This document shows, piece after piece, positions 1 to 64,000 of a stretch of DNA of 64,000 bases (within the stretch, counting starts at the first letter, position 1; each line of letters starts with the position of its first letter). The position numbers and the translations under genes were made by a program. The notes beneath the pieces were generated by a model that ran no database searches, was not told the origin of the DNA, and saw nothing but the letters and a program-made list of their open reading frames with translations. Source of the DNA: Neoarius graeffei (lineage: Eukaryota > Chordata > Actinopteri > Siluriformes > Ariidae); contig NC_083587.1 in the NCBI RefSeq assembly GCF_027579695.1, forward strand, positions 57,452,238 through 57,516,237, written 5' to 3'.

Positions 1-267
1 TCCCCGTGTCCGCGTGGGTTTCCTCTGGGTGCTCCAGTTTCCCCCACAGTCCAAAGACATGCAGGTTAGGTTAACTGGTGACTCTAATTTGACCGTAGGT
101 GTGAGTGTGAATGGTTGTCTGTGTCTATGTGTCAACCCTGTGATGACCTGGCGACTTGTCCAGGGTGTACCCCGCCTTTCGCCCGTAGTCAGCTGGGATA
201 GGCTCCAGCTTGCCTGTGACCCTGTAGAACAGGATAAAGCAGCTAGAGATAATGAGATGAGATGAGA
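1..267 (+). mobile_element. SINE-A copy, 5' part outside window
   Basis: This is the body and tail of the tRNA-derived SINE found many times in this window (best full copy at 19621-19992). It starts inside the body at the CCCGTGTCCGCGTGGGTTTCC block and ends in a short GATGA-repeat tail near 260-267. The tRNA-like head with the A and B boxes lies left of the window. The open frames across it are by-products of the repeat. Confidence 0.85.
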
Positions 268-575
268 CATTTTGGTCACTGTTTGTGTTAATCTGTTTGT
301 GTTCAAAAATCATTTGTTGACTTTTGAAGTAACTGCTAGTAACTGTTTGATTTTCATGATTTCTGCAGTATTCTGTTTTTTTATTTTAAATTTAACATTA
401 TATGATTATATCAGAATTTTTCGGAAAATTACACATATTGTATAACTTTGGAACTGTTGAGCTACCAGTAAATATTATTATAATGCATCCACACTTTGTC
501 ACATTTTTTCTTTTCACATTATGAACACATTTAGGGGGTGGGACAATGAAAATTAGAAACTTCATTTTTGAGTGG
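268..575. other. AT-rich spacer, nothing recognised
   Basis: No gene, RNA or complete repeat is visible. The sequence is AT-rich, with short frames only, and leads into the Tc1 relic that starts near 576. Confidence 0.5.
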
Positions 576-694
576 CACCCTAACCTGGGCACAACAATCA
601 CCTGACCTAAACTCAGTTGAGATGGTTTGGGATGAATTGGAGCACAGAATGAAAGAAAATTCACCATCAAGTGCTCAAGATGTATGGGAACTCC

Positions 695-2487
695 ATCCAT
701 CCATTATCTGTAGCCGCTTATCCTGTAGAGGGTTGCAGGCAAGCTGGAGCCTCTCCCAGCTGACTATGGGCAAGGCAAGGCAAGGCAGGGCAAGGCAAGT
801 TTATTTATATAGCACATTTCATACACAGTGGCAGTTCAATGTGCTTTACAGAGGTAAAAGCAAAACAGTAAACAATAGACAATAAAATTACATAAAATAA
901 ATGGGGAAGAAGAGAGAAACAAAATAATAAGAATTAAACAATAGTAGAAATAAAATAATAAAATGAAGTAAAAAACAGCAGAATAAAATAGAATAAAAGT
1001 TAAGTAAAGTTTAAAACATGCAGAGACTGTAAAAGTTAAGTAAAGTTTAAAACATGTAAAGATGAGGATATTTATCAGTTAGCAGAAAGCATCTGAGAAC
1101 AGCTTGGTCTTTAGTCTAGATTTGAAGCTGCCAACAGCAGGAGCATTTTTGATGTCCTCTGGCAGTTGGTTCCATAGCTGTACTGCATAATAGCTAAAAG
1201 CTGCTTCACCATACTTTGTTTTAACAACAGGTTTTACCAGTAAATTTTGCTGCTGCGATCTGGTAGATCTGATTGGGTTCGGCCGCTGCAACATATCAGA
1301 GAGGTAATTGGGCCCTGTACCATTTAGAGATTTGTACACCAGCAGCAATGCTTTAAAGTCAATTCTGTAGCTTACTGGAAGCCAGTGAAGGGACCTTAGA
1401 ATTGGAGTAATGTGCTCTGTTCTTTTTGTTCGTGTGAGAACCCTAGCCGCTGCATTTTGAATCACCTGAAGTCGTTTGATGGTCTTTTTTGGCAGGCCTG
1501 TGAAAAGGTCACTGCAGTAATCAACCCTACTAGAGATGTATAAGTTTTTCCAGATCATTTTTTGACATAAGTCCTCTTAGTTTGGAAATGTTTTTTAGGT
1601 GATAAAATGCTGATTTAGTGATTGCTTTCATGTGACTGTCAAATTTTAGCTCGCTGTCAATGAAAACACCAAGATTTTTAACCATATCTTTTGTTTTAAT
1701 CCCCTTTGTGTCAAGAATAGTGGTAATCCTGAGTCTTTCATATTTTTTCTCAAATAGAATTACTTCTGTTTTATCTGTGTTCAGCTGAAGAAAATTTTGT
1801 GACATCCAGTTGTTGATTTGGTCGATACACTGGTAGAGACATTCAAGGGGGGCATAATCATTAGGTGATAGAGCAAAATAAATTTGGGTGTCATCTGCAT
1901 AGCAGTGATACAAAATTAAGTTGTTCTTGATAATTTGTCCAAGTGGGAGCATATAAAGGTTGAATAGTAATGGTCCAAGGATCGACCCCTGGGGGACATC
2001 ACAGGTCAAGGACATTGATGTTGAGGTACAGTTTCCCATGGTAACAAAGAAGCTTCTATCTTTTAAGTATGATTTTAACCAATTGATAACTTTACCAGTC
2101 AACCCAACCCAGTGTTCAAGTCGATATAGCAGTACGTTGTGATCAACAGTATCAAAAGCCGCACTGAGGTCCAGTAACACCAGGACCGATGTTTTGCCTG
2201 CATCAGTATTAAGACGTATGTCATTTATAACTTTAATCAGCGCTGTTTCAGTGCTATGACTGGCATGAAATCCTGACTGAAAGTTATCAAAACAGCTGTT
2301 TGATATCAAGAAGGCAGTTAATTGATTGAAGACAATTTTTTCAAGGATTTTCCCGATGAATGGTAGATTTGATATTGGCCTGTAGTTGTTTAATACTGAA
2401 GCATCCAGGTTATTCTTTTTAAGTAGGGGCTTTACAACGGCTTTTTTCAGGGCAAGAGGCGGAGTACACCCTGGACAAGTTGCCAGG
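695..2487 (-). mobile_element. 5'-truncated SINE-A, split by an L2 LINE
   Basis: Positions 695-774 are the 3' end of SINE-A in antisense, starting with its GGAT-type tail (ATCCATCCATTATCTGTAGCC). Positions 2450-2487 are the continuing body (GTACACCCTGGACAAGTTGCC). The 10-bp target duplication TGGGAACTCC outside it (685-694, 2488-2497) marks its insertion in the Tc1 relic. A 7-bp repeat GGGCAAG (768-774, 2450-2456) marks the later L2 insertion inside it. The head is missing, as expected from incomplete reverse transcription. Confidence 0.8.
775..2449 (-). mobile_element. 5'-truncated L2-type LINE with reverse transcriptase fragment
   Basis: The minus strand encodes the C-terminal part of a Jockey-superfamily reverse transcriptase of the L2/CR1 kind. 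From about 2450 to 1530 it contains the fingers motif NNYRPISNLPF, the palm motif LLDLSAAFDTVDH, PQGSILGPLLFNLY and an intact catalytic CYADDTQIY. A second frame at 1079-1558 carries the conserved post-RT tail (SRVDYCSDLFTGLP, NAAARVLTR, HWLPVSYRIDFK). The two frames overlap at 1530-1558, so one frameshift separates them. The 3' end at low coordinates has the usual tail region and an AAGGC-type microsatellite (771-797). The endonuclease domain is absent: the copy is a 1.7-kb truncated insertion flanked by GGGCAAG. Confidence 0.85.
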
Positions 2488-2764
2488 TGGGAACTCCTTG
2501 AAGATTGTTGGAAAACCATTTCAGGTGAAGTTGGTTGAGAGAATGTCAAGAGTGTGCAAAGCTCTCATCAAAACAAAAGATGGCTACTTTGAAGAATCTG
2601 AAATATCAAACATTTTGCTTTCTTTGCTTACTACATAATTCCATATGTGTTGTTTCATAGTCATGATGCCTTCAGCATCAGTCTGCAATGTAGAAAATAA
2701 TAATAAATAAACAAACAAAAACCACTGAATTAGTAGGTGTGGCCAAACTTTTGACTGGTAGTCT

Positions 2765-5307
2765 AGGCTGAAAAGGATATGCAAATCACTCCATTATGTT
2801 TTTAGTTATTTATATTTTACACAGCATCTCAACTTTTTTTTGAATCTGAGTTGTAATTGCTACTTATGCACTCTAGACTTAACATCTGTATCAAAAGTGT
2901 GTTAGTACGTTCTCTTTCTGTATTTTCTGTTTTATTTAAGTACAGTTATTTCAGCAGAACAGTAATAAAACAGCGTTTTCTCCTGCATCAGGGTCAGAAA
3001 ACTGAACCTGTTTATCATCACAGAATCAGCTGCTCTTAGTCAAACTATCATCCTGCTGCCTTCATTTGCAACATGAGAAGCTCAAACATTAACTCGTTAA
3101 CTTCCTTGATGTCTCTAAAATTTGATATGAATGACCACAATACAAATAAAGAGTATCATATCATTGCTGACGCGCAAACATCCATAAGCAATGGTTGCTA
3201 TACTCGTTTTTATTTCCTGAATTGATAATTATAATTTATGAGCTCTTTATTTGGCCATGCCATACGAGTAAATTTTAAACCGATTTAATAAAATGCTACC
3301 TAATTAAACTCAGACTTGCCTACTGAGGCATTCAGTCTTAAAAGTGGAGATATCATTAATGATGCATCAACAACAACGTTTTTGAGTTTTTAGGGTTTGG
3401 ACTAAACCCATTCAGTTGGCGTGATCAAACATCAGTTAGTTGTGATTTCCAGCACTTTAAGAACCACTGATCTATCATATATTAGAAAAAGAAGGAAGAC
3501 TAGATAGAAGTAATAGGGTAAGAAGTAAGAGAAAACATAGCAGGTTGTCATTCTGACATCACAAATTATGGCTATATGAATATTTGGGTTCTTTGATTGG
3601 ATATTCTTTACAGTTGAACATTAAGGAACTAAAACTACAGTACAATACTGAACAGTTTCTCTTGCTTCTATGTCTAGATACAGTTCTAGGTTGTGTCACT
3701 TAAAAAACAAAACAAAACAAAAACTTACCTAATGATAGTAATAAGCTCTGGTGTTATGATATCCAAAGAAGTCTTCTTCCTTCTTATTGAAACTAATAGC
3801 AATCCATATGCTATTAATTTATAATTTCAGCCGATGGGTCCAACTGCACTTGGGTAATTGGCCTGGAAATAATAAAACCTACAGACTTCGCAAACTTCAG
3901 GATCTCTATTCAAATTTGATTGTGTTGATGTCAGTTAGGAAGTGCAACACCCACTGACTGACAATGAGCATTCATTTGATGTCGTTGAGAGCTATGAGTG
4001 CTCAATTTGGAGCACTCAAGTGTTAACAAAACTCATTGCTAATGGAAAAGTATATCTAATGTGTGCTTTTTTTACTTTTACTTTTGAGTAGGTTTTCTTT
4101 CAGTTTACTGGCAGCATTGCCTTTTCTGCAGAAGCCTCATGCATCCATATAGTTCACTAACACAACAAAATAGCATACGAGTACAAACCATACTGATAAG
4201 ATACCACACAAAAGTTATTTTCTGCAAGTTGCTTTAATGTGGCATGCTGAAAGTGAGGCTTTAGACTTTAATGTAAGGACAGCTGAGATATCAGTTAAGA
4301 TATCTTACATGGATAGAAAATGTTTCATTTTGCTTTGGTCATATTTATTTGCATTGTTTGGAGATGTTTCCTCAGCAATCTTTTGCACAATGTCTTACTG
4401 ACATTTCATTTTTCACACAGTGTGATTGCACAATACATATTTAAAGACAATTTAAAAAAAATAGTCATCAAAAATAAACCAATAAAAAACTCATGCTTGG
4501 TCACACCATTTTCTAAAAGGCATTTTCAAACCCATTTCTGACCAGATGTTGTTACTGTGTCAGATTCTTTCCACCACAAAAACAATTTTTTATCTCTTCT
4601 TCAGTGACCACAGAACACTGGACACAAGTGAGTGTCACTTAGGGCTCAGACAGGACAGACACAGCCCTGAATATGACGTTTAGATCATCTGATTGTGGAT
4701 TGTGGTTGCTTTGAAAAGTGTTCTCATCTTAGTGTTGAAGGTTGAGGGTCATAAACTATCATAACATGGTAAGGAACATGGTAAGTATTTGTACCACAGA
4801 GTTGCCCTGCAACTTACCCTGCAAAGTACCCTTAAACTTTTTGGCCCCTGCAGAACCCTGGATAGCAAATACTGGATTTATTGACTCCAATAAATGATCT
4901 ATGCAGTTAAAAGAAAACATTGCATTTTGAAGGGCTGAAGACATGTTTTGGCTTCCTCCCCACATAAATAGCTCATTAAAATGAAATGAACTCATTAGAC
5001 AATAAAGTCTGAATGGCAGAGTGACATAAATTACCGTACAACTTTGTGAAGCTCATGGTCCAGGGAGTGGGAGACGCATTGACACATCTTCTTCCTACGA
5101 CGTGCTAAATTTGGAGGCAATTTTTGTGGTTGTACCTTCATGTTAATGATGACCAAATTTGGCACCAGCTGTTTGGCCTCACTGGAACTTGCCTCAAACA
5201 AAATAAAGACACCCGTTCATGTGGATCCTTCTATAATGTCTACCAACAGTGAAGGTCTTGCAAGACCCCTATTTTGGTACTATGGGGTTTGGAGAAGATC
5301 AAACTCC
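2765..5307. other. 2.5-kb intergenic stretch 3' of the FFAR gene
   Basis: I see no coding exon, RNA gene or identifiable transposon here, only AT-rich DNA with short random frames. On the minus strand a possible polyadenylation signal AATAAA (TTTATT at 4877-4882 on the given strand) lies about 430 bases past the FFAR stop codon and could end its 3' UTR. That assignment is only positional. Confidence 0.4.
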
Positions 5308-6279
5308 CTATGGACATTGTAATTCACCAGCATCTTTATCTTGTTTATTTTCAGTCTGGTTGCCTTGTTTCACTCGATTCTGTGTCGTGCAGACATTTTC
5401 TGTCCCATTGCCAGTGTAAGTAGTCTTAGTACTGGGTCCTAGGAGACCCTTCAGGTTTCCCTGAAAGGCAGCTGAGGAGAAATAAAAAGTGATTGGGTCG
5501 AAGACTGTGTTGACAGTGGTAAGAAGCAAAGCATCAGCTCGCCAGCTCACATTTGTGTGGAAGATGTAGCCCAGGATGTGCGTGGTGTTGTAGGGCAAGA
5601 AGCAGACCACAAAGACCAACAGTGTGCCAATGGCCATACCAACAGCTCTCCGTCGCTTCCCTTTATTGAGGCTGGCTGTGCGCCTGAGAATGAGGATGAA
5701 TCTTGTGTAGCAGAAGATGCAAATTATGAGTGGGAGATAGTAGAGAATGAGGCATAGCTCCAGGCGCATGGGCAATACCACACTCAGCTGGGACTGAGTA
5801 AAGTTTTTGTAGCAGTCAGAGTCCTGGCTTTCTCCCCCGTTCAGGTGATCCACAATGTATACAAAGCAGAGATGGGTTAACGTAGTGATCCAGACAAAGA
5901 TGCTGCAGATGATTCCATACATTGGCTTCTGGTGGAGCTTATATTTGACTGGGAATGCCACACACAGATAGCGGTCAATACTAACAGCCATCAGCAGCAG
6001 TGAGCTTGTATAAATGGTGGAGAAGAATATGAACGTGGTAAGGGGACACAGGTAACCAGGGAGGAGCCAGCGCATTTCAGATGCTGCCTCGTACATCTTG
6101 AAAGGCAGGAAGAGCAGGAAAAGAAGGTCCGATATGGTCAGGTTGAGCAGGAGGAAGTCAGTGGGTGTGGGTTTGTCACGGAGCTTCTTGATGAAGGAGT
6201 ACAAGGCGAGTGAGTTTGCTGGCAGGCCAATTAAGAAGGTAAAGATGTTGACTGACAGGATCACCTCCCCTGACACCAT
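5308..6279 (-). CDS. ffar2: Free fatty acid receptor 2/3-like GPCR
   Basis: This intronless 323-residue class A GPCR resembles FFAR2 (GPR43) and FFAR3 (GPR41), plasma-membrane receptors for short-chain fatty acids. Seven hydrophobic segments are visible. GLPANSLAL is in TM1, NLTISD with D51 in TM2, the DRY-type motif at 102-104 (DRY) ends TM3, and the TM7 motif is DPITFYF in place of NPxxY, as is usual in this family. The residues that bind the carboxylate in FFAR2 all have counterparts: Y90, H135, R172, H234 and R247. Possible N-glycosylation sites lie in ECL2 (N159-F-T) and ECL3 (N243-V-S). The FFAR hallmark LP-x-RLELCL is at 169-176. The start is the first ATG, giving a short N-terminus normal for FFARs. 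The gene lies downstream, on the same strand, of the siglec gene, as in mammals. FFAR2 versus FFAR3 cannot be separated by eye. Confidence 0.85.
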   Translation of the reverse strand: MVSGEVILSVNIFTFLIGLPANSLALYSFIKKLRDKPTPTDFLLLNLTISDLLFLLFLPFKMYEAASEMRWLLPGYLCPLTTFIFFSTIYTSSLLLMAVSIDRYLCVAFPVKYKLHQKPMYGIICSIFVWITTLTHLCFVYIVDHLNGGESQDSDCYKNFTQSQLSVVLPMRLELCLILYYLPLIICIFCYTRFILILRRTASLNKGKRRRAVGMAIGTLLVFVVCFLPYNTTHILGYIFHTNVSWRADALLLTTVNTVFDPITFYFSSAAFQGNLKGLLGPSTKTTYTGNGTENVCTTQNRVKQGNQTENKQDKDAGELQCP

Positions 6280-6579
6280 AGCTCTGAAAATTGTCTAAAC
6301 AAAGGAGAATCATTCTTTTTAATAATCAGGTTTACTCAAAGGTTTACTTTGATTACTCAAGCCTAGATCTGTTTTTGAGAGCACAATTGAGACGGATAAC
6401 AGAGGGTGAGTTTAAAACTACAATGTTTTTCATAAGTATTCTTAAGTTCTCAGTATAAACACACCAGTTCCTGAAAGGCCTCAGAGTTTGTTAGAGAACA
6501 TACATAAACAAACAGCATCCTGAAGACTAAAGAGCTACCTAAACAATCCTGGGACAAAGTTCATGGACAAAGTAGAGTT
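6280..6579. other. Upstream region of the FFAR gene
   Basis: This segment should hold the 5' UTR and possibly the acceptor of a 5' non-coding exon of the minus-strand FFAR gene. No repeat or second gene is recognisable, and I cannot place a promoter. Confidence 0.35.
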
Positions 6580-7080
6580 TTGCAGGTTTTTTTTTTTTTT
6601 TTTACATATGCCAACCTTTGAACATCCCATTGAGCACTATTAAATCTATTATTTGACAAAGAAAAGAATATGGCACAAAATCAACTCTTCATGGGACAGA
6701 TTCCTAAAGGCCAGCAACTCCTCTCCTGGAGGAGACTGTCCAGTGAAAAGTCAGTGGCTGGGTAAAGAGGACATTAGTAAGAGAAGTAATCAAGGGGACA
6801 AGGGTAACACCGAAAAGCTGGAGAGATCAGATAGGAGAAGCTGTTCACTGGTCAACCATAGCCTGGACCCTCTACAAAGCTGGGCTTTTTGGAAGAATGG
6901 TGAGCTATCTGAATTTCTGTTTGGAATTTACCAAAAATTCATGTTGGAGACTCGGGTAGAAAAAGTTCTCTGGTCTGATGAGACCCACTGAAACTCAATG
7001 ATGCTGCTAATCATCCAAAGAACACTATCATCACAGTGAAACATGGTGGTGGTGGCGGCATCATATTTACCTTGATTGCT
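6580..7080 (+). mobile_element. Degenerate Tc1-like fragment
   Basis: The text CCCATTGAGCACTATTAAAT at 6627-6646 and the following bases match the start of the Tc1 element at 35776-37099 (CCCATGGAGCACTATTAAAT there). Further blocks match its transposase region, for example AAAGTTCTCTGGTCTGATGA near 6961 (the catalytic WSDE block) and GTGAAACATGGTGGTGGTGG near 7037 (VKHGGG). Numerous indels break the frame. No intact terminal repeat is visible. Confidence 0.7.
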
Positions 7081-8163
7081 TGGTTGCTTCTGGATCTATT
7101 AGTTGCTTCTATGCCATACTTTTTCTATTTTTAAATAATGGATTTAATGGTGCTCTGGAGGATTTTCAAAGTTTGGGATATTTTTTAAAACTTGTCTTGA
7201 TTGATATATTTCTACAACTTTGCCTAGGATTATTTTAATTTATTTATTTTTTTTGGTATTCAAGATCTTGTTGTTTTGGTATGTTGTCTAACAAACAGAA
7301 ACAGATGTATTTAAAATCACTTGACACTTGAACTGTACACAGATCAGCTCTGTTGATCTAGAGTATCAGTCAAAATGTTGTACACCCCTACTCATTAATA
7401 GGTTTTTCTGAATTTTGACTATTTTCTACATTGTACAATAATACTGAAGATATCAACACTATGAAATAACATATGGAAAATATGTAGAATTATGTGGTGA
7501 ACAAAAAAGTGTTTAAAAAAATGATTCATAATTTATAACTCCAAATCAGAAAAAGTTGGGATGGTATGTTGAAATTGACATTAAAACCGAAAACAATGAT
7601 TTATAAATAATCTTTGACCTGTATTGCACTCAAAACAGTACAGAAGTATTATTTGATGTTTTACTTCATGATATTTTTTTTTTTCAAAATAAACACATCA
7701 ATTTTGATTCTTGCAACACATTTAAAAAAATTGTTGGGACAGTAAAGCATTACTTTCTAATGATGCCATTCTTTTTCACAAAACTTAAAAGATGTTTAGT
7801 GACTGAAGACACCAAGTGATGAAGCATTTCAGGTGTTATTTTGTCTCACTCTTCCTGCAAAATATGAGAAAACAGGGCACTGACACAACCCCACACCATG
7901 ATAAGCCCTGGCTTTTGGACTTGTTCCTGATAACAGTCTGGATGGTCCTTTTCGTCTTCAGAGCACACGGTGTCCATTTCTTACAAAAAAAACCCCTGGA
8001 ATACTGATTCATCTGACCACATTACATGTTTCCACTGTGTGATGGTCCATGCCAGATGCTTCCAAGCCCAGAGACGTCAACGGTGCTTCTGGACACGTTA
8101 ACATAAGGCTTCATTTTTGTACAGTAAAGTTTTACCTGGCATTACTGGATGTAACTTCATATA

Positions 8164-8225
8164 GATTAGATTAGATTAGATTAGATTAGATTAGATTAGA
8201 TTAGATTAGATTAGATTAGATTAGA
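8164..8225. repeat. TTAGA pentanucleotide array, LINE 3' tail
   Basis: About twelve perfect copies of a TTAGA unit abut the 3' UTR of the minus-strand LINE. They are read as the LINE's own 3' microsatellite tail. Confidence 0.9.
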
Positions 8226-11200
8226 TAAAACTTTATTGATCTCTTTGGGAGGGTTCCCTCAGGGGGAATTAAAATTCCAGCAGCATCATTATTGAATAAA
8301 CAGAAAATAGAAAATAGAGAAAACGTCTAGATAAATTAAATATTAACATATACAAATATAAATACATAAAAATCTAGCAGGAGAGGTAATGCACATTATA
8401 TTGCACATTTATATTGCACATTGTCCGGTATTGCTTTTTGTCAGGCTAGGCTACTGCTCCTTCCCGTCCTCTGTCCTCCTGTTACCCCCCTCCCCTCCAG
8501 AGAGGAGTTGTACAGTCTGATGGTGTGAGGGACAAAGGAGTTTTTAAGTCTGTTAGTCCTGCACTTGGGAAGGAGCATTCTGTCACTGAACAGGCTCCTC
8601 TGGTTGCTGATGACAGTGTGCAGAGGGTGACTAGCATTGTCCATGATGTTCAGTAGTTTGTCCATAGTCCTCTTTTCTGCCACTGTCACCACAGAGTCCA
8701 GCTTCATGCCGACCACAGAGCCAGCCCGCCTGATCAGTTTGTCCAGCCTGGATGTGTCCTTCTTGGATGTGCTGCCCCCCCCAGCACACCACGGTGTAAA
8801 ACAGGACACTGGCAACCACAGACTGATAGAACATCCACAGGAGTTTCCTGCAGATGTTAAAGGACTGCAGCCTCCTCAGGAAGTACAGCCTACTCTGTAC
8901 CTTCCTGTACAGGTGGTTGGTGTTGCAAGTCCAGTCCAGCTTGCTGTCCAGCCACAGCCCAAGGTACTTGTACAAATCCACAGCCTCCACCTCGACTCCC
9001 TCGATCAGAACTGGTCGTGACCTTGGTCTGGACCTCCCAAAGTCAATGACCAGCTCCTTGGTCTTTGAGGTGTTGAGCTGCAGATGATTCCTATTGCACC
9101 AAACGGCAAAGTCCCTCACCAGGCTCCTATACTCCTCCTCTCTGTCATCCCTGATACACCCCACTATGGCTGTCATTGGCGAACTTCTGAATGTGACACA
9201 TCTCTGAGTTGTAGCAGAAGTCTGTGGTGTACAGGGTGAAGAGAAGAGGAACCAGCACCGTGCCCTGGGGTGCTCCGGTGCTGCTAATCACAGTGTCAGA
9301 CGTGATGTCCTTCAGCCTGACATACTGCGGCCTGTCGGTAAGGTAGCTGGAGATCCAGGTGACCAGGCAGGGGTCCACTCGCATCCTGTTCAGTTTGTCC
9401 TGAAGTATAAGGGGCTGGATGGTATTGAAGGCACTCGAGAAGTCCAAAAAGAGGATCCTCACTGTGCCATTTCCCTTATCCAGATGCAGGTGGGCTCGGT
9501 GTAGCAGGTAAAGGATAGCGTCTTCCACACCAACACCTGCCCGGTATGCAAACTGCAGGCATGTTGCACCTGGGGCCTGAGGAGGCTGAGGAAGAGCCGC
9601 TCCAATGTCTTCATCAGATGTGAAGTGAGTGCCACCAGTCGGAAGTCGTTCAGCTCTCTGGGCCGGTTCTTCTTAGGAACTGGAACGATGCATGATGTCT
9701 TCCAGAGGGTGGGCACTCTCCCCAGCTGCAGGCTGAGGTTGAAGATATGTTGGCGTGGTTCAGCAGCACAGTTCTTCAGTAGTCGGGGACACACCTTATC
9801 TGGGCCTGCTGATTTCCTGGAGTGAAACTTCCTCAGTTGACCTCTGACTTGGTCTGCAGTGATGCATGGAGGAGTCTGTGTTGAGGTAGGGGAGGAGGTG
9901 GCTGCTGCAATGGCTGGGGGGAGGTGTATTGAGGGAAGAAGGAGAGATGGCTGCAGTGAGGGGGAGGGTGGGGGGGGACCTGGACTGGTTGAACCGGTTG
10001 AAAAAGTCATTCAGCTTGTCCGTCCTCTCCACTGTCCCCCTTACAACTCTGGTCTTTGTGTTGTGGCCTGTGATGGTTTTCACACCTTCCCAGACCTCCC
10101 TCATGCTGTTCTCCTTCAGCTTCTGCTCCATCTTTCTCCTGTAGCTGTCCTTAGCTTCCCTTATGCAGCATTTCACCTCCTGCTGTGCTGCTTTCATCAC
10201 CTCCCTGTCCCTGTCCTGAAGGCGGCCTTCTTCCTGTTGAGGACAGCTTTGACTTCCTGTGTTACCCATGGCTTGTTATTAGGGTAACACCGTACAGTCT
10301 TAGCGGGGGAGACCACGTCTGCACAGAAGTTGAGGTAATCCGTCAGACAGTGTATCAGCCCCTCTGTATCCTCACAGTGTGGGCTAAGCAGCACATCCCA
10401 GTCCATTGTGTCATAACAGTCTCTGAGGGCATCTTCCATTTCAGGGGACCACCTCCTGATGGAGCTAGTTGTTGCAGGATGCCTTTGGACGAGGGGGGTG
10501 TACTTCGACTGTAGACGAACCAGGTTATGGTCAGACTTCCCTAGTGGGGGGAAGGGTGTGACTCTGTATGCATCCCTCACATTATCTCATCTCATCTCAT
10601 TATCTCTAGCTGCTTTATCCTGTTCTACAGGGTCGCAGGCAAGCTGGAGCCTATCCCAATTGTCCTGTTGTTCCTTGTTGGACAGTCCACAGCCTGGTAA
10701 AAAGCAGCCAAAGTAGAGTCCAAAGTAGCATGATTAAAGTCCCCAGAAATGATCATAAATGCCTCAGGGTGCTGTGTCTGCAGTCTTGCTGTGACAGAGT
10801 GAATCCTCTCACATGCAGCAGCTGCATCTGCCCTCGGAGGGATGCAAACACAGATGGTGATCACGTGACTGAACTCCCTTGGCAGATAATATGGCTGCAG
10901 GCTAATGGCTAGCAGCTCTAAGTCTGGGCAACATAAAACTGTCTTTACAGATATATGTCCCGGGTTACACCGGTGGTTGTTCACATAGATGATGAGTCTC
11001 CCACCTTTGCTTTTCCTGCATGCTTTAGTGTCTCTGTTGGCTCTCACAGCAGTGAATCCCTGCAGGTCCACATTAGCATCCGGTACAAGGTGGGCTAGCT
11101 ATGTCTCTGTAAAGATAAACAAGCTGCTCTCCCGGTAAATCCACTGGTTGTTCAGTGCGGATAGCTCATCAACTTTGTTTGGCAGCAAGTTCACATTCCC

Positions 11201-11540
11201 CATAATAACAGAGGGAATGGATGGTTTGCAGCACCGCTGGTTGTCTGCTAGCTTAGCCTTTAGCTTAGCCCCAGCTTTGCAGCCCCTGGGTCTCCTCCTC
11301 AGTTCCGCTGGGATGGGATGTCGTATCCCGGCTTGTCCCATTGTTTTCAGGCCCAGCAACTCCTCTCTCGAATAAGCGAGAAAACTGGCTCCTGGTTGCA
11401 TGTTAAAATTAAAAATATCCATGGGATATGAAGAAAAACACACTATGTCTTCGTAAAAAAAATAAATAAAAAAGAAAGGTTAAAAAAGCTAAAAACTACA
11501 GAGCTACTGGAGAGGCAGCTGTCTCCCACAATGCCAACTG
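8226..11540 (-). mobile_element. CR1/Rex-Babar-like LINE, near full length but broken
   Basis: Minus-strand frames read in order: N-terminal region (11443-11099, MGNVNLLPNKVDELSAL), an apurinic endonuclease (11071-10625, with ISGDFNHATLDS and PREFSHVI), the GKSDHNLV end of the endonuclease (10580-10197), the PNNKPWVTQEV linker, RT (10010-9145, including FLDFSSAFNTIQP and GAPQGTVLVPLLFTLY) and the C-terminal region (9176-8441). The catalytic FADD box reads FAND at the end of the 9145-9528 frame, with a frameshift just after it, so the first catalytic Asp is lost. At least five frame breaks and a SINE scrap at 10577-10661 confirm it is dead. The 3' UTR ends in ACTTTATTGATCTCTTTGGG (8231-8250) and a TTAGA tail. 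Clade name is by motif resemblance. Confidence 0.8.
10577..10661 (-). mobile_element. SINE-A 3' fragment inside the LINE endonuclease
   Basis: CATCTCATCTCATTATCTCT through GCAAGCTGGAGCCTATCCCA is the antisense 3' end of SINE-A with a GATGA-type tail. It separates the two endonuclease parts of the surrounding LINE and replaces a few codons there. Confidence 0.8.
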
Positions 11541-12053
11541 TTTAATTAATTGTAGTGCTTGACAAAGGTTTGCCAAAGTAATCCAGAGCCCATGTGATTA
11601 TATCAACTATAGATGAATGATGGTTCTTGATTCAGTGCTGTCTGAGGGATCAGAGATCACGAGTGTTCAGATTAGGCTTGAGCCCTTGCCCTTTATGCAC
11701 CAAAATTCCTCCAGATTCCTTGAATTGTTGAATGATATTATGCACTGTAGAGGGTGAAATATCCAAATCCCTTCCTACCTTTCTTTGAGGAACATTTTTT
11801 AAACATTCCAATAATTTTCTCATGGATTTGTTGACAAACTGTAGCTCCTCAGCCTGTCATTGCTCCTCAAAGACGAGGCCTTTCCTGGAGACTGATTTTG
11901 TCCTAAATTATGATTACAATTACCTGTTGACATCATCTGTTTCAAATCACATCATTATTTGTTTTGTTTTACCTCATTAATAGCCATAAATGTCCCCATC
12001 ACAACTATTTTTGGAATGTGTTGCAGGCCTGAAATGCAGGAATGGATGTATAT

Positions 12054-12423
12054 TCATCTCATCTCATTATCTCTAGCCGCTTTATCCGTCTACAGGGTCA
12101 CAGGCAAGCTGGAGCCTATCCCAGCTGACTACAGGCGAAAGGCGGGGTACACCCTGGACAAGTCGCCAGGTCATCACAGGGCTGACACATAGACACAGAC
12201 AACCATTCACACTCACACCTACGGTCAATTTAGAGTCACCAGTTAACCTAACCTGCATGTCTTTGGACTGTGGGGGAAAACGGAGCACCCGGAGGAAACC
12301 CATGCGGACACGGGGCGAACATGCAAACTCCGCACAGAAAGGCCCTCGCCGGCCATGGGGCTCGAACCCGGACCTTCTTGCTGTGAGGCGACAGCGCTAA
12401 CCACTACACCACCGTGCTGCCCC
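12054..12423 (-). mobile_element. SINE-A, full length, antisense
   Basis: It runs from the GATGA-type tail (12054-12070) through the body to the tRNA-like head. In the head, the B-box-like GGGCTCGAACCC is at 12358-12369 and the A-box part GTTAGCGCT is read on the minus strand. It sits inside the mariner-like element, just short of that element's right inverted repeat. Confidence 0.9.
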
Positions 12424-12899
12424 AATTTAGAAATCACCATTTTCTTTTTTTTAAATTTTCATTTTCCATGCCATCCCAACTTTTTCTGATTTGGGGTTGT
12501 AGATTTTTCAAAGTAGCCAGCATTTACCTTGATAACACTTTGCACACTATTGGCATTATCTTAACCAGCTTCATGAAGTAGTCACCTGGAATGCTTTTCA
12601 ATTAACAGGTGTGCCTCTTCAAAAGTTAATTAGTGAACTTGTTTCTTGCCTTCTTAATGCACTTGAAATCATCAAACAGTAAATAGTAAATTATAAAAAT
12701 ACAAATAATAAAATAGCCCTTTTCCATACACCACTGTACTAATCCATACAGTATTATGTCAAGAACCACTCAACTAAGTAAAGAGAAACAACATCCATCA
12801 TTACTTTAAGACATGAGGTGACTTAACTAATATAAATAAAGAAAAAAAACCCTTTGAATTAAAAGGTGTGTCCAAATTTTTTACTGGTACTGTAATTTA

Positions 12900-13335
12900 T
12901 GATTAATTTATGGGTTTTACAGGAATGGCGTGAGTAAGATTCAAGATTCAAGATTTTTATTTGTCATATACACAATAACAGACACAGCAGTTTATTATTG
13001 GGTAATGAAATTCTTATTTGCAACTGCCCGACCAAACTACGCTTACCAAAATAAAAATAAATATATATATAAAATATGAAACATAAAATATAAAGTGCAT
13101 ATGGAATGCAAAATATAAAGGTAGAGTGAAAAATGCTAACATTTAAAAAAAGGGAGAGGCAAACAATGTGCAAACATTATAATGCTACTATCTCAATTAT
13201 GCAAATTGCTATATTGATAATTCCTTCCTTTTAGTATTATGTGCTATGTTGTGTAGATTCATGATATAAAAAAAAAAAAACAGGTATGTCTGTTTCAGTT
13301 TCAGGGTATAACCCAAAAGTTCAAGGAAGTGAAAA
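12900..13335. repeat. Retroelement-type tail repeat in AT-rich DNA
   Basis: TTCAAGATTCAAGATTTTTATTTGTCATAT near 12941-12970 is a teleost interspersed repeat start: a short heptamer repeat followed by a TTTATTTGTCA block. It is read as the reverse complement of a short retroelement 3' end. I cannot define the other boundary, and the remainder is AT-rich with no gene. Confidence 0.45.
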
Positions 13336-14022
13336 CTTAAAGTGCATATCACAGGTAAATTCAGGAGCAAGCTCAATGTAATTGTCCTATTTTATATTAA
13401 ACTTTGGTCAAATATCTGTCACATTTTGCATTTTGTGCAATTTTTTTTTACCTTGCGCAATACCAGAAAAATTCAGTTGAAATCAAGCCATTTGAGGCGA
13501 ATTGGTCCGCCTCTGAAAAAACTTGGCATTTGGATTTCCCGGCAAACATTGATTTTCGTGACATCGCGTGCGGGACGCCTCCCTCTGAATCCTACATCAG
13601 CGCTGGTTTGTTTATGAGAAAATGACCTGGTGGTTTTCTGCAAATTTCTTCAATGTTATCACGTAATTATTAAAATGGTTAGCAGATGTATCGTAGGAGG
13701 GTGTAGCAACACCGATCTTGATGGGATTAGTGCTCATCATTTTCCAAAAGACCGGACAATGAGAGAGAAATGGGAGCGCTTGGTCTACACAGGCTGTGCA
13801 CTGAAACCGTGCAAAGCTCTCGCAGCCTGCTGGCGCCTCCGCAGGTAACGTCACGAATCTGGCACCAGACTCCCTTGGGATTTTTCCAGATGTGTTTTGT
13901 TATTTTATTTTTTTCCTCTGTAGACAGATGGCCTTGTGCAAAATTACCCTTCTGGATGAGTGTGTAAAGGGACATACTTTCATATAAAAAAAATGAAATT
14001 GGTCCAGGATATGCACTTTAAG
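13336..14022 (+). mobile_element. Short TIR element carrying a THAP exon (P-element-like?)
   Basis: A 15-bp perfect terminal inverted repeat bounds this 687-bp unit: CTTAAAGTGCATATC at 13336-13350 and GATATGCACTTTAAG at 14008-14022. Inside is a short frame encoding the first half of a THAP zinc finger. THAP fingers are the DNA-binding domains of P-element-family transposases, so this is probably a non-autonomous derivative of such an element. No 8-bp target duplication is obvious, and there is no catalytic domain. Confidence 0.6.
13675..13848 (+). pseudogene. Half THAP-domain reading frame
   Basis: The 57-residue product begins MVSRCIVGGCSNT and continues with HHFPKDRTMREKWERL. This matches the start of a THAP finger: the first two zinc-binding Cys (C5 and C10), then the FPKD and KW features. 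The second zinc pair (C-x2-H) and the AVPTIF-type end are missing. Arg codons are followed directly by GTAACG at 13847-13852, a possible splice donor, so this may have been exon 1 of a spliced transposase. It lies wholly inside the TIR unit at 13336-14022 and is unlikely to be a host gene. Confidence 0.55.
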
Positions 14023-14249
14023 GCTCTGTGAATGCTTTTCAAAAAGTATTGGAAGCTGAGACCAACAAACAGTCTTTCCTTGGGCACTCGGATGTTTTGC
14101 GCTTTTTCAGATATAAATACTTCAATACCAGGTGTTTAGTGTTTTGCATTGCTTGGGGATAGGTTTCTTGTTAACTAGGAAAGAGGGATGACCCCCAAGG
14201 ACTGTTTGTTATTAGTTTTGTTCTTAGTTTGTTATTAGTTTTGTTTGTT

Positions 14250-14586
14250 GTTTATTAATTTTATTCGCACACTCACGTTCTCCATTTTTCTCTCCTGTTT
14301 CAAATTTGTATCCCACAATGCCTTGCGCAAATGGGGAAAGCCCACCACATGATGCATGACGTAGTATCTTGAATTGGACCATGGTGAAGCAGGAAAAAAT
14401 AGCGGAGAATTTAGGGCCACATGGCTCTAAATTCATTAATTGTTCTATTTAAAAAACCTAATAAAATTGGAAGTCTGTGATTCGAATTCAGTAGCTTTCA
14501 GTCCACTAAACAAAAATAATTGGATGTCAGGGAAAATTCTTTTTATGACCTAAACTTGAAAAATCTGAAAGGCAGTCTACCTTTAA
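14250..14586. mobile_element. Fragment of MITE family M1
   Basis: This matches 37330-38059 of the larger M1 copy, with CAAATTTGTATCCCACAATG, GATGCATGACGTAGTATCTT and the end AAAGGCAGTCTACCTTTAAT in common. The end carries TTAA (14583-14586), like the other copies. The left half of M1 is absent. Confidence 0.7.
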
Positions 14587-14919
14587 TCTGTGCTGAATAG
14601 GTGTTGTTTATTCGAATCTTATTTGTCAATAATTTCCGAGTCAGAGAAGGCAAACTAAAGAAAACATACACAATTTTTGATGTGGCAAATACATTTTTAT
14701 TTGATGAAACTAAATCTTTGTAACATCTTTGTAGGACTTTTAGCATAATTGTTTTTTTTCTTTTTAATGTAACTTACTAACTAGAACATACAGTTGATAA
14801 AGAATTACTGTAATCATTATTTCGCTTAACCTTTACAGTCATTATTAAACCAATGTTTCTGTTGCAAGCCGTTACAGGAGCAGTCATATTTGCATATGTT
14901 TTATAAAGGAGTCAGCATA
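14587..14919. other. Spacer, nothing recognised
   Basis: AT-rich DNA without a supported gene or repeat. Confidence 0.5.
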
Positions 14920-15851
14920 TAGTGCCTTCCATGATTAATGTCCTTGCAGCCCCCCCATAATGATTAGTAAAAGGGGGTAGGAAAAATCACCTTTTGGTGA
15001 AGTCGCTTCATCTCACACTGAAAAAATGAGAAAAATCCAACCTCTAATTGAAATTGATTCATTCAGAGAAATCCAAATCCCTTATCAAGAAATAAGTATT
15101 TTCAACAAAAATACTTGTGCCACTATTATTGGCACCCCTGTGTTTAATACTATGTACAATCTCCCTTTGCCAGCAAAACAGCACTAAGTCTCCTATAACA
15201 TTTTATAAAGTTGGAGATACACAGCAGGGCATCTGAGCCCATTCCTCTTTACATAATCTCTCCAGAACATCCAGGGTCCTCGACCTTCTCCTGTGCTCTC
15301 TCCTCTTCAGCTCACCCCACAGGTTTTCACTGGGGTTCAGGTCAGGGTACTGAGATGGCCAGGGCAGAAGCTTGATTCTGTGCTCAGCAAAACATTTTTC
15401 TGTTGATTTGGACATATGCTTCAGATCATTGTCCTGCTGGAAGATCCAGTGACAACCCAGTTCTAGTTTCCTGGCAGAGGAGCCAGATTTAGATTTAAAT
15501 GTTCTGGTATTTCATGGCGTCCATGATGCCGTATACCTTAACAAGGTTTCAGGATCTTTGGAGGAAAAACAGGCCAAAACAAACATCACAAAACTTCCAA
15601 CATATTTTAGAGTTGGAATCAGGTTCTTTTCATTATAGCCTCCTTCTTTTTACACCAAACCCACCTTGAGTGTTTATTGCTAAAAAGCTCCATTTTTGTT
15701 ACATCAGAACAGAGAACATGGTTCCAGTCAAAGTTGTCGTAGCATTTCGCAAACTTCAGGCGTTTACATTTATGGTTAACTGACAAAAAAAAGCTTTCTA
15801 ACCCTTTTTACTAATCTTTACAAGGGGTGCTGATAATTGTGGAGGGCACTG
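14920..15851 (-). mobile_element. Degenerate Tc1-like element
   Basis: The ends AGTGCCTTCCATGATTAATG (14921) and TGATAATTGTGGAGGGCACT (15831-15850) are imperfect Tc1-type inverted repeats next to TA dinucleotides. On the minus strand, 15203-15415 encodes a transposase C-terminal relic: LLPWPSQYPDLNPSENLWGELKRRE, where the catalytic Glu block NPIEN reads NPSEN, followed by CKEEWAQM. The rest is shattered by stops and indels and the element is about 0.93 kb, well below the usual 1.6 kb. Confidence 0.8.
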
Positions 15852-15853
15852 TA

Positions 15854-16810
15854 TATGGCTCTTATAAACAGGACTAAATAACACAATGTTGGCTTGTTTT
15901 TTAGGTTTAATATTCCTCTGACTTCCAAAGTCTCATAACAGACCATTATTTTGTATTTGATATAATTAGGATTGTAGTATTACAGAAATATAATAAACAC
16001 TATTGAAAAAAATATTGCAGTAATAAAGCCTTAAACCTTAAATTATAATAATTTTTTAAAAATGATATACTTACATTAAAGGCAGCAATATGAAATGATA
16101 AAGATGAGTCTTTTCTTTTCTGTCACTGCTGTTGCTCCTAAATCAGTCCAAATTCCTCAAATAAATGCATTGTTACCCATATCCATTGACCTTCAGTAAA
16201 ATTTTACTATTTCATTCATAAACTATTCCTCTTCATTCTTTCTGATCCTCATTTGTTGCTTTCCTGCTTGGTCTGACCTGCGTCTTGATAAGTCCTCCAA
16301 GGATATGATGCAGTATTTCCTTCTGGCTAAGTAATAAACACAAATAAATGAGGCTTGTAAACCTTGGGTGACTTTTTTACGACCAGGAAGGGCCATCTGT
16401 TTTTATTCGGGTATGCGTAGAGCAGCAACCCTTTATAACCCTCTCTAACCATGTGATGCCTGTTTATATAAGGGACATCTAAACCATTCCACCTGGATGA
16501 GTTTACACCAATCTGAGCATTCTTTCTTTGCTCATCTTTTTACAACAAAAATAACTTATTTCCTCAGCCGATATCCAAAGATCTTATAATGGTGTTTTAA
16601 TTCAATTCAAATAACTCAGATAAGACATGGTTCAATACACTGTTGCTATGGGGATTTTTCCTCTCACCAAATTCATTTTCAGACAAGAAATCCATTCTTC
16701 ATTAAAGCAATATTGTATTTCAGATTTTGTCTTATATACAAAAACAGATACTCAAAAGTACAAGTTTAATTCATTAAAAAAACCTGCTTATGTATTATTT
16801 ATTAATATAT
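15854..16810. other. About 1 kb of AT-rich DNA, nothing recognised
   Basis: No coding exon, RNA gene or clear transposon is visible between the Tc1 relic and the SINE dimer. Confidence 0.5.
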
Positions 16811-17195
16811 TACATTACATTAATGGTATTTAGCAGACGCTCTTATCCAGAGTGACATACAACACACCCAGAGCAGCCTGGGGAGCATTTAGGGGTTAGG
16901 TGCTTTGCTCAAGGGCACTTCAGCCATTCCTGAAGATCCAGGGAATTGAACCGGCAATCTTTTAGTCCCAAAGCTGCTTCTCTAATCATTACATCATTAC
17001 ATTACAGGCATTTAGCAGACACTGTTATCCAGAGCGATGTACAACAGGACACTGACACACCTACAGTGGGTAGCCTGGGGAGCAGTTGGGGGTTAGGTGC
17101 CTTACCAAGGGCACTCCAGCCATTCCTACTGGTCTAAGGAATTGGACCGGCAACCTTTTGGTCCCAAAGCTGCTTCTTTAACCATTAGGCCAATA
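16811..17195 (-). mobile_element. Tandem dimer of a tRNA-type SINE with L2-like tail (SINE-C)
   Basis: Two similar units, about 16811-16990 and 16991-17195, each read on the given strand as ATTTAGCAGACGCTCTTATCCAG, then GTTAGGTGC and AGGGCACTTCAGCCATTCCT, then a B-box-like TCCAATTCC/GAATTGAACC and an A-box-like region. In antisense this is a tRNA-like head, a short body and the CTGGATAAGAGCGTCTGCTAAATG tail that fish SINEs share with L2 LINEs. A third relative, with a different tail, is at 26811. Confidence 0.65.
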
Positions 17196-17485
17196 TATTT
17201 TTTTTAAATTGCAGCAATACATATACATTAGACCATATATATATTTTCAGTTTGGACAGTGTGAAGGTAAATATATGTTCAGTTCAGAAATGTTAAAACT
17301 ACAACTGCATTAGTGAAGAAAACATTCAATTCAACACCTCGCCAGCTTGATTCCTCATGATTCAGGAACTTGTATCATAATTTGCGTAGATACAGGACTC
17401 TGCTTCCTATTAAAGGGAGAAAGAACACATAAAAATCAAACAATAACAATCAGAAATTGATTTAAAAGTAATACAATTGTAAACA

Positions 17486-18525
17486 GGCGGTGGTGTAGTG
17501 GTTAGCACTGTCGCCTCACAGGTCCTGGGTTCGAGCCCAGTGGCCGGCGAAGGCCTTTCTGTGTAGAGTTTGCATGTTCTCCCCGTGTCCGCATGGGTTT
17601 CCTCCGGGTGCTCCGGTTTCCCCCACAGTCCAAAGACATGCAGGTTAGGTTAACTGGTGACTCTACGTTCACACTGCAGGCTGAAGTGACTCAAATCCGA
17701 TTTTTTCGACCATATGTGACCTGTATCCAATCTTTTATTGACAATATGAACGACACAGATCTGATTTTTTCAAATCCGACCCAGGCCGTTTGGATATGTG
17801 GTCCTAATTCCGATTCCTATCCGATCTTTTCATATGCGACTTCAGTCTGAACTGCCAGGTCGCATTCATCCGACTTACACGTCATCAACAAGCCACAAAC
17901 GTCACTATTCTGCGCTGAAGTAGGCGGCGGGTCTCTCAAAAAAAGTTCCTTTGAACGGCGGTTGCAGTCACTACCCCGCAGAACGCCTGAGCCAGAACCC
18001 TTGCCCTCTTCCTTCTCAACCTCCTCCTTAACATCAGGCTATTGTGCATGTTCTGGCTCCGTCGCAACAACAACTGCATCATTGCCAGGTACTCCATGCT
18101 GGCTACTGTCATACACAGGAAACTTTAGGTTACTTCCGTAAACACTGGCCATGCTCACTGCGTGTGACGTCGTCGTATCCTGCAATGCGCATGCGGAACA
18201 CTTTTAGGTCGCTTTTCGTTCATACTGAGGATCACATACAAGTCGCATATATTTGTTAATGTGAACGACCTCACAAAAAAATCGGATTTCACAAAAAAAT
18301 CGGAATTGAGCATTAAGCCTTGCAGTGTGAACGTAGTGTAAATTGACCGTAGGGGTGAATGTGAGTGTGAATGGTTGTCTGTGTCTATGTGTCAGCCCTG
18401 CGATGACCTGGTGACTTGTCCAGGGTGTACCCCGCCTTTTGCCCGTAGTCAGCTGGGATAGGCTCCAGCTTGCCTGCGACCCTGTAGGACAGGATAAAGC
18501 GGCTACAGATAATGGATGGATGGAT
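17486..18525 (+). mobile_element. SINE-A interrupted by a MITE
   Basis: The head starts at 17486 (GGCGGTGGTGTAGTGGTTAG) with B box GGGTTCGAGCCC. The body continues to about 17665, resumes at 18341 (AATTGACCGTAGG) and ends with a GGATGGAT tail at 18511-18525. An 11-bp target duplication AATTGTAAACA flanks the whole unit (17475-17485 and 18526-18536). Confidence 0.9.
17665..18335. mobile_element. TIR-bounded MITE inside SINE-A
   Basis: The ends are inverted repeats: ACGTTCACACTGCAGGCT on the left, TTGCAGTGTGAACGT on the right (18320-18334), with AAATCCGATTTTTTC and its complement just inside. There is no transposase. It interrupts the SINE body after GTGACTCTA. I could not fix the target duplication, so superfamily is undecided. 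Confidence 0.75.
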
Positions 18526-18536
18526 AATTGTAAACA

Positions 18537-19608
18537 TTCCTCACCAGGAAAAGACTTAGATGAGTTAGTTGAGGATATTCACAGGTTTGCATATTATTGT
18601 GCGATATAGATTTTTTTCCCCTACTTGCAATTTACCATTAAAAAAAAACGTGATAAACAATTTAATTGTCCAGCTGAAAACTTTTAGCTTAAAAAAAAGA
18701 CAGGAAAAGGAGCTTTTCCACCATTTCATGTGCTGTGCAGTCTGCAGTTGTGAACTGCTTGCTGGCAGCGGCAATAACAAAACCTCAGCTGGAATGTGGA
18801 AATTAAGGTGATTCTATAGTAATACTCAAGCAAACAACAATCAATATAATTATTTTTAAATTTAATCACTTCTAATTATCATCAGCATTAATGTTATTTA
18901 TACAGTAAACTGTGAGCTGTGTTACTTTGTTGTAGGCCTACAATCTTTTTAGCTCAAACTTTTCATCCTTTTCTTTCTCTTTTGCCATTTTTCATTATTT
19001 ACAACTTAATTTTTTTGGTGGCATCCCATAATTTATAATCAGATGCTAACTATGTACTTGTCCAATGTTACCCAAGTCAAACATGCGTTAATAGATTTGA
19101 TTTCATATTAATGAGCTCAAAACCTATTTGCTCCATTTAGCTTAAATGCCCTGCGAGCCCTGATAATATGGGGGAAAGGGGGCGGGGCTTCCAGGTGGTC
19201 TCAGTTAACATGGGCGAGGTCAAAACACAAATCTTAAATCATTCCTGATTTATACGTCGACTGGTGAATCTCTTATTTTATTAGGGTGAAAACGCTTGCT
19301 TTTCGGCATATTTTTGAGTGATAAGTCATGATAATTGTTGCATTTTCTCGTGCATTTTCCATATGTGCGCGTATGTTGTGGAACGATTTGTCACTGTCTG
19401 TAAGAAATATTCTATCCTTTGACACTTTTAAATGAAAACTTAAGCCATTCTGATTTTATGCATAAATTATTTTTCTTGGTGATAACCTAAAAATAATTTT
19501 TAAACTATCACTATTCAATTTGCCGTGTTATGAGTCTGATATGATTGTGTCAGGATTTTAACGTGATAATTATAATTATTCTATCCACATTCACTGGATT
19601 GATCGCAA
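18537..19608. other. Non-coding stretch, nothing recognised
   Basis: About 1 kb with no supported gene, RNA or transposon. It includes a small G-rich patch near 19170-19190 (GGGGGAAAGGGGGCGGGG). Confidence 0.5.
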
Positions 19609-19620
19609 ATGATCGCTCTG

Positions 19621-19992
19621 GGGCGGCACGGTGGTGTAGTGGTTAGCGCTGTCGCCTCACAGCAAGAAGGTCCTGGGTTCGAGCCCCGGGGCCGGCGAGG
19701 GCCTTTCTGTGTGGAGTTTGCATGTTCTCCCCGTGTCCGCGTGGGTTTCCTCCGGGTGCTCCGGTTTCCCCCACAGTCCAAAGACATGCAGGTTAGGTTA
19801 ACTGGTGACTCTAAATTGACCGTAGGTGTGAATGTGAGTGTGAATGGTTGTCTGTGTCTATGTGTCAGCCCTGTGATGACCTGGCGACTTGTCCAGGGTG
19901 TACCCCGCCTTTCGCCCGTAGTCAGCTGGGATAGGCTCCAGCTTGCCTGCGACCCTGTAGAAGGATAAAGCGGCTAGAGATAATGAGATGAG
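19621..19992 (+). mobile_element. SINE-A reference copy, full length with clean target duplication
   Basis: This 372-bp unit begins GGGCGGCACGGTGGTGTAGT. The A box (TAGTGGTTAGCGCTG) and B box (GGTCCTGGGTTCGAGCC) are those of a tRNA-derived RNA polymerase III promoter. The body includes CCCACAGTCCAAAGACATGC and the tail is GATGAGATG-like. A perfect 12-bp target duplication ATGATCGCTCTG flanks it (19609-19620 and 19993-20004), so it arrived by target-primed reverse transcription and is probably young. Confidence 0.95.
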
Positions 19993-20004
19993 ATGATCGC
20001 TCTG

Positions 20005-20509
20005 ATTGGCTACTGTACTACTAGGATATCAGCTCAGTAGAGAAAAACAAATGGGTGGAGCATGTTGCTGAACCAATCAAGGATGAAATAAAAACTCTAC
20101 TCGAAAACAAAACCCCAAAACATACAAAAAAAAGCAACAAAATATGGAATAAAAGTATTTGATGGTAAGAACATATCTTTTTTTATTTTTCAAGAATTAT
20201 TATCACATTTTTCACAAATTGTGACTGTCATGTCACCAGTTTGTTTACATTCTAAGCGGAAATGATTTTGTTGGATGTTTTGTATAAAATTTTTATTTAT
20301 CAAATTTGCAAAAAATAAAAATGCTCTGCTTCTCAAAATCCAGTGGATGTTGATAGAATAAAACAGTTATTCCACTCAATCTCATTGTACATGGATTATA
20401 GCCGACTTGATGTCTAGCCGCTATCAGCTCATTTACGACTCAATTTTGTAGAATAACTGTTAAATATTCTTCTGATATTGTACGAGCATTGGGATTTTAT
20501 GTAATGTGC
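20005..20509. other. Spacer, nothing recognised
   Basis: AT-rich DNA between SINE-A and the hAT element; no gene or repeat supported. Confidence 0.5.
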
Positions 20510-20517
20510 TTTAAATG

Positions 20518-23472
20518 TAGGGATGTCCCGATCTGATCACGTGATCGGAAATCGGGCCCGATCACGTGGTTTCAGACTCGATCGGAATCGGGCATTACCT
20601 CCCGATCAGGGATCGGATATATATCTATATAATATATTCTCATTTTTAACGCATCAATAGCTATGCGTTGGCACAGAGTGAGACCAGACCTCTTGTCTCA
20701 ACACAGCAACATCAACTCGTGCGGCATGACATCACTTTGTAGCAGAGACGCTATTGGTTATTGGCTGCCTGTTGCCGGCAAAGTTGAACACGGAAGCAGT
20801 TCGAAACGGAAAGCAAAGCATGTCTGCGGTGTGGCAGTATTTCAAAGTTGATGACAACAACATTGCCATAGCAAACTGTGAAATATGTAAAGTTGGGATT
20901 TCAAGGGGTGGACAGGCATTTAATATGACAAACCTGATACGGCATCTGAAAAACAAACACCCGACACAATACAGCGAGTTTACACACGCAACGCAGCCAA
21001 AGACGACTCAGCTCACGCTGCAGGAGAGTTTAAAAAGGAAAGAAAAAATGCCCCGTGAAAGCGCAAAGGCACAGGAGACCATAGCCAAGATAGCACAGAT
21101 GATTGCAATGAGTGACCTGCCGTTCGCCTTTGTAGAGAACCCTGGGTTTCTTATGCTTATGGAGCACGTAGAACCACGATTTGAAATGCCATCTCATCAC
21201 TATTTCACCGAGAAAGCTCTGCCAGCCCTTCATAAGAAGATTTCTGACACACCACGTGTCCTGTTATCAGATGTACCCCATGTTTCATTCACCACAGACA
21301 TCTGGAGTTCATCCATGGCTCCCATGGCTCTACTAAGCCTTACTGCACAGTGGATTGATTCAAGTTTTGTTTTGCGCTGTGCGACCCTACATGCCCAGGA
21401 ATTTCGCGGATCGCACACTGCAGAACGCATCCAGCAAGCGATGGAAAATATGCTAATCAACTGGGGAATTGACAAGCAACGGGTCCACATAATTTTGCAC
21501 GACAACGTGGCAAATATGAAGAAAGCTATGAGGGATCTGGGGGTGCCGAGTCTGGGCTGCGTAGCCCACTCCTGTCAACTCTGTGTGCATGAAGGCCTGC
21601 TGTCTCAGCGCAGCATGACCGAGACCCTGGCCAACGCAAGGAAGATAGTAGACCATTTTAAACACTCCCCGTTGGCCTACTCTCGACTAGAAGACATCTA
21701 GATGGAGCTTCATATGGATATTAAGCGCCTACAGAAAGATGTACCGGTGAGATTCATCTTGTCATTCTTGAATATATTTTTATTTTATTATTTATTTCCC
21801 ATACACTTGATTTAGTAAGCCACATACATTACGTGCTCTGCACCTAATTTGCACAAAAAATAAAGTGAACCATGTTGTTTTATGTGCAGACACGATGGAA
21901 CAGCAGCCTCTACATGCTGCAGAGCCTACTGGAACAAAAACACGCTCTTAGTGTGTTTGCAGCTGAGCGCACTCTACCAGCTACACTGTCAGCTCACCAG
22001 TGGGAGCTGATGAAGAAGACTGCTGATGTGCTATCCCCCTTTGAAGAGCTGACCAGGGATGTGAGCAGGGAGACTGCAACGGCAGCTGATGTGATCCCTG
22101 CCATAACAGGTAATTTGTATTTTAATTTATTAGTTTATACTGTAACATTTATTGATGTTTGAAAAAAAAAAAAGATCTCATGCATTCATTAAGTTCTCTC
22201 ATTAGTCCTCAAACGTGTTCTGTCTCGGGAGGATGATGATGATGACCAGGGAATAAAAACAATGAAGAGGACTCTCCTGGAGGCAGTGGAGAAGCGCTTT
22301 GCTGATGTTGAAACTGAGCCACTCTACTACATCACCACTCTTCTAGATCCCAGATACAAAGATGGGCAAGTATAGTAAAATTAAAATGCACCTCTAAATG
22401 TTTATATAAAGTCAAGTCATCCCCAGACACCAGTACTAAGCCATTTTATTTTTTAAATTTCTTTTTAATTTAGTTTTGAGAAATTTAATTCTAAGGTTAG
22501 ATCTTTTCATTTTTATATTATTTATTAATTGAGTACATGTGTAGGACGTTGCCTAACTGAAGAGCTGTGCTTTGTGGTGTCTCAGTCTTGTCTCATTATT
22601 TTGAATTGTTAATCTGTTTCTAGCTTTTTCACAAAGTCAGCCAACCTGTTGCTTGCAAAGGAACATCTTATCCAGGAGGTGACAAAGGCAGAGGAGAGGA
22701 GGACTGCCAGTGCAGTGGCAGAGGAAAACGAGGCCACAGCAGAGCCAGTGAGCAAGGCACCACATCATGAAGCATGTAGCAGCCTGGACATCGCCTTTGA
22801 GGAAATCTTACGAGAGAGGCAGTTACAGGGACGGTCTGTGAGTACCACATCAGCAGAAACTCAAGTGCAGACCTACCTCTCAGAAAAAAAAAAAAAAACA
22901 CCCCTAAGAAAAGTGACCCACTTCAATATTGGAAAGAACATGCCATTCAGTTTCCATCTATGGCTGCTGTTGCAACCCAGTATCTCAGTGCCCCCTGCAG
23001 CTCTGTGGACAGTGAGAGACTTTTTAGTGCTGTTGCAAACGTGTTGGATGACAAAAGAAACAGGCTCAAACCTGAAAGGGTAGAAATGCTTGTTTTCATC
23101 AAGAAAAACGTTCCTTTCCTTAATTGAAATTACTGTATACCACTGCGTTCTTAAAAGCAAATTACCGGCACTGTGGCACTTTTATTTTTTTATTTGTTTA
23201 CATTCCTGCCAGGTATTTTAAGGTTATGTTTTTAATTTGTTATTTATTGTTCAAACTACCTCACGTAAGTGCTCTGTTTTCTGTTGTTGGATGTTAAAAT
23301 AAGGTGTTAAATAAAAAATGAGGAACATCCTGGATCCGTTTCTTTCCTCGTCTTTATTATTTTTTTATGGATTATAAGAAGTATCGGATCGGGACTCGGT
23401 ATCGGCAGATACTCAAAATCAGATGATCGGTATCGGATCGGAGGGCAAAAAAACCTGATCGGGACATCCCTA
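20518..23472 (+). mobile_element. hAT transposon with BED-finger transposase, nearly complete
   Basis: The terminal inverted repeats are TAGGGATGTCCCGATC at 20518-20533 and its near complement GATCGGGACATCCCTA at 23457-23472. The 8-bp target duplication TTTAAATG (20510-20517) versus TTGAAATG (23473-23480) differs at one base, as expected for a hAT insertion that has aged slightly. Subterminal regions are rich in CGATC motifs (20530-20620 and 23385-23460), likely transposase-binding repeats. It encodes a spliced transposase annotated separately. Confidence 0.9.
20820..23127 (+). pseudogene. hAT transposase (ZBED-like), four exons, one stop and one frameshift
   Basis: Exon 1 (20820-21746) begins MSAVWQYFKV and has a BED zinc finger (CEICKVGIS, then HLKNKHP), followed by the RNase H-like core with FTTDIWSS (first catalytic Asp) and HDNVANMKKAM (second). 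A TAG at 21699-21701 interrupts it where an open frame continues on both sides, probably CAG to TAG. Exon 2 (21890-22109), exon 3 (22206-22365) and exon 4 (22624-23127) join in matching phases 0, 1 and 2. The third intron has a GC donor (GCAAGT). Exon 4 has a poly-A run at 22887-22900 that shifts the frame. Past it, the hAT dimerisation block (YLSAPCSSVDSERLFSA) is intact to the stop at 23125-23127. Two lesions therefore separate it from a full coding sequence. Confidence 0.85.
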
Positions 23473-23481
23473 TTGAAATGT

Positions 23482-23482
23482 A

Positions 23483-23580
<98 letters not shown>
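23482..23580. repeat. TG/TA dinucleotide microsatellite
   Basis: A short TG run is followed by about 40 copies of TA up to 23580. It abuts the right target duplication of the hAT element. Confidence 0.95.
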
Positions 23581-23581
<1 letters not shown>

Positions 23582-23999
23582 CATTACTGGATATTGCAAA
23601 TTGCAATATGTATTGCAAACAATAAATTGCAAAACAAATTCAATTCAAATTGCTAAAAAAATGAGTCATGGTTATTATCAGGCTGTGTAATATTTGTTTT
23701 TCTGAGCTGTAACTGCATTATTTAGACAGCAGAAGGCAGAATAACATACAATAACAGGAATGTGTGACTTCCCTGTGGGCAGAAGTAACAGCTCTCAGGC
23801 CATAAAAACACACAAAAAAACAGAACGAAAATGGGAAAGAGTTGTTGTGTGATTGATTGTACAAATAGATTTCACAAGAAATCACAGCTCTCTTTTTACA
23901 GACTGCTGAAAGATAAAAAAAGAGAAGAAAAATGGAAGTAGAAGAAATTTTCATAAAAGTTTATTCAGAAAAGAATTACTTGTTATTACCTCGCTTGCG
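23581..23999. other. Spacer, nothing recognised
   Basis: AT-rich DNA; the short frames on both strands show no protein features. Confidence 0.5.
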
Positions 24000-24600
24000 A
24001 TGGAGTAAGAGGGCAAGGTATTGTAATCAGTGCGGTTTGTTTGTCTGTCTGTTAACAATCTAGTGTCTAGACGGTTGCACTGATTGACTTCAAATTTTCA
24101 GGGTAGGTGGGCAATGGTCCATAGATTATCTGATTAATTCTTGGGGATAATCAGGTCAAGGTGAAGGTCAAGGTCACTGGAAAGGTCAACCTTTTGGTCA
24201 AAACAACATTTTCCATTATAACTCAAACGGTTGCCGATAGACAAATGTTTACTATTATGAGCATATAGGAACTCCCATATGGCCTTTCATTTGGCACCAT
24301 GATCTTTGGCCTTGAGTGACCTTGAAATGTCAAACTCAAGGTCACGGATTTTCAGAGGGCTGTACTGTAACTTGAAAACAGTTGATGGTAGACAGATATT
24401 TATCATTATCAGCTTATAGGGAGTGTCATATGGGCTTTCGTTTGGCACCATGACCTTTGACCTTGAATGACTTTGAAATCTCAAACTCAAGGTCATGGAT
24501 TTTCATCGGACTATAACCTGACAGCTGATGATTGAGAAATATCATTATCAACATATAGGTATAAAATAAGTGCTGCCGGACGAGGTTTGTTTTGCCTGGC
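24000..24600. repeat. Interspersed repeat with a 150-bp internal tandem unit
   Basis: A unit of roughly 150 bp starting with ATATAGGAACTCCCATATGG (about 24264) recurs at about 24413 (TATAGGGAGTGTCATATGGG) and begins a third time near 24554. Each contains TTTGGCACCATGA and CTCAAGGTCA. It is AAGGTCA-rich throughout. There are no terminal repeats I can define and no coding capacity. Confidence 0.6.
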
Positions 24601-24672
24601 AACACTTGTTACCTTTTTTATTTTTAATAAAAGGAATATTTTAGTTAATATGCTCTTATATTTTACTGTGGC

Positions 24673-25048
24673 GGGCGGCACGGTGGTGTAGTGGTTAGCG
24701 CTGTCACCTCACAGCAAGAAGGTCCAGGTTCAAGCCCCGTGGCCGGCAAGTTCTGTGCGGAGTTTGCATGTTCTCCCCGTGTCCGCGTGGGTTTCCTCCG
24801 GGTGCTCCGGTTTCCCCCACAGTCCAAAGACATGCAGGTTAGGTTAACTGGTGACTCTAAATTGACCGTAGGTGTGAATGTGAGCGTGAATGGTTGTCTG
24901 TGTCTATGTGCAGCCCTGTGATGACCTGGCGACTTGTCCAGGGTGTACCCCGCCTTTCGCCCGTAGTCAGCTGGGATAGGCTCCAGCTTGCCTGCGACCC
25001 TGTAGAACAGGATAAAGCGGCTAGAGATAATGAGATGAGATGAGATGA
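24673..25048 (+). mobile_element. SINE-A, full length
   Basis: Head GGGCGGCACGGTGGTGTAGT, body and GATGA-type tail are all present. The B box is slightly damaged (GGTCCAGGTTCAAGCCCC). No clear target duplication was found. Confidence 0.9.
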
Positions 25049-25303
25049 AAGACTAAGAAAATAAATGTTCCTTTTTTTGGTAATAGAATTCTCTTAATTT
25101 CATTTCTTTTTCCAAAAATATTATGAATCAATGCATGAAATGTGTGAATCGTTATATGCCAATGAGATTCAGATTTGGATTTCTAAATTGATCCTGTACT
25201 GTGATCAAATAGAATTCATGATCTGAATCTAAACTGCAATTGATATAAGAAAATTTGAACTTTGGAAGATGTCTCCAGTATCAGGACTTTGTAACAGTCA
25301 GAA

Positions 25304-25315
25304 TTAAAGCTGTTC
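25304..25315 (-). CDS. Siglec gene: tentative last coding exon (Glu-Gln-Leu-stop)
   Basis: On the minus strand a very strong acceptor (a long T/C tract ending TTTGTTTCAG, at 25316-25345) is followed by GAACAGCTTTAA. The preceding exon ends in phase 0, so this would add EQL and a stop. The acceptor is convincing but the coding part is only four codons, and another last exon cannot be excluded. A longer exon carrying ITIM motifs was looked for and not found in this window. Confidence 0.35.
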   Translation of the reverse strand, partial: EQL

Positions 25316-25654
25316 CTGAAACAAAAAAAAAAAAAAGAGAGAGGCTGGTGAAGGAATGATTGTTTATAGCTGCTATAATGTAAATAACAATGGGACCTAA
25401 TTTGATTTGTGGAGATTCCTTGATATTAGATGTCACTTTAAACAAATAAAAAGTGGGTTTTTTAAAAATAAATAAAAACGGGCTGTTGGTCAATTCCTGT
25501 GGTATAAGAGGAATAAAACGCTTGTTATTGAAAAGACATATATTTAGAGTCAGTGGCGTAACAATGAGCTGATGGGACAAATCTGCTGTGTTAAAGTATT
25601 GCATAGTGTACATACAAAAGAAAAATGTTTGCTAAGAATGTGTGTTGACGTTAC

Positions 25655-25799
25655 CTGATCTTCATACTGGTAAGCCGGTTGACCCTGGACTGTGTTAACA
25701 TACAGGTCTTCATCTGAATTGAGACAGTACTCATGGCACTTTTTACCAGGGGTCATGTGCTGGGCAGTGTTGAGGTTTTCATGTGGCTCTGCATGGCTT
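25655..25799 (-). CDS. Siglec gene: cytoplasmic-tail exon
   Basis: The 145-nt exon has an acceptor GTGTATTTAG and a donor CAG|GTAACG. It starts in phase 2 and joins exactly to the transmembrane exon at 31055 (AG + A makes the Arg of WKKR). It encodes 48 residues with three tyrosine clusters: HEYCLNSDE, DLYVNTVQG and PAYQYEDQ. YVN fits the YxN consensus for Grb2 SH2 binding, as in CD22-type tails. None of the tyrosines fits a canonical ITIM (I/V/L/S-x-Y-x-x-I/V/L). It ends in phase 0. Confidence 0.75.
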
Positions 25800-26264
25800 C
25801 TAAATACACAAAGTCATGCTCGTTAGAGGCATATACAGTATATTATGAAAGAGTATCCTATGGCATGAGCTACTTCAGGTAAAATCATGTGCTCTGATTG
25901 GTTCCTTGGCAGGTAGTATTTTCCTGTAATGCCTGTGGGCAATTATGGACTTTCTTTCCAAGGCACTGGCTTTCAATGTTCCAAAAAAACAAAAACAAAA
26001 TGACAAAAAAATATGAATTGGAAATCAAAAACAGATGAAACACAAAAGACAAACAAGAGTCAGCGAGTTATTCAAGAAATGAGCAAGGAGAAGCATTCAG
26101 AAACCTCTAACCACAAACAGAAATTCAGTTTTGAAACTGCAAGCCATTTATTCTGCATGCGTGACTCAACTACAGTATGTTACAAATATGATGTGACTGA
26201 AAGCAGCGTCACGCCTCATTATAATAATGAGTGTGTATTTTAATCTTAGAAATAAAAAAGTCAT
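25800..26264. other. Intron sequence, nothing recognised
   Basis: Lies in the intron upstream of the cytoplasmic exon. No exon, RNA or repeat is supported; the frame at 26013-26243 has no recognisable features. Confidence 0.45.
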
Positions 26265-26343
26265 ACAGCTCCTGGGAAAAATATGGAATCACTACTCTTG
26301 GAGGATGTTCATTCAGCTGCTTTACTTTGTAGCAAAAAAATAT

Positions 26344-26378
<35 letters not shown>

Positions 26379-27230
26379 ATAACACAAAATTATTTTATTA
26401 TATATTTGTAAAATATATCTAAAAAAATTAAATGAAGTTGTTGTAATTAATGACACTTTTTTTTAAGTCAAGTAGAGGAAGAAAATTATGGAATCATTCA
26501 ATGATGAGGAAAAAATTATGGAATCACCCTATAACTTGCATTTCTAAAACAAATACCCACACAAACCTAAATATGCAAATGAGTCTGCAGTTAAAAGATA
26601 GTGCTTGTAGACCTTAAGCTGTTGCGCTTGGCTGATTAACAGGAGACATGGCCCCGACAAGAGAGCTGTCAGTTGAAACAATGGAAAGGATTATAATAAA
26701 ACTCCTTAAAGGTGGTCATTCAACACAGTGTGTGGCAAAAGATGTTGGTTGTTCCCAGTCAGCTGTGTCTAAAATTTGGAGCAAGTACAAACAAAATGGA
26801 AAGAAGAAGAAGCCTTTATTTTTGTCACATGTACACTCAAGCACAGCAAAATTCCTCCTCTGCATTAACCTATCTGAAACAGTGAATGCACACACATACC
26901 CAGAGCAGTGGGCAGCTATACTACAGCACCCAGAAAGCAAGTGAGGGTTAGGTGCCATGCTCAAGGGCACTTCAGCCATTCCTGCTGGTCTAGGGAATCA
27001 AACCAGTGACCTTTTAGTCCCAAAACTGCTTCTCTAACCTGTAGGCCATGGCTTCCCCCAAGGGAAGGTTGTAAAAGGAAAACATAGAGGTAGACCAAGG
27101 AAGACATCAAAGCGTCAGGACAGGAAACTCAAAGCAATATGCCTTGAAAATAGAAAATGCACGATAAAAGAAATGAAAAACAAACGGGCAGAAACAGGAG
27201 TCAATGTTTGTGACCGAACTGTATTGCCAC
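26265..27230 (+). mobile_element. Tc1/mariner-like relic, 5' part, split by a SINE
   Basis: The left region has GGGAAAAATATGGAATCACT at 26274-26293 and two more ATTATGGAATCA copies (26486, 26515). An ATG at 26648 opens a helix-turn-helix transposase start (MAPTRELSVETMERI, then CSQSAVSKIWSKYKQNGK). After the SINE it resumes at 27061 with KGKHRGRPRKTSKRQDRK, a GRPRK-type AT-hook linker, and stops at the edge of the LINE relic near 27230. The catalytic domain is absent. Confidence 0.7.
26811..27060 (-). mobile_element. SINE-B, antisense
   Basis: Read on the minus strand it starts GGGGGAAGCCATGGCCTACAG with an A-box-like TGGCCTACAGGTTAG and a B-box-like CTGGTTTGATTCC. The body has GTGCCCTTGAGCATGGCACC and the end is AGTGTACATGTGACAAAAAT with a TTC-repeat tail (27 bases, 26806-26820 in antisense). 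It interrupts the Tc1 relic between two parts of the same transposase. Confidence 0.7.
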
Positions 27231-30124
27231 AGAATGTTGGCAATGCTGAGCAAAACTGACTTTTGTAGAGCGGGTACATGAGGCTTAATGCCCATTTTAT
27301 CAAGATTGGCATTCAAGTTCTTTGGTACAGAGCCCAATGCACCTATCACTATAGGGACTACTGTAGTCTCCATATCCCATATCCTGGCAGTGCCTAGCCT
27401 CAGATCAGCATAGTTGTCAAGTTTCTCAATCTCCTTCTTAGTCCTTCTGTGCCAGCATTTAGCAGGTGCTCACAATGTGTGCTATGCTCTCAACCTTTTT
27501 GCCACATAACCTACACTTATCAGATTCAACTTGAAGGTAGATATTCATTCTGACAGAGTTTGTATTCAGTGCCTGGTCTTGGGCAGCAACCAACAGACTT
27601 TCAGTTTCATGCTTCAAGTCACCCTTCACAAGCCAATCCCATGAGCTCTCTATCTTTAACATCTTGGTGTCTCGATCAAACTGCCCATGTAATGACATAG
27701 CCTCCTTTAAAGCAACCTTCTCTTTCACTATCCTTTCCTTATACTCATCGTTTTCCCTCAATGTTTTCCTTCACCTGATTGTTTACGACTACTACAGTAT
27801 ATACAGTTGTGGTCAGAAGTTTACATACAGTGACATGAATGTCATCTTGGATATGACTGTCATGGCAATATTTGGGCTTTCAGTAATTTGTCTGAACTGT
27901 TCTTTTTCTGTGGCAGAATGTACAGCATACATCTTTAATTAAAAAAAAACTAGAATTTGGTGCACAAGTTTTAATTTTCTTTGGGTTTTCTGAAATCAAA
28001 CCAGGGTCAAAATTATACATACAGAGTCAAAAAATTTACATACATCACAACTAATATTTGGGTAAAATGTCTCTTCGCCAGATTCACCTTGACCAAACAT
28101 TTTTGTTTACCATGAACAAGCTTCTGGTAGAATTCTGGTTGGATATTTCATGACTCTTCATGAATAGAGTTCAATTAATTTTTTTTTTCTTGGCATGGAC
28201 TTGACTTATAAGCACGGCCTATATATTTTCAATAGGGTTGAAGTCAGGATTTGTTTTAAGCTTAATGTTAGCCTGCTTTATCCTCCACAACCAGCTCTGA
28301 TGTGTGTTTGGGTTCACTGTCCTGTTGTCACTCCCAAGTCCCAAGTCATGTTCAAGTTTCTGATGGTTTATGCTGAAGAATTCTGAGGTAGTCCTCCTTC
28401 TTCATTATTCCATCCACTTTGTGCAATGAACCAGTTCCACTGGCAGCAAAACGGCCCCAGAGCATGATGATCCTACCACCACCACCACCACCAGCTGGTA
28501 CAGTGTCCCTCTGTACATGGTGGTCATTGTGGCCAAACAACTTAATCTTTGTCTCATCTGACTATGCAGCTATCCTCCAGAATGCCTTTTCTTTGTCCAT
28601 GTGGTCAGCTTCAAACTTTAGTTAAGCTTGAAGGTGTTGATTTTGGAGCAGGGGGTTATTTCTTGGACAGCAGCCTCTTAGTCCATGGTGATCTGAACTG
28701 TAGACAGTGATCCATCAGCTTCCAGTTCATGGCAGGGCTGTGCCATGGTGGTTCCCAGGTTGTTCCTGACCATCCAAACCAATTTCCTTTCAGCTGAGGG
28801 TGACAGTTTGGGTTTTCTTGAAGCAAAGTGGCTTGGCAAAGTGACTACACCTCACAATAACACAATGACAACTGTTTGAACTGATCTTGGAATTTGCAGT
28901 TGTTTAGAAATGGCTCTAAGAGACATTCCAGAATTGTGTATATCTGCAATCCTCTTTCTCAGATCTGCACTGAGCTCCTTGGACTTTCCCATTATATCGT
29001 GTGTTGGGTAATCTAATGACTGCTGTAAACAAACCCTTTTTATGAAGGCACAGAGAAGCTACCAGCTGTAGTCAATCATGATCACTAACAGGAAGTTAAG
29101 AGACCTCGGCCTTGGCAAGATAAGAGACATTTTGGAAGTTTCAGCACCTCTGAATTAATAATCTAAGTGAGTGTATGTAAATTTTTGACCCAATATGTAT
29201 AATTTTGATCCTGTGTTGATTTCAGAAAACCCAAAGAAAATGAAAACTTGTGCACCAAATTCTAGTGTTTTTTTAATTAAAGATGTATGCTGTACAATCA
29301 TTCTGCCACAGAAAAAAGAACAATTCAAAGAAATTACTGAAAGCCCAAATACTGTCCTGACATTCATATCCAAGATGACATTCATGTCACTGTATGTAAA
29401 CTTGTGACCACAACTGTACTTCAGCAGATCCTCTTTGCTGCTAGCCAGATACAGGTCTAAGGATCTACGCTCACTGGCTACACACTCCTCAACTCCAATT
29501 AGACCATGACTTCCACATTTCTGTGGCATGTACAGATGCAGCACATTAGCTCATTGGTGGAGAGCTCCATACTGTTCCATCATTTTCCTGGTGTTTCTGT
29601 CCATTTCATCAAACTCCTTCTTAATCCACCTTACCACTGCTACACTGTACCTAACAACTGCAACTATCCACAAGTTGGTCACCATGACCAAGTTTTTACC
29701 ATTCAGTTTAGCTTTCAGGAGCATTTTCAGTCTACTCGTGTATGACTCCTTTACATTTTTCTTCATTTCTTCGTCAAGAATAGAGTCGAGTTCAAGAATT
29801 CCTAGGTACTTGTATCTGTCCTCGTCCGGATCGGCAATGGACTCTCCTGCTGGTAGGTTAATCTCACGATTCTCCTTTTGCACACCTCTTTGCATGGTAA
29901 GCACAGCACATTTTGTAATGCCAAATTCCATTCCGATGCCTTTACAACAAAGACAGATGGTCTGAACCAGAGAATCAATCTCTGCCTCATTCTTAGCAAA
30001 CAGCTTGAGGTCGTCCATGAACAGAAGGTGGTTAAGAGAAGGTCCTGCTTTCTCCAGGTGATATCCTATTTCTGTCACTTGTAATACAAATGTTAATGGT
30101 ATTAAGGTGATAACAAATAAAAAC
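27221..30124 (-). mobile_element. LINE with restriction-like endonuclease (NeSL/R2/R4-type), 5'-truncated
   Basis: Minus-strand frames: 30132-29551 encodes an RT palm and thumb with SPFLFVITLIPLT, HLLFMDDLKLFAKN (catalytic MDD intact) and YKYLGILE; it continues across 29544-29420 with EECVASERRSLDLYLASS. After the inserted Tc1, 27761-27459 has a CCHC finger (CRLCGKK, then HIVSTC). Finally, 27373-27230 has VPIVIGALGSVPKNL, the conserved block after it. RT followed by CCHC and a C-terminal restriction-like endonuclease is the order of the R2/NeSL/R4 superfamily, not of L2. The 5' end is lost at a SINE near 30125. Exact clade is uncertain. Confidence 0.7.
27804..29416 (-). mobile_element. Tc1-like element (Sleeping-Beauty-like ends), copy 1, decayed
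   Basis: The ends are CAGTTGTGGTCAGAAGTTTA (27804) and TAAACTTGTGACCACAACTG (29397-29416) with TA on both sides; they are perfect except one base. The first 130 bp of both ends are repeated in inverted orientation. The transposase on the minus strand is broken. One fragment at 28352-28540 still reads FGHNDHHVQRDTVPAGGG and RIIMLWGRFAASGTGSLHKVDG. The size, 1.6 kb, is that of full Tc1 elements. It interrupts the NeSL-type LINE. Confidence 0.9.
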
Positions 30125-30434
30125 GGTGACATCGTGGTGTAGTGGTTAGCACTGTCACCTCATAGCAAGAAGGTTCTGGGTTTGAGCCCAGTGGCTGATG
30201 AGGGCCTTTCTGTGTGGAGTTTGCATGTTGTCTGCATGGGTTTCCTTTGGGTGCTCCAGTTTCCCCCAAAGACATGCAGGTTAGGCTAATTGGTGGCTCT
30301 AAATTGACTGTAGGTGTGAATGGTTGTTTGTCTCTATGTGTCAGTCCTGTGATGACCTGGTGACTTGTCCAGGGTGTACCCTGCCTCTTGCCCATAGTCA
30401 GCTGGGATAGGCTCCAGGATAAGTGGTTATGGAT
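30125..30434 (+). mobile_element. SINE-A, diverged copy
   Basis: The head starts GGTGACATCGTGGTGTAGTG, the B box is GGTTCTGGGTTTGAGCCC, and the body is recognisable with several deletions (for example at CATGTTGTCTGCATGGG). The tail is the GGATAAGTGGTTATGGATA type. It is older than the 19621 copy. Confidence 0.85.
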
Positions 30435-31054
30435 AATATTTAACTTTTTTTTTCCAGATCCATGAATTATCAACTTTTTGGGAAATTCCTCTAAAATATT
30501 CTTCTGAATGTAGGATGGAAATGAATTTGTACCATTTCATAAATGCAGATTAAGGTTCTGAATATATAAAAATAAAAAGGTTTTACAAATACAATATAAT
30601 TTACTGCGGTTCCACTCTCATGCAGTTTACAAAGGAAATTGATATCGTGTATATGATAATGACATAAATTGACACTTACCAGGAAATGAGTTTTTCAGGG
30701 CTATATGATGTAATATGATGTAATTGTAAAGTGGGTGGAGCTTAAAGCCTTAAAAGGTGCTATGTATTAAGTAAACATGGTGGATCACGAGAGGATAAAA
30801 AGAGTTTTAATGGTTTATTTGTAATAATATAGCATAAGTTGTGTTATAGATTGAAAAATCTGTAAAATGATTGATGTGACCAAAATTCGTGCTTTATATT
30901 GCTTTAAGAGAGAATTAATGTTTTCAGCTCCACTTTGTTATTTCGTAAAATATTTGATTTGGACTGTGTATTTTCGTCACTACAAAAATATACATATTTT
31001 TGCTTTATTGTAACTTCAGGGAATTTTTTTATTTTTAAACATGCAAAGCTTTAC
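30435..31054. other. Intron sequence, nothing recognised
   Basis: About 620 bp of AT-rich intron immediately 3' (minus strand) of the transmembrane exon. No additional exon with splice sites was found. Confidence 0.45.
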
Positions 31055-31157
31055 CTCTTTTTCCAAATCTTGATTGCTATCACAACAAGTCCTAAAACAA
31101 TGGACACCACGGCCACCACGGCTACCCCAGCCACCAGCCCTGGAGATGAAGCATTCC
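31055..31157 (-). CDS. Siglec gene: transmembrane exon
   Basis: This 103-nt exon has acceptor CTGCTTCAAG and donor AGAG|GTAAAG. In phase with the Ig domain 5 exon it reads GNASSPG, then a 23-residue hydrophobic stretch (LVAGVAVVAVVSIVLGLVVIA), then a basic stop-transfer IKIWKKR. This is a single-pass type I membrane anchor. There is no charged residue in the middle of the segment, so DAP12-type pairing is not suggested. The intron to the domain 5 exon is only 86 bp, and the phase joins exactly on both sides. Confidence 0.85.
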
Positions 31158-31243
31158 CTTGAAGCAGAGGAAAAAAAATCATTAACAAAGACATCAAACT
31201 CTTGTTTGTGTTTGCTTTCAAACCACACCAACCTGAACAGTAC

Positions 31244-31510
31244 CTTCAGAATGGACATGTATCTGTTTGATTTCAGTGGCCACATCGTTTGTTGCTGTGC
31301 AGATGACATTGTGGCTCTTTGGTCCAGTCAACTCTGACACCATCATGCTTCCATTGCGCTGTGTTGAGGTGTTGTAGGATGGAAAAAGTGCACTGCTGCC
31401 ATCTACGGTCCAAGAGATGACAGCATTTGGGTTGGCATCTGCTTGACACACACACCGTAGTGTTCCATCTGTTATGGAGCAAAATGAGCTCGGCAGGATG
31501 GATGGAGAGT
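31244..31510 (-). CDS. Siglec gene: Ig domain 5 exon (membrane-proximal)
   Basis: The 267-nt exon, phase 1 at both ends, has acceptor TGCATCTCAG and donor GAAG|GTACTG. It encodes a C2-type Ig domain: DSPSILPSSFC, then LRCVCQADANPNAVISWTVDG (strand B Cys and C-strand Trp), NTSTQRNGS with two N-glycosylation sequons (NTS, NGS), and HNVICTATNDVA with the F-strand Cys. It lacks the usual Tyr before the F-strand Cys. It lies 86 bp from the transmembrane exon and 14 kb from the domain 4 exon. Confidence 0.8.
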
Positions 31511-31828
31511 CTGAGATGCAGGGTGGGAGATAAAAAATACAAAATACATGAGTTGGCAAATTAAAGGCTTGAATGTTACAAGAACGTGTTAAATTAATAA
31601 GTAAAAAGGAAAGAAATGCAAACATGTAGTGTTGTAGGACATGAGACCAGTCTCAAGACCAATTTTTGAAGGTCTCGGTCTTGTCTCAAAATAACATAAC
31701 TCCTTACTAATTTGAAATTTGTCTTCCTGTTAATGGCTGTCACCCCTCCCCACCCTCTTCACACCCACTGGTCTGGTCCTGGTCTTGCCTCAGTCTCGCC
31801 CTGCCTTGGTCTTAGTCTTGACTCGGTC

Positions 31829-31993
31829 TTGCCCTGCACACACTGATCATGGTTTTGGTCTTGGTCTTGACTTGATCTCAACCCCTCAAAGTCTTGGTCT
31901 TGACTCAGTCTTTTCCTGCACACACTGGCCATGGTTTTGGTCTTGGTCTTGACTTGATCTCAACCCCTCAAAGTCTTGGTCTTGACTTAGTCT
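31829..31993. repeat. 83-bp tandem unit inside the MITE
   Basis: Two nearly identical units (31829-31911 and 31912-31993) contain CTGCACACACTG, CATGGTTTTGGTCTTGG and CAACCCCTCAAAGTCTTGG. A third, degenerate unit follows to 32055, and part of a unit is found across the insert at 34170-34250. Confidence 0.75.
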
Positions 31994-33100
31994 CATTCTG
32001 CCTTGGTCTTGATCTCGGTCTTGACTTGATCTCCTCAAAGTCTTGGTCTTGACTCGGTGGGGTGGCACGATGTCATAGTGGTTAGCACTGTCACAGCAAG
32101 AAGTTTCTGGGTTTGAGCCCAGCAGCCGGCGGGGGCCTTTCTGTGTGGAATTTGCATGTTCTCCCTGTGTCTGCATGGGTTTCCTCCAGGTGCTCCGGTT
32201 TTCCCCACAATTCAAGCATGCGGTTAGGTTAACAAGGGGCAGCCATGGCCTGAGCTTGGGCTGAAGTGCTCTTGAGCGAGGCATCTAACCCCAACTGCTC
32301 CCCGGGCACTGTAGCAGAGATGCCCACTGCTCTGTCTGTGTGTGTGCGTGTGTGTGTGCTCATTGCTCACTTGTGTGTGCATATGTGTTTTGGGGTAAAT
32401 GCAGAGGAGGAATTTCACTGTCTGTCACAAATTTATTATTTATTTTTATATATAATTATATTTTTTGTATTTTTATCCATGTATTCACATGTTTACTATT
32501 TATTGAATGCACTCGTTTCGGTGGGGTTAGTTGCCTGTGGACCATTGGGGGTGGGTCCGGGGCATCATGGATACATGGGTAGAGGTCTGCGCGGGTCGGA
32601 TTTTTCAGTCCCGCTCCCGCCCCCGCCCGTGCCCGCATTGTGCAGTCCCACTCCCGCCCACGCCCACAAAAAAATTATGATTTTCAGTCCCGCTCCCGCT
32701 CGCGCCCACAAAAAAATTATGATTTTCAGTCCCGCTCCCGCCCGCAAATCCCGCATGATGCAGACGTTCGCGTTATTTCTCAGGAAAGTTCTTGTCTTGA
32801 CACAGCGTGATGGTGCCCCGCCCCCTACTTTGAGTGGATTTGAGCATAAATATCTACAGCTCACGTTTGTTATTGTTTACCTTGTTTCTGAATTCAGCAT
32901 GTAGTATCTCTAATAATAATAATTAGTGCCGTCAAATGATTAAAATGTTTAATCGCAAATCGTACATTTTTATCACATGAGAAACCATTGTAATTCTCTG
33001 AGCAGTATAAAAAAGTGAATGGGCTTGCTTTGTACTAATGTTTTTTTTTTTTTATTGCAAAGCAGAGCTAGTAAAATAAGTGAATTGATTTACTGCTTGA

Positions 33101-33314
33101 GTTAGTCTACAACTTTAATCAGAGAGACATGTTACACAGTGCCGGTAGGCTTGACTCAATGCTATCCCAGAAATCCTTCCTGTAATATGCAAATTTGGCC
33201 GCCTCTGATTGGACAGCCAAATTTGCATATTACAGGAAGGATTTCTGGGATAGCATTGAGTCAAGCCTACCGGCACTGTGTAACATGTCTCTCTGATTAA
33301 AGTTGTAGACTAAC
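33101..33314. repeat. 99-bp perfect inverted repeat with 16-bp spacer
   Basis: Arm 33101-33199 (starts GTTAGTCTACAACTTTAATC) and arm 33216-33314 (ends GATTAAAGTTGTAGACTAAC) are exact reverse complements over 99 bases by my reading, around the spacer CGCCTCTGATTGGACA (33200-33215). The symmetry continues imperfectly outward to about 33065 and 33350. An RNA copy in either direction would fold into a long hairpin. Confidence 0.9.
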
Positions 33315-33475
33315 GCAACAAGTAAATCAGTTCACTCATGGTTCTCTTGCTAGCTGGGTGTGAACTGTGAGTCATTAGAGTGATCAAAGAATTTCCCGTT
33401 AGAATGATCAATGGCAAGTTTAAGATGCCATTTCTCACTTAATCTGCAATCTGACTTTCTCTGCAAATTTAGGCA

Positions 33476-33753
33476 TCTTAAAATGTTTTTATTAATGCCA
33501 AATAAAATATCCAGCACGAATTATATATGATAGACATAAATTAATAATTTATAAATTTTATTTCAAGCACGTTTTTAGTTAGCGGGACTGCAGCTTATCA
33601 CCGCTCCCACCCGATCTTAAAATGTTTTTATTAATGCCAAATAAAATATCAAGCACGAATTATATATGATAGACATAAATTAATAATTTATAAATTTTAT
33701 TTCAAGCACGTTTTTAGTTAGCGGGACTGCAGCTTATCACCGCTCCCACCCGC
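33476..33753. repeat. Tandem duplication of 139 bp
   Basis: The segment 33476-33614, starting TCTTAAAATGTTTTTATTAA, is repeated at 33615-33753 with a single difference noticed (ATCCAGCACG versus ATCAAGCACG). It includes part of the GC-rich subterminal array of the MITE. Confidence 0.9.
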
Positions 33754-34289
33754 GCCGCATATGTGCACTCCCGCTCCCGTCCGCGCCGCATATGTGCACT
33801 CCCGCTCCCGCCCGCACGCGCATATGTGCACTTCCGGTCCCGCCCGCGCCCGCAATGAGCTTTCAAAATTTGTCCCGCGCCGCACTGTTTTGCGGCGAGT
33901 CCCGCAGGACTCCCGCAGGAGTGCAGGGCTCTATGTATGGGTCCCTTGTTAAGGGTCCCTTGCTATCCATGGCCCCTTTGTCCTCGCCCTTCGGGCTTGC
34001 GGATGGCTGAATTCATTGAAATGAGTGTTTATATTGTGCATATATATATATATATATATATCTTTTAGCTCTCCTAGTATAGTATTTACTGTTTTAGGAG
34101 TATTTTGATTAAAGAATTAAAGAATGTGCTTGAGTGTACATGTGACAAATAAAGGCTTGCCTTCTTCTTCAGTCTCACCCTGCCTTGGTCTTGACTTGAT
34201 CTCAACCCCTCAAAGTCTTAGTCTTGATACACCCTGGTCTTGGTCATGACTTGGTCTTGGTTTAGGTAACCTTGACTACAACACTATAA

Positions 34290-34860
34290 ACATGACTACT
34301 CATAGCTAGATATTTCAGAGTTTGAATACTCAGAAGTAGAGTGGAAGTAAATTCTGAAGAACTGGACAGTATGTCCTTTTTTTTTTACTATCTGCCTTTT
34401 TAGTTCACACAGAAGTTAAATACTACAAAAGGCTACCACTGTGATAAAAATTATATTTCCACAGAATGACGTGAAAAAGAAAAATCATCCAGTGAGAGGA
34501 GGTTTGGCAGGCGGAAATGCTCGGTTGATGAAAGAAGTCAGAGGAGAAGGCTGCTGGAAGTCAGCTAACCACAGTGGTGAGCAGGAAATCATTTCAAAGC
34601 ACACATGTCAAATCTTGAGGGAGATGGTTGACAAAAATAGAAGACCACATCAGATTCTGCTCCTGGCAGCCAAAAACAGGACCCCCCGATTCACATCAAG
34701 GTTTGACATGTTGTTTATTCTGAGATGCCTTTCTGATCACCATGTTTGTAAAGAGTAGTTATTTGAGATATTACAGGGGTTTTTTTTTTCAGCTCAACCC
34801 AATCTTGCCATTCTCCTCCTACCTTTCTCATCAATAGGGCTTTTTTTGCCATGGAGAAAA
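34290..34860. other. Intron sequence with an unidentified old repeat
   Basis: The block 34460-34700 (GAAAGAAGTCAGAGGAGAAG, CTGCTGGAAGTCAGCTAACC, AAATCTTGAGGGAGATGG) looks like a relic of a dispersed repeat rather than a host exon. The 105-codon frame over it has no recognised domain and no splice support. I cannot name the family. Confidence 0.4.
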
Positions 34861-35542
34861 TTCATTACTAGCCCTTAACCACTGAGAAACAACTATATAG
34901 CCTGTGTATGTGAAAGCAGATACAATACAATACAATAAGTAGAGCTAGCAGAAGCAAAAGGAGCTGAAATTAGACTTCGATTCACTGCTTCCTAAATGAA
35001 ACTGAGCCAAGTCATGTATGTAAATTTAAAGAAAGTACCTCAGTATTTTTTTTAAATAACACCATAGAGCAAAAGCTAAAGTTAGCAAACTTAACATCTC
35101 TCTAAAGTGAGCCTGAGAAGGCAGGGAACTTGTATCTGGCACAGATTTTACAGTTCTCTTTAGGATCTTTCTTGTTGGATATCTAATAATCCACCCTGCT
35201 GGTATTCCTGACCCAACTCTAATATGTAAGGGTTAAATAAAACACATGGGGTGTGTTGTTCTAGGAAAAAAATGATGACAGTTTGGTATGATAAGTTTGG
35301 TGCGGTTCCTGTTCCTACACGAAAGTTGATGTTATTTTCTTATAATTTGTTTCCTACATTTAGTTATTTATTAAAGGAGCCAAATGTAACTTTTCAAGCC
35401 CCCTACTGCTTGTGAGGCATATTGCAAGAATAAAATTATATATATTATATATATATATTATTAAGTCTTTCCTTTCCTACCACCCTCGTCCTAAGCCCTC
35501 TGTTAAAACTACAGTATGTATGTATTCCATATGAGCTACAGG
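34861..35542. repeat. Interspersed segment related to 48760-49620
   Basis: The text GTGAGCCTGAGAAGGCAGGG at 35107-35126 and TTAGGATCTTTCTTGTTGGATATCTAATAA at 35161 recurs at 48913-48930 and 49580-49608. At the second place a 630-bp GAAA array sits between the two blocks. Some AT microsatellite (35437-35460) follows here. Confidence 0.55.
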
Positions 35543-35775
35543 TTAAAGCGAGATGGCCTTTCAATTTCATAAAATCGGTGAAATTTAGTTCCCTCTAAAA
35601 CTTGGTCACTGTGATATATGTTTATTTCTGTAATATCTCAGAAAACATCAGGCCATTCTGTGGCTGGCAAGTTATTTAATTTGAAGGGATTCCTGAGCAA
35701 ATAATGTGCATGAAATTGCTCGCTTTGCGCAGTCAAGCAGACAAAGGGAGTCCGGTGTGTGCATGCGCAGGTATA

Positions 35776-37099
35776 CAGTGCCTTGCAAAAGTATTCATCC
35801 CCCTTGGTGTTTGTCCAGTTTTGCTGCATTACAAGCTGGAATGAAAATGGATTTTTGGGGGGTTAGTACCATTTGATTCACACAACATGCCTACCACTTT
35901 AAAGGTGCACATTGTTGTTTTATTGAGACACAAACAATAATTAAGATGAAAAAAACAGAAATCTGGATTGTGCATAAGTATTTACCCCCTTTCATATGAA
36001 ACCCCTGAATAAGCGAATATCCCATGGAGCACTATTAAATCCATTATAGCAAAATGGAAAGAATATGGCACCACTACAAACCTGACAAGAGAAGGCCGCC
36101 CACCAAAACTCACAGACCAGGCAAGGAGGGCATTAATCAGAGATGCAACAAAGACGCCAAAGATAAAACTGAAGGAGCTGCAAAGATCCACAGTGGAGAT
36201 GGGAGTATCTGTCCATATGACCACTTTAAGCCATACACTCCACAGAGTGGGGCTTTATGGAAGAGTGGCCAGAAAAAAGTCATTGCTTAAAAAATCATGT
36301 TTGGAGTTTGCCCAACAGCATGTGGCAGACTCACCAAACACATGGAAGAAGATTCTCTGGTCAAATGAGACAAAAATTGAACTTTTTGGCCATCATGGGA
36401 AATGCCATGTGTGGCACAAACCCAACACCCTGAGAACACCGTCCCTACAATGAAGCATGGTGGTGGCAGCATCATGCTGTGGGGATGTTTTTCATCTGCA
36501 GGGACAGGAAAGCTGGTCAGGACTGAAGGAAAGATGGATGGCACTAAATACAGGATAATTCTAGAGAAAAACCTGTTTAAGTCAGCCAGAGGTTTGAGAC
36601 TGGGATGAAGATTCACATTCCAGCAGGACAATGACCCTAAAGATACTGCTAAAGCTACACTGGAGTGGTTTAAAGGAACACATTTAAATGTCTTGGAATG
36701 GCCTAGTCAAAGCCCAGAGCTCAATCCAATTGAGAATCTGTGGCATAACTTGAAGCAGTTTTGCCTTGAGGAATGGGCAAAAATCCCAGTGGCTAGATGT
36801 GCTAAGTTAATAGAGACATACCCCAAGAGACTTGCAGCTGTAATTGTAGCAAAAGGTAGCTCTATAAAGTATTGACCTTTTTTTGGGGGGGATACTATGC
36901 ACACTCCAGATTTCTGTTTTTTTATCTTAATTATTGTTTGTGTCACAATAAAAAAAAACGTTCATCTTTAAAGTTGTAGGCATGTTGGGTAAATCAGAAG
37001 GTACTAACCCCCAAAAAATCCATTTTAATTCCAGCTTGTGATGCAACAAAACAGGACAAACACCAAGGGGGATGAATACTTTTTTTTTACAAGGCACTG
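35776..37099 (+). mobile_element. Tc1-like element with clear ends, transposase broken
   Basis: The ends CAGTGCCTTGCAAAAGTATT (35776) and AAGGCACTG (ending 37099) are inverted repeats, and TA flanks both (35774-35775, 37100-37101). Inverted copies of ATTCATCCCCCTTGGTGTTT lie in both ends. The transposase is spread over three frames: LTDQARRALI-like, [16 protein letters not shown] (first catalytic Asp replaced by Asn), [11 protein letters not shown]-like (36630) and [15 protein letters not shown] with the final Glu (36700). It cannot make protein. The size is 1.3 kb. Confidence 0.9.
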
Positions 37100-37537
37100 T
37101 ACTTTCTTTTTCTTCTTCTTTTGGGTTATATGGCAGCTGGCATCCACAGTGTTGCATTACTGCCATCTACAGGTTTACCTTTGACCATGCACTGACAGTT
37201 CCATCATTCTGTTGCTAAACGAACAGCTGATCACACCGAGGTGCTCGCTGACCGCTGATATTTATTAGTTTGGTCCTGCGTTTCCTTTCCTTCACAATAT
37301 AACGTCTTTTCTTCTTGCTTTCCGTTACTGTAGTCGGCCTTTCACATTTCATTCGCATACTCACGTCCTCCATTTTTGTCTCCTGTTTCAAATTTGTATC
37401 CCACAATGCCTTGCGCTAACGGGGAAAGCCCACCACGTGATGCATGACGTAGTATCTTGTATTGCATCATGGTGAAGCAGGAAAAAATAATGAAGAATTT
37501 AGGGCCACATGGCCCTAAATTTATTAATTGAAGAAGA

Positions 37538-37890
37538 AGAAAACTTTATTCGTCACATGCACACTTCAAGCACAGTGAAATTCATCCTCTGCATTTAACC
37601 CATCTGAAGCAGTGAACACACGCAGAGCAGTGGGAAGCCACACCAGAGTGCCCAGGGAGCAGTCAGGTGTCAGGTACCTTGCTCAAGGGCACCTCAGCCC
37701 AAGGCCGCCCCATGTCAACTTAACTGCATGTCTTTGGATTGTGGGGGAAACCAGAGCACCCAGAGGAAACCCACGCAGACACGGGGAGAACATGCAAACT
37801 CCACACAGAAAGGCCCTTGCTGGCCGCGAACCCAGAACCTTCTTGCTGTGAGGTGACTGTGCTAACCACTACACCACCATGCCACCCTTG
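37538..37890 (-). mobile_element. Chimeric SINE (SINE-A head, SINE-B tail), antisense
   Basis: On the given strand it begins with the SINE-B end: GAAGAAGAAGAAAACTTTAT, CACATGCACACTTCAAGCAC, and TGCTCAAGGGCACCTCAGCC. At about 37715 it switches to the SINE-A body (CTGCATGTCTTTGGATTGTG) and ends with the SINE-A head (ACCACTACACCACCATGCCA). The junction is at the same place as in the copy at 32059. Confidence 0.8.
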
Positions 37891-38059
37891 TTCTATTTTG
37901 TTCTATTAAATTGTTCTATTAAAAAAAAAAACTAATAAAATTTGAAGTCTGTGATTCGACTTCAGTAGCTTTCAGTCCACTAAACAAAAATAATTGGGTG
38001 TCGGGGAAATTATTTTTATGACCTACACTTGAAACATCTGAAAGGCAGTCTACCTTTAA

Positions 38060-38705
38060 GGAAGAAAAGAATTGCTGACCAGCTCTGTTTCAAGTGTCCA
38101 GAGGTAATTTCAACACCAAAAAAAGAAAAAGAAAATCCTGAAGAAGAAGCAGATAACAAAAATCCACTGCCCTGCAATGACGTGAATCACAGTTTTGTAA
38201 AGGTATCTTTCAGATGATAGATTTAAAACAGACCTAGAAACACTTTTAAAAATTACAAACCGCACCTTTAAAGAACCACAAAAAAAAAGCTTATCATTTT
38301 ACCAAGACACCAAAAATCCCTCCATTCTATAGACTTTCTCATGTTGGAAAACATAAATGACTGTTACAAAGAACCAACACTGGAGACTCCTTCCCAAACA
38401 TCTTCTCACACAAAACTTCAGCATATCAACGATTCCACACTGAATAGACGCAGTCTGAAGTTTAGAGAAGCAATGTCAAATCAAACACTACTTTTACGCT
38501 GGATTGCTACTATACTGTCAGACTCCCTACTATACTGTCAGACTGCTGTTCCTGTTTACATTGTTCATTCTGTTTATATTGTCATTCGTCACATTTAAAT
38601 TTATACCATTAATTCTGTTCACGGTGCCACATTTGTCATATTTATACTTTCTGGATTGCCACTGTCTTTTCTTAGATAGCTTTAGCTTGTGTGTGTGTAT
38701 ATATA
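38060..38705. other. Intron sequence, nothing recognised
   Basis: AT-rich DNA between MITE M1 and the Tc1-B relic; short frames carry no recognisable domain. Confidence 0.45.
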
Positions 38706-39070
38706 CAGTGGTGCTTGAAAGGTTGTGAACCCTTTAGAATTTTCTATATTTCTGCATAAATGTGATCCAAAACATCATCAGATTTTCACACAAGTCCTAA
38801 AAGTAGATAAAGAGAACCCAGTTAAACAAATGAGACAAAAATATGATACTTGGTCATTTATTTATTGAGGAAAATGATCCAATATTACATATCTGTGAGT
38901 GGCAAAAGTATGTGAACCTCTAGGATTAGCAGTTAATTTGAAGGTGAAATTAAAGTCAGGTGTTTTCAATCAATGGGATGACAATCAGGTGTGAGTGGGC
39001 ACCCTGTTTTATTTAAAGAACAGGGATCTATCAAAGTCTGATCTTCACAACACATGTTTGTGGAAGTGTA

Positions 39071-39930
39071 TCATGCCATGAACAAAGGAGATTTCTGAGG
39101 ACCTCAGAAAAAGCGTTGTTGATGCTCATCAGGCTGGAAAAGGTTACAAAACCATCTCTAAAGAGTTTGGACTCCACCAATCCACAGTCAGACAGATTGT
39201 GTACAAATGGAGGAAATTCAAGACCATTGTTACCCTCCCCAGGAGTGGTCGACCAACAAAGATCACTCCAAGAGCAAGGCATGTAATAGTCGGTGAGGTC
39301 ACAAAGGACCCCAGGGTAACTTCTAAGCAACTGAAGGCCTCTCTCACATTGGCTAATGTTAATGTTCATGAGTCCACCATCAGGAGAACACTGAACAACA
39401 ATGGTGTGCATGGCAGGGTTGCAAGGAGAAAGCCACTGCTCTCCAAAAAACTTGCTGCTTGTCTGCAGTTTGCTAAAGATCACATGGACAAGCCAGAAGG
39501 CTATTGGAAAAATGTTTTGTGGATGGCTGAGCCCAAAATAGAACATTTTGGTTTAAATGAGAAGCGTTATGTTTGGAGAAAGGAAAACACTGCATTCCAG
39601 CATAAGAACCTTAACCCATCTGTGAAACATGGTGGTGGTAGTATCATGTTTTGGGCCTGTTTTGCTGCATCTGGGCCAGGACGGCTTGCCATCATTGATC
39701 GAGCAATGAATTCTGAATTATACCAGCAAATTCTAAAGGAAAATGTCAGGACATCTGTCCACAAACTGAATTTCAAGAGAAGGTGGGTCATGCAGCAAGA
39801 CAACGACCCTAAGCACACAAGTCGTTCTACCAAAGAATGGTTAAAGAAGAATAAAGTTAATGTTTTGGAATGGCCAAGTCAAAGTCCTGACCTTAATCCA
39901 ATCAAAATGTTGTGGAAGGACCTGAAGTGA
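39071..39930 (+). pseudogene. Tc1-B transposase, catalytically dead copy
   Basis: Most of the frame is open from 39199 to 39930. The DNA-binding start is frameshifted (near 39071-39200). Two of three catalytic residues are lost compared with the copy at 55882: the first Asp block reads WMAEPK instead of WTDETK, and the Glu block reads NPIKMLW instead of NPIEMLW. The middle DNDPKHTS is kept. After LWKDLK a stop follows, and the C-terminal end resumes beyond the LTR element near 44964-45041. Confidence 0.9.
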
Positions 39931-40015
39931 GCAGTACATGTGAGGAAACCCACCAACATCCCAGAGTTGAAGCTGTTCTGTATAGAGGAATGAGCTAAAA
40001 TTCCTCCAAGCCCAT

Positions 40016-40332
40016 TGTGACAGTTCATATGAGTGGGAGGAGCACAGAAGGACGGCAGGCCAGAACTGAGTTCACAAAAAAATATTTATTCAGCTTTTCA
40101 GCTTATCTAATTGTCTCCCAGTCACACACGGGCACACACACACAGGTCGTCTGGCTGGGGAGAGAGCTCTCCTCCTCTGCTCTCTCTCTCTCTCTTTAAA
40201 TAGGGCGCGGTCACTGGGGAAGACGCACAAACACACGTTAATAGACATCAGGTGCAGTGATTCTGCCACTTACCTTCCCCGACTCCGCCCTCTGGTTACA
40301 GACTGATGCTTGACCATGCCCCCACTGCCACA
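40016..40332 (-). repeat. 3' LTR of the Gmr1-like element
   Basis: It matches the other LTR closely, with shared TATTTATTCAGCTTTTCAGC and CTCTTTAAATAGGG blocks. In the transcribed sense the latter is CCCTATTTAAAGAG, which could be the TATA element. A C-rich run of about 20 bases (40385-40403) lies just inside. Confidence 0.9.
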
Positions 40333-40399
40333 TACCCCCACCGCCCGACTCAGGCCGGGCGGCCATCCGGCCTGCAGCCAACTCCCCCCCCCCCCCCCC

Positions 40400-41739
40400 C
40401 CCCGATGGGAGAGGAAGTCTGCCATGACCATCTGCGCCCCCGGCCTGTGGATCCCCTTGAAGTTAAAGGGCTGGAGTGCCAGATACCAACGGGTGATCCA
40501 CGCGTTGGCATCCTTCATGCGGTGGAGTCACTGGAGGGGCACATGGTCTGAACAGAGGGTGAAAGGGCGTCCCAGCAGGTAGTAGTGGAGGGTGAGGACT
40601 GCCCACTTGATGGCCAGACACTCCTTCTCTATCGTGCTGTAGTGCCCCTCACACACTGACAGTTTCCGGCTGATATACAGCACTGGACGGTCCTCCCCCT
40701 CCACCTCTTGGGACAAAACAGCCCCCAGTCCTCTGTCCGACGCATCTGTCTGTAATATAAAGGGGAGAGAAAAGTCAGGGGAGTGTAACAGTGTCCCCCC
40801 ACACAGTGCAGGCTTCACCTCAGAGAAAGCCCGCTGGCATTGCTCCGTCCACTGGACCGGATCTGGTGCCCCCTTTTTAGTGAGATCAGTCAGCGGGCTG
40901 GTGACGTCCAAATAATTAGGTATAAACCTACGATCGTAGCCAGCCAGCCCCAGGAACTGTCTCACCCCCTTTTTGGTCTTGGGCCTCGGGCAGGCCGCAA
41001 TTGCTGCTGTCTTGTTAATTTGGGAATGCACCTGCCTGTTGCCCAAGTGGAAGCCCAGATACCATACTTCCACCCGCCCAATCGCACACTTCTTCGGGTT
41101 GGCTGTGAGACCCGCTCCCCTCAGTGACCTAAGGGCGGCCCTCAGATGTTGCAGGTGCCGCAGCCAGTCATTACTATAGATAATGATGTCATTGAGGTAT
41201 GTGGCCACATAGGTGGCGTGGGGGTGGAGGACCCTATCCATCAGCCCCTGGAATGTAGCGGGTGCCCCAAACAGCCCAAAAGGAAGTGTGACAAACTGGT
41301 GTAAGCCAAACGGTGTGGAAAAGGCCATTTTTTCTTGGGATAATGGAGTCAAGGGGATCTGCCAATAATCCTTTGTCAAATCCAGTGTCGAGTAAAAGCA
41401 AGCCGTGCCTAGTCGATCGAGCAACTCATCAATAGGAGGCACTGGGTATGCATCGAAATTAGACACCATGTTGACTTTTCTATAGTCTACAGAGAACTGA
41501 ACCGACCCGTTGGCCTTGGGTACCAAGACCACCGGGCTGCTGCAGTCACTGTGGGACTCCTCGACGATGCCCATTTCAAGCATGGCCTCGAGTTCTTCCC
41601 GAACCACTTTTTTCTTGTGTTCGGGTAGCCTGTAAGCGCGGCTGCGCACTACCACCCCTGGGGGCGTCTCAATGTGGTGCTCTATGAGGTCGGTGTGGCC
41701 GGGCAGGGGCGAGAAGACATCCAAAAATTCGGTCTGCAA
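40400..41739 (-). pseudogene. Reverse transcriptase and RNase H of the Gmr1-like element
   Basis: The minus-strand frame carries RAYRLPEHKKKVVREEL, VVLVPKANGS, YSTLDLTKDYWQIPL (first catalytic Asp) and FVTLPFGLFGAPATFQ. The catalytic box reads YLNDIIIYS where YxDD is required, so the first Asp of that pair is Asn. RNase H follows, with LQTDASDRGLGAVLSQ, STIEKECLAIKWAV and LCSDHVPLQ. The last part of RNase H and a HRPGAQMVMADFLS end is in another frame near 40518-40400. RT is the last pol domain before the 3' LTR, which is unusual for Ty3/gypsy. Confidence 0.85.
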
Positions 41740-41802
41740 CTGGGCAACCTCCGTGAGTTGGGTCGGGGAGAGGTGGTCTCCACAGGGGACCGGAGAGGTA
41801 CG

Positions 41803-42852
41803 CTATGCCAATGTTCCCTTTTGAACCTCCGGCCCCAGCTCCGCCTTCTCTGGAACCACCAACACCAATGCCACGGGGACCTCCTCGTTCCAGAGTTTGA
41901 GCAGATTGAGGTGGTAAATCTGTAGCGCCCCACCCCTGTCCGTTCGCCTCACCTTGTAGTTGCCGTCCCCGACTCGCCGTGTGACCTCAAAGGGTCCTTG
42001 CCACTTGGCGATCAATTTGGAGCTCGATGTGGGCAACAGTACAAGTACTTTATCTCCCAGTGCGAACTCCCTAAGGCGCGTACCCCTGTCGTACAGGCGG
42101 GTTTGCTGTTCTTGGGCCTGCCGCAAATTCTCCTGGGTTAGGTGTGTGAGTGTGTGGAGTTTTGCATGCACGTCAATAACGTATTGAATTTAATTTTTAC
42201 TTGGTGACGGTCCCTCCTCCCAATTTTCTCACAGCACATCTAGAATGCAGTGCGGCTTACGCCCATATAACAATTCGAACGGGGAGAACCCCGTGGAGGC
42301 TTGTGGGACCTCTCGCACTGCAAATAACAAGGGTTCGAGCCATTTATCCCAATTACGTATGTCCTCACTTACGAATTTTTTAATTATATTTTTGAGGGTG
42401 CAATTGAACCGTTCAACTAAACTGTCCGTTTGTGGGTGATAAACACTGGTGCGGATCGGCTTAATTCCTAATAACCCATACAGTTCATTCAATGTGCATG
42501 ACATAAACGAGGTGCCTTGATCAGTCAGAATCTCTTTGGGGATTCCAACTCGGGAGATGACGCGGAAGGGCGCTTCCGCAATACTGCATGCTGAGATATT
42601 GTGAAGAGGCACTGCTTCCGGGTATCGCGTTGCATAGTCCACCAGAACTAAAATAAAGCGATACCCTCGTGTTGACCGATCTAATGGCCCGACGAGATCC
42701 ATCCCAATTCTTTCGAATGGGGTCTCGATTAATGGGAGAGGGCATAAAGGCGCTTTTGGAATGGCCGCTGGATTTACTAACTGGCATTCGCGGCACACCG
42801 TACACCACCTACGGACATCGCCGTGAATCCCTGGCCAATAGAACTGGGCCAT
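41803..42852 (-). pseudogene. Integrase of the Gmr1-like element, upstream of RT
   Basis: The zinc-binding N-terminus spans the end of the previous frame (HFNPMAGHLG) and this one (FYWPGIHGDVRRWCTVCREC). The catalytic core has GMDLVGPLDRS, ILTDQGTSFMS and SLVERFNCTLK, giving an intact D, D, E set. A frameshift near 42200 leads to the C-terminal GPY module, KWQGPFEVTRRVGDGNYKVR, ending just before the RT frame. Its position between protease and RT is the Gmr1 type of arrangement. Confidence 0.85.
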
Positions 42853-43853
42853 TATTCGGGTTGGGCCTTATCCTGCCCTAAGTGTCCAGCCATGGGATTA
42901 AAGTGAGCCGCCTGGAATACCAATTCCTGGCTGCTCTTTGGAATCAAAAGCTGCGTGACTTGCTCTTTAGTCTGAGTGTCCTGCGTCACTCTGTATAATC
43001 TATCCTTCATAATAGAGAAATAGGAGAAAGACGGGGTGGCGTTTGGCTGGAGCGTTTGACCATCGATTACTCTCACTTGGTCAAACGCATGCCACAGAGT
43101 CGAGTCTCGCGACTGCTCTAATGGAAAATCCGCGAGGGATTCCCCGAGAGAGGGAGGAGGAGCCTGCTGCTCCTCACTCTGACGCGGAGATGACGTAGAC
43201 AGTTCTGTGACAGCTGCTCCCGCCAATGCAACACTGGGACCTCCCCCTGCTGAACTACGGCAGTACCCACTCTTCACTAAATGACTCATTAACTCCCCAA
43301 ATCCTGGCCAATCAGTCCCCAAAATTATCGAGTGGGTAAGGCGAGGATTAACCACCGCCTTTACTCTAAATTTTTCCCATTGAAAAAAAATGTGGACCAA
43401 CACTAAAGGGTAGTTGTGAACATCCCCATGTGCACACAACACCTTCACCAACTGTGCTCCCCCCAATGCCTCGTCTTGCACCAGGCTTTGGTGAATTGAG
43501 GTCTGATTACAGCCAGAGTCCACCGACACCTGATATGTATCCCCTTGGACACTCACCGGTATGCGATACGCTCCGGCCCGATCGAGGGTGGCTCCTGGCG
43601 TGTTGGGGATCCAAACCACCGCGCCCACCTCCATTGCCAAGCACTGCTGTTGGAGGTGGCCCGGCTCCCCGCAGCGCCAGCAAACCGGCCCGGGCTTCCT
43701 CTCTGCACCAGCACTCTGGGGCTCACTCACCTGAGGGGGGGAAGAGACAGACACAGAAGGGGGAAATGGGAGGGCAATGCAGGTGCGGCAGGCCAGCTGG
43801 GGTGGGGCTGGCCCCCGTCTCCACGGTGGGGGAATGGGGAGAGGACGGGACAC
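42852..43853 (-). pseudogene. Gag zinc knuckle and aspartic protease of the Gmr1-like element
   Basis: The CCHC knuckle reads CWRCGEPGHLQQQC. About 40 residues later is YQVSVDSGCNQTSIHQ, an aspartic protease active site in the DSG form. The continuation has LGTDWPGFGEL, the protease C-terminal G-x-D block. The stretch before the knuckle is proline-rich. It overlaps the previous frame around 43723-43853, where an indel in a GA-repeat (43857-43880) has probably shifted the frame. Confidence 0.8.
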
Positions 43854-44595
43854 AGAAGGGGAGAGAGAGAGAGAGGGGAGAAGAGGATGTCCGCTGTCCT
43901 GCCGTCGGAACAGCCGCCAAATGGTCCTCCGCCAGCTCGATGGCCTGATCCAGCGACGCCGGGAGGTGGCACTGGACCCACTCTGCGGTCCCTTCAGGTA
44001 GACGGGCGATGAACTGCTCCAGTACCACCTGATCGATGATTCCCTTGGTGTCGCGGTTGTTGGCCCTCAACCACCACCAGCAGGCATCCCGGAGTTGCTG
44101 GCCAAACGCGAACGGCCGGCCGACTTCCTCCAGGCGCAGATCGTGGAAGCACTGTCACTGCTGTTTGGGGGTGCGCCCCACACGCTGGAGGACGGCCCGG
44201 CAGAGGTCCACGTAGACCAGCCGGTGGTCGGCGGGGAGCTGTAGCGCGGCCAGCTGCGCCTCGCCCGTTAGCAGGGGGAGGAGGCACGCCGCGCGCTGTT
44301 CCACCGGCCAGCCCGAGGCCTCTGCTGCCTGCTCGAAGAGCATGAGGAGGGCCTCGGGGTCGTCATGCGGGCCCATCTTATTTAGGGTGAGGGGGGAAGG
44401 GCCCGCGGCGGTGGAGGTGGTGGACCCTGCCGACGCGAGGAGGTGCCGGAATGCCTGTCGATCTTCCTGCTGCACCAACACCAGGGCCTCGAACCATTGT
44501 TCTTGCTCCTTCCGGAGGGCGACTAGCGCCTGGTGCTGGCTCTGCTGGGCCGTGGCGAGGGCGTGGACTAGGTCCGCGGAGGGGGAGGACTCCAT
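43723..44595 (-). pseudogene. Gag of the Gmr1-like element with SCAN-like capsid domain
   Basis: It begins MESSPSADLVHAL and has a coiled-coil-like start (ATAQQSQHQALVALRKEQEQ), then MGPHDDPEALLMLFE and LLTGEAQLAAL. After a TGA at about 44155 the same frame continues with LRLEEVGRPFAFGQQLRDAC and VVLEQFIARLPEGTAEWVQC. This is the five-helix pattern of SCAN domains of vertebrate zinc-finger proteins, which are thought to derive from Gmr1-like gag. The single in-frame TGA is probably from CGA. Gag assembles the particle and binds the RNA. Confidence 0.8.
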
Positions 44596-44618
44596 GGGGC
44601 TGTTGTTTTCTGTGCTCT

Positions 44619-44638
44619 GATCCCGGGGTTCAGCACCA
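44619..44638 (-). other. Primer-binding site, complementary to tRNA-Phe
   Basis: The given strand reads GATCCCGGGGTTCAGCACCA, one base inside the 5' LTR. This is like the 3' end of vertebrate tRNA-Phe plus CCA at 18 of 20 positions, from my memory of that tRNA, so tRNA-Phe is the likely primer. Confidence 0.65.
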
Positions 44639-44639
44639 C

Positions 44640-44958
44640 TGTGACAGTTCGTATGAGTGGGAGGAGCACAGAAGGATGGCAGGCCAGAACTGAGTTCACA
44701 AAAAAATATTTATTCAGCTTTTCAGCTTATCTAATTGTCTCCCAGTCACACACTGGCGTGCACACACACACAGGTCATCTGGCTGGGGAGAGAGCTCTCC
44801 TCCTCTGCTCTCTCTCTCTCTTTAAATAGGGTGCGGTCACTGGGGAAGACACACAAACACACGTTAATAGACATCAGGTGCAGTGATTCTGCCACTTACC
44901 TTCCCTGACTCCGCCCTCCGGTCACAGACCGATGCTTGACCACACCCCCGCTGCCACA
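44640..44958 (-). repeat. 5' LTR of the Gmr1-like element
   Basis: It is a near-copy of 40016-40332, with scattered transitions (for example CAGTTCATATG versus CAGTTCGTATG). It carries the same TTTAAATAGG block and ends GCCACA, then the target duplication CCCGT (44959-44963). Confidence 0.9.
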
Positions 44959-45502
44959 CCCGTGTGCAGGACTGATCAACAGTTACCGGAAACATTTAGT
45001 TGCAGTTATTGCTGCACAAGGGGGTCACACCAGATACTGAAAGCAAATGTTCACATACTTTTGCCACTCACAGATATGTAATATTGGATCATTTTTCTCA
45101 GTAAATAAATGACCAAGTATAATATTTTTGTCTCATTTGTTTAACTGGGTTCTCTTTATCTACTTTTAGGACTTGTGTGAAAATCTGATGATGTTTTGGG
45201 TTATATTTTTGTAGAAATATAGAAAATTCTAAAGGGTTCACAAACTTTCAAGCACCAGTGTATATATACACCTTTTTTTTTTTAAAGTTTATATCGTTTA
45301 CCTATATTTTATATTTCATGTTTATTACTGTTTGCACCCCGGATAAGAGGGAAACGCAATTTCAATTCTCTGTATGTCCTGCACATATGGCATTATTGAC
45401 AATAAAGTTGACTTAAACTTGAACTTAAATATAGAGCTCTACAACACCCTGCTCATGGTTTTAGAAAGGAACATAAAAGGAAAATACATCAACACTACTC
45501 AC

Positions 45503-45763
45503 AATGGACACTGAGTGATAGCTTCTTGGATTCACCACGTCCGACTGAGTTAGTGGCAATGCAGGAAACAGACGTGTCTCTCATCACATCTTGAAGGACA
45601 AGAGTACTTCCTTTGTAGTGGATGGTGGTGTTGTTTCGGGTAACAAGCCACTCATAGAGTGTGGGGACAGGGCTGCTGTCGCTGGCACATCTAAGTAAGA
45701 TCTTCTTACCCTCGACCACAGCGCTGCTTCCTTCATAATCTACTCTCACGTCTGCAGGGGCAT
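45503..45763 (-). CDS. Siglec gene: Ig domain 4 exon
   Basis: The 261-nt exon, phase 1 on both sides, has acceptor AATTTTATCAG and donor ATT|GTGAGT. It encodes a C2-type Ig domain: DAPADVRVDYEGSSAVVEG, then ILLRCASDSSPVPTLYEWL (B-strand Cys, C-strand Trp), NNTT with an N-glycosylation sequon, and TSVSCIATNSVGRGESKKL with the F-strand Cys. It is very similar to the exon at 50900-51166, so one arose from the other by duplication. It lies between a Tc1 relic (to 45260) and a Tc1 at 46173. Confidence 0.85.
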
Positions 45764-46172
45764 CTGATAAAATTTATTAAATATAAAATACGTTTATGAA
45801 TGCAGCCTCATTTTGATATCCTATAATTATAAAACAGGAGGATTTTTTTTGGCAAACGACCCCAAGCCTTGACTGCAATATTCTTTTTTTTTACTCCAGA
45901 TTTATAACGTGCAACATGAGCAGCACTTTTTTTTTTTTTACATAATGTGCTGCTTTCTTGACTGAAAGTCAAGCATTTTTCTATAACATTTCATTTTTTG
46001 GTGATTTCAAGCACAACAACAAACTCTTAGACCTTTCCACTGTCATCTTGACTGTTGTCATGAGCTACATCTCGAATTAAAATATCTGAATTTACAATCA
46101 AAAGTACTTACTAATCTAGAAAATCAAAAAAAGTGGTACGCAAAACAGCTTTCAATAGATCTGACAGTTATA
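45764..46172. other. Intron sequence, nothing recognised
   Basis: AT-rich intron DNA between the domain 4 exon and a Tc1 element. Confidence 0.5.
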
Positions 46173-47787
46173 CAGTTCTGGTCAGAAGTTTACATACAGT
46201 GACATGAATGTCATCTTGGATATGAATGTCATGGCCATATTTGGGCTTTCAGTAATTTCTTTGAACTGTTCTTTTTCTGTGGCAGAATGTACAGCATACA
46301 TCTTTCATAAAAAAACACACTAGAATTTGGTGCAGAAGTTTTAATTTTCTTTGGGTTTTCTGAAATCAACACAGGGTCAAAATGATACATACAGGGTCAA
46401 AAATTTACATACACTCACTTAGATTATTAATTCAGAGGTGCTGAAACTTCCAAAATGTCTCATATCTTGCCAAAGCAGAGGTCTCTTAACTTTCTGTTAG
46501 TGATCATGATTGCTTATAGCTGGTAGCTTTTCTGTGCCTTCATAAAAAGGGTTTGTTTACAGCACTCATTGGATTGACCAACGCACAGTAAAATTGGAAA
46601 GTCCAAGGAGCTTGGTGCAGATCTGAGAAAGAGGATCGTAGATATACACAACTCCAGAAGGTCTCTTAGAGCCATTTATAAACAACTGCAAATTCCAAGA
46701 TCAGTTCAAACAATTGTATCCAGGTTATTGTGAGGTGTAGTCACTTGGTCAAGCCACTTTGCTTCAAGAAAACCCAAACTGTCACCCTCAGCTGAAAGGA
46801 AATTGGTTTGGATGAACAGGAACAACCTGGGAACCACTATGGCACAGCCCTGCCATGAACTAGAAGCTGATGGATCAATGTCTACAGTTCAGATCACCAT
46901 GGACTAAGAGGATGCTATCCAAGAAATAACCCCCTGCTCCAAAATTGACATCTTCAAGCTTAACTAAAGTTTGAAGCTGACCACATGGACAAAGAAAAAG
47001 CCTTCTAGAGGAAAGCTGTATGGTCAGATGAGACAAAGATTGAGTTGTTTGGCCACAATGACCACCATGTACAGAGGGACACTGTACCAGCTGGTGGTGG
47101 TGGTAGGATCATCATGCTCTGGAGCTGTTTTACTGCCAGTGGAACTGGTTCATTGCACAAAGTGGATGGAATAATGAAGAACGAAGACTACCTCAGAATT
47201 TTTCAGCATAAACCATCAGAAACTTGAACACTACTTGGGACTTGAGAGTTACAGCAGGACAATGAACCCAAACACACATTAGAGCTGGTTGTGGAGGATA
47301 AAGCAGGCTAACATTAAGCTTAAAACAAGTCCTGACTTCAACCCTATTGAAAATATATGGACCGTGCTTATAAGTCGAGTCCATGCCAAGAAAAAAATTT
47401 AATTGAACTCTACCAGTTCTACCATGAAGAGTCGTGACATATCCAACCAGAATTCTACCAGAAGCTTGTTCATGGTAAACAAAAATGTTTAGTCAAGGTG
47501 AATCTTGTGAAGAGATATTTTACCCAAGTATTAAGTGTGCTGTTTTTATGTATATTTTTGACCCTGTATGTATAATTTTGACCCTGTGTTGATTTCAGAA
47601 AACCCAAAGAAAATGAAAACTTGTGCACCAAATTCTAGTGTTTTTTTATTAAAGATGTCTGCTGTACAATCATTCTGCCACAGAAAAAGAACAGTTCAAA
47701 GAAATTACCGAAAGCCCAAATATTGCCATGACATTCATATCCAAGATGACATTCATGTCACTGTATGTAAACTTCTGACCACAACTG
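46173..47787 (+). mobile_element. Tc1-like element (Sleeping-Beauty-like ends), copy 2, decayed
   Basis: The ends CAGTTCTGGTCAGAAGTTTA (46173) and TAAACTTCTGACCACAACTG (47768-47787) have TA on both sides. It is the same family as 27804-29416 but in the opposite orientation. Transposase relics on the given strand include FGHNDHHVQRDTVPAGG (47045-47100) and GTGSLHKVDGIMKNEDYL. The frame is broken by stops. Confidence 0.9.
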
Positions 47788-48300
47788 TATGTGTGTGTCA
47801 CGTAAGGCACTGAATGCGGATACAAATGCAATTAAAGAGTTTATTAATAAACAGGGCAGAAAAATCAAAACCATGGTTCAAACTTGTAGTCAGTTTCAGG
47901 CAAAAATTCAGGGGACTTTCTGTGCAAACAACAATATCAAGAGCAAAATGCAAAATAACAACAAAAAAAGAGGAACCGAGATCAAAACCAGAGTGACAAT
48001 ACCAATCGGAGCACAGCTTGGTAAGTTCAGGGGAGAGTTCACTGAGTGTTACTTTGCACTTCAGCATTGTCCAAAGTCTGTAACCCTGTTCCACAACTGT
48101 AGTAATCCATACTGTATTATATCAAGAACTGCTCGACTAAGTAAAGAGAAACAACATCCATCATTACTTTAAGACATGAAGTGACTTTTAATTACTAAAA
48201 ATAAAGAAAAACCCTGAATTAGATGGTGTGTCCAAACTTTGGCTAGTACTGTGTGTACATGTGTTAACTGAATTCCATGAGAGCAACATCTGGCTTTCGT
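47788..48300. repeat. Retroelement-like scrap and short Tc1 MITE
   Basis: At 47840-48060 the text (GAGTTTATTAATAAACAGGG, CAGTTTCAGGCAAAAATTC) resembles an LTR or untranslated region relic that I cannot name. At 48095-48250 GTAATCCATACTGTATTATA, AAGAACTGCTCGACTAAGTA and GTGTCCAAACTTTGGCTAGT repeat the right part of the Tc1-type element at 12700-12890, again deleted for the transposase. Confidence 0.5.
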
Positions 48301-48929
48301 ACTATCTTACTATTGTTGGGTGTTAAATACTGTATTAAGTCACACTATCAAGAAAATACGCTGAAATAATATAACTCAATTTTTCATATACTGTACTGTT
48401 TTGCATAAGTATTGACCTCCCTTGAACGTTTTCACATGTGACAACCTGGAACTAAAATGGACTTAACTGGGAACTTGATATATTTGGCAGTTTATTCGGA
48501 CATTTTGTCAGAAGTTGAGTTCATAGCCCTGGGTTTATTGCGATATTTTCTCTTTTTGTGGAATAACTGATACTAGCGTTTTCTCCCCGAATCATTCAAA
48601 TCAATTCAGACTGCCTATTGCATAGAGATATAGCCAGCAGTTTATCCCCTTCAGACTTGATGTGTACAATTGTACATGTGACATTCCATAGCATTTTTCC
48701 TTGTGTCCAAAGGGGATATGTTAAAGCAGACAGAAAAAGAAATATTTATTAAAAAAAAATAAATAAAGCAAGCAGAGGCAAAAGAAGCTATAAATTAGAC
48801 TGAGACACATGGCTTCCCCAACTAAACCGAACCAAATAACTAAAGTACCCCATTATTGTTTAAAAAAAATGACAGGGAAAAATCTAAAGTTAAACTTAAC
48901 GTTGCTTCATGTGAGTCTGAGAAGGCAGT
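48300..48929. other. Intron sequence, right part related to 34861-35240
   Basis: No gene. From about 48760 the sequence parallels 34861-35130 (AAAATCTAAAGTTAAACTTAACG versus AAAGCTAAAGTTAGCAAACTTAAC). Confidence 0.45.
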
Positions 48930-48934
48930 CAACT

Positions 48935-48989
<55 letters not shown>

Positions 48990-49008
48990 GGAAATGAGAG
49001 AAAGAAAT

Positions 49009-49081
<73 letters not shown>

Positions 49082-49087
49082 GGAAAT

Positions 49088-49140
<53 letters not shown>

Positions 49141-49193
49141 GGAAATGAGAGAAAGAAATGAAGAAGGAAAAAAAGAAATAGGAAATGAAAAAG

Positions 49194-49228
<35 letters not shown>

Positions 49229-49247
49229 GGAAATGAGAGAAAGAAAT

Positions 49248-49284
<37 letters not shown>

Positions 49285-49383
49285 AACGAAGAAAGAAAGA
49301 AAGAAAGAAATGAAAAAGAAAGAAAGAAAGAGGAAATGAGAAAGAAATAAAGAAAGAAATAGGAAAAGAAAGAAAGAGGAAAT

Positions 49384-49432
<49 letters not shown>

Positions 49433-49435
49433 AAT

Positions 49436-49476
<41 letters not shown>

Positions 49477-49500
49477 AGAAATGAAAGAAAGAAAGAAGGA

Positions 49501-49562
<62 letters not shown>
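48930..49562. repeat. Long imperfect GAAA microsatellite
   Basis: Over 600 bp of GAAA repeats, interrupted regularly by AGGAAATGA and similar variants. The long open frames through it in all reading directions are repeat artefacts. It expands at a position where the relative at 34861-35240 has only a short unrelated spacer. Confidence 0.95.
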
Positions 49563-49563
<1 letters not shown>

Positions 49564-49672
49564 TCAACTTCACAATGCTTTTAGGATCTTTCTTGTTGGA
49601 TATCTAATAAATCCATGTTCCAATGTCTCTCATATCCCTGTGGTCTCGTGTTAGCAGCACAGTGTTAGAAGA

Positions 49673-50175
49673 CATGGCCAAAAGTTTGTGGACACCTGGC
49701 AATCACACTCATCTGTGGTTTTTCCCCCAAACTGCTGCCACACACCAAGTGCACATATGTATAGGATGCCATTGTATTCTGGAGCATTACAATTAAACTT
49801 CACTGGAACTAAGAGGTCCAAACCTGTTCCAGCAGGACAATACCAGTGTGCTGAAACTGAGCTCCATGAAGATATTCATGGCCAAGTTTGGAGTGGAAGA
49901 ACTTGAGTGTCCTACACAGAGCCCTGACCTCAACCCCACTGAATACTGGAACACCGACTGTACCCCAGGCCTCATCACCCAACATCAGTGAGGCCTGAAC
50001 TCACTAATGCTCATGTGGTTGAATGATCACTAATCCCCACAGCCATAACTCCAAAATCTAGTGGAAGGACTTCGCAGAACAGTGGAGTAAAGGGGGAATA
50101 AATCTGGAATGGGGAGATAAATAAGTACATTTGGATGTTATGTCCATATGTAGTCCACAATTTTTTGGCCATATA
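49673..50175. mobile_element. Short Tc1-like element with degraded transposase
   Basis: The ends TGGCCAAAAGTTTGTGGACA (49675) and TAGTCCACAATTTTTTGGCC (50151-50170) are inverted repeats. In between are relics such as CCTGACCTCAACCCCACTGA (49924), the SPDLNP block of a transposase. It is about 0.5 kb and not coding. Confidence 0.8.
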
Positions 50176-50333
50176 GGGTATATACTGTAACAGTAGCCAA
50201 TTGGGGGCATTTGTGAGCTCAGTTGGTAGCTGTTATATAACATGGGAGAGCTGGCTGGTGGGGGAAAATTGTTTTCTTTGGTAGACAGCTGGTACAAAAT
50301 GATGACGTATTAGGAGAAACACATTAGAAATAT

Positions 50334-50712
50334 TCATCCATCCATCCATTATCTGTAGCCGCTTATCCTGTACAGGGTCGCAGACAAGGTAGAGCCTATC
50401 CCAGTTGACTATGGGCGAAAGGCGGGGTACACCCTGGACAAGTTGCCAGGTCATCGCAGGGCTGACGCATAGAGACACAGACAACCATTCACACTCACAT
50501 TCACCCCTACGGTCAATTTAGAGCCACCAATTAGCCTAACCTGCATGTCTTTGGACTGTGGGGAAAACCGTAGCACCCGGAGGAAACCCACGCGGACACG
50601 GGGAGAACATGCAAACTCTACACAGAAAAGCCCTTGTTGGCCGCTGGGCTCAAACCCAGGACCTTCTTGCTGTGAGGCGACAGTGCTAACCACTACACCA
50701 CCATGCCGCCCC
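50334..50712 (-). mobile_element. SINE-A, full length, antisense, GGAT tail
   Basis: The 12-bp target duplication CATTAGAAATAT is perfect (50322-50333 and 50713-50724). Tail CATCCATCCATCCATT, body and head (ACCACTACACCACCATGCCG) are all present. Confidence 0.95.
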
Positions 50713-50899
50713 CATTAGAAATATATTATAGAAAATTAATCAATGTCTTTAGAAGCATGAATTCAACTGGTATAAAGAGGAATATTATCTTGTTTTTTGT
50801 CATTTTTTAATGCATTATCACACACTATTTTATGCTGGATCGCTACTCTCTGTGGCTCAGGAGGTGCAAAAGAAACTAAAGAACATCAAGACGGCTTAC

Positions 50900-51166
50900 A
50901 ATGGACATTAAGCGATAGCTGCTTTGATTCAGTCCGTCCAATGGAGTTAGTGACGATGCAGGAAACAGATGTGCGTCTTCTGACATCTTGAAGGACAACA
51001 GTACTTCCTTTGTGGCTGGTTGTTGTGGTGGTGTTGTTTTGGGTGACAAGCCACTCATAGAGTGTGGGCAAAGGCTTGCTGTTGCTGGTACATCGAAGCG
51101 AGATCTTCTTCCCTTCCATGACCGTGTTGCTTCCTGCGTAATCTATTTTCACTTCTGTAGGGGCAT
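50900..51166 (-). CDS. Siglec gene: Ig domain 3 exon
   Basis: The 267-nt exon, phase 1 at both ends, has acceptor CCTTTTATCAG and donor ATT|GTAAGC. It encodes a C2 domain: DAPTEVKIDYAGSNTVMEG, ISLRCTSNSKPLPTLYEWL with the B-strand Cys and C-strand Trp, an NTTTTT region with a sequon, and TSVSCIVTNSIGRTESKQL with the F-strand Cys. It is the tandem partner of domain 4 (45503-45763). An inverted copy of its last bases and splice donor lies 350 bp away at 51250-51274. Confidence 0.85.
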
Positions 51167-51249
51167 CTGATAAAAGGTGTTAAAGGTTTCTGTAGTGTCA
51201 TTTTGAAACATACAAAACACTTTGTTGGTTGAATGAATGTTCCATTCAT

Positions 51250-51274
51250 CAAGCTATCGCTTGATGTCCATTGT
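51250..51274 (+). repeat. Inverted copy of the Ig domain 3 exon end and splice donor
   Basis: The given strand has AGCTATCGCTTGATGTCCAT followed by TGTAA. The minus-strand exon end at 50896-50920 reads AGCTATCGCTTAATGTCCAT followed by TGTAA. They agree at 24 of 25 bases, on opposite strands, so the pre-mRNA could pair intron with the exon end and donor. Confidence 0.8.
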
Positions 51275-51429
51275 AAAAAAAAAAAAAGTTTTTGAGAAAC
51301 CAAACATGTCAGCATTAAAACAAATGAATTTTTGTCGTGTTTTCTGAACACTAAAAAAATTTGACAGACATGATGCACATTTTTATAAACACACTGCATG
51401 CATTTTTAAATGCTCTGCATTTTTGTTTG

Positions 51430-51670
51430 TACTTTGCACGGTATCGAGAGACGCTGGGAGGGTGGAGGTTGTAGGGTTAGAAATGTGAATTGTTGGTGCT
51501 AAAGAAGGCAACTGGACTTGCTTGAAATTCTTGAAGACATTTCACCTCTCATCCGAAAGGCTTCTTCAGTTCTGTCTGACTAGTGGGGAGTTCCAGGTAT
51601 TTATCCACTAGTGGACCAAAACCAACCCTAAGGAGAGTTGTTGAGGTCACATGGGTTGTTGACCCTCTCA
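51430..51670. repeat. Dispersed repeat fragment with CTTCTTCAGTTCTGTCTGAC
   Basis: TTGAAGACATTTCACCTCTCATCCGAAAGGCTTCTTCAG near 51530-51570 is a widespread teleost repeat segment that I recognise by look but cannot assign to a family. It continues past the MITE at 52251-52300. Confidence 0.45.
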
Positions 51671-52250
51671 TACCCCTTTTCCACCAAATCAGTTCCAGGG
51701 CTGGTTCGGGGTCAGTGCTGGTGCTGGTTCACAACTCGTTCAACATGCGAGCCAGCTGAGAACCAGTTTGCTTTTCCATAGCTTGCGGTGCTAAGGGAAG
51801 CCACGTCATTACGTTGCTGTATACGTCAGTTACGTCGTTGTATACGTCAGTTATGTCGCTGTATACGTCAGTTACGTTGCTACGTTTGCATAAACCTTGG
51901 CGCGAATATCGAAGCAAAAACAACACGGAAGAAGCAGCAGCAGCAACAACAATAATAATAATGGATGACTTCAAGTTTGTACAGCTGCTGCTTCTCGTCG
52001 CTTAAAAATGGCGATCTTTCGCGGTCTTGTTATTGTTGTTGGTCTTAACAACTCCCCCCCCCCCCCCCCCCCCCCCCCGCTGACGTAAGCGGTTCTTTCC
52101 TCTGGCCCAGCAGAGAGTTGGTGCTAGCCTGGAACCGGTTTTTCTGGCCCCAGAGCCAGTTCTTTGTCATCAGTGGAAACAGAAAACCCAGTTCCAAACT
52201 AAGCACTGGCCCCGAACCAGCCCTGGAACTGCTTTGGTGGAAAAGGGGCG
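51671..52250. mobile_element. MITE with 40-bp inverted repeats (PIF/Harbinger-like)
   Basis: The ends CCCCTTTTCCACCAAATCAG (51673) and the complement of CTGCTTTGGTGGAAAAGGGG (52229-52248) extend as inverted repeats for about 40 bp, including GGGCTGGTTCGGGG. A 3-bp TCA (51668-51670, 52251-52253) is the target duplication size of PIF/Harbinger. Inside are three copies of GCTGTATACGTCAGTTACGT (51816-51886) and a 27-base poly-C run (52051-52078). Confidence 0.75.
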
Positions 52251-53289
52251 TCAGTCATCCTGTAGGTTGTTATCCACTAGAGGATAAGAATGAAAAGTGA
52301 AAGACCAACTACAGTAACGGAAAGCGAGAAGACGTTATGTTATATACGAAGGAAAGGAAACGCAGGACCAAACTAATAAATATTGGCACTCAGCGAGCAC
52401 CTCGGTGTGATCAGCTGTTTGTTTAGTGACAGATTAATGGAACTGTCAGTGCATGGCAGGGGCGGAGCTAAGGGGTGGCCGGGGGGGCCGTATGCCACCC
52501 CAGGGCATTCCTTGGCCCCGCCCTGGCCACCCCAGGGCCGGACAATAAAATTTATAAAACCGATATGTCCCACGAAATGTTAGTTCCGCCCGCTGGATTT
52601 TTGTTCCGCCTATTTGGTGTCTGCGGGGATGCATATTACCGTAGCACATAAACATTTCGCGCGTTCAAGCAGCAGGTGGTATCAGATAGTCATGCTCTAG
52701 TCCGACAACACAACAACCTACGAACTACGTGAACGTGCAATTAATTTGGGATGTAAGTTATTCATCTCTTATACTCTCTTCAAGTTTTCTCACTTTGTTG
52801 ACATACAGTTACAATTCTGTCCTCAGACAATTCAGAGTTTCCAGAAATCTCCCGAGTTTCCAGAAATCTCCACTTTGCCCGGGGTTTTCAAAAGTATCTG
52901 TTTTCAGTGACTGAAACCTTCATTTACATGTAAATGCAACCATATAGATAAATATGAGTCTTTATAGATATCCGGCTACAGTGGGATTTGTGCTGTGTGC
53001 ATACATAGATAGATACTAGATACACAGAAAGCAAAACGTCGGTGGTTTTCAATTGTACGACTCAAAAGAGAAAATTACGTCGGCAAGTTGGCTGTCTGTG
53101 AATCACTTTGCTCACTCTAACCGCAGAATACAACTTTTAAAGTTAATGTTTGTCTGTTGCATGAAAATATAGAGATGTTGTGTGTTACTGGTGGGAGTAC
53201 ACATTGACTAATAATTGTCTGTCACACTCATACATATACAACACTCCTGCATTCTCTCAATACACACTCTCCCCCTACCCCTCTCATGC

Positions 53290-53502
53290 ACCACATTTCT
53301 ATATTTACCGTACATGTAACACACTCACTCATACACAACACTTATGCACTCTCTTAACACACTGTCTATCTCACTCTCACACACGCACACAATTTGTGTA
53401 CTACATTTCTATATTTACATGTAACATTCATACACTCTCAACACAGACACACAACTCATGCACTAAATTTTTTATTTAAATGTAACACTCATGCACTGTC
53501 TT

Positions 53503-53541
<39 letters not shown>

Positions 53542-53630
53542 ATATATGAACACATACTTCACTCTCAACACACACTATGTCTTTCTCTCACTCACTATAA
53601 GATACAACTCATGCACTCTCAACACACACC

Positions 53631-53686
<56 letters not shown>

Positions 53687-53906
53687 ATTCATGCATGATG
53701 CACTACATTTCTATATTTACATGTAACACACTCACTGGTATACACAACATTCATGCACTCTGAACACACACTCACCCACACACCACCCATGCACTACATT
53801 TCTATATTCACATATAACACACACAACACTCATGCACTCTGAACATACACTCTCTCTCACACACACAACTTATGCACTTCATTTTTGTATTTACATGTAA
53901 CATATC

Positions 53907-53966
<60 letters not shown>

Positions 53967-53987
53967 TCGTATACTACTGCTCATATA
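53290..53987. repeat. Degenerate minisatellite and CA/TC microsatellites
   Basis: A core CACTACATTTCTATATTTACATG followed by TAACACTCATGCACTCT recurs about six times with varying spacing (53290, 53400, 53460, 53700, 53788, 53877). CA runs (53637-53684, 53909-53963) and a TC run (53503-53538) have grown between cores. It continues beyond the Tc1 insert at 57300-57400. Confidence 0.8.
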
Positions 53988-54243
53988 CAGTTAGGTCCAT
54001 AAATATTTGGACAGAGACAACATTTTTTTTCTAATTTTGGTTCTGTACATTACCACAATGAATTTTGAACAAAACAATTCAGATGCAGTTGAAGTTCAGA
54101 CTTTCAGCTTTAATTCAGTGGGGTGAACAAAATGATTGCAGAAAAATGTGAGGAACTAAACCATTTTTTAAACACAATCCCTTCATTTCAGGGGCTCAAA
54201 AGTAATTGGACAAATTAAATAATTGTAAATAAAATGTTCATTT

Positions 54244-55140
54244 CTAATACTTGGTTGAAAACCCTTTGTTGGCAATGACTGCCTGAAGTCTTGAACTCAT
54301 GGACATCACCAGACGCTGTGTTTCCTCCTTTTTAATGCTCTGCCAGGCCTTTACTGCAGCGGTTTTCAGTTGCTGTTTGTTTGTGGGTCTTTCTGTCTGA
54401 AGTTTAGTCTTTAACAAGTGAAATGCATGCTCAATTGGGTTGAGATCAGGTGACTGACTTGGCCATTCAAGAATATTCCACTTCTTTGCTTTAATAAACT
54501 CCTGGGTTGCTTTGGCTTTATGTTTTGGGTCATTGTCCTTCTGTATTATGAAACGCCGACCAATCAGTTTGGCTGCATTTGGCTGGATTTGAGCACACAG
54601 TATGTCTCTGAATACCTCAGAATTCATCCGGCTGCTTCTGTCCTGTGTCACATCATCAATAAACACTAGTGACCCAGTGCCACTGGCAGCCATGCATGCC
54701 CAAGCCATCACACTGCCTCCGCCGTGTTTTACAGATGATGTGGTATGCTTTGGATCATGAGCTGTACCATGCCTTCGCCATACTTTTTTCTTTCCATCAT
54801 TCTGGTAGAGGTTGATCTTGGTTTCATCTGTCCAAAGAATGTTCTTCCAGAACTGTGCTGGCGTTTTTAGATGTTTTTTAGCAAAGTCCAATCTAGCCTT
54901 TTTATTCTTGAGGCTTATGAGTGGCTTGCACTGTGCAGTGAACCCTCTGTACTTACTTTCATGCAGTCTTCTCTTTATGGTAGATTTGGATATTGATACG
55001 CCTACCTCCTGGAGAGTGTTGTTCACTTGGTTGGCTGTTGTGAAGGGGTTTCTCTTCACCATGGAAATTATTCTGCGATCATCCACCACTGTTGTCTTCT
55101 GTGGGCGTCCAGGTCTTTTTGCATTGATGAGTTCACCAGT

Positions 55141-55195
<55 letters not shown>

Positions 55196-55322
55196 CAGGA
55201 TGTACCAAACTGTAGATTTTGCCACTCCTAATATTGTAGCAATTTCTCAGATGGGTTTTTTTCTGTTTTCGCAGCTTAAGAATGGCTTGTTTCACCTGCA
55301 TGGAGAGCTCCTTTGACTGCAT
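54244..55322 (-). pseudogene. Tc1-A transposase with a microsatellite expanded in its coding sequence
   Basis: The frame from 55089 to 54244 is open for 281 residues and keeps the DDE set: WTDETKINL, QKDNDPKHKA and SPDLNPIEHAF; it ends KGFSTKY, the normal Tc1 C-terminus. Upstream, 55322-55140 encodes the start MQSKELSMQVKQAILKLRKQ. Between the two, a KKER-coding stretch has expanded into a GAAA array (55142-55193), and a frameshift follows it near 55090. The N-terminal DNA-binding domain is therefore disrupted while the catalytic part is intact. Confidence 0.85.
55142..55194. repeat. TTTC microsatellite within transposase coding sequence
   Basis: Thirteen TTTC units on the given strand encode repeated KKER on the minus strand. 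The flanking codons (HPEKE before, ELVNSSMQ after) are part of the Tc1-A transposase. Confidence 0.95.
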
Positions 55323-55661
55323 GTTTTCTTCAGAGCAAAATCTTCCAAATGCAAGCACCACACCTCAAATCAACTCCAGGCCTTTTATCTGCTTAATTGA
55401 GAATGACATAATGAAGGAATTGCCCACACCTGCCCATGAAATAGCCTTTGAGTCAATTGTCCAATTACTTTTGGTCCCTTTAAAAACAGGGTGGCACATG
55501 TTAAGGAGCTGAAACTCCTAAACCCTTCATCCAGTTTTAATGTGGATACCCTCAAATGAAAGCTGAAAGTCGGGACTTTATGTCCATTATATAACTACAA
55601 CTTGAATATGTTTCAGTAAACAGGTAAAAAAACAAAATTTGTGTCAGTGTCCAAATATATA

Positions 55662-57271
55662 CAGTGGTGCTTGAAAGTTTGTGAACCCTTCAGAATTTTC
55701 TATATTTCTGCATAAATATGACCTAAAACATCATCAGATTTTCACACAAGTCCTAAAAGTAGATAAAGAGAACCCAGTTAAACAAATGAGACAAAAATAT
55801 TATACTTGGTCATTTATTTATTGAAGAAAATGATCCAATATTACATATCTGTGAGTGGCAAAAGTATGTGAACCTTTGCTTTCAGTACCTGGTGTGACCC
55901 CCTTGTGCAGCAATAACTGCAACTAAACGTTTCCAGTAACTGTTGATCAGTCCTGCACACCGGCTTGGAGGAATTTTATCCCATTCCTCCATATAGAACA
56001 GCTTCAACTCTGGGATGTTGATGGGTTTCCTCACATGAACTGCTCGCTTCAGGTCCTTCCACAACATTTCGATTGGATTAAGGTCAGGACTTTGACTTGG
56101 CCATTCCAAAACATTAATTTTATTCTTCTTTAACCATTCTTTGGTAGAACAACTTGTGTGCTTAGGGTCATTGTCTTGCTGCATGACCCACCTTCTCTTG
56201 AGATTCAGTTCATGGACAGATGTCCTGACATTTTCGTTTAGAATTCTCTGGTATAATTCAGAATTCATTGTTTCATCAATGATGGCAAGCCGTCTTGGCC
56301 CAGATGCAGCAAAACAGGCCCAAACCATGATACTACCACCACCATGGTTCACAGATGGGATAAGGTTCTTATGTTGGAATGCAGTGTTTTCCTTTCTCCA
56401 AACATGACACTTCTCATTTAAACCAAAAAGTTCTATTTTGGTCTCATCCGTCCACAAAACATTTTTCCAGTGGCCTTCTGGCTTGTCCATGTGATCTTTA
56501 GCAAACTGCAGACGAGCAGCAATGTTCTTTTTGGAGTGCAGTGGCTTTCTCCTTGCAACCCTGCCATGCACACCATTGTTGTTCAGTGTTCTCCTGATGG
56601 TGGACTCATGAACATTAACATTAACCAATGTGAGAGAGGCCTTTGGTTGCTTAGAAGTTACCCTAGGGTCCTTTGTGACCTCGCCGACTATTATATGCCT
56701 TGCTCTTGGAGTGATCTTTGTTGGTCGACCACTCCTGGAGAAGGTAACAATGGTTTTGAATTTCCTCCATTTGTACACAATCTGTCTGACTGTGGATTGG
56801 TGGAGTCCAAACTCTTTAGAGATGGTTTTGTAACCTTTTCCAGCCTGATGAGCATCAACAATGCTTTCTCTAAGGTCCTCAGAAATCTCCTTTGTTCGTG
56901 CCATGATACACTTCCACAAACATGTGTTGTGAAGATCAGACTTTGATAGATCCCTGTTCTTTAAATAAAACAGGGTGCCCACTCACACCTGATTGTCATC
57001 CCATTGATTGAAAACACCTGACTCTAATTTCACCTACAAATTAACTGCTAATCCTAGAGGTTCACATACTTTTGCCACTCACAGATATGTAATATTGGAT
57101 CATTTTCCTCAATAAATAAATGACCAAGTATAATATTTTTGTCTCATTTGTTTAACTGGGTTCTCTTTATCTACTTTTAGGAATTGTGTGAAAATCTGAT
57201 GATGTTTTAGGTCATATTTATGCAGAAATATAGAAAATTCTAAAGGGTTCACAAACTTTCAAGCACCACTG
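55662..57271 (-). mobile_element. Tc1-B element, complete and young-looking
   Basis: The ends CAGTGGTGCTTGAAAGTTTG (55662) and CAAACTTTCAAGCACCACTG (57252-57271) are perfect inverted repeats in the outer 20 bases. TA flanks both (55660-55661, 57272-57273). The inverted repeats extend, nearly identical, for over 200 bp on each side. It carries a full transposase frame. It inserted in the right inverted repeat of Tc1-A. Confidence 0.95.
55882..56904 (-). CDS. Tc1-like transposase, uninterrupted 340 residues
   Basis: I choose the start at 56904 (MARTKEISEDLRESIVD), which gives 340 residues, the usual Tc1 length; an upstream in-frame ATG adds 26 unlikely residues. The N-terminus has two helix-turn-helix regions (about 1-50 and 65-115) joined by the GRP-hook SRSGRPTKI (57-65). 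The catalytic triad is complete: D153 in WTDETK, D244 in QQDNDPKHT and E279 in NPIEMLW, with 34 residues between the last two. The VNHGGGSIMVW block has N where HGGG is usually preceded by K. The enzyme would cut and paste the element at TA. No stop or frameshift is present; whether it is active is not known. Confidence 0.9.
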   Translation of the reverse strand: MARTKEISEDLRESIVDAHQAGKGYKTISKEFGLHQSTVRQIVYKWRKFKTIVTFSRSGRPTKITPRARHIIVGEVTKDPRVTSKQPKASLTLVNVNVHESTIRRTLNNNGVHGRVARRKPLHSKKNIAARLQFAKDHMDKPEGHWKNVLWTDETKIELFGLNEKCHVWRKENTAFQHKNLIPSVNHGGGSIMVWACFAASGPRRLAIIDETMNSELYQRILNENVRTSVHELNLKRRWVMQQDNDPKHTSCSTKEWLKKNKINVLEWPSQSPDLNPIEMLWKDLKRAVHVRKPINIPELKLFYMEEWDKIPPSRCAGLINSYWKRLVAVIAAQGGHTRY

Positions 57272-57314
57272 TATGGACCTAACTGTATATCTACATGCAG
57301 TGCACATACTTTCC

Positions 57315-57315
57315 C

Positions 57316-57386
<71 letters not shown>
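57315..57386. repeat. TC/CA microsatellite
   Basis: CTCTCTCTCTCTCTC followed by about 25 CA units. It is the continuation of the minisatellite interrupted by Tc1-A. Confidence 0.9.
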
Positions 57387-58214
57387 ACTCATGCACTACA
57401 CCTCATCTATGTCATGTGTTACATCAGTGTAACACTTTCACTAACACAACATGTTGTAAGTGTTTACATATGTTGTATGTATGAGTTAAGTATACAAGTA
57501 TTTCCTTTTCCTGAGCAAAGCACTCTTTATTCAAGCCTGACTAATATCCTTACTACTTCCCAGGTGCCTGGGACAGGTGATCTTTTAGTTTTTACTTTTG
57601 CATTTTAGTAGTGATCGTTAAAATCCTGATGCTTAACTAGAGTAAACAAGTTAGATGGTTCCTTTGTTTTGCAGATGCTTTATGTTACATAAATAAATTA
57701 ATACATTAATTTCTGACCTCTTGGCTCACATGGGTTTTGTTCATGAGTTAGGCACCAGATATGCCACCAGATACATCAGAATACAGGAAATCAAATCTAG
57801 CTAATTCAAAATTTCCCGGGGAAAGACCTCCGGAACCCCCCCCCCCCCCCCTTTATTTAGTCACAGCATGGCCACCCCTTGTATATCCTTGGCCCCCCTT
57901 TGGCCACCCCATGTAAAAAATCCTGGCTACGCCACTGGTGCACGGTCTAAGGTAAACCTGCGCATGTGTACACACGGAGTTCCTCTGTCTGCTTGACTGC
58001 ATGAAGTGAGCGATTTCATGTGCATTATTTGCTTTAGTCCCCCAAATTAAATAACTTCCCAGCCACAGAATGGCCTGATATTTTGTGAGATATTACAGAA
58101 ATAAACATATATCACAATGACCAGATTTCATAGGTAATTAAATTTCACTGATTTTATGAAATCGAAAGGCCGTCTAGCTTTAATAACTCATGGTTTCATG
58201 ATATTTGATCAAAT

Positions 58215-58604
58215 TTGACATCTCATCTCATCTCATTATCTCTAGCCGCTTTATCCTGTTCTACAGGGTCACAGGCAAGCTGGAGCCTATCCCAGCAGAC
58301 TACGGGCGAAAGGCGGGGTACACCCTGGACAAGTCGCCAGGTCATCACAGGGCTGACACATAGACACAGACAACCATTCACACTCACATTCACACCTACG
58401 GTCAATTTAGAGTCACCAGTTAACCTAACCTGCATGTCTTTGGACTGTGGGAGAAACCGGAGCACCCGGAGGAAACCCACGCGGACACGGGGAGAACATG
58501 CAAACTCCGCACAGAAAGGCCCTCGCCGGCCACGGGGCTCGAACCTGGACCCTCTTGCTGTGAGGTGACAGTGATAACTATGGTACTACACCACCGTGCC
58601 GCCC
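58215..58604 (-). mobile_element. SINE-A, antisense, first of two adjacent copies
   Basis: GATGA-type tail, body (GACTACGGGCGAAAGGCGGG) and head (CTACACCACCGTGCCGCCC) are present. The head contains a small change (GTGATAACTATGGTACTACACC). Confidence 0.9.
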
Positions 58605-58616
58605 TTCAACAAACAT

Positions 58617-58986
58617 CTCATCTCATCTCATTATCTCTAGCCGCTTTATCCTTCTACAGGGTCGCAGGCAAGCTGGAGCCTATCCCAGCTGACTACGGGC
58701 GAAAGGCGGGGTACACCCTGGACAAGTCGCCAGGTCATCGCAGGGCTGACACATAGACACAGACAACCATTCACACTCACATTCACACCTACGGTCAATT
58801 TAGAGTCACCAGTTAACCTAACCTGCATGTCTTTGGGGGAAACCGGAGCACCCGGAGGAAACCCACACGGACACGGGGAGAACATGCAAACTCCGCACAG
58901 AAAGGCCCTTGCCGGCCCCGGGGCTCGAACCCAGGACCTTCTTGCTGTGAGGCGACAGCACTAACCACTACACCACCGTGCCACCC
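58617..58986 (-). mobile_element. SINE-A, antisense, second of two adjacent copies
   Basis: The 12-bp target duplication TTCAACAAACAT is perfect (58605-58616 and 58987-58998), so this copy inserted separately, right at the head of the first one. It has a GATGA-type tail and a short internal deletion at the CTTTGGACTG block. Confidence 0.95.
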
Positions 58987-58998
58987 TTCAACAAACAT

Positions 58999-59459
58999 AT
59001 TTTGACTAATTTATTGAACATTAGCTCTATATGCTTTTTCCTAGATACAGTATATACTACTAACTACTACTGCATGAATGGATTAACGATATAAATTTAT
59101 CATTTAGAATTAATTTAATTGAATTAACAATCATTAGATATATGTCGTACATGTGTTACCTGAATTCGATTAAAGCAACATCTGCATAACTTGCTTAATA
59201 TCTAGGAAACAGCATACAGAATAAGAATTATAAGCTAATATTCAATAAACTGTTAGCCTACTTGGTGTTGAATACAGTATTAAAGTGGTATAATGAGATA
59301 ATATAATGGAATCTCAAGACCACACATAATAATGAGATATTAAGCTGAAATAATGATGGAGTACTCGAACAACCTGTTGAATGCACCTGCTGAGGATTTT
59401 CTGATCTCAGCTTTTGTTTTGATGTCTAATATGAAATAATGTGTATAGACTTTACTTAC
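58999..59459. other. Intron sequence, nothing recognised
   Basis: AT-rich intron between the SINE pair and the domain 2 exon. Confidence 0.5.
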
Positions 59460-59756
59460 ATAAGACGTTCAGTGAAACTGATGAACTCATTAAAGCTTGT
59501 CTATTGAGAATGCTCTTGCAGCTGAGAAATGCAGCCTGGTCTTGGTTAGTTATGTTGAATGTAGCAGTGGCCTCAGTTACCCATAATCCAGCCTTGTCAT
59601 ACGTGTGGCGCAATACATTAGAAATGGATTGCAAACCCAGCCAGGACATCTGAGGTGGAGATGAGGGGCAGGAATAGTGGAATTTGCATGTTGCAGTGAA
59701 AGTCTTCCCTTTTATCTGTGGGCTTTCCACAGAAATCTGAGGTGTCATAGGTTCCA
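59460..59756 (-). CDS. Siglec gene: Ig domain 2 exon (siglec-type)
   Basis: The 297-nt exon, phase 1 at both ends, has acceptor TTCTTCTCTCACAG and donor TTAT|GTAAGT. It encodes TPQISVESPQIKGKTF, then TATCKFHYSCPSSPPQMSW. The pattern Cys, five residues, Cys, then PP and a W in the C strand is characteristic of siglec domain 2, whose extra Cys pairs with domain 1. Later are ATATFNITNQDQAAFLSC with the F-strand Cys and an NIT sequon. It follows the V-set exon in the order expected for CD22, MAG and other siglecs. Confidence 0.85.
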
Positions 59757-59853
59757 CTGTGAGAGAAGAATAGATGTTGGAAAGATTTCACACCAGAACA
59801 CTTAACATCTAACATAGTGATAGGAAGAACATGGAATGTCTAGTGATAGAAGT

Positions 59854-60315
59854 AGTGTTGTAGTCAAGACCACCTAAACCCAGGCCAAGTCATGACCAAG
59901 TCCAGAGTGTATCAAGACCAAGTCATGACCAAGACCAAGGCAAAGCAAGATCGAGTCAAGACCAGGACCAGACCAGTGGGTGTGAAGGAGTGGGGAGGAG
60001 AAGGAGGAGGAGGGGTGACAGCCGTTAACAGTAGCGAAAATTTCGAATTAGCAATGAGTCAGGTTATTGGTTGCATTTGAAGCAGGAAGCTTTACTGTAT
60101 ATCCAATCGTAGTAACGATGTTAACAAATAAATCAGACAATGCACAGGCAATTTAATGAAATCCCCACAGTCATGGTCTTGACTGGTCTTGAAATAAAAT
60201 CCCGAGTCTCTATGTCCAAGACCAAAACAAGACCGGGTAAAAATGCGGTTGATTCCGAGACGACACTGAGACCTTCAAAAAGTGGTCTTGAGACCGGTCT
60301 CGAGTACTACAACAC
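59854..60315. mobile_element. Compact MITE with AGTGTTGTAG ends
   Basis: AGTGTTGTAGTCAAGACCAC (59854) and TACTACAACACT (ending 60315) are its short inverted repeats. The inside is rich in AAGACCAAG and AGACCGG. It is the uninterrupted relative of 31628-34285. Confidence 0.75.
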
Positions 60316-60488
60316 TAGATACAAGATCACAATATTGTGTTTAAGGCTTTACATTGTATGATTTTTTTCAAGCTGATTTTGCTGTTCTGGACAATAAAAA
60401 TCGCACATCGTAAAATAATTCAACATAAAAGAATAGTGTTCTTAGAGCGCATAATGTGATGTGAATTTTATTTTCAATTAAAATCTTA
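60316..60488. other. Short spacer
   Basis: Nothing recognised. Confidence 0.4.
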
Positions 60489-61623
60489 AGGTGATGATAC
60501 ACGGGGCAACTTTTCGGATGTTGCCGAGCAGGTGCGCTTTGACATTTTCCCACTGAAATCAGGCAACGTAATTTCTATTTTAACGATTTTGATCATTTTG
60601 GGCAACTTTTAAAGATCATCCAATCAGAATGCGAATCACATGACCACCTGAGAGCTTCTGAAATTTTCAACAAACATGGCGGCATCTCCAGTAGTGGAGC
60701 AAAGAAAAAGAAAGACAACTTATATCTTTTCATGCCAGTAAATTGTTGTGTAAACCCATCCATCCATTATCCATAGCCGATTATCCTATACAGGGTCATG
60801 AGCAAGCTGGAGCCTATCCCAGCTGACTATGGGCGAGAGGTGGGATACACCCTGGACAAGTCACCAGGTCATCGCAAGGCTAGAGACATGCAACCATTCA
60901 CACTCACACCTACAGTCAATTTAGAGTCACCAATTAACCTAACCTGCATGTCTTTGGACTGTGGGGGAAACCCACACGGACACAGGGAGAACATGCAAAC
61001 TCCACACAGAAAGGCCCTCGTAGGCCACTGGGCTTGAACCCAGAACCTTCTTGGTGTGAGAGGACAGTGCTAACCACTACACCACTCTATGTGTAAACCC
61101 ATAGTGGTAAACTTACCTCATCAAATGCTTAGAAAACCAGCAGACATCTATTTTTATGTGCTCAGGTTGTAATTAAGACATCGATATGTGTGTATATATA
61201 TAAATTTTTTCAGTTAAGTGTAAACTGCTGTTAACTAACCACCACTCCATAGAGATTGAATGGGATTTCGCTAACTAGCAGTGGTTTTTGCTAACCTAGT
61301 TGGCTGAAAGTTATCACTAGCTATGTAGGGATAATGTTAGCTCTCTTGTGTCAGGTTAAAAGTGATGGGCAGCTCATGATTTTTTTTTGTGTGAGTTGTA
61401 ATAGAGATTGTCAAACTTATCGTCTGATCTAAAAGTGACAAAAGTGACAGCTGCAAATGTTTCAGTGTCCATCTTTGCAGTGTCTGTCTCCCTGGCAATA
61501 GATCTGCTCTTATCTGATTGGTTGTTGCCAATCGTCTGTTGCCCTAATTAGTTGCCCTGTGTCTCACCTGGTTGCCCGTTGCCGGCAACATTGCCCAAAA
61601 AGTTGCCCCATGTATTATCACCT
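60489..61623. mobile_element. MITE (PIF/Harbinger-like), with SINE-A inside
   Basis: The ends AGGTGATGATACACGGGGCAAC (60489) and its complement GTTGCCCCATGTATTATCACCT (61602-61623) are inverted repeats of about 28 bp, with a TTA on both sides (60486-60488, 61624-61626). GTTGCC and GGCAAC motifs repeat inside near both ends (60517-60605, 61530-61600). No transposase. Confidence 0.75.
60759..61089 (-). mobile_element. SINE-A, antisense, inside the MITE
   Basis: The target duplication TGTGTAAACCCA is perfect (60747-60758 and 61090-61101). It has a GGAT-type tail (TCCATCCATTATCC) and small deletions in the body. Confidence 0.95.
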
Positions 61624-61626
61624 TTA

Positions 61627-62633
61627 GAGTGAGAGTACGATGATACAAAACCCACAGCTACAAATATAATAGTGACAATGGCAAAACAGCTTCAGCTAAG
61701 CAGGACATTCCCTTCCTTTACAAGAAAGTAGATAGGTGAAGGTGGAACCAGCTGTATTTATATTACAAGTGACAGCCTTTTTTTTTTACCCAATTTGGTC
61801 ACCTGCCATTTCCGACTCATCAGCCAGCTCTACCCTATCATCCACCCACACTTTGAGGAAAGTGCTATCTACCGTCTTCTGCATACATTAGCTCACAAAT
61901 GGCCACGATTGGCTAGTTGGCTCGCTGTGATTGACAGCAGAGAGAGAGTATATCATCCCTCGCATGGCATTTTTGCTCCTCTGGTTCCTCTCCTTGTTCT
62001 TGGGCGTGGCTTCACTGGAACTTGACCCTGCAAGCTCAATAATTTTCTGTTGCGCCACTTGGGCGCTATGAGTGATAACTTTAGCAGGTTAATGTGCTTC
62101 TACTTTCAGATTTGTACTGAAACATAAATGCACACTTCATGGACAGAACTATATGAACACCCTGATTAATTTGTAGATTTAGTTCAGTTATATCCAGCGT
62201 ATAAAATAAAGCATATAACCATATAGACCCACAGTAAAATGGGTCGTACCAAAGAACTGTTTCTAAGAAGTTTGTTTGTCAAAGCTTTACGGAATCGATT
62301 TCTATGTCCGAGTGTTCGTATGCGACCTTATCATCACTATGCTCAATGCCAAGCATTGACTGGAGTACTGTAAAGCACAGTGCTTTGAAATAAGTTCTGG
62401 TTTTTACATCGCAAGTCCATAATCATGCAAGTCCAAGGTTTTGGAAGGAGACTTTCAACAAGGGCACGATATTCGCATATTTTTGGCCAAATACAGTGTA
62501 TACACATATATTAGGAGTGTAACACAATGCCACTGTTTGTATCTGTCCAGAACACATCATCTGCTCATTCTGGATAATGTAATCTTATTTGGTTATATCC
62601 CTAAGGTATAGTGTATATTATGTCTATACTCAC
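61627..62633. other. Intron between Ig domains 1 and 2, nothing recognised
   Basis: About 1 kb without a supported exon, RNA or transposon. The frame at 61795-62025 has no domain and no splice support. Confidence 0.5.
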
Positions 62634-62987
62634 AAACTTTTATTTCTATGCTTTGGTCATAAAATCCTTTGTTCTGCCCATCAGGTTTCCAGATCCATAC
62701 ATACAGGGACACCGTGCCGTCTTGTTGCTGGACATTCTCAATCCTTAAAGTGCAGTTTCCCTCTTGGGCATTTCCCGGGACTGATGTCCTTCCTTTAAAC
62801 TCAGCTATTATCTCGCTGCGGTCGGTGGAGTACACCACTGGGTAGCCTATTGATTTATACTTATACCATGTGACTTTACTGTAAGGGTCAGTGCTGCATG
62901 GCACTAACACGCAGGTCCCCTTGATGGCGGTGACTGATTGTTGCACGGTTGCCTTCCAGCAGCGACACCCACTGCCTAAGAGTAAAA
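62634..62987 (-). CDS. Siglec gene: V-set domain exon (domain 1)
   Basis: The 354-nt exon, phase 1 at both ends, has acceptor GTCTTATCTTCGCAG and donor GTTT|GTGAGT. It begins with the last hydrophobic residues of a signal peptide (LLLGSG). The V-set domain then reads CRCWKATVQQSVTAIKG, TCVLVPCSTD, VTWYKYKS, KGRTSV, NCTLRIENVQQQDG. The pairs TCVLVPC and NCTLRI show the siglec arrangement in which the B-strand Cys bonds to the E strand rather than the F strand. The F strand reads SLYVWIWK, so the Arg that binds sialic acid in most siglecs appears to be Val or Trp. The first exon (start codon and most of the signal peptide) is not in the window. Confidence 0.85.
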
Positions 62988-63076
62988 CTGCGAAGATAAG
63001 ACAGACTCTTAATTTCTTGTTGTTTACAAATCAGAAAACACAACTTATAGTTTCCTGGGTTTGCATTTGGTAGGTA

Positions 63077-64000
63077 CAACCCCGATTCCAAAAAAGTTGG
63101 GACAAAGTACAAATTGTAAATAAAAACGGAATGCAATGATGTGGAAGTTTCAAAATTCCATATTTTATTCAGAATAGAACATAGATGACATATCAAATGT
63201 TTAAACTGAGAAAATATATCATTTAAAGAGAAAAATTAGGTGATTTTAAATTTCATGACAACAACATATCTTAAAAAAGTTGGGACAAGGCCATGTTTAC
63301 CACTGTGAGACATCCCCTTTTCTCTTTACAACAGTCTGTAAACGTCTGGGGACTGAGGAGACAAGTTGCTCAAGTTTAGGGATAGGAATGTTAACCCATT
63401 CTTGTCTAAAGTAGGATTCTAGTTGCTCAACTGTCTTAGGTCTTTTTTGTCGTATCTTCCATTTTATGATGCGCCAAATGTTTTCTATGGGTGAAAGATC
63501 TGGACTGCAGGCTGGCCAGTTCAGTACCCGGACCCTTCTTCTACGCAGCCATGATGCTGTAATTGATGCAGTATGTGATTTGGCATTGTCATGTTGGAAA
63601 ATGCAAGGTCTTCCCTGAAAGAGCCGTTGTCTGGATGGGAGCATATGTTGTTCTAGAACCTGGATATACCTTCCAGCATTGATGGTGTCTTTCCAGATGT
63701 GTAAGCTGCCCATGCCACACGCACTAATGCAACCCCATACCATCAGAGATGCAGGCTTCTGAACTGAGCGCTGATAACAACTTGGGTCGTCCTTCTCCTC
63801 TTTAGTCCGAATGACACGGCGTCCCTGATTTCCATAAAGAACTTCAAATTTTGATTCGTCTGACCACAGAACAGTTTTCCACTTTGCCACAGTCCATTTT
63901 AAATGAGCCTTGGCCCAGAGAAGACATCTGCGCTTCTGGATCGTGTTTAGATACGGCTTCTTCTTTGAACTATAGAGTTTAGCTGGCAACGGCGGATGGC
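63077..64000 (-). mobile_element. Mariner/Tc1-type element, cut by the window edge
   Basis: The left end at 63077 (CAACCCCGATTCCAAAAAAG) follows a TA (63075-63076). The outer bases AAAAAAGTTGGGAC occur again inside at 63273-63286. It resembles the inverted repeats of the element at 7538. The other end is outside the window. Confidence 0.9.
63297..63989 (-). CDS. Tc1/mariner transposase, partial, open to the window edge region
   Basis: The frame is open for 230 residues with no stop. It starts within the protein (the N-terminal DNA-binding half is beyond 64000). It contains [15 protein letters not shown] (first catalytic Asp), [12 protein letters not shown] (second) and [13 protein letters not shown] (Glu), then [15 protein letters not shown] and a C-terminus [11 protein letters not shown]. 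All three catalytic residues are present. The given start codon is probably not the true one. It lies upstream of the siglec V-set exon, on the same strand. Confidence 0.85.

What the first reader, a model, noticed from the sequence alone, without database searches (positions are those of the whole stretch)
5308..62987. Siglec-FFAR gene pair: probable conserved microsynteny with human 19q13
Seven minus-strand exons from 62987 to 25655 join in matching phases into a CD22/MAG-like siglec. The next minus-strand gene is an FFAR2/3-like receptor. In human the order MAG, CD22, FFAR1, FFAR3, FFAR2 runs the same way on one strand. If right, a B-cell or myelin lectin gene and a gut metabolite receptor have remained neighbours since the ancestor of ray-finned fish and tetrapods. 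The five Ig domains are the MAG number (CD22 has seven).
Basis: partly seen in the sequence, partly recalled or inferred. Interest (0 to 1): 0.75.

Follow-up and report, generated by a model that had tools for sequence, protein, structure and literature searches.

The report
Arginine-less fish siglec beside FFAR2
A fish immune-receptor gene of the siglec family lies next to a fatty-acid-receptor gene, much as in humans, but it belongs to a branch that has lost the residue siglecs use to hold sialic acid, and the fish's true MAG gene is on another chromosome.

Summary
Seven minus-strand exons (62987-25655) have splice sites and joinable phases and encode V, four C2 domains, a transmembrane segment and part of a tail. 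Solved-structure searches rank MAG first for the first two domains, and CD22 first with MAG third for the last three. The GPCR (6279-5308) is FFAR2.

Hepcidin and ETFB lie 0.2-0.4 Mb away on the same chromosome, matching the etfb-hamp-ffar2 block reported in salmonids. But the fish's true MAG (52% identical to mouse MAG in the V domain) and the window V domain's other relatives are on C17. The gene is not MAG and not a plain CD22 orthologue: its V domain groups (98/96) with four C17 V domains that, like it, lack the F-strand arginine siglecs use for sialic acid. Siglec-FFAR2 adjacency is real; its antiquity is plausible, not shown. The FFAR2 gene ends a tandem array of intact and broken copies.

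Most likely: a CD22-like cell-surface receptor that does not bind sialic acid canonically, beside a probably functional short-chain-fatty-acid receptor. First and last exons were not found.

The parts
62634..62987 (-). siglec exon: end of signal peptide and V-set domain; F strand reads LYVWIWK, no arginine
   Evidence: splice sites, phase 1/1; V+d2 to MAG 1e-17; alignment, tree; relatives on C17
59460..59756 (-). siglec exon: C2 domain 2 with the extra Cys (YSCP) that in siglecs bridges to the V domain (bridge recalled)
   Evidence: (next best in the genome C17, 32%)
50900..51166 (-). siglec exon: C2 domain 3
   Evidence: 71% identical to domain 4
45503..45763 (-). siglec exon: C2 domain 4, duplicate of domain 3
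   Evidence: (best match outside the gene C17:43.1496 Mb, 39%)
31244..31510 (-). siglec exon: C2 domain 5, aligned with MAG domain 5 including its CxC
   Evidence: no other match in the genome at E 0.01
31055..31139 (-). transmembrane exon (LVAGVAVVAVVSIVLGLVVIAIKIWKK), phase 1 to 2
   Evidence: only candidate with phase 1 to 2 over the hydrophobicity cut-off; weak acceptor
25655..25799 (-). first cytoplasmic-tail exon, with EDLYVNTV and YQYED; phase 2 to 0, no stop, so at least one further exon is expected
   Evidence: no other match in the genome at E 0.05
5308..6279 (-). FFAR2 gene, intact single exon, 323 aa plus stop
   Evidence: FFAR2 1.6e-83; paralogues

Best explanation
The window carries a host gene for a siglec-type cell-surface receptor of the fish CD22-like kind (V, four C2, TM, tail). 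It lies upstream, on the same strand, of the last gene of an FFAR2 tandem array, inside the etfb-hamp-ffar2 block reported in salmonids. Shown: exon structure, family, genomic setting, and absence of the F-strand arginine in this gene and in four C17 V domains that group with it. Inferred: the receptor sits on leukocytes. It does not hold sialic acid by the usual salt bridge and reads another ligand with a rebuilt F strand (W, then I, M or V, then D in four of the five). It signals through tail tyrosines (YVNT, a Grb2-SH2 type YxN motif by recall) and perhaps through exons not found. FFAR2 most likely senses short-chain fatty acids, because H140, R180, H242 and R255 of the human receptor (roles recalled) are all kept. 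The two genes are neighbours by descent of the block, not known to act together.
For: Splice-compatible exons. V+d2: 14 of 14 solved sequences at E 0.01 are siglecs. CD22 first and MAG third of 72 for d3-d5. C17 CD22-like d3 matches window d4 better (38%, 3.8e-12) than C17 MAG d3 does (28%, 3.5e-5). The arginine is absent in 5 of 16 fish V exons read and present in 11; the five form one group at 98/96, in 96% of 200 bootstrap trees, in a tree holding 13 of the 16. d3 and d4 differ with dN 0.17, dS 0.44 (NG86) or 0.19, 0.37 (YN00), which suggests constraint since their duplication. Hepcidin and ETFB are on the same chromosome. MAGa and MAGb lie on trout chromosomes 2 and 3 (PMC7226832) and ffar2b copies with hamp and usf2 on trout chromosomes 2 and 3 (PMC10029227). 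SCFA residues kept (alignment).
Against: First and last exons were not found, there are no transcript data, and no ITIM was seen. The TM and tail acceptors are weak by a simple score, so part of the model could be wrong or the gene decaying. MAG and the V domain's relatives are on C17, so the siglec may have come to C20 secondarily. One of the six other matches of the window V exon, C17:43.0237 Mb (L010), keeps the arginine. The V-domain tree is short (117 columns) with a long window branch (0.99). No outside fish genome could be compared directly.
Confidence: 0.7

Rival explanations
1. One reading: the gene is the fish MAG or CD22 orthologue and has stayed beside FFAR since the ancestor of ray-finned fish and tetrapods.
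For: Best solved relative of V+d2 is MAG; CD22 d6-d7 is best for d3-d4; same strand and order; hepcidin and ETFB nearby.
Against: The genome's MAG is at C17:42.937 Mb with 52% identity to mouse MAG. The window V domain is outside the MAG group and lacks the arginine that fish MAG and trout and whitefish CD22 keep (PMC7226832 sections read). The other V-exon matches are on C17.
Confidence: 0.12
2. The adjacency is secondary: a C17-type siglec copy moved to the FFAR2 array on C20 during fish evolution, and the likeness to human 19q13 is coincidence.
For: All six other V-exon matches are on C17. None of the listed siglec matches fell on C23, which carries two more FFAR2-like genes (lists of best candidates). 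The kinase gene on the far side is not a 19q13 neighbour (by recall).
Against: The landing place is the block whose human counterpart holds siglecs (FFAR and hepcidin; human map recalled), with same strand and order. Trout has MAG on the same two chromosomes as ffar2b. Window d5 and tail exons have no other match in the genome, so any move was not recent.
Confidence: 0.3
3. The gene is a decaying pseudogene, cut up by transposons, that lost its first and last exons.
For: Introns hold transposon frames (by eye); a Tc1-like element lies about 85 bp upstream of the V exon; no terminal exon found; arginine absent.
Against: All seven exons are open with splice sites, and the Ig cysteines are in place (read). 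The arginine loss is shared with four C17 V exons, so it is older than any decay here. dN is below dS between d3 and d4.
Confidence: 0.15

Closest known systems
Fish CD22-like siglecs (this genome's C17:43.02-43.15 Mb region)
   Same: V domain grouped with four of them at 98/96, all without the F-strand arginine; d4 best outside match 39%, at C17:43.1496 Mb
   Different: On another chromosome; tail and d5 without another match in the genome; other C17 V exons there keep the arginine (L010, L036, L045)
MAG (Siglec-4)
   Same: Five Ig domains (MAG number recalled); best solved relative for V+d2 (1e-17); d5 aligned with MAG d5
   Different: No arginine where MAG has R118; the true MAG orthologue is on C17
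CD22 (Siglec-2)
   Same: d3-d4 best match CD22 d6-d7, 1.7e-16; NCT sequon, probably the conserved N101 site described in PMC7226832 (section read; position matched by eye); neighbour of FFAR as in human
   Different: Five, not seven, Ig domains (human number recalled); R120, conserved in trout and whitefish CD22, is absent; no ITIM found
FFAR2 of the salmonid etfb-usf2-hamp-ffar2 block (PMC10029227)
   Same: Best hit FFAR2; hepcidin and ETFB on the same chromosome; several ffar2 copies
   Different: Here an array of two alternating types with broken copies beside a siglec; in the passages seen the trout text names no siglec, only a gene labelled ceacam6

Membership tests
Siglec family (sequence and architecture) | N-terminal V-set domain followed by C2 domains, TM and tail | tested here: met
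   in Pfam only the V-set match passes its curated cut-off
Siglec family (sequence and architecture) | Extra cysteines in V (B and E strands) and d2 (interdomain bridge; pattern recalled) | tested here: met
   GTCVLVPC, NCTL and YSCP present; the bridges themselves were not tested
Siglec family (sialic acid lectin) | F-strand arginine that contacts sialic acid | tested here: not met
   LYVWIWK in place of YYFRAD (fish MAG) and YYFRGD (mouse MAG); binding itself was not tested
Inhibitory siglec | ITIM in the tail | tested here: inconclusive
   none seen in the tail exon; downstream scans gave nothing convincing, but the tail is incomplete
Activating (DAP12-pairing) siglec | Basic residue inside the TM segment (recalled) | tested here: inconclusive
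   only lysine is near the inner edge, AIKIWKK
MAG orthologue | Groups with MAG and keeps R118 | tested here: not met
CD22 orthologue | Groups with CD22 and keeps R120 | tested here: inconclusive
   arginine absent; d3-d4 nearest CD22 d6-d7 among solved structures; no CD22 V domain was in the trees
FFAR2 | Best match FFAR2; SCFA-contact residues H140, R180, H242, R255 (roles recalled) | tested here: met
   alignment, all four kept
Human 19q13 microsynteny (MAG-CD22-FFAR) | Siglec and FFAR adjacent on one strand, siglec upstream | tested here: met
   human order recalled
Human 19q13 microsynteny (MAG-CD22-FFAR) | MAG beside CD22 and FFAR; hepcidin on the MAG side (recalled) | tested here: not met
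   MAG on C17; hepcidin on the FFAR side

The most novel reading that the evidence does not exclude
A whole branch of fish CD22-like receptors, including this gene, exchanged the sialic-acid arginine once for a tryptophan motif and now reads a different ligand, while one member stayed at the ancestral siglec-FFAR-hepcidin site that in mammals holds MAG and CD22.
Probability: 0.3. Interest if true: 0.55.

Novelty: new member of a known kind. Interest (0 to 1): 0.36.

Why it matters
It ties a siglec to the etfb-hamp-ffar2 block in a fish, a block whose human pieces lie in both siglec neighbourhoods (HAMP and FFAR beside MAG and CD22; ETFB beside the CD33-related cluster; all by recall). That bears on whether all siglecs come from one ancestral region. 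It also warns that fish siglec-like genes can include receptors that lack the residue for binding sialic acid in the known way, so glycan function should not be assumed from the name.

Tried and rejected
MAG identity: rejected, true MAG is on C17. A transmembrane-like ORF at 51729-52001: read and set aside by eye; it has no Ig domain in frame and sits between d2 and d3. Downstream ITIM or terminal exon: scans gave only matches judged by eye unconvincing or transposon. Signal-peptide exon: two weak candidates 13-16 kb upstream, not accepted. Structure of the V domain: single-sequence AlphaFold gave mean pLDDT 42.8, discarded, no fold search run. FFAR1 as a further marker: the C17:38.36 Mb receptor is LPAR6; a C24 candidate was read and not identified; FFAR1 was not located. 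Papers: judged from the listed titles and starts of abstracts, (20 of 56 listed; 12 of 28 listed) showed no paper on siglec-ffar linkage in fish; of these only asked about the arginine, and showed none on an arginine-less fish siglec branch. The library lacks most subscription journals; a 2009 study of siglec ancestry (recalled) was not read. PMC10029227: passages seen (12 of 18 and 5 of 5 places). PMC7226832: outline with abstract, passages and two whole sections seen. Other papers: listings only. Rows left out of the tree: three C22 V exons (L040, L041, L043) similar by eye to those kept, and L047, the same exon as L010; L046 was cut short by the fetch. The hit at C20:69.78 Mb was not fetched.
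Full report
Setting. The window is 64 kb of a 2.34-Gb genome held as G000, contig C20:57452238-57516237.

Observation. Seven exons on the minus strand were re-derived with splice sites: V 62987-62634, d2 59756-59460, d3 51166-50900, d4 45763-45503, d5 31510-31244, TM 31139-31055 and tail 25799-25655. Phases join (1/1 for the five Ig exons, then 1 to 2 and 2 to 0). The TM exon was the only candidate with phase 1 to 2 over the hydrophobicity cut-off between d5 and the tail exon. The TM and tail acceptors score low. The tail exon ends in phase 0 without a stop, so the gene goes on; scans to 6000 gave pattern matches, none convincing by eye. The V exon begins inside a signal peptide; no first exon was recognised in the window, where a Tc1-like element fills about 63073-64000.

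Family. V+d2 matched 14 distinct solved sequences at E 0.01, all siglecs, MAG first at 1e-17 and CD22 last at 0.0034. d3-d5 matched 72 at E 0.01: CD22 d6-d7 at 1.7e-16, ROBO2 at 4e-14, MAG d3-d5 at 1.9e-12, and many other Ig proteins (60 shown); the MAG match runs through domain 5. In Pfam the V-set match passes its cut-off (1.6e-9); the four C2 exons stay under their curated cut-offs. The receptor gene is FFAR2 by a wide margin over FFAR1 and a small one over FFAR3; the trout study found no ffar3 in gar or the teleosts it analysed (PMC10029227). The four human FFAR2 residues that I recall as short-chain-fatty-acid contacts (H140, R180, H242, R255) are kept in the alignment.

Genome context. 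FFAR2 copies form an array on the minus strand from 57.398 to 57.4585 Mb. Four are of a second type, about 48-54% identical to the window gene, one of them broken near its start. Four partial or broken copies are of the window's type. The window gene is the copy nearest the siglec. Four more FFAR2-like genes lie at 56.364-56.461 Mb on the plus strand and two on C23. Hepcidin lies at 57.086 and 57.110 Mb on the minus strand, with the mature peptide legible in L049. ETFB exons lie at 57.239-57.2515 Mb on the plus strand; two exons joined match human ETFB at 2.1e-48. This matches the groups etfb-usf2-hamp-iglon5-ffar2b in trout and hamp-usf2-etfb-lim2-ffar2a in salmon and huchen (PMC10029227, passages). 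On the far side of the siglec lies a plus-strand gene with armadillo-like exons (by eye) and a kinase exon nearest NEK1 in solved structures (8.4e-12, other kinases close behind), by recall nek10. I did not look for usf2, lim2, iglon5 or ago1/3, and did not locate FFAR1.

Other siglecs. Mouse MAG d1-d2 finds a MAG orthologue at C17:42936946-42937728 (52% in V, 35% in d2) and further V-type matches at C17:43.02-43.14, C22:0.39-2.55, C20:64.7 and C20:69.78 Mb (16 matches). The window V exon has six other matches at E 0.01, all on C17: five at 43.0237-43.0329 Mb (four without the arginine, one, L010, with it) and MAG. The window d2's three other matches are also on C17. d4 has 13 matches besides itself: d3, one on C17 at 39%, one at C20:64.70 Mb, and ten weak ones on C18. 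d5 and the tail exon have none. None of the listed matches fell on C23; the tool scores only its best candidates.

Arginine. Of 16 fish V exons read (window; L010, L012, L033, two in L035, L036, L038-L046), 11 have FR on the F strand and 5 do not: the window (LYVWIWK), L012 (LYTWVDP), two in L035 (LFPWMDP, LYPWMDP) and L046 (LFPWMDQ). In a 15-row tree (13 of the 16 plus mouse MAG and human Siglec-5) the five form one group, 98/96, in 96% of 200 bootstrap trees; the two MAGs pair at 95/96. An earlier 9-row tree agreed (100/99). Which residue stands at the arginine's place can shift by one in the alignment, but no arginine lies near it in the five. Fish MAG is reported to keep R118, and trout and whitefish CD22 to keep R120 (PMC7226832, sections read).

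Reading. The gene is a siglec by architecture and sequence and fails the sialic-acid arginine test. I expect a cell-surface receptor with a changed ligand, signalling through tail tyrosines; all of this beyond the sequence is inference. dN and dS between d3 and d4 (0.17 and 0.44 by NG86, 0.19 and 0.37 by YN00) suggest constraint. The siglec-FFAR2 adjacency sits in a block that corresponds to the human CD22-FFAR-HAMP site (human map recalled, apart from the title seen), which favours descent over chance. But MAG and the V-domain relatives are on C17, and hepcidin is on the opposite side compared with human, so exact microsynteny is not shown. Trout reports put MAG, and ffar2b with hamp, on the same two chromosomes, 2 and 3, which fits a split of one ancestral block in the present fish; the trout group also lists a gene labelled ceacam6 near ffar2b, which may be a siglec (untested).

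Verdict. Observation confirmed, interpretation partly supported, a new member of a known kind with an interesting arginine-less branch.

Noticed in passing
C20:57397919-57458516 (left-flank loci L013-L022 and window 5308-6279): FFAR2 tandem array of two alternating types. Copies of the window's type at 57.407, 57.420, 57.425 and 57.441 Mb are partial or broken, and three of four second-type copies have Q at the place of H140.
   Followed up: partly
C17:43023000-43033000 (L010, L012, L035, L046): Siglec-like exons about 90 kb from MAG, in which four V domains lack the F-strand arginine and share W, then M or V, then D.
   Followed up: partly
C22:393700-2546650 (L038-L043): Six very similar siglec-like V exons that keep the arginine (YYFRIE or YHFRIE), spread over 2 Mb.
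   Followed up: no
C20:57085965-57109887: Two hepcidin genes 24 kb apart, near the ffar2 array.
   Followed up: partly
window 40528-44709: Minus-strand Ty3/Gypsy-like retroelement reading frames (GC 55% at 40-44 kb), lying in the intron between d4 and d5 of the siglec; named by eye.
   Followed up: no
window 20730-23127; 54244-55194; 55882-56982; 63073-64000: hAT-like and Tc1/mariner-like transposase frames inside or beside the siglec gene; named by eye.
   Followed up: no
C21:63381541 and 63593921: Two ETF-domain matches, each in one open frame of 150 aa, perhaps retrocopies or foreign DNA.
   Followed up: no
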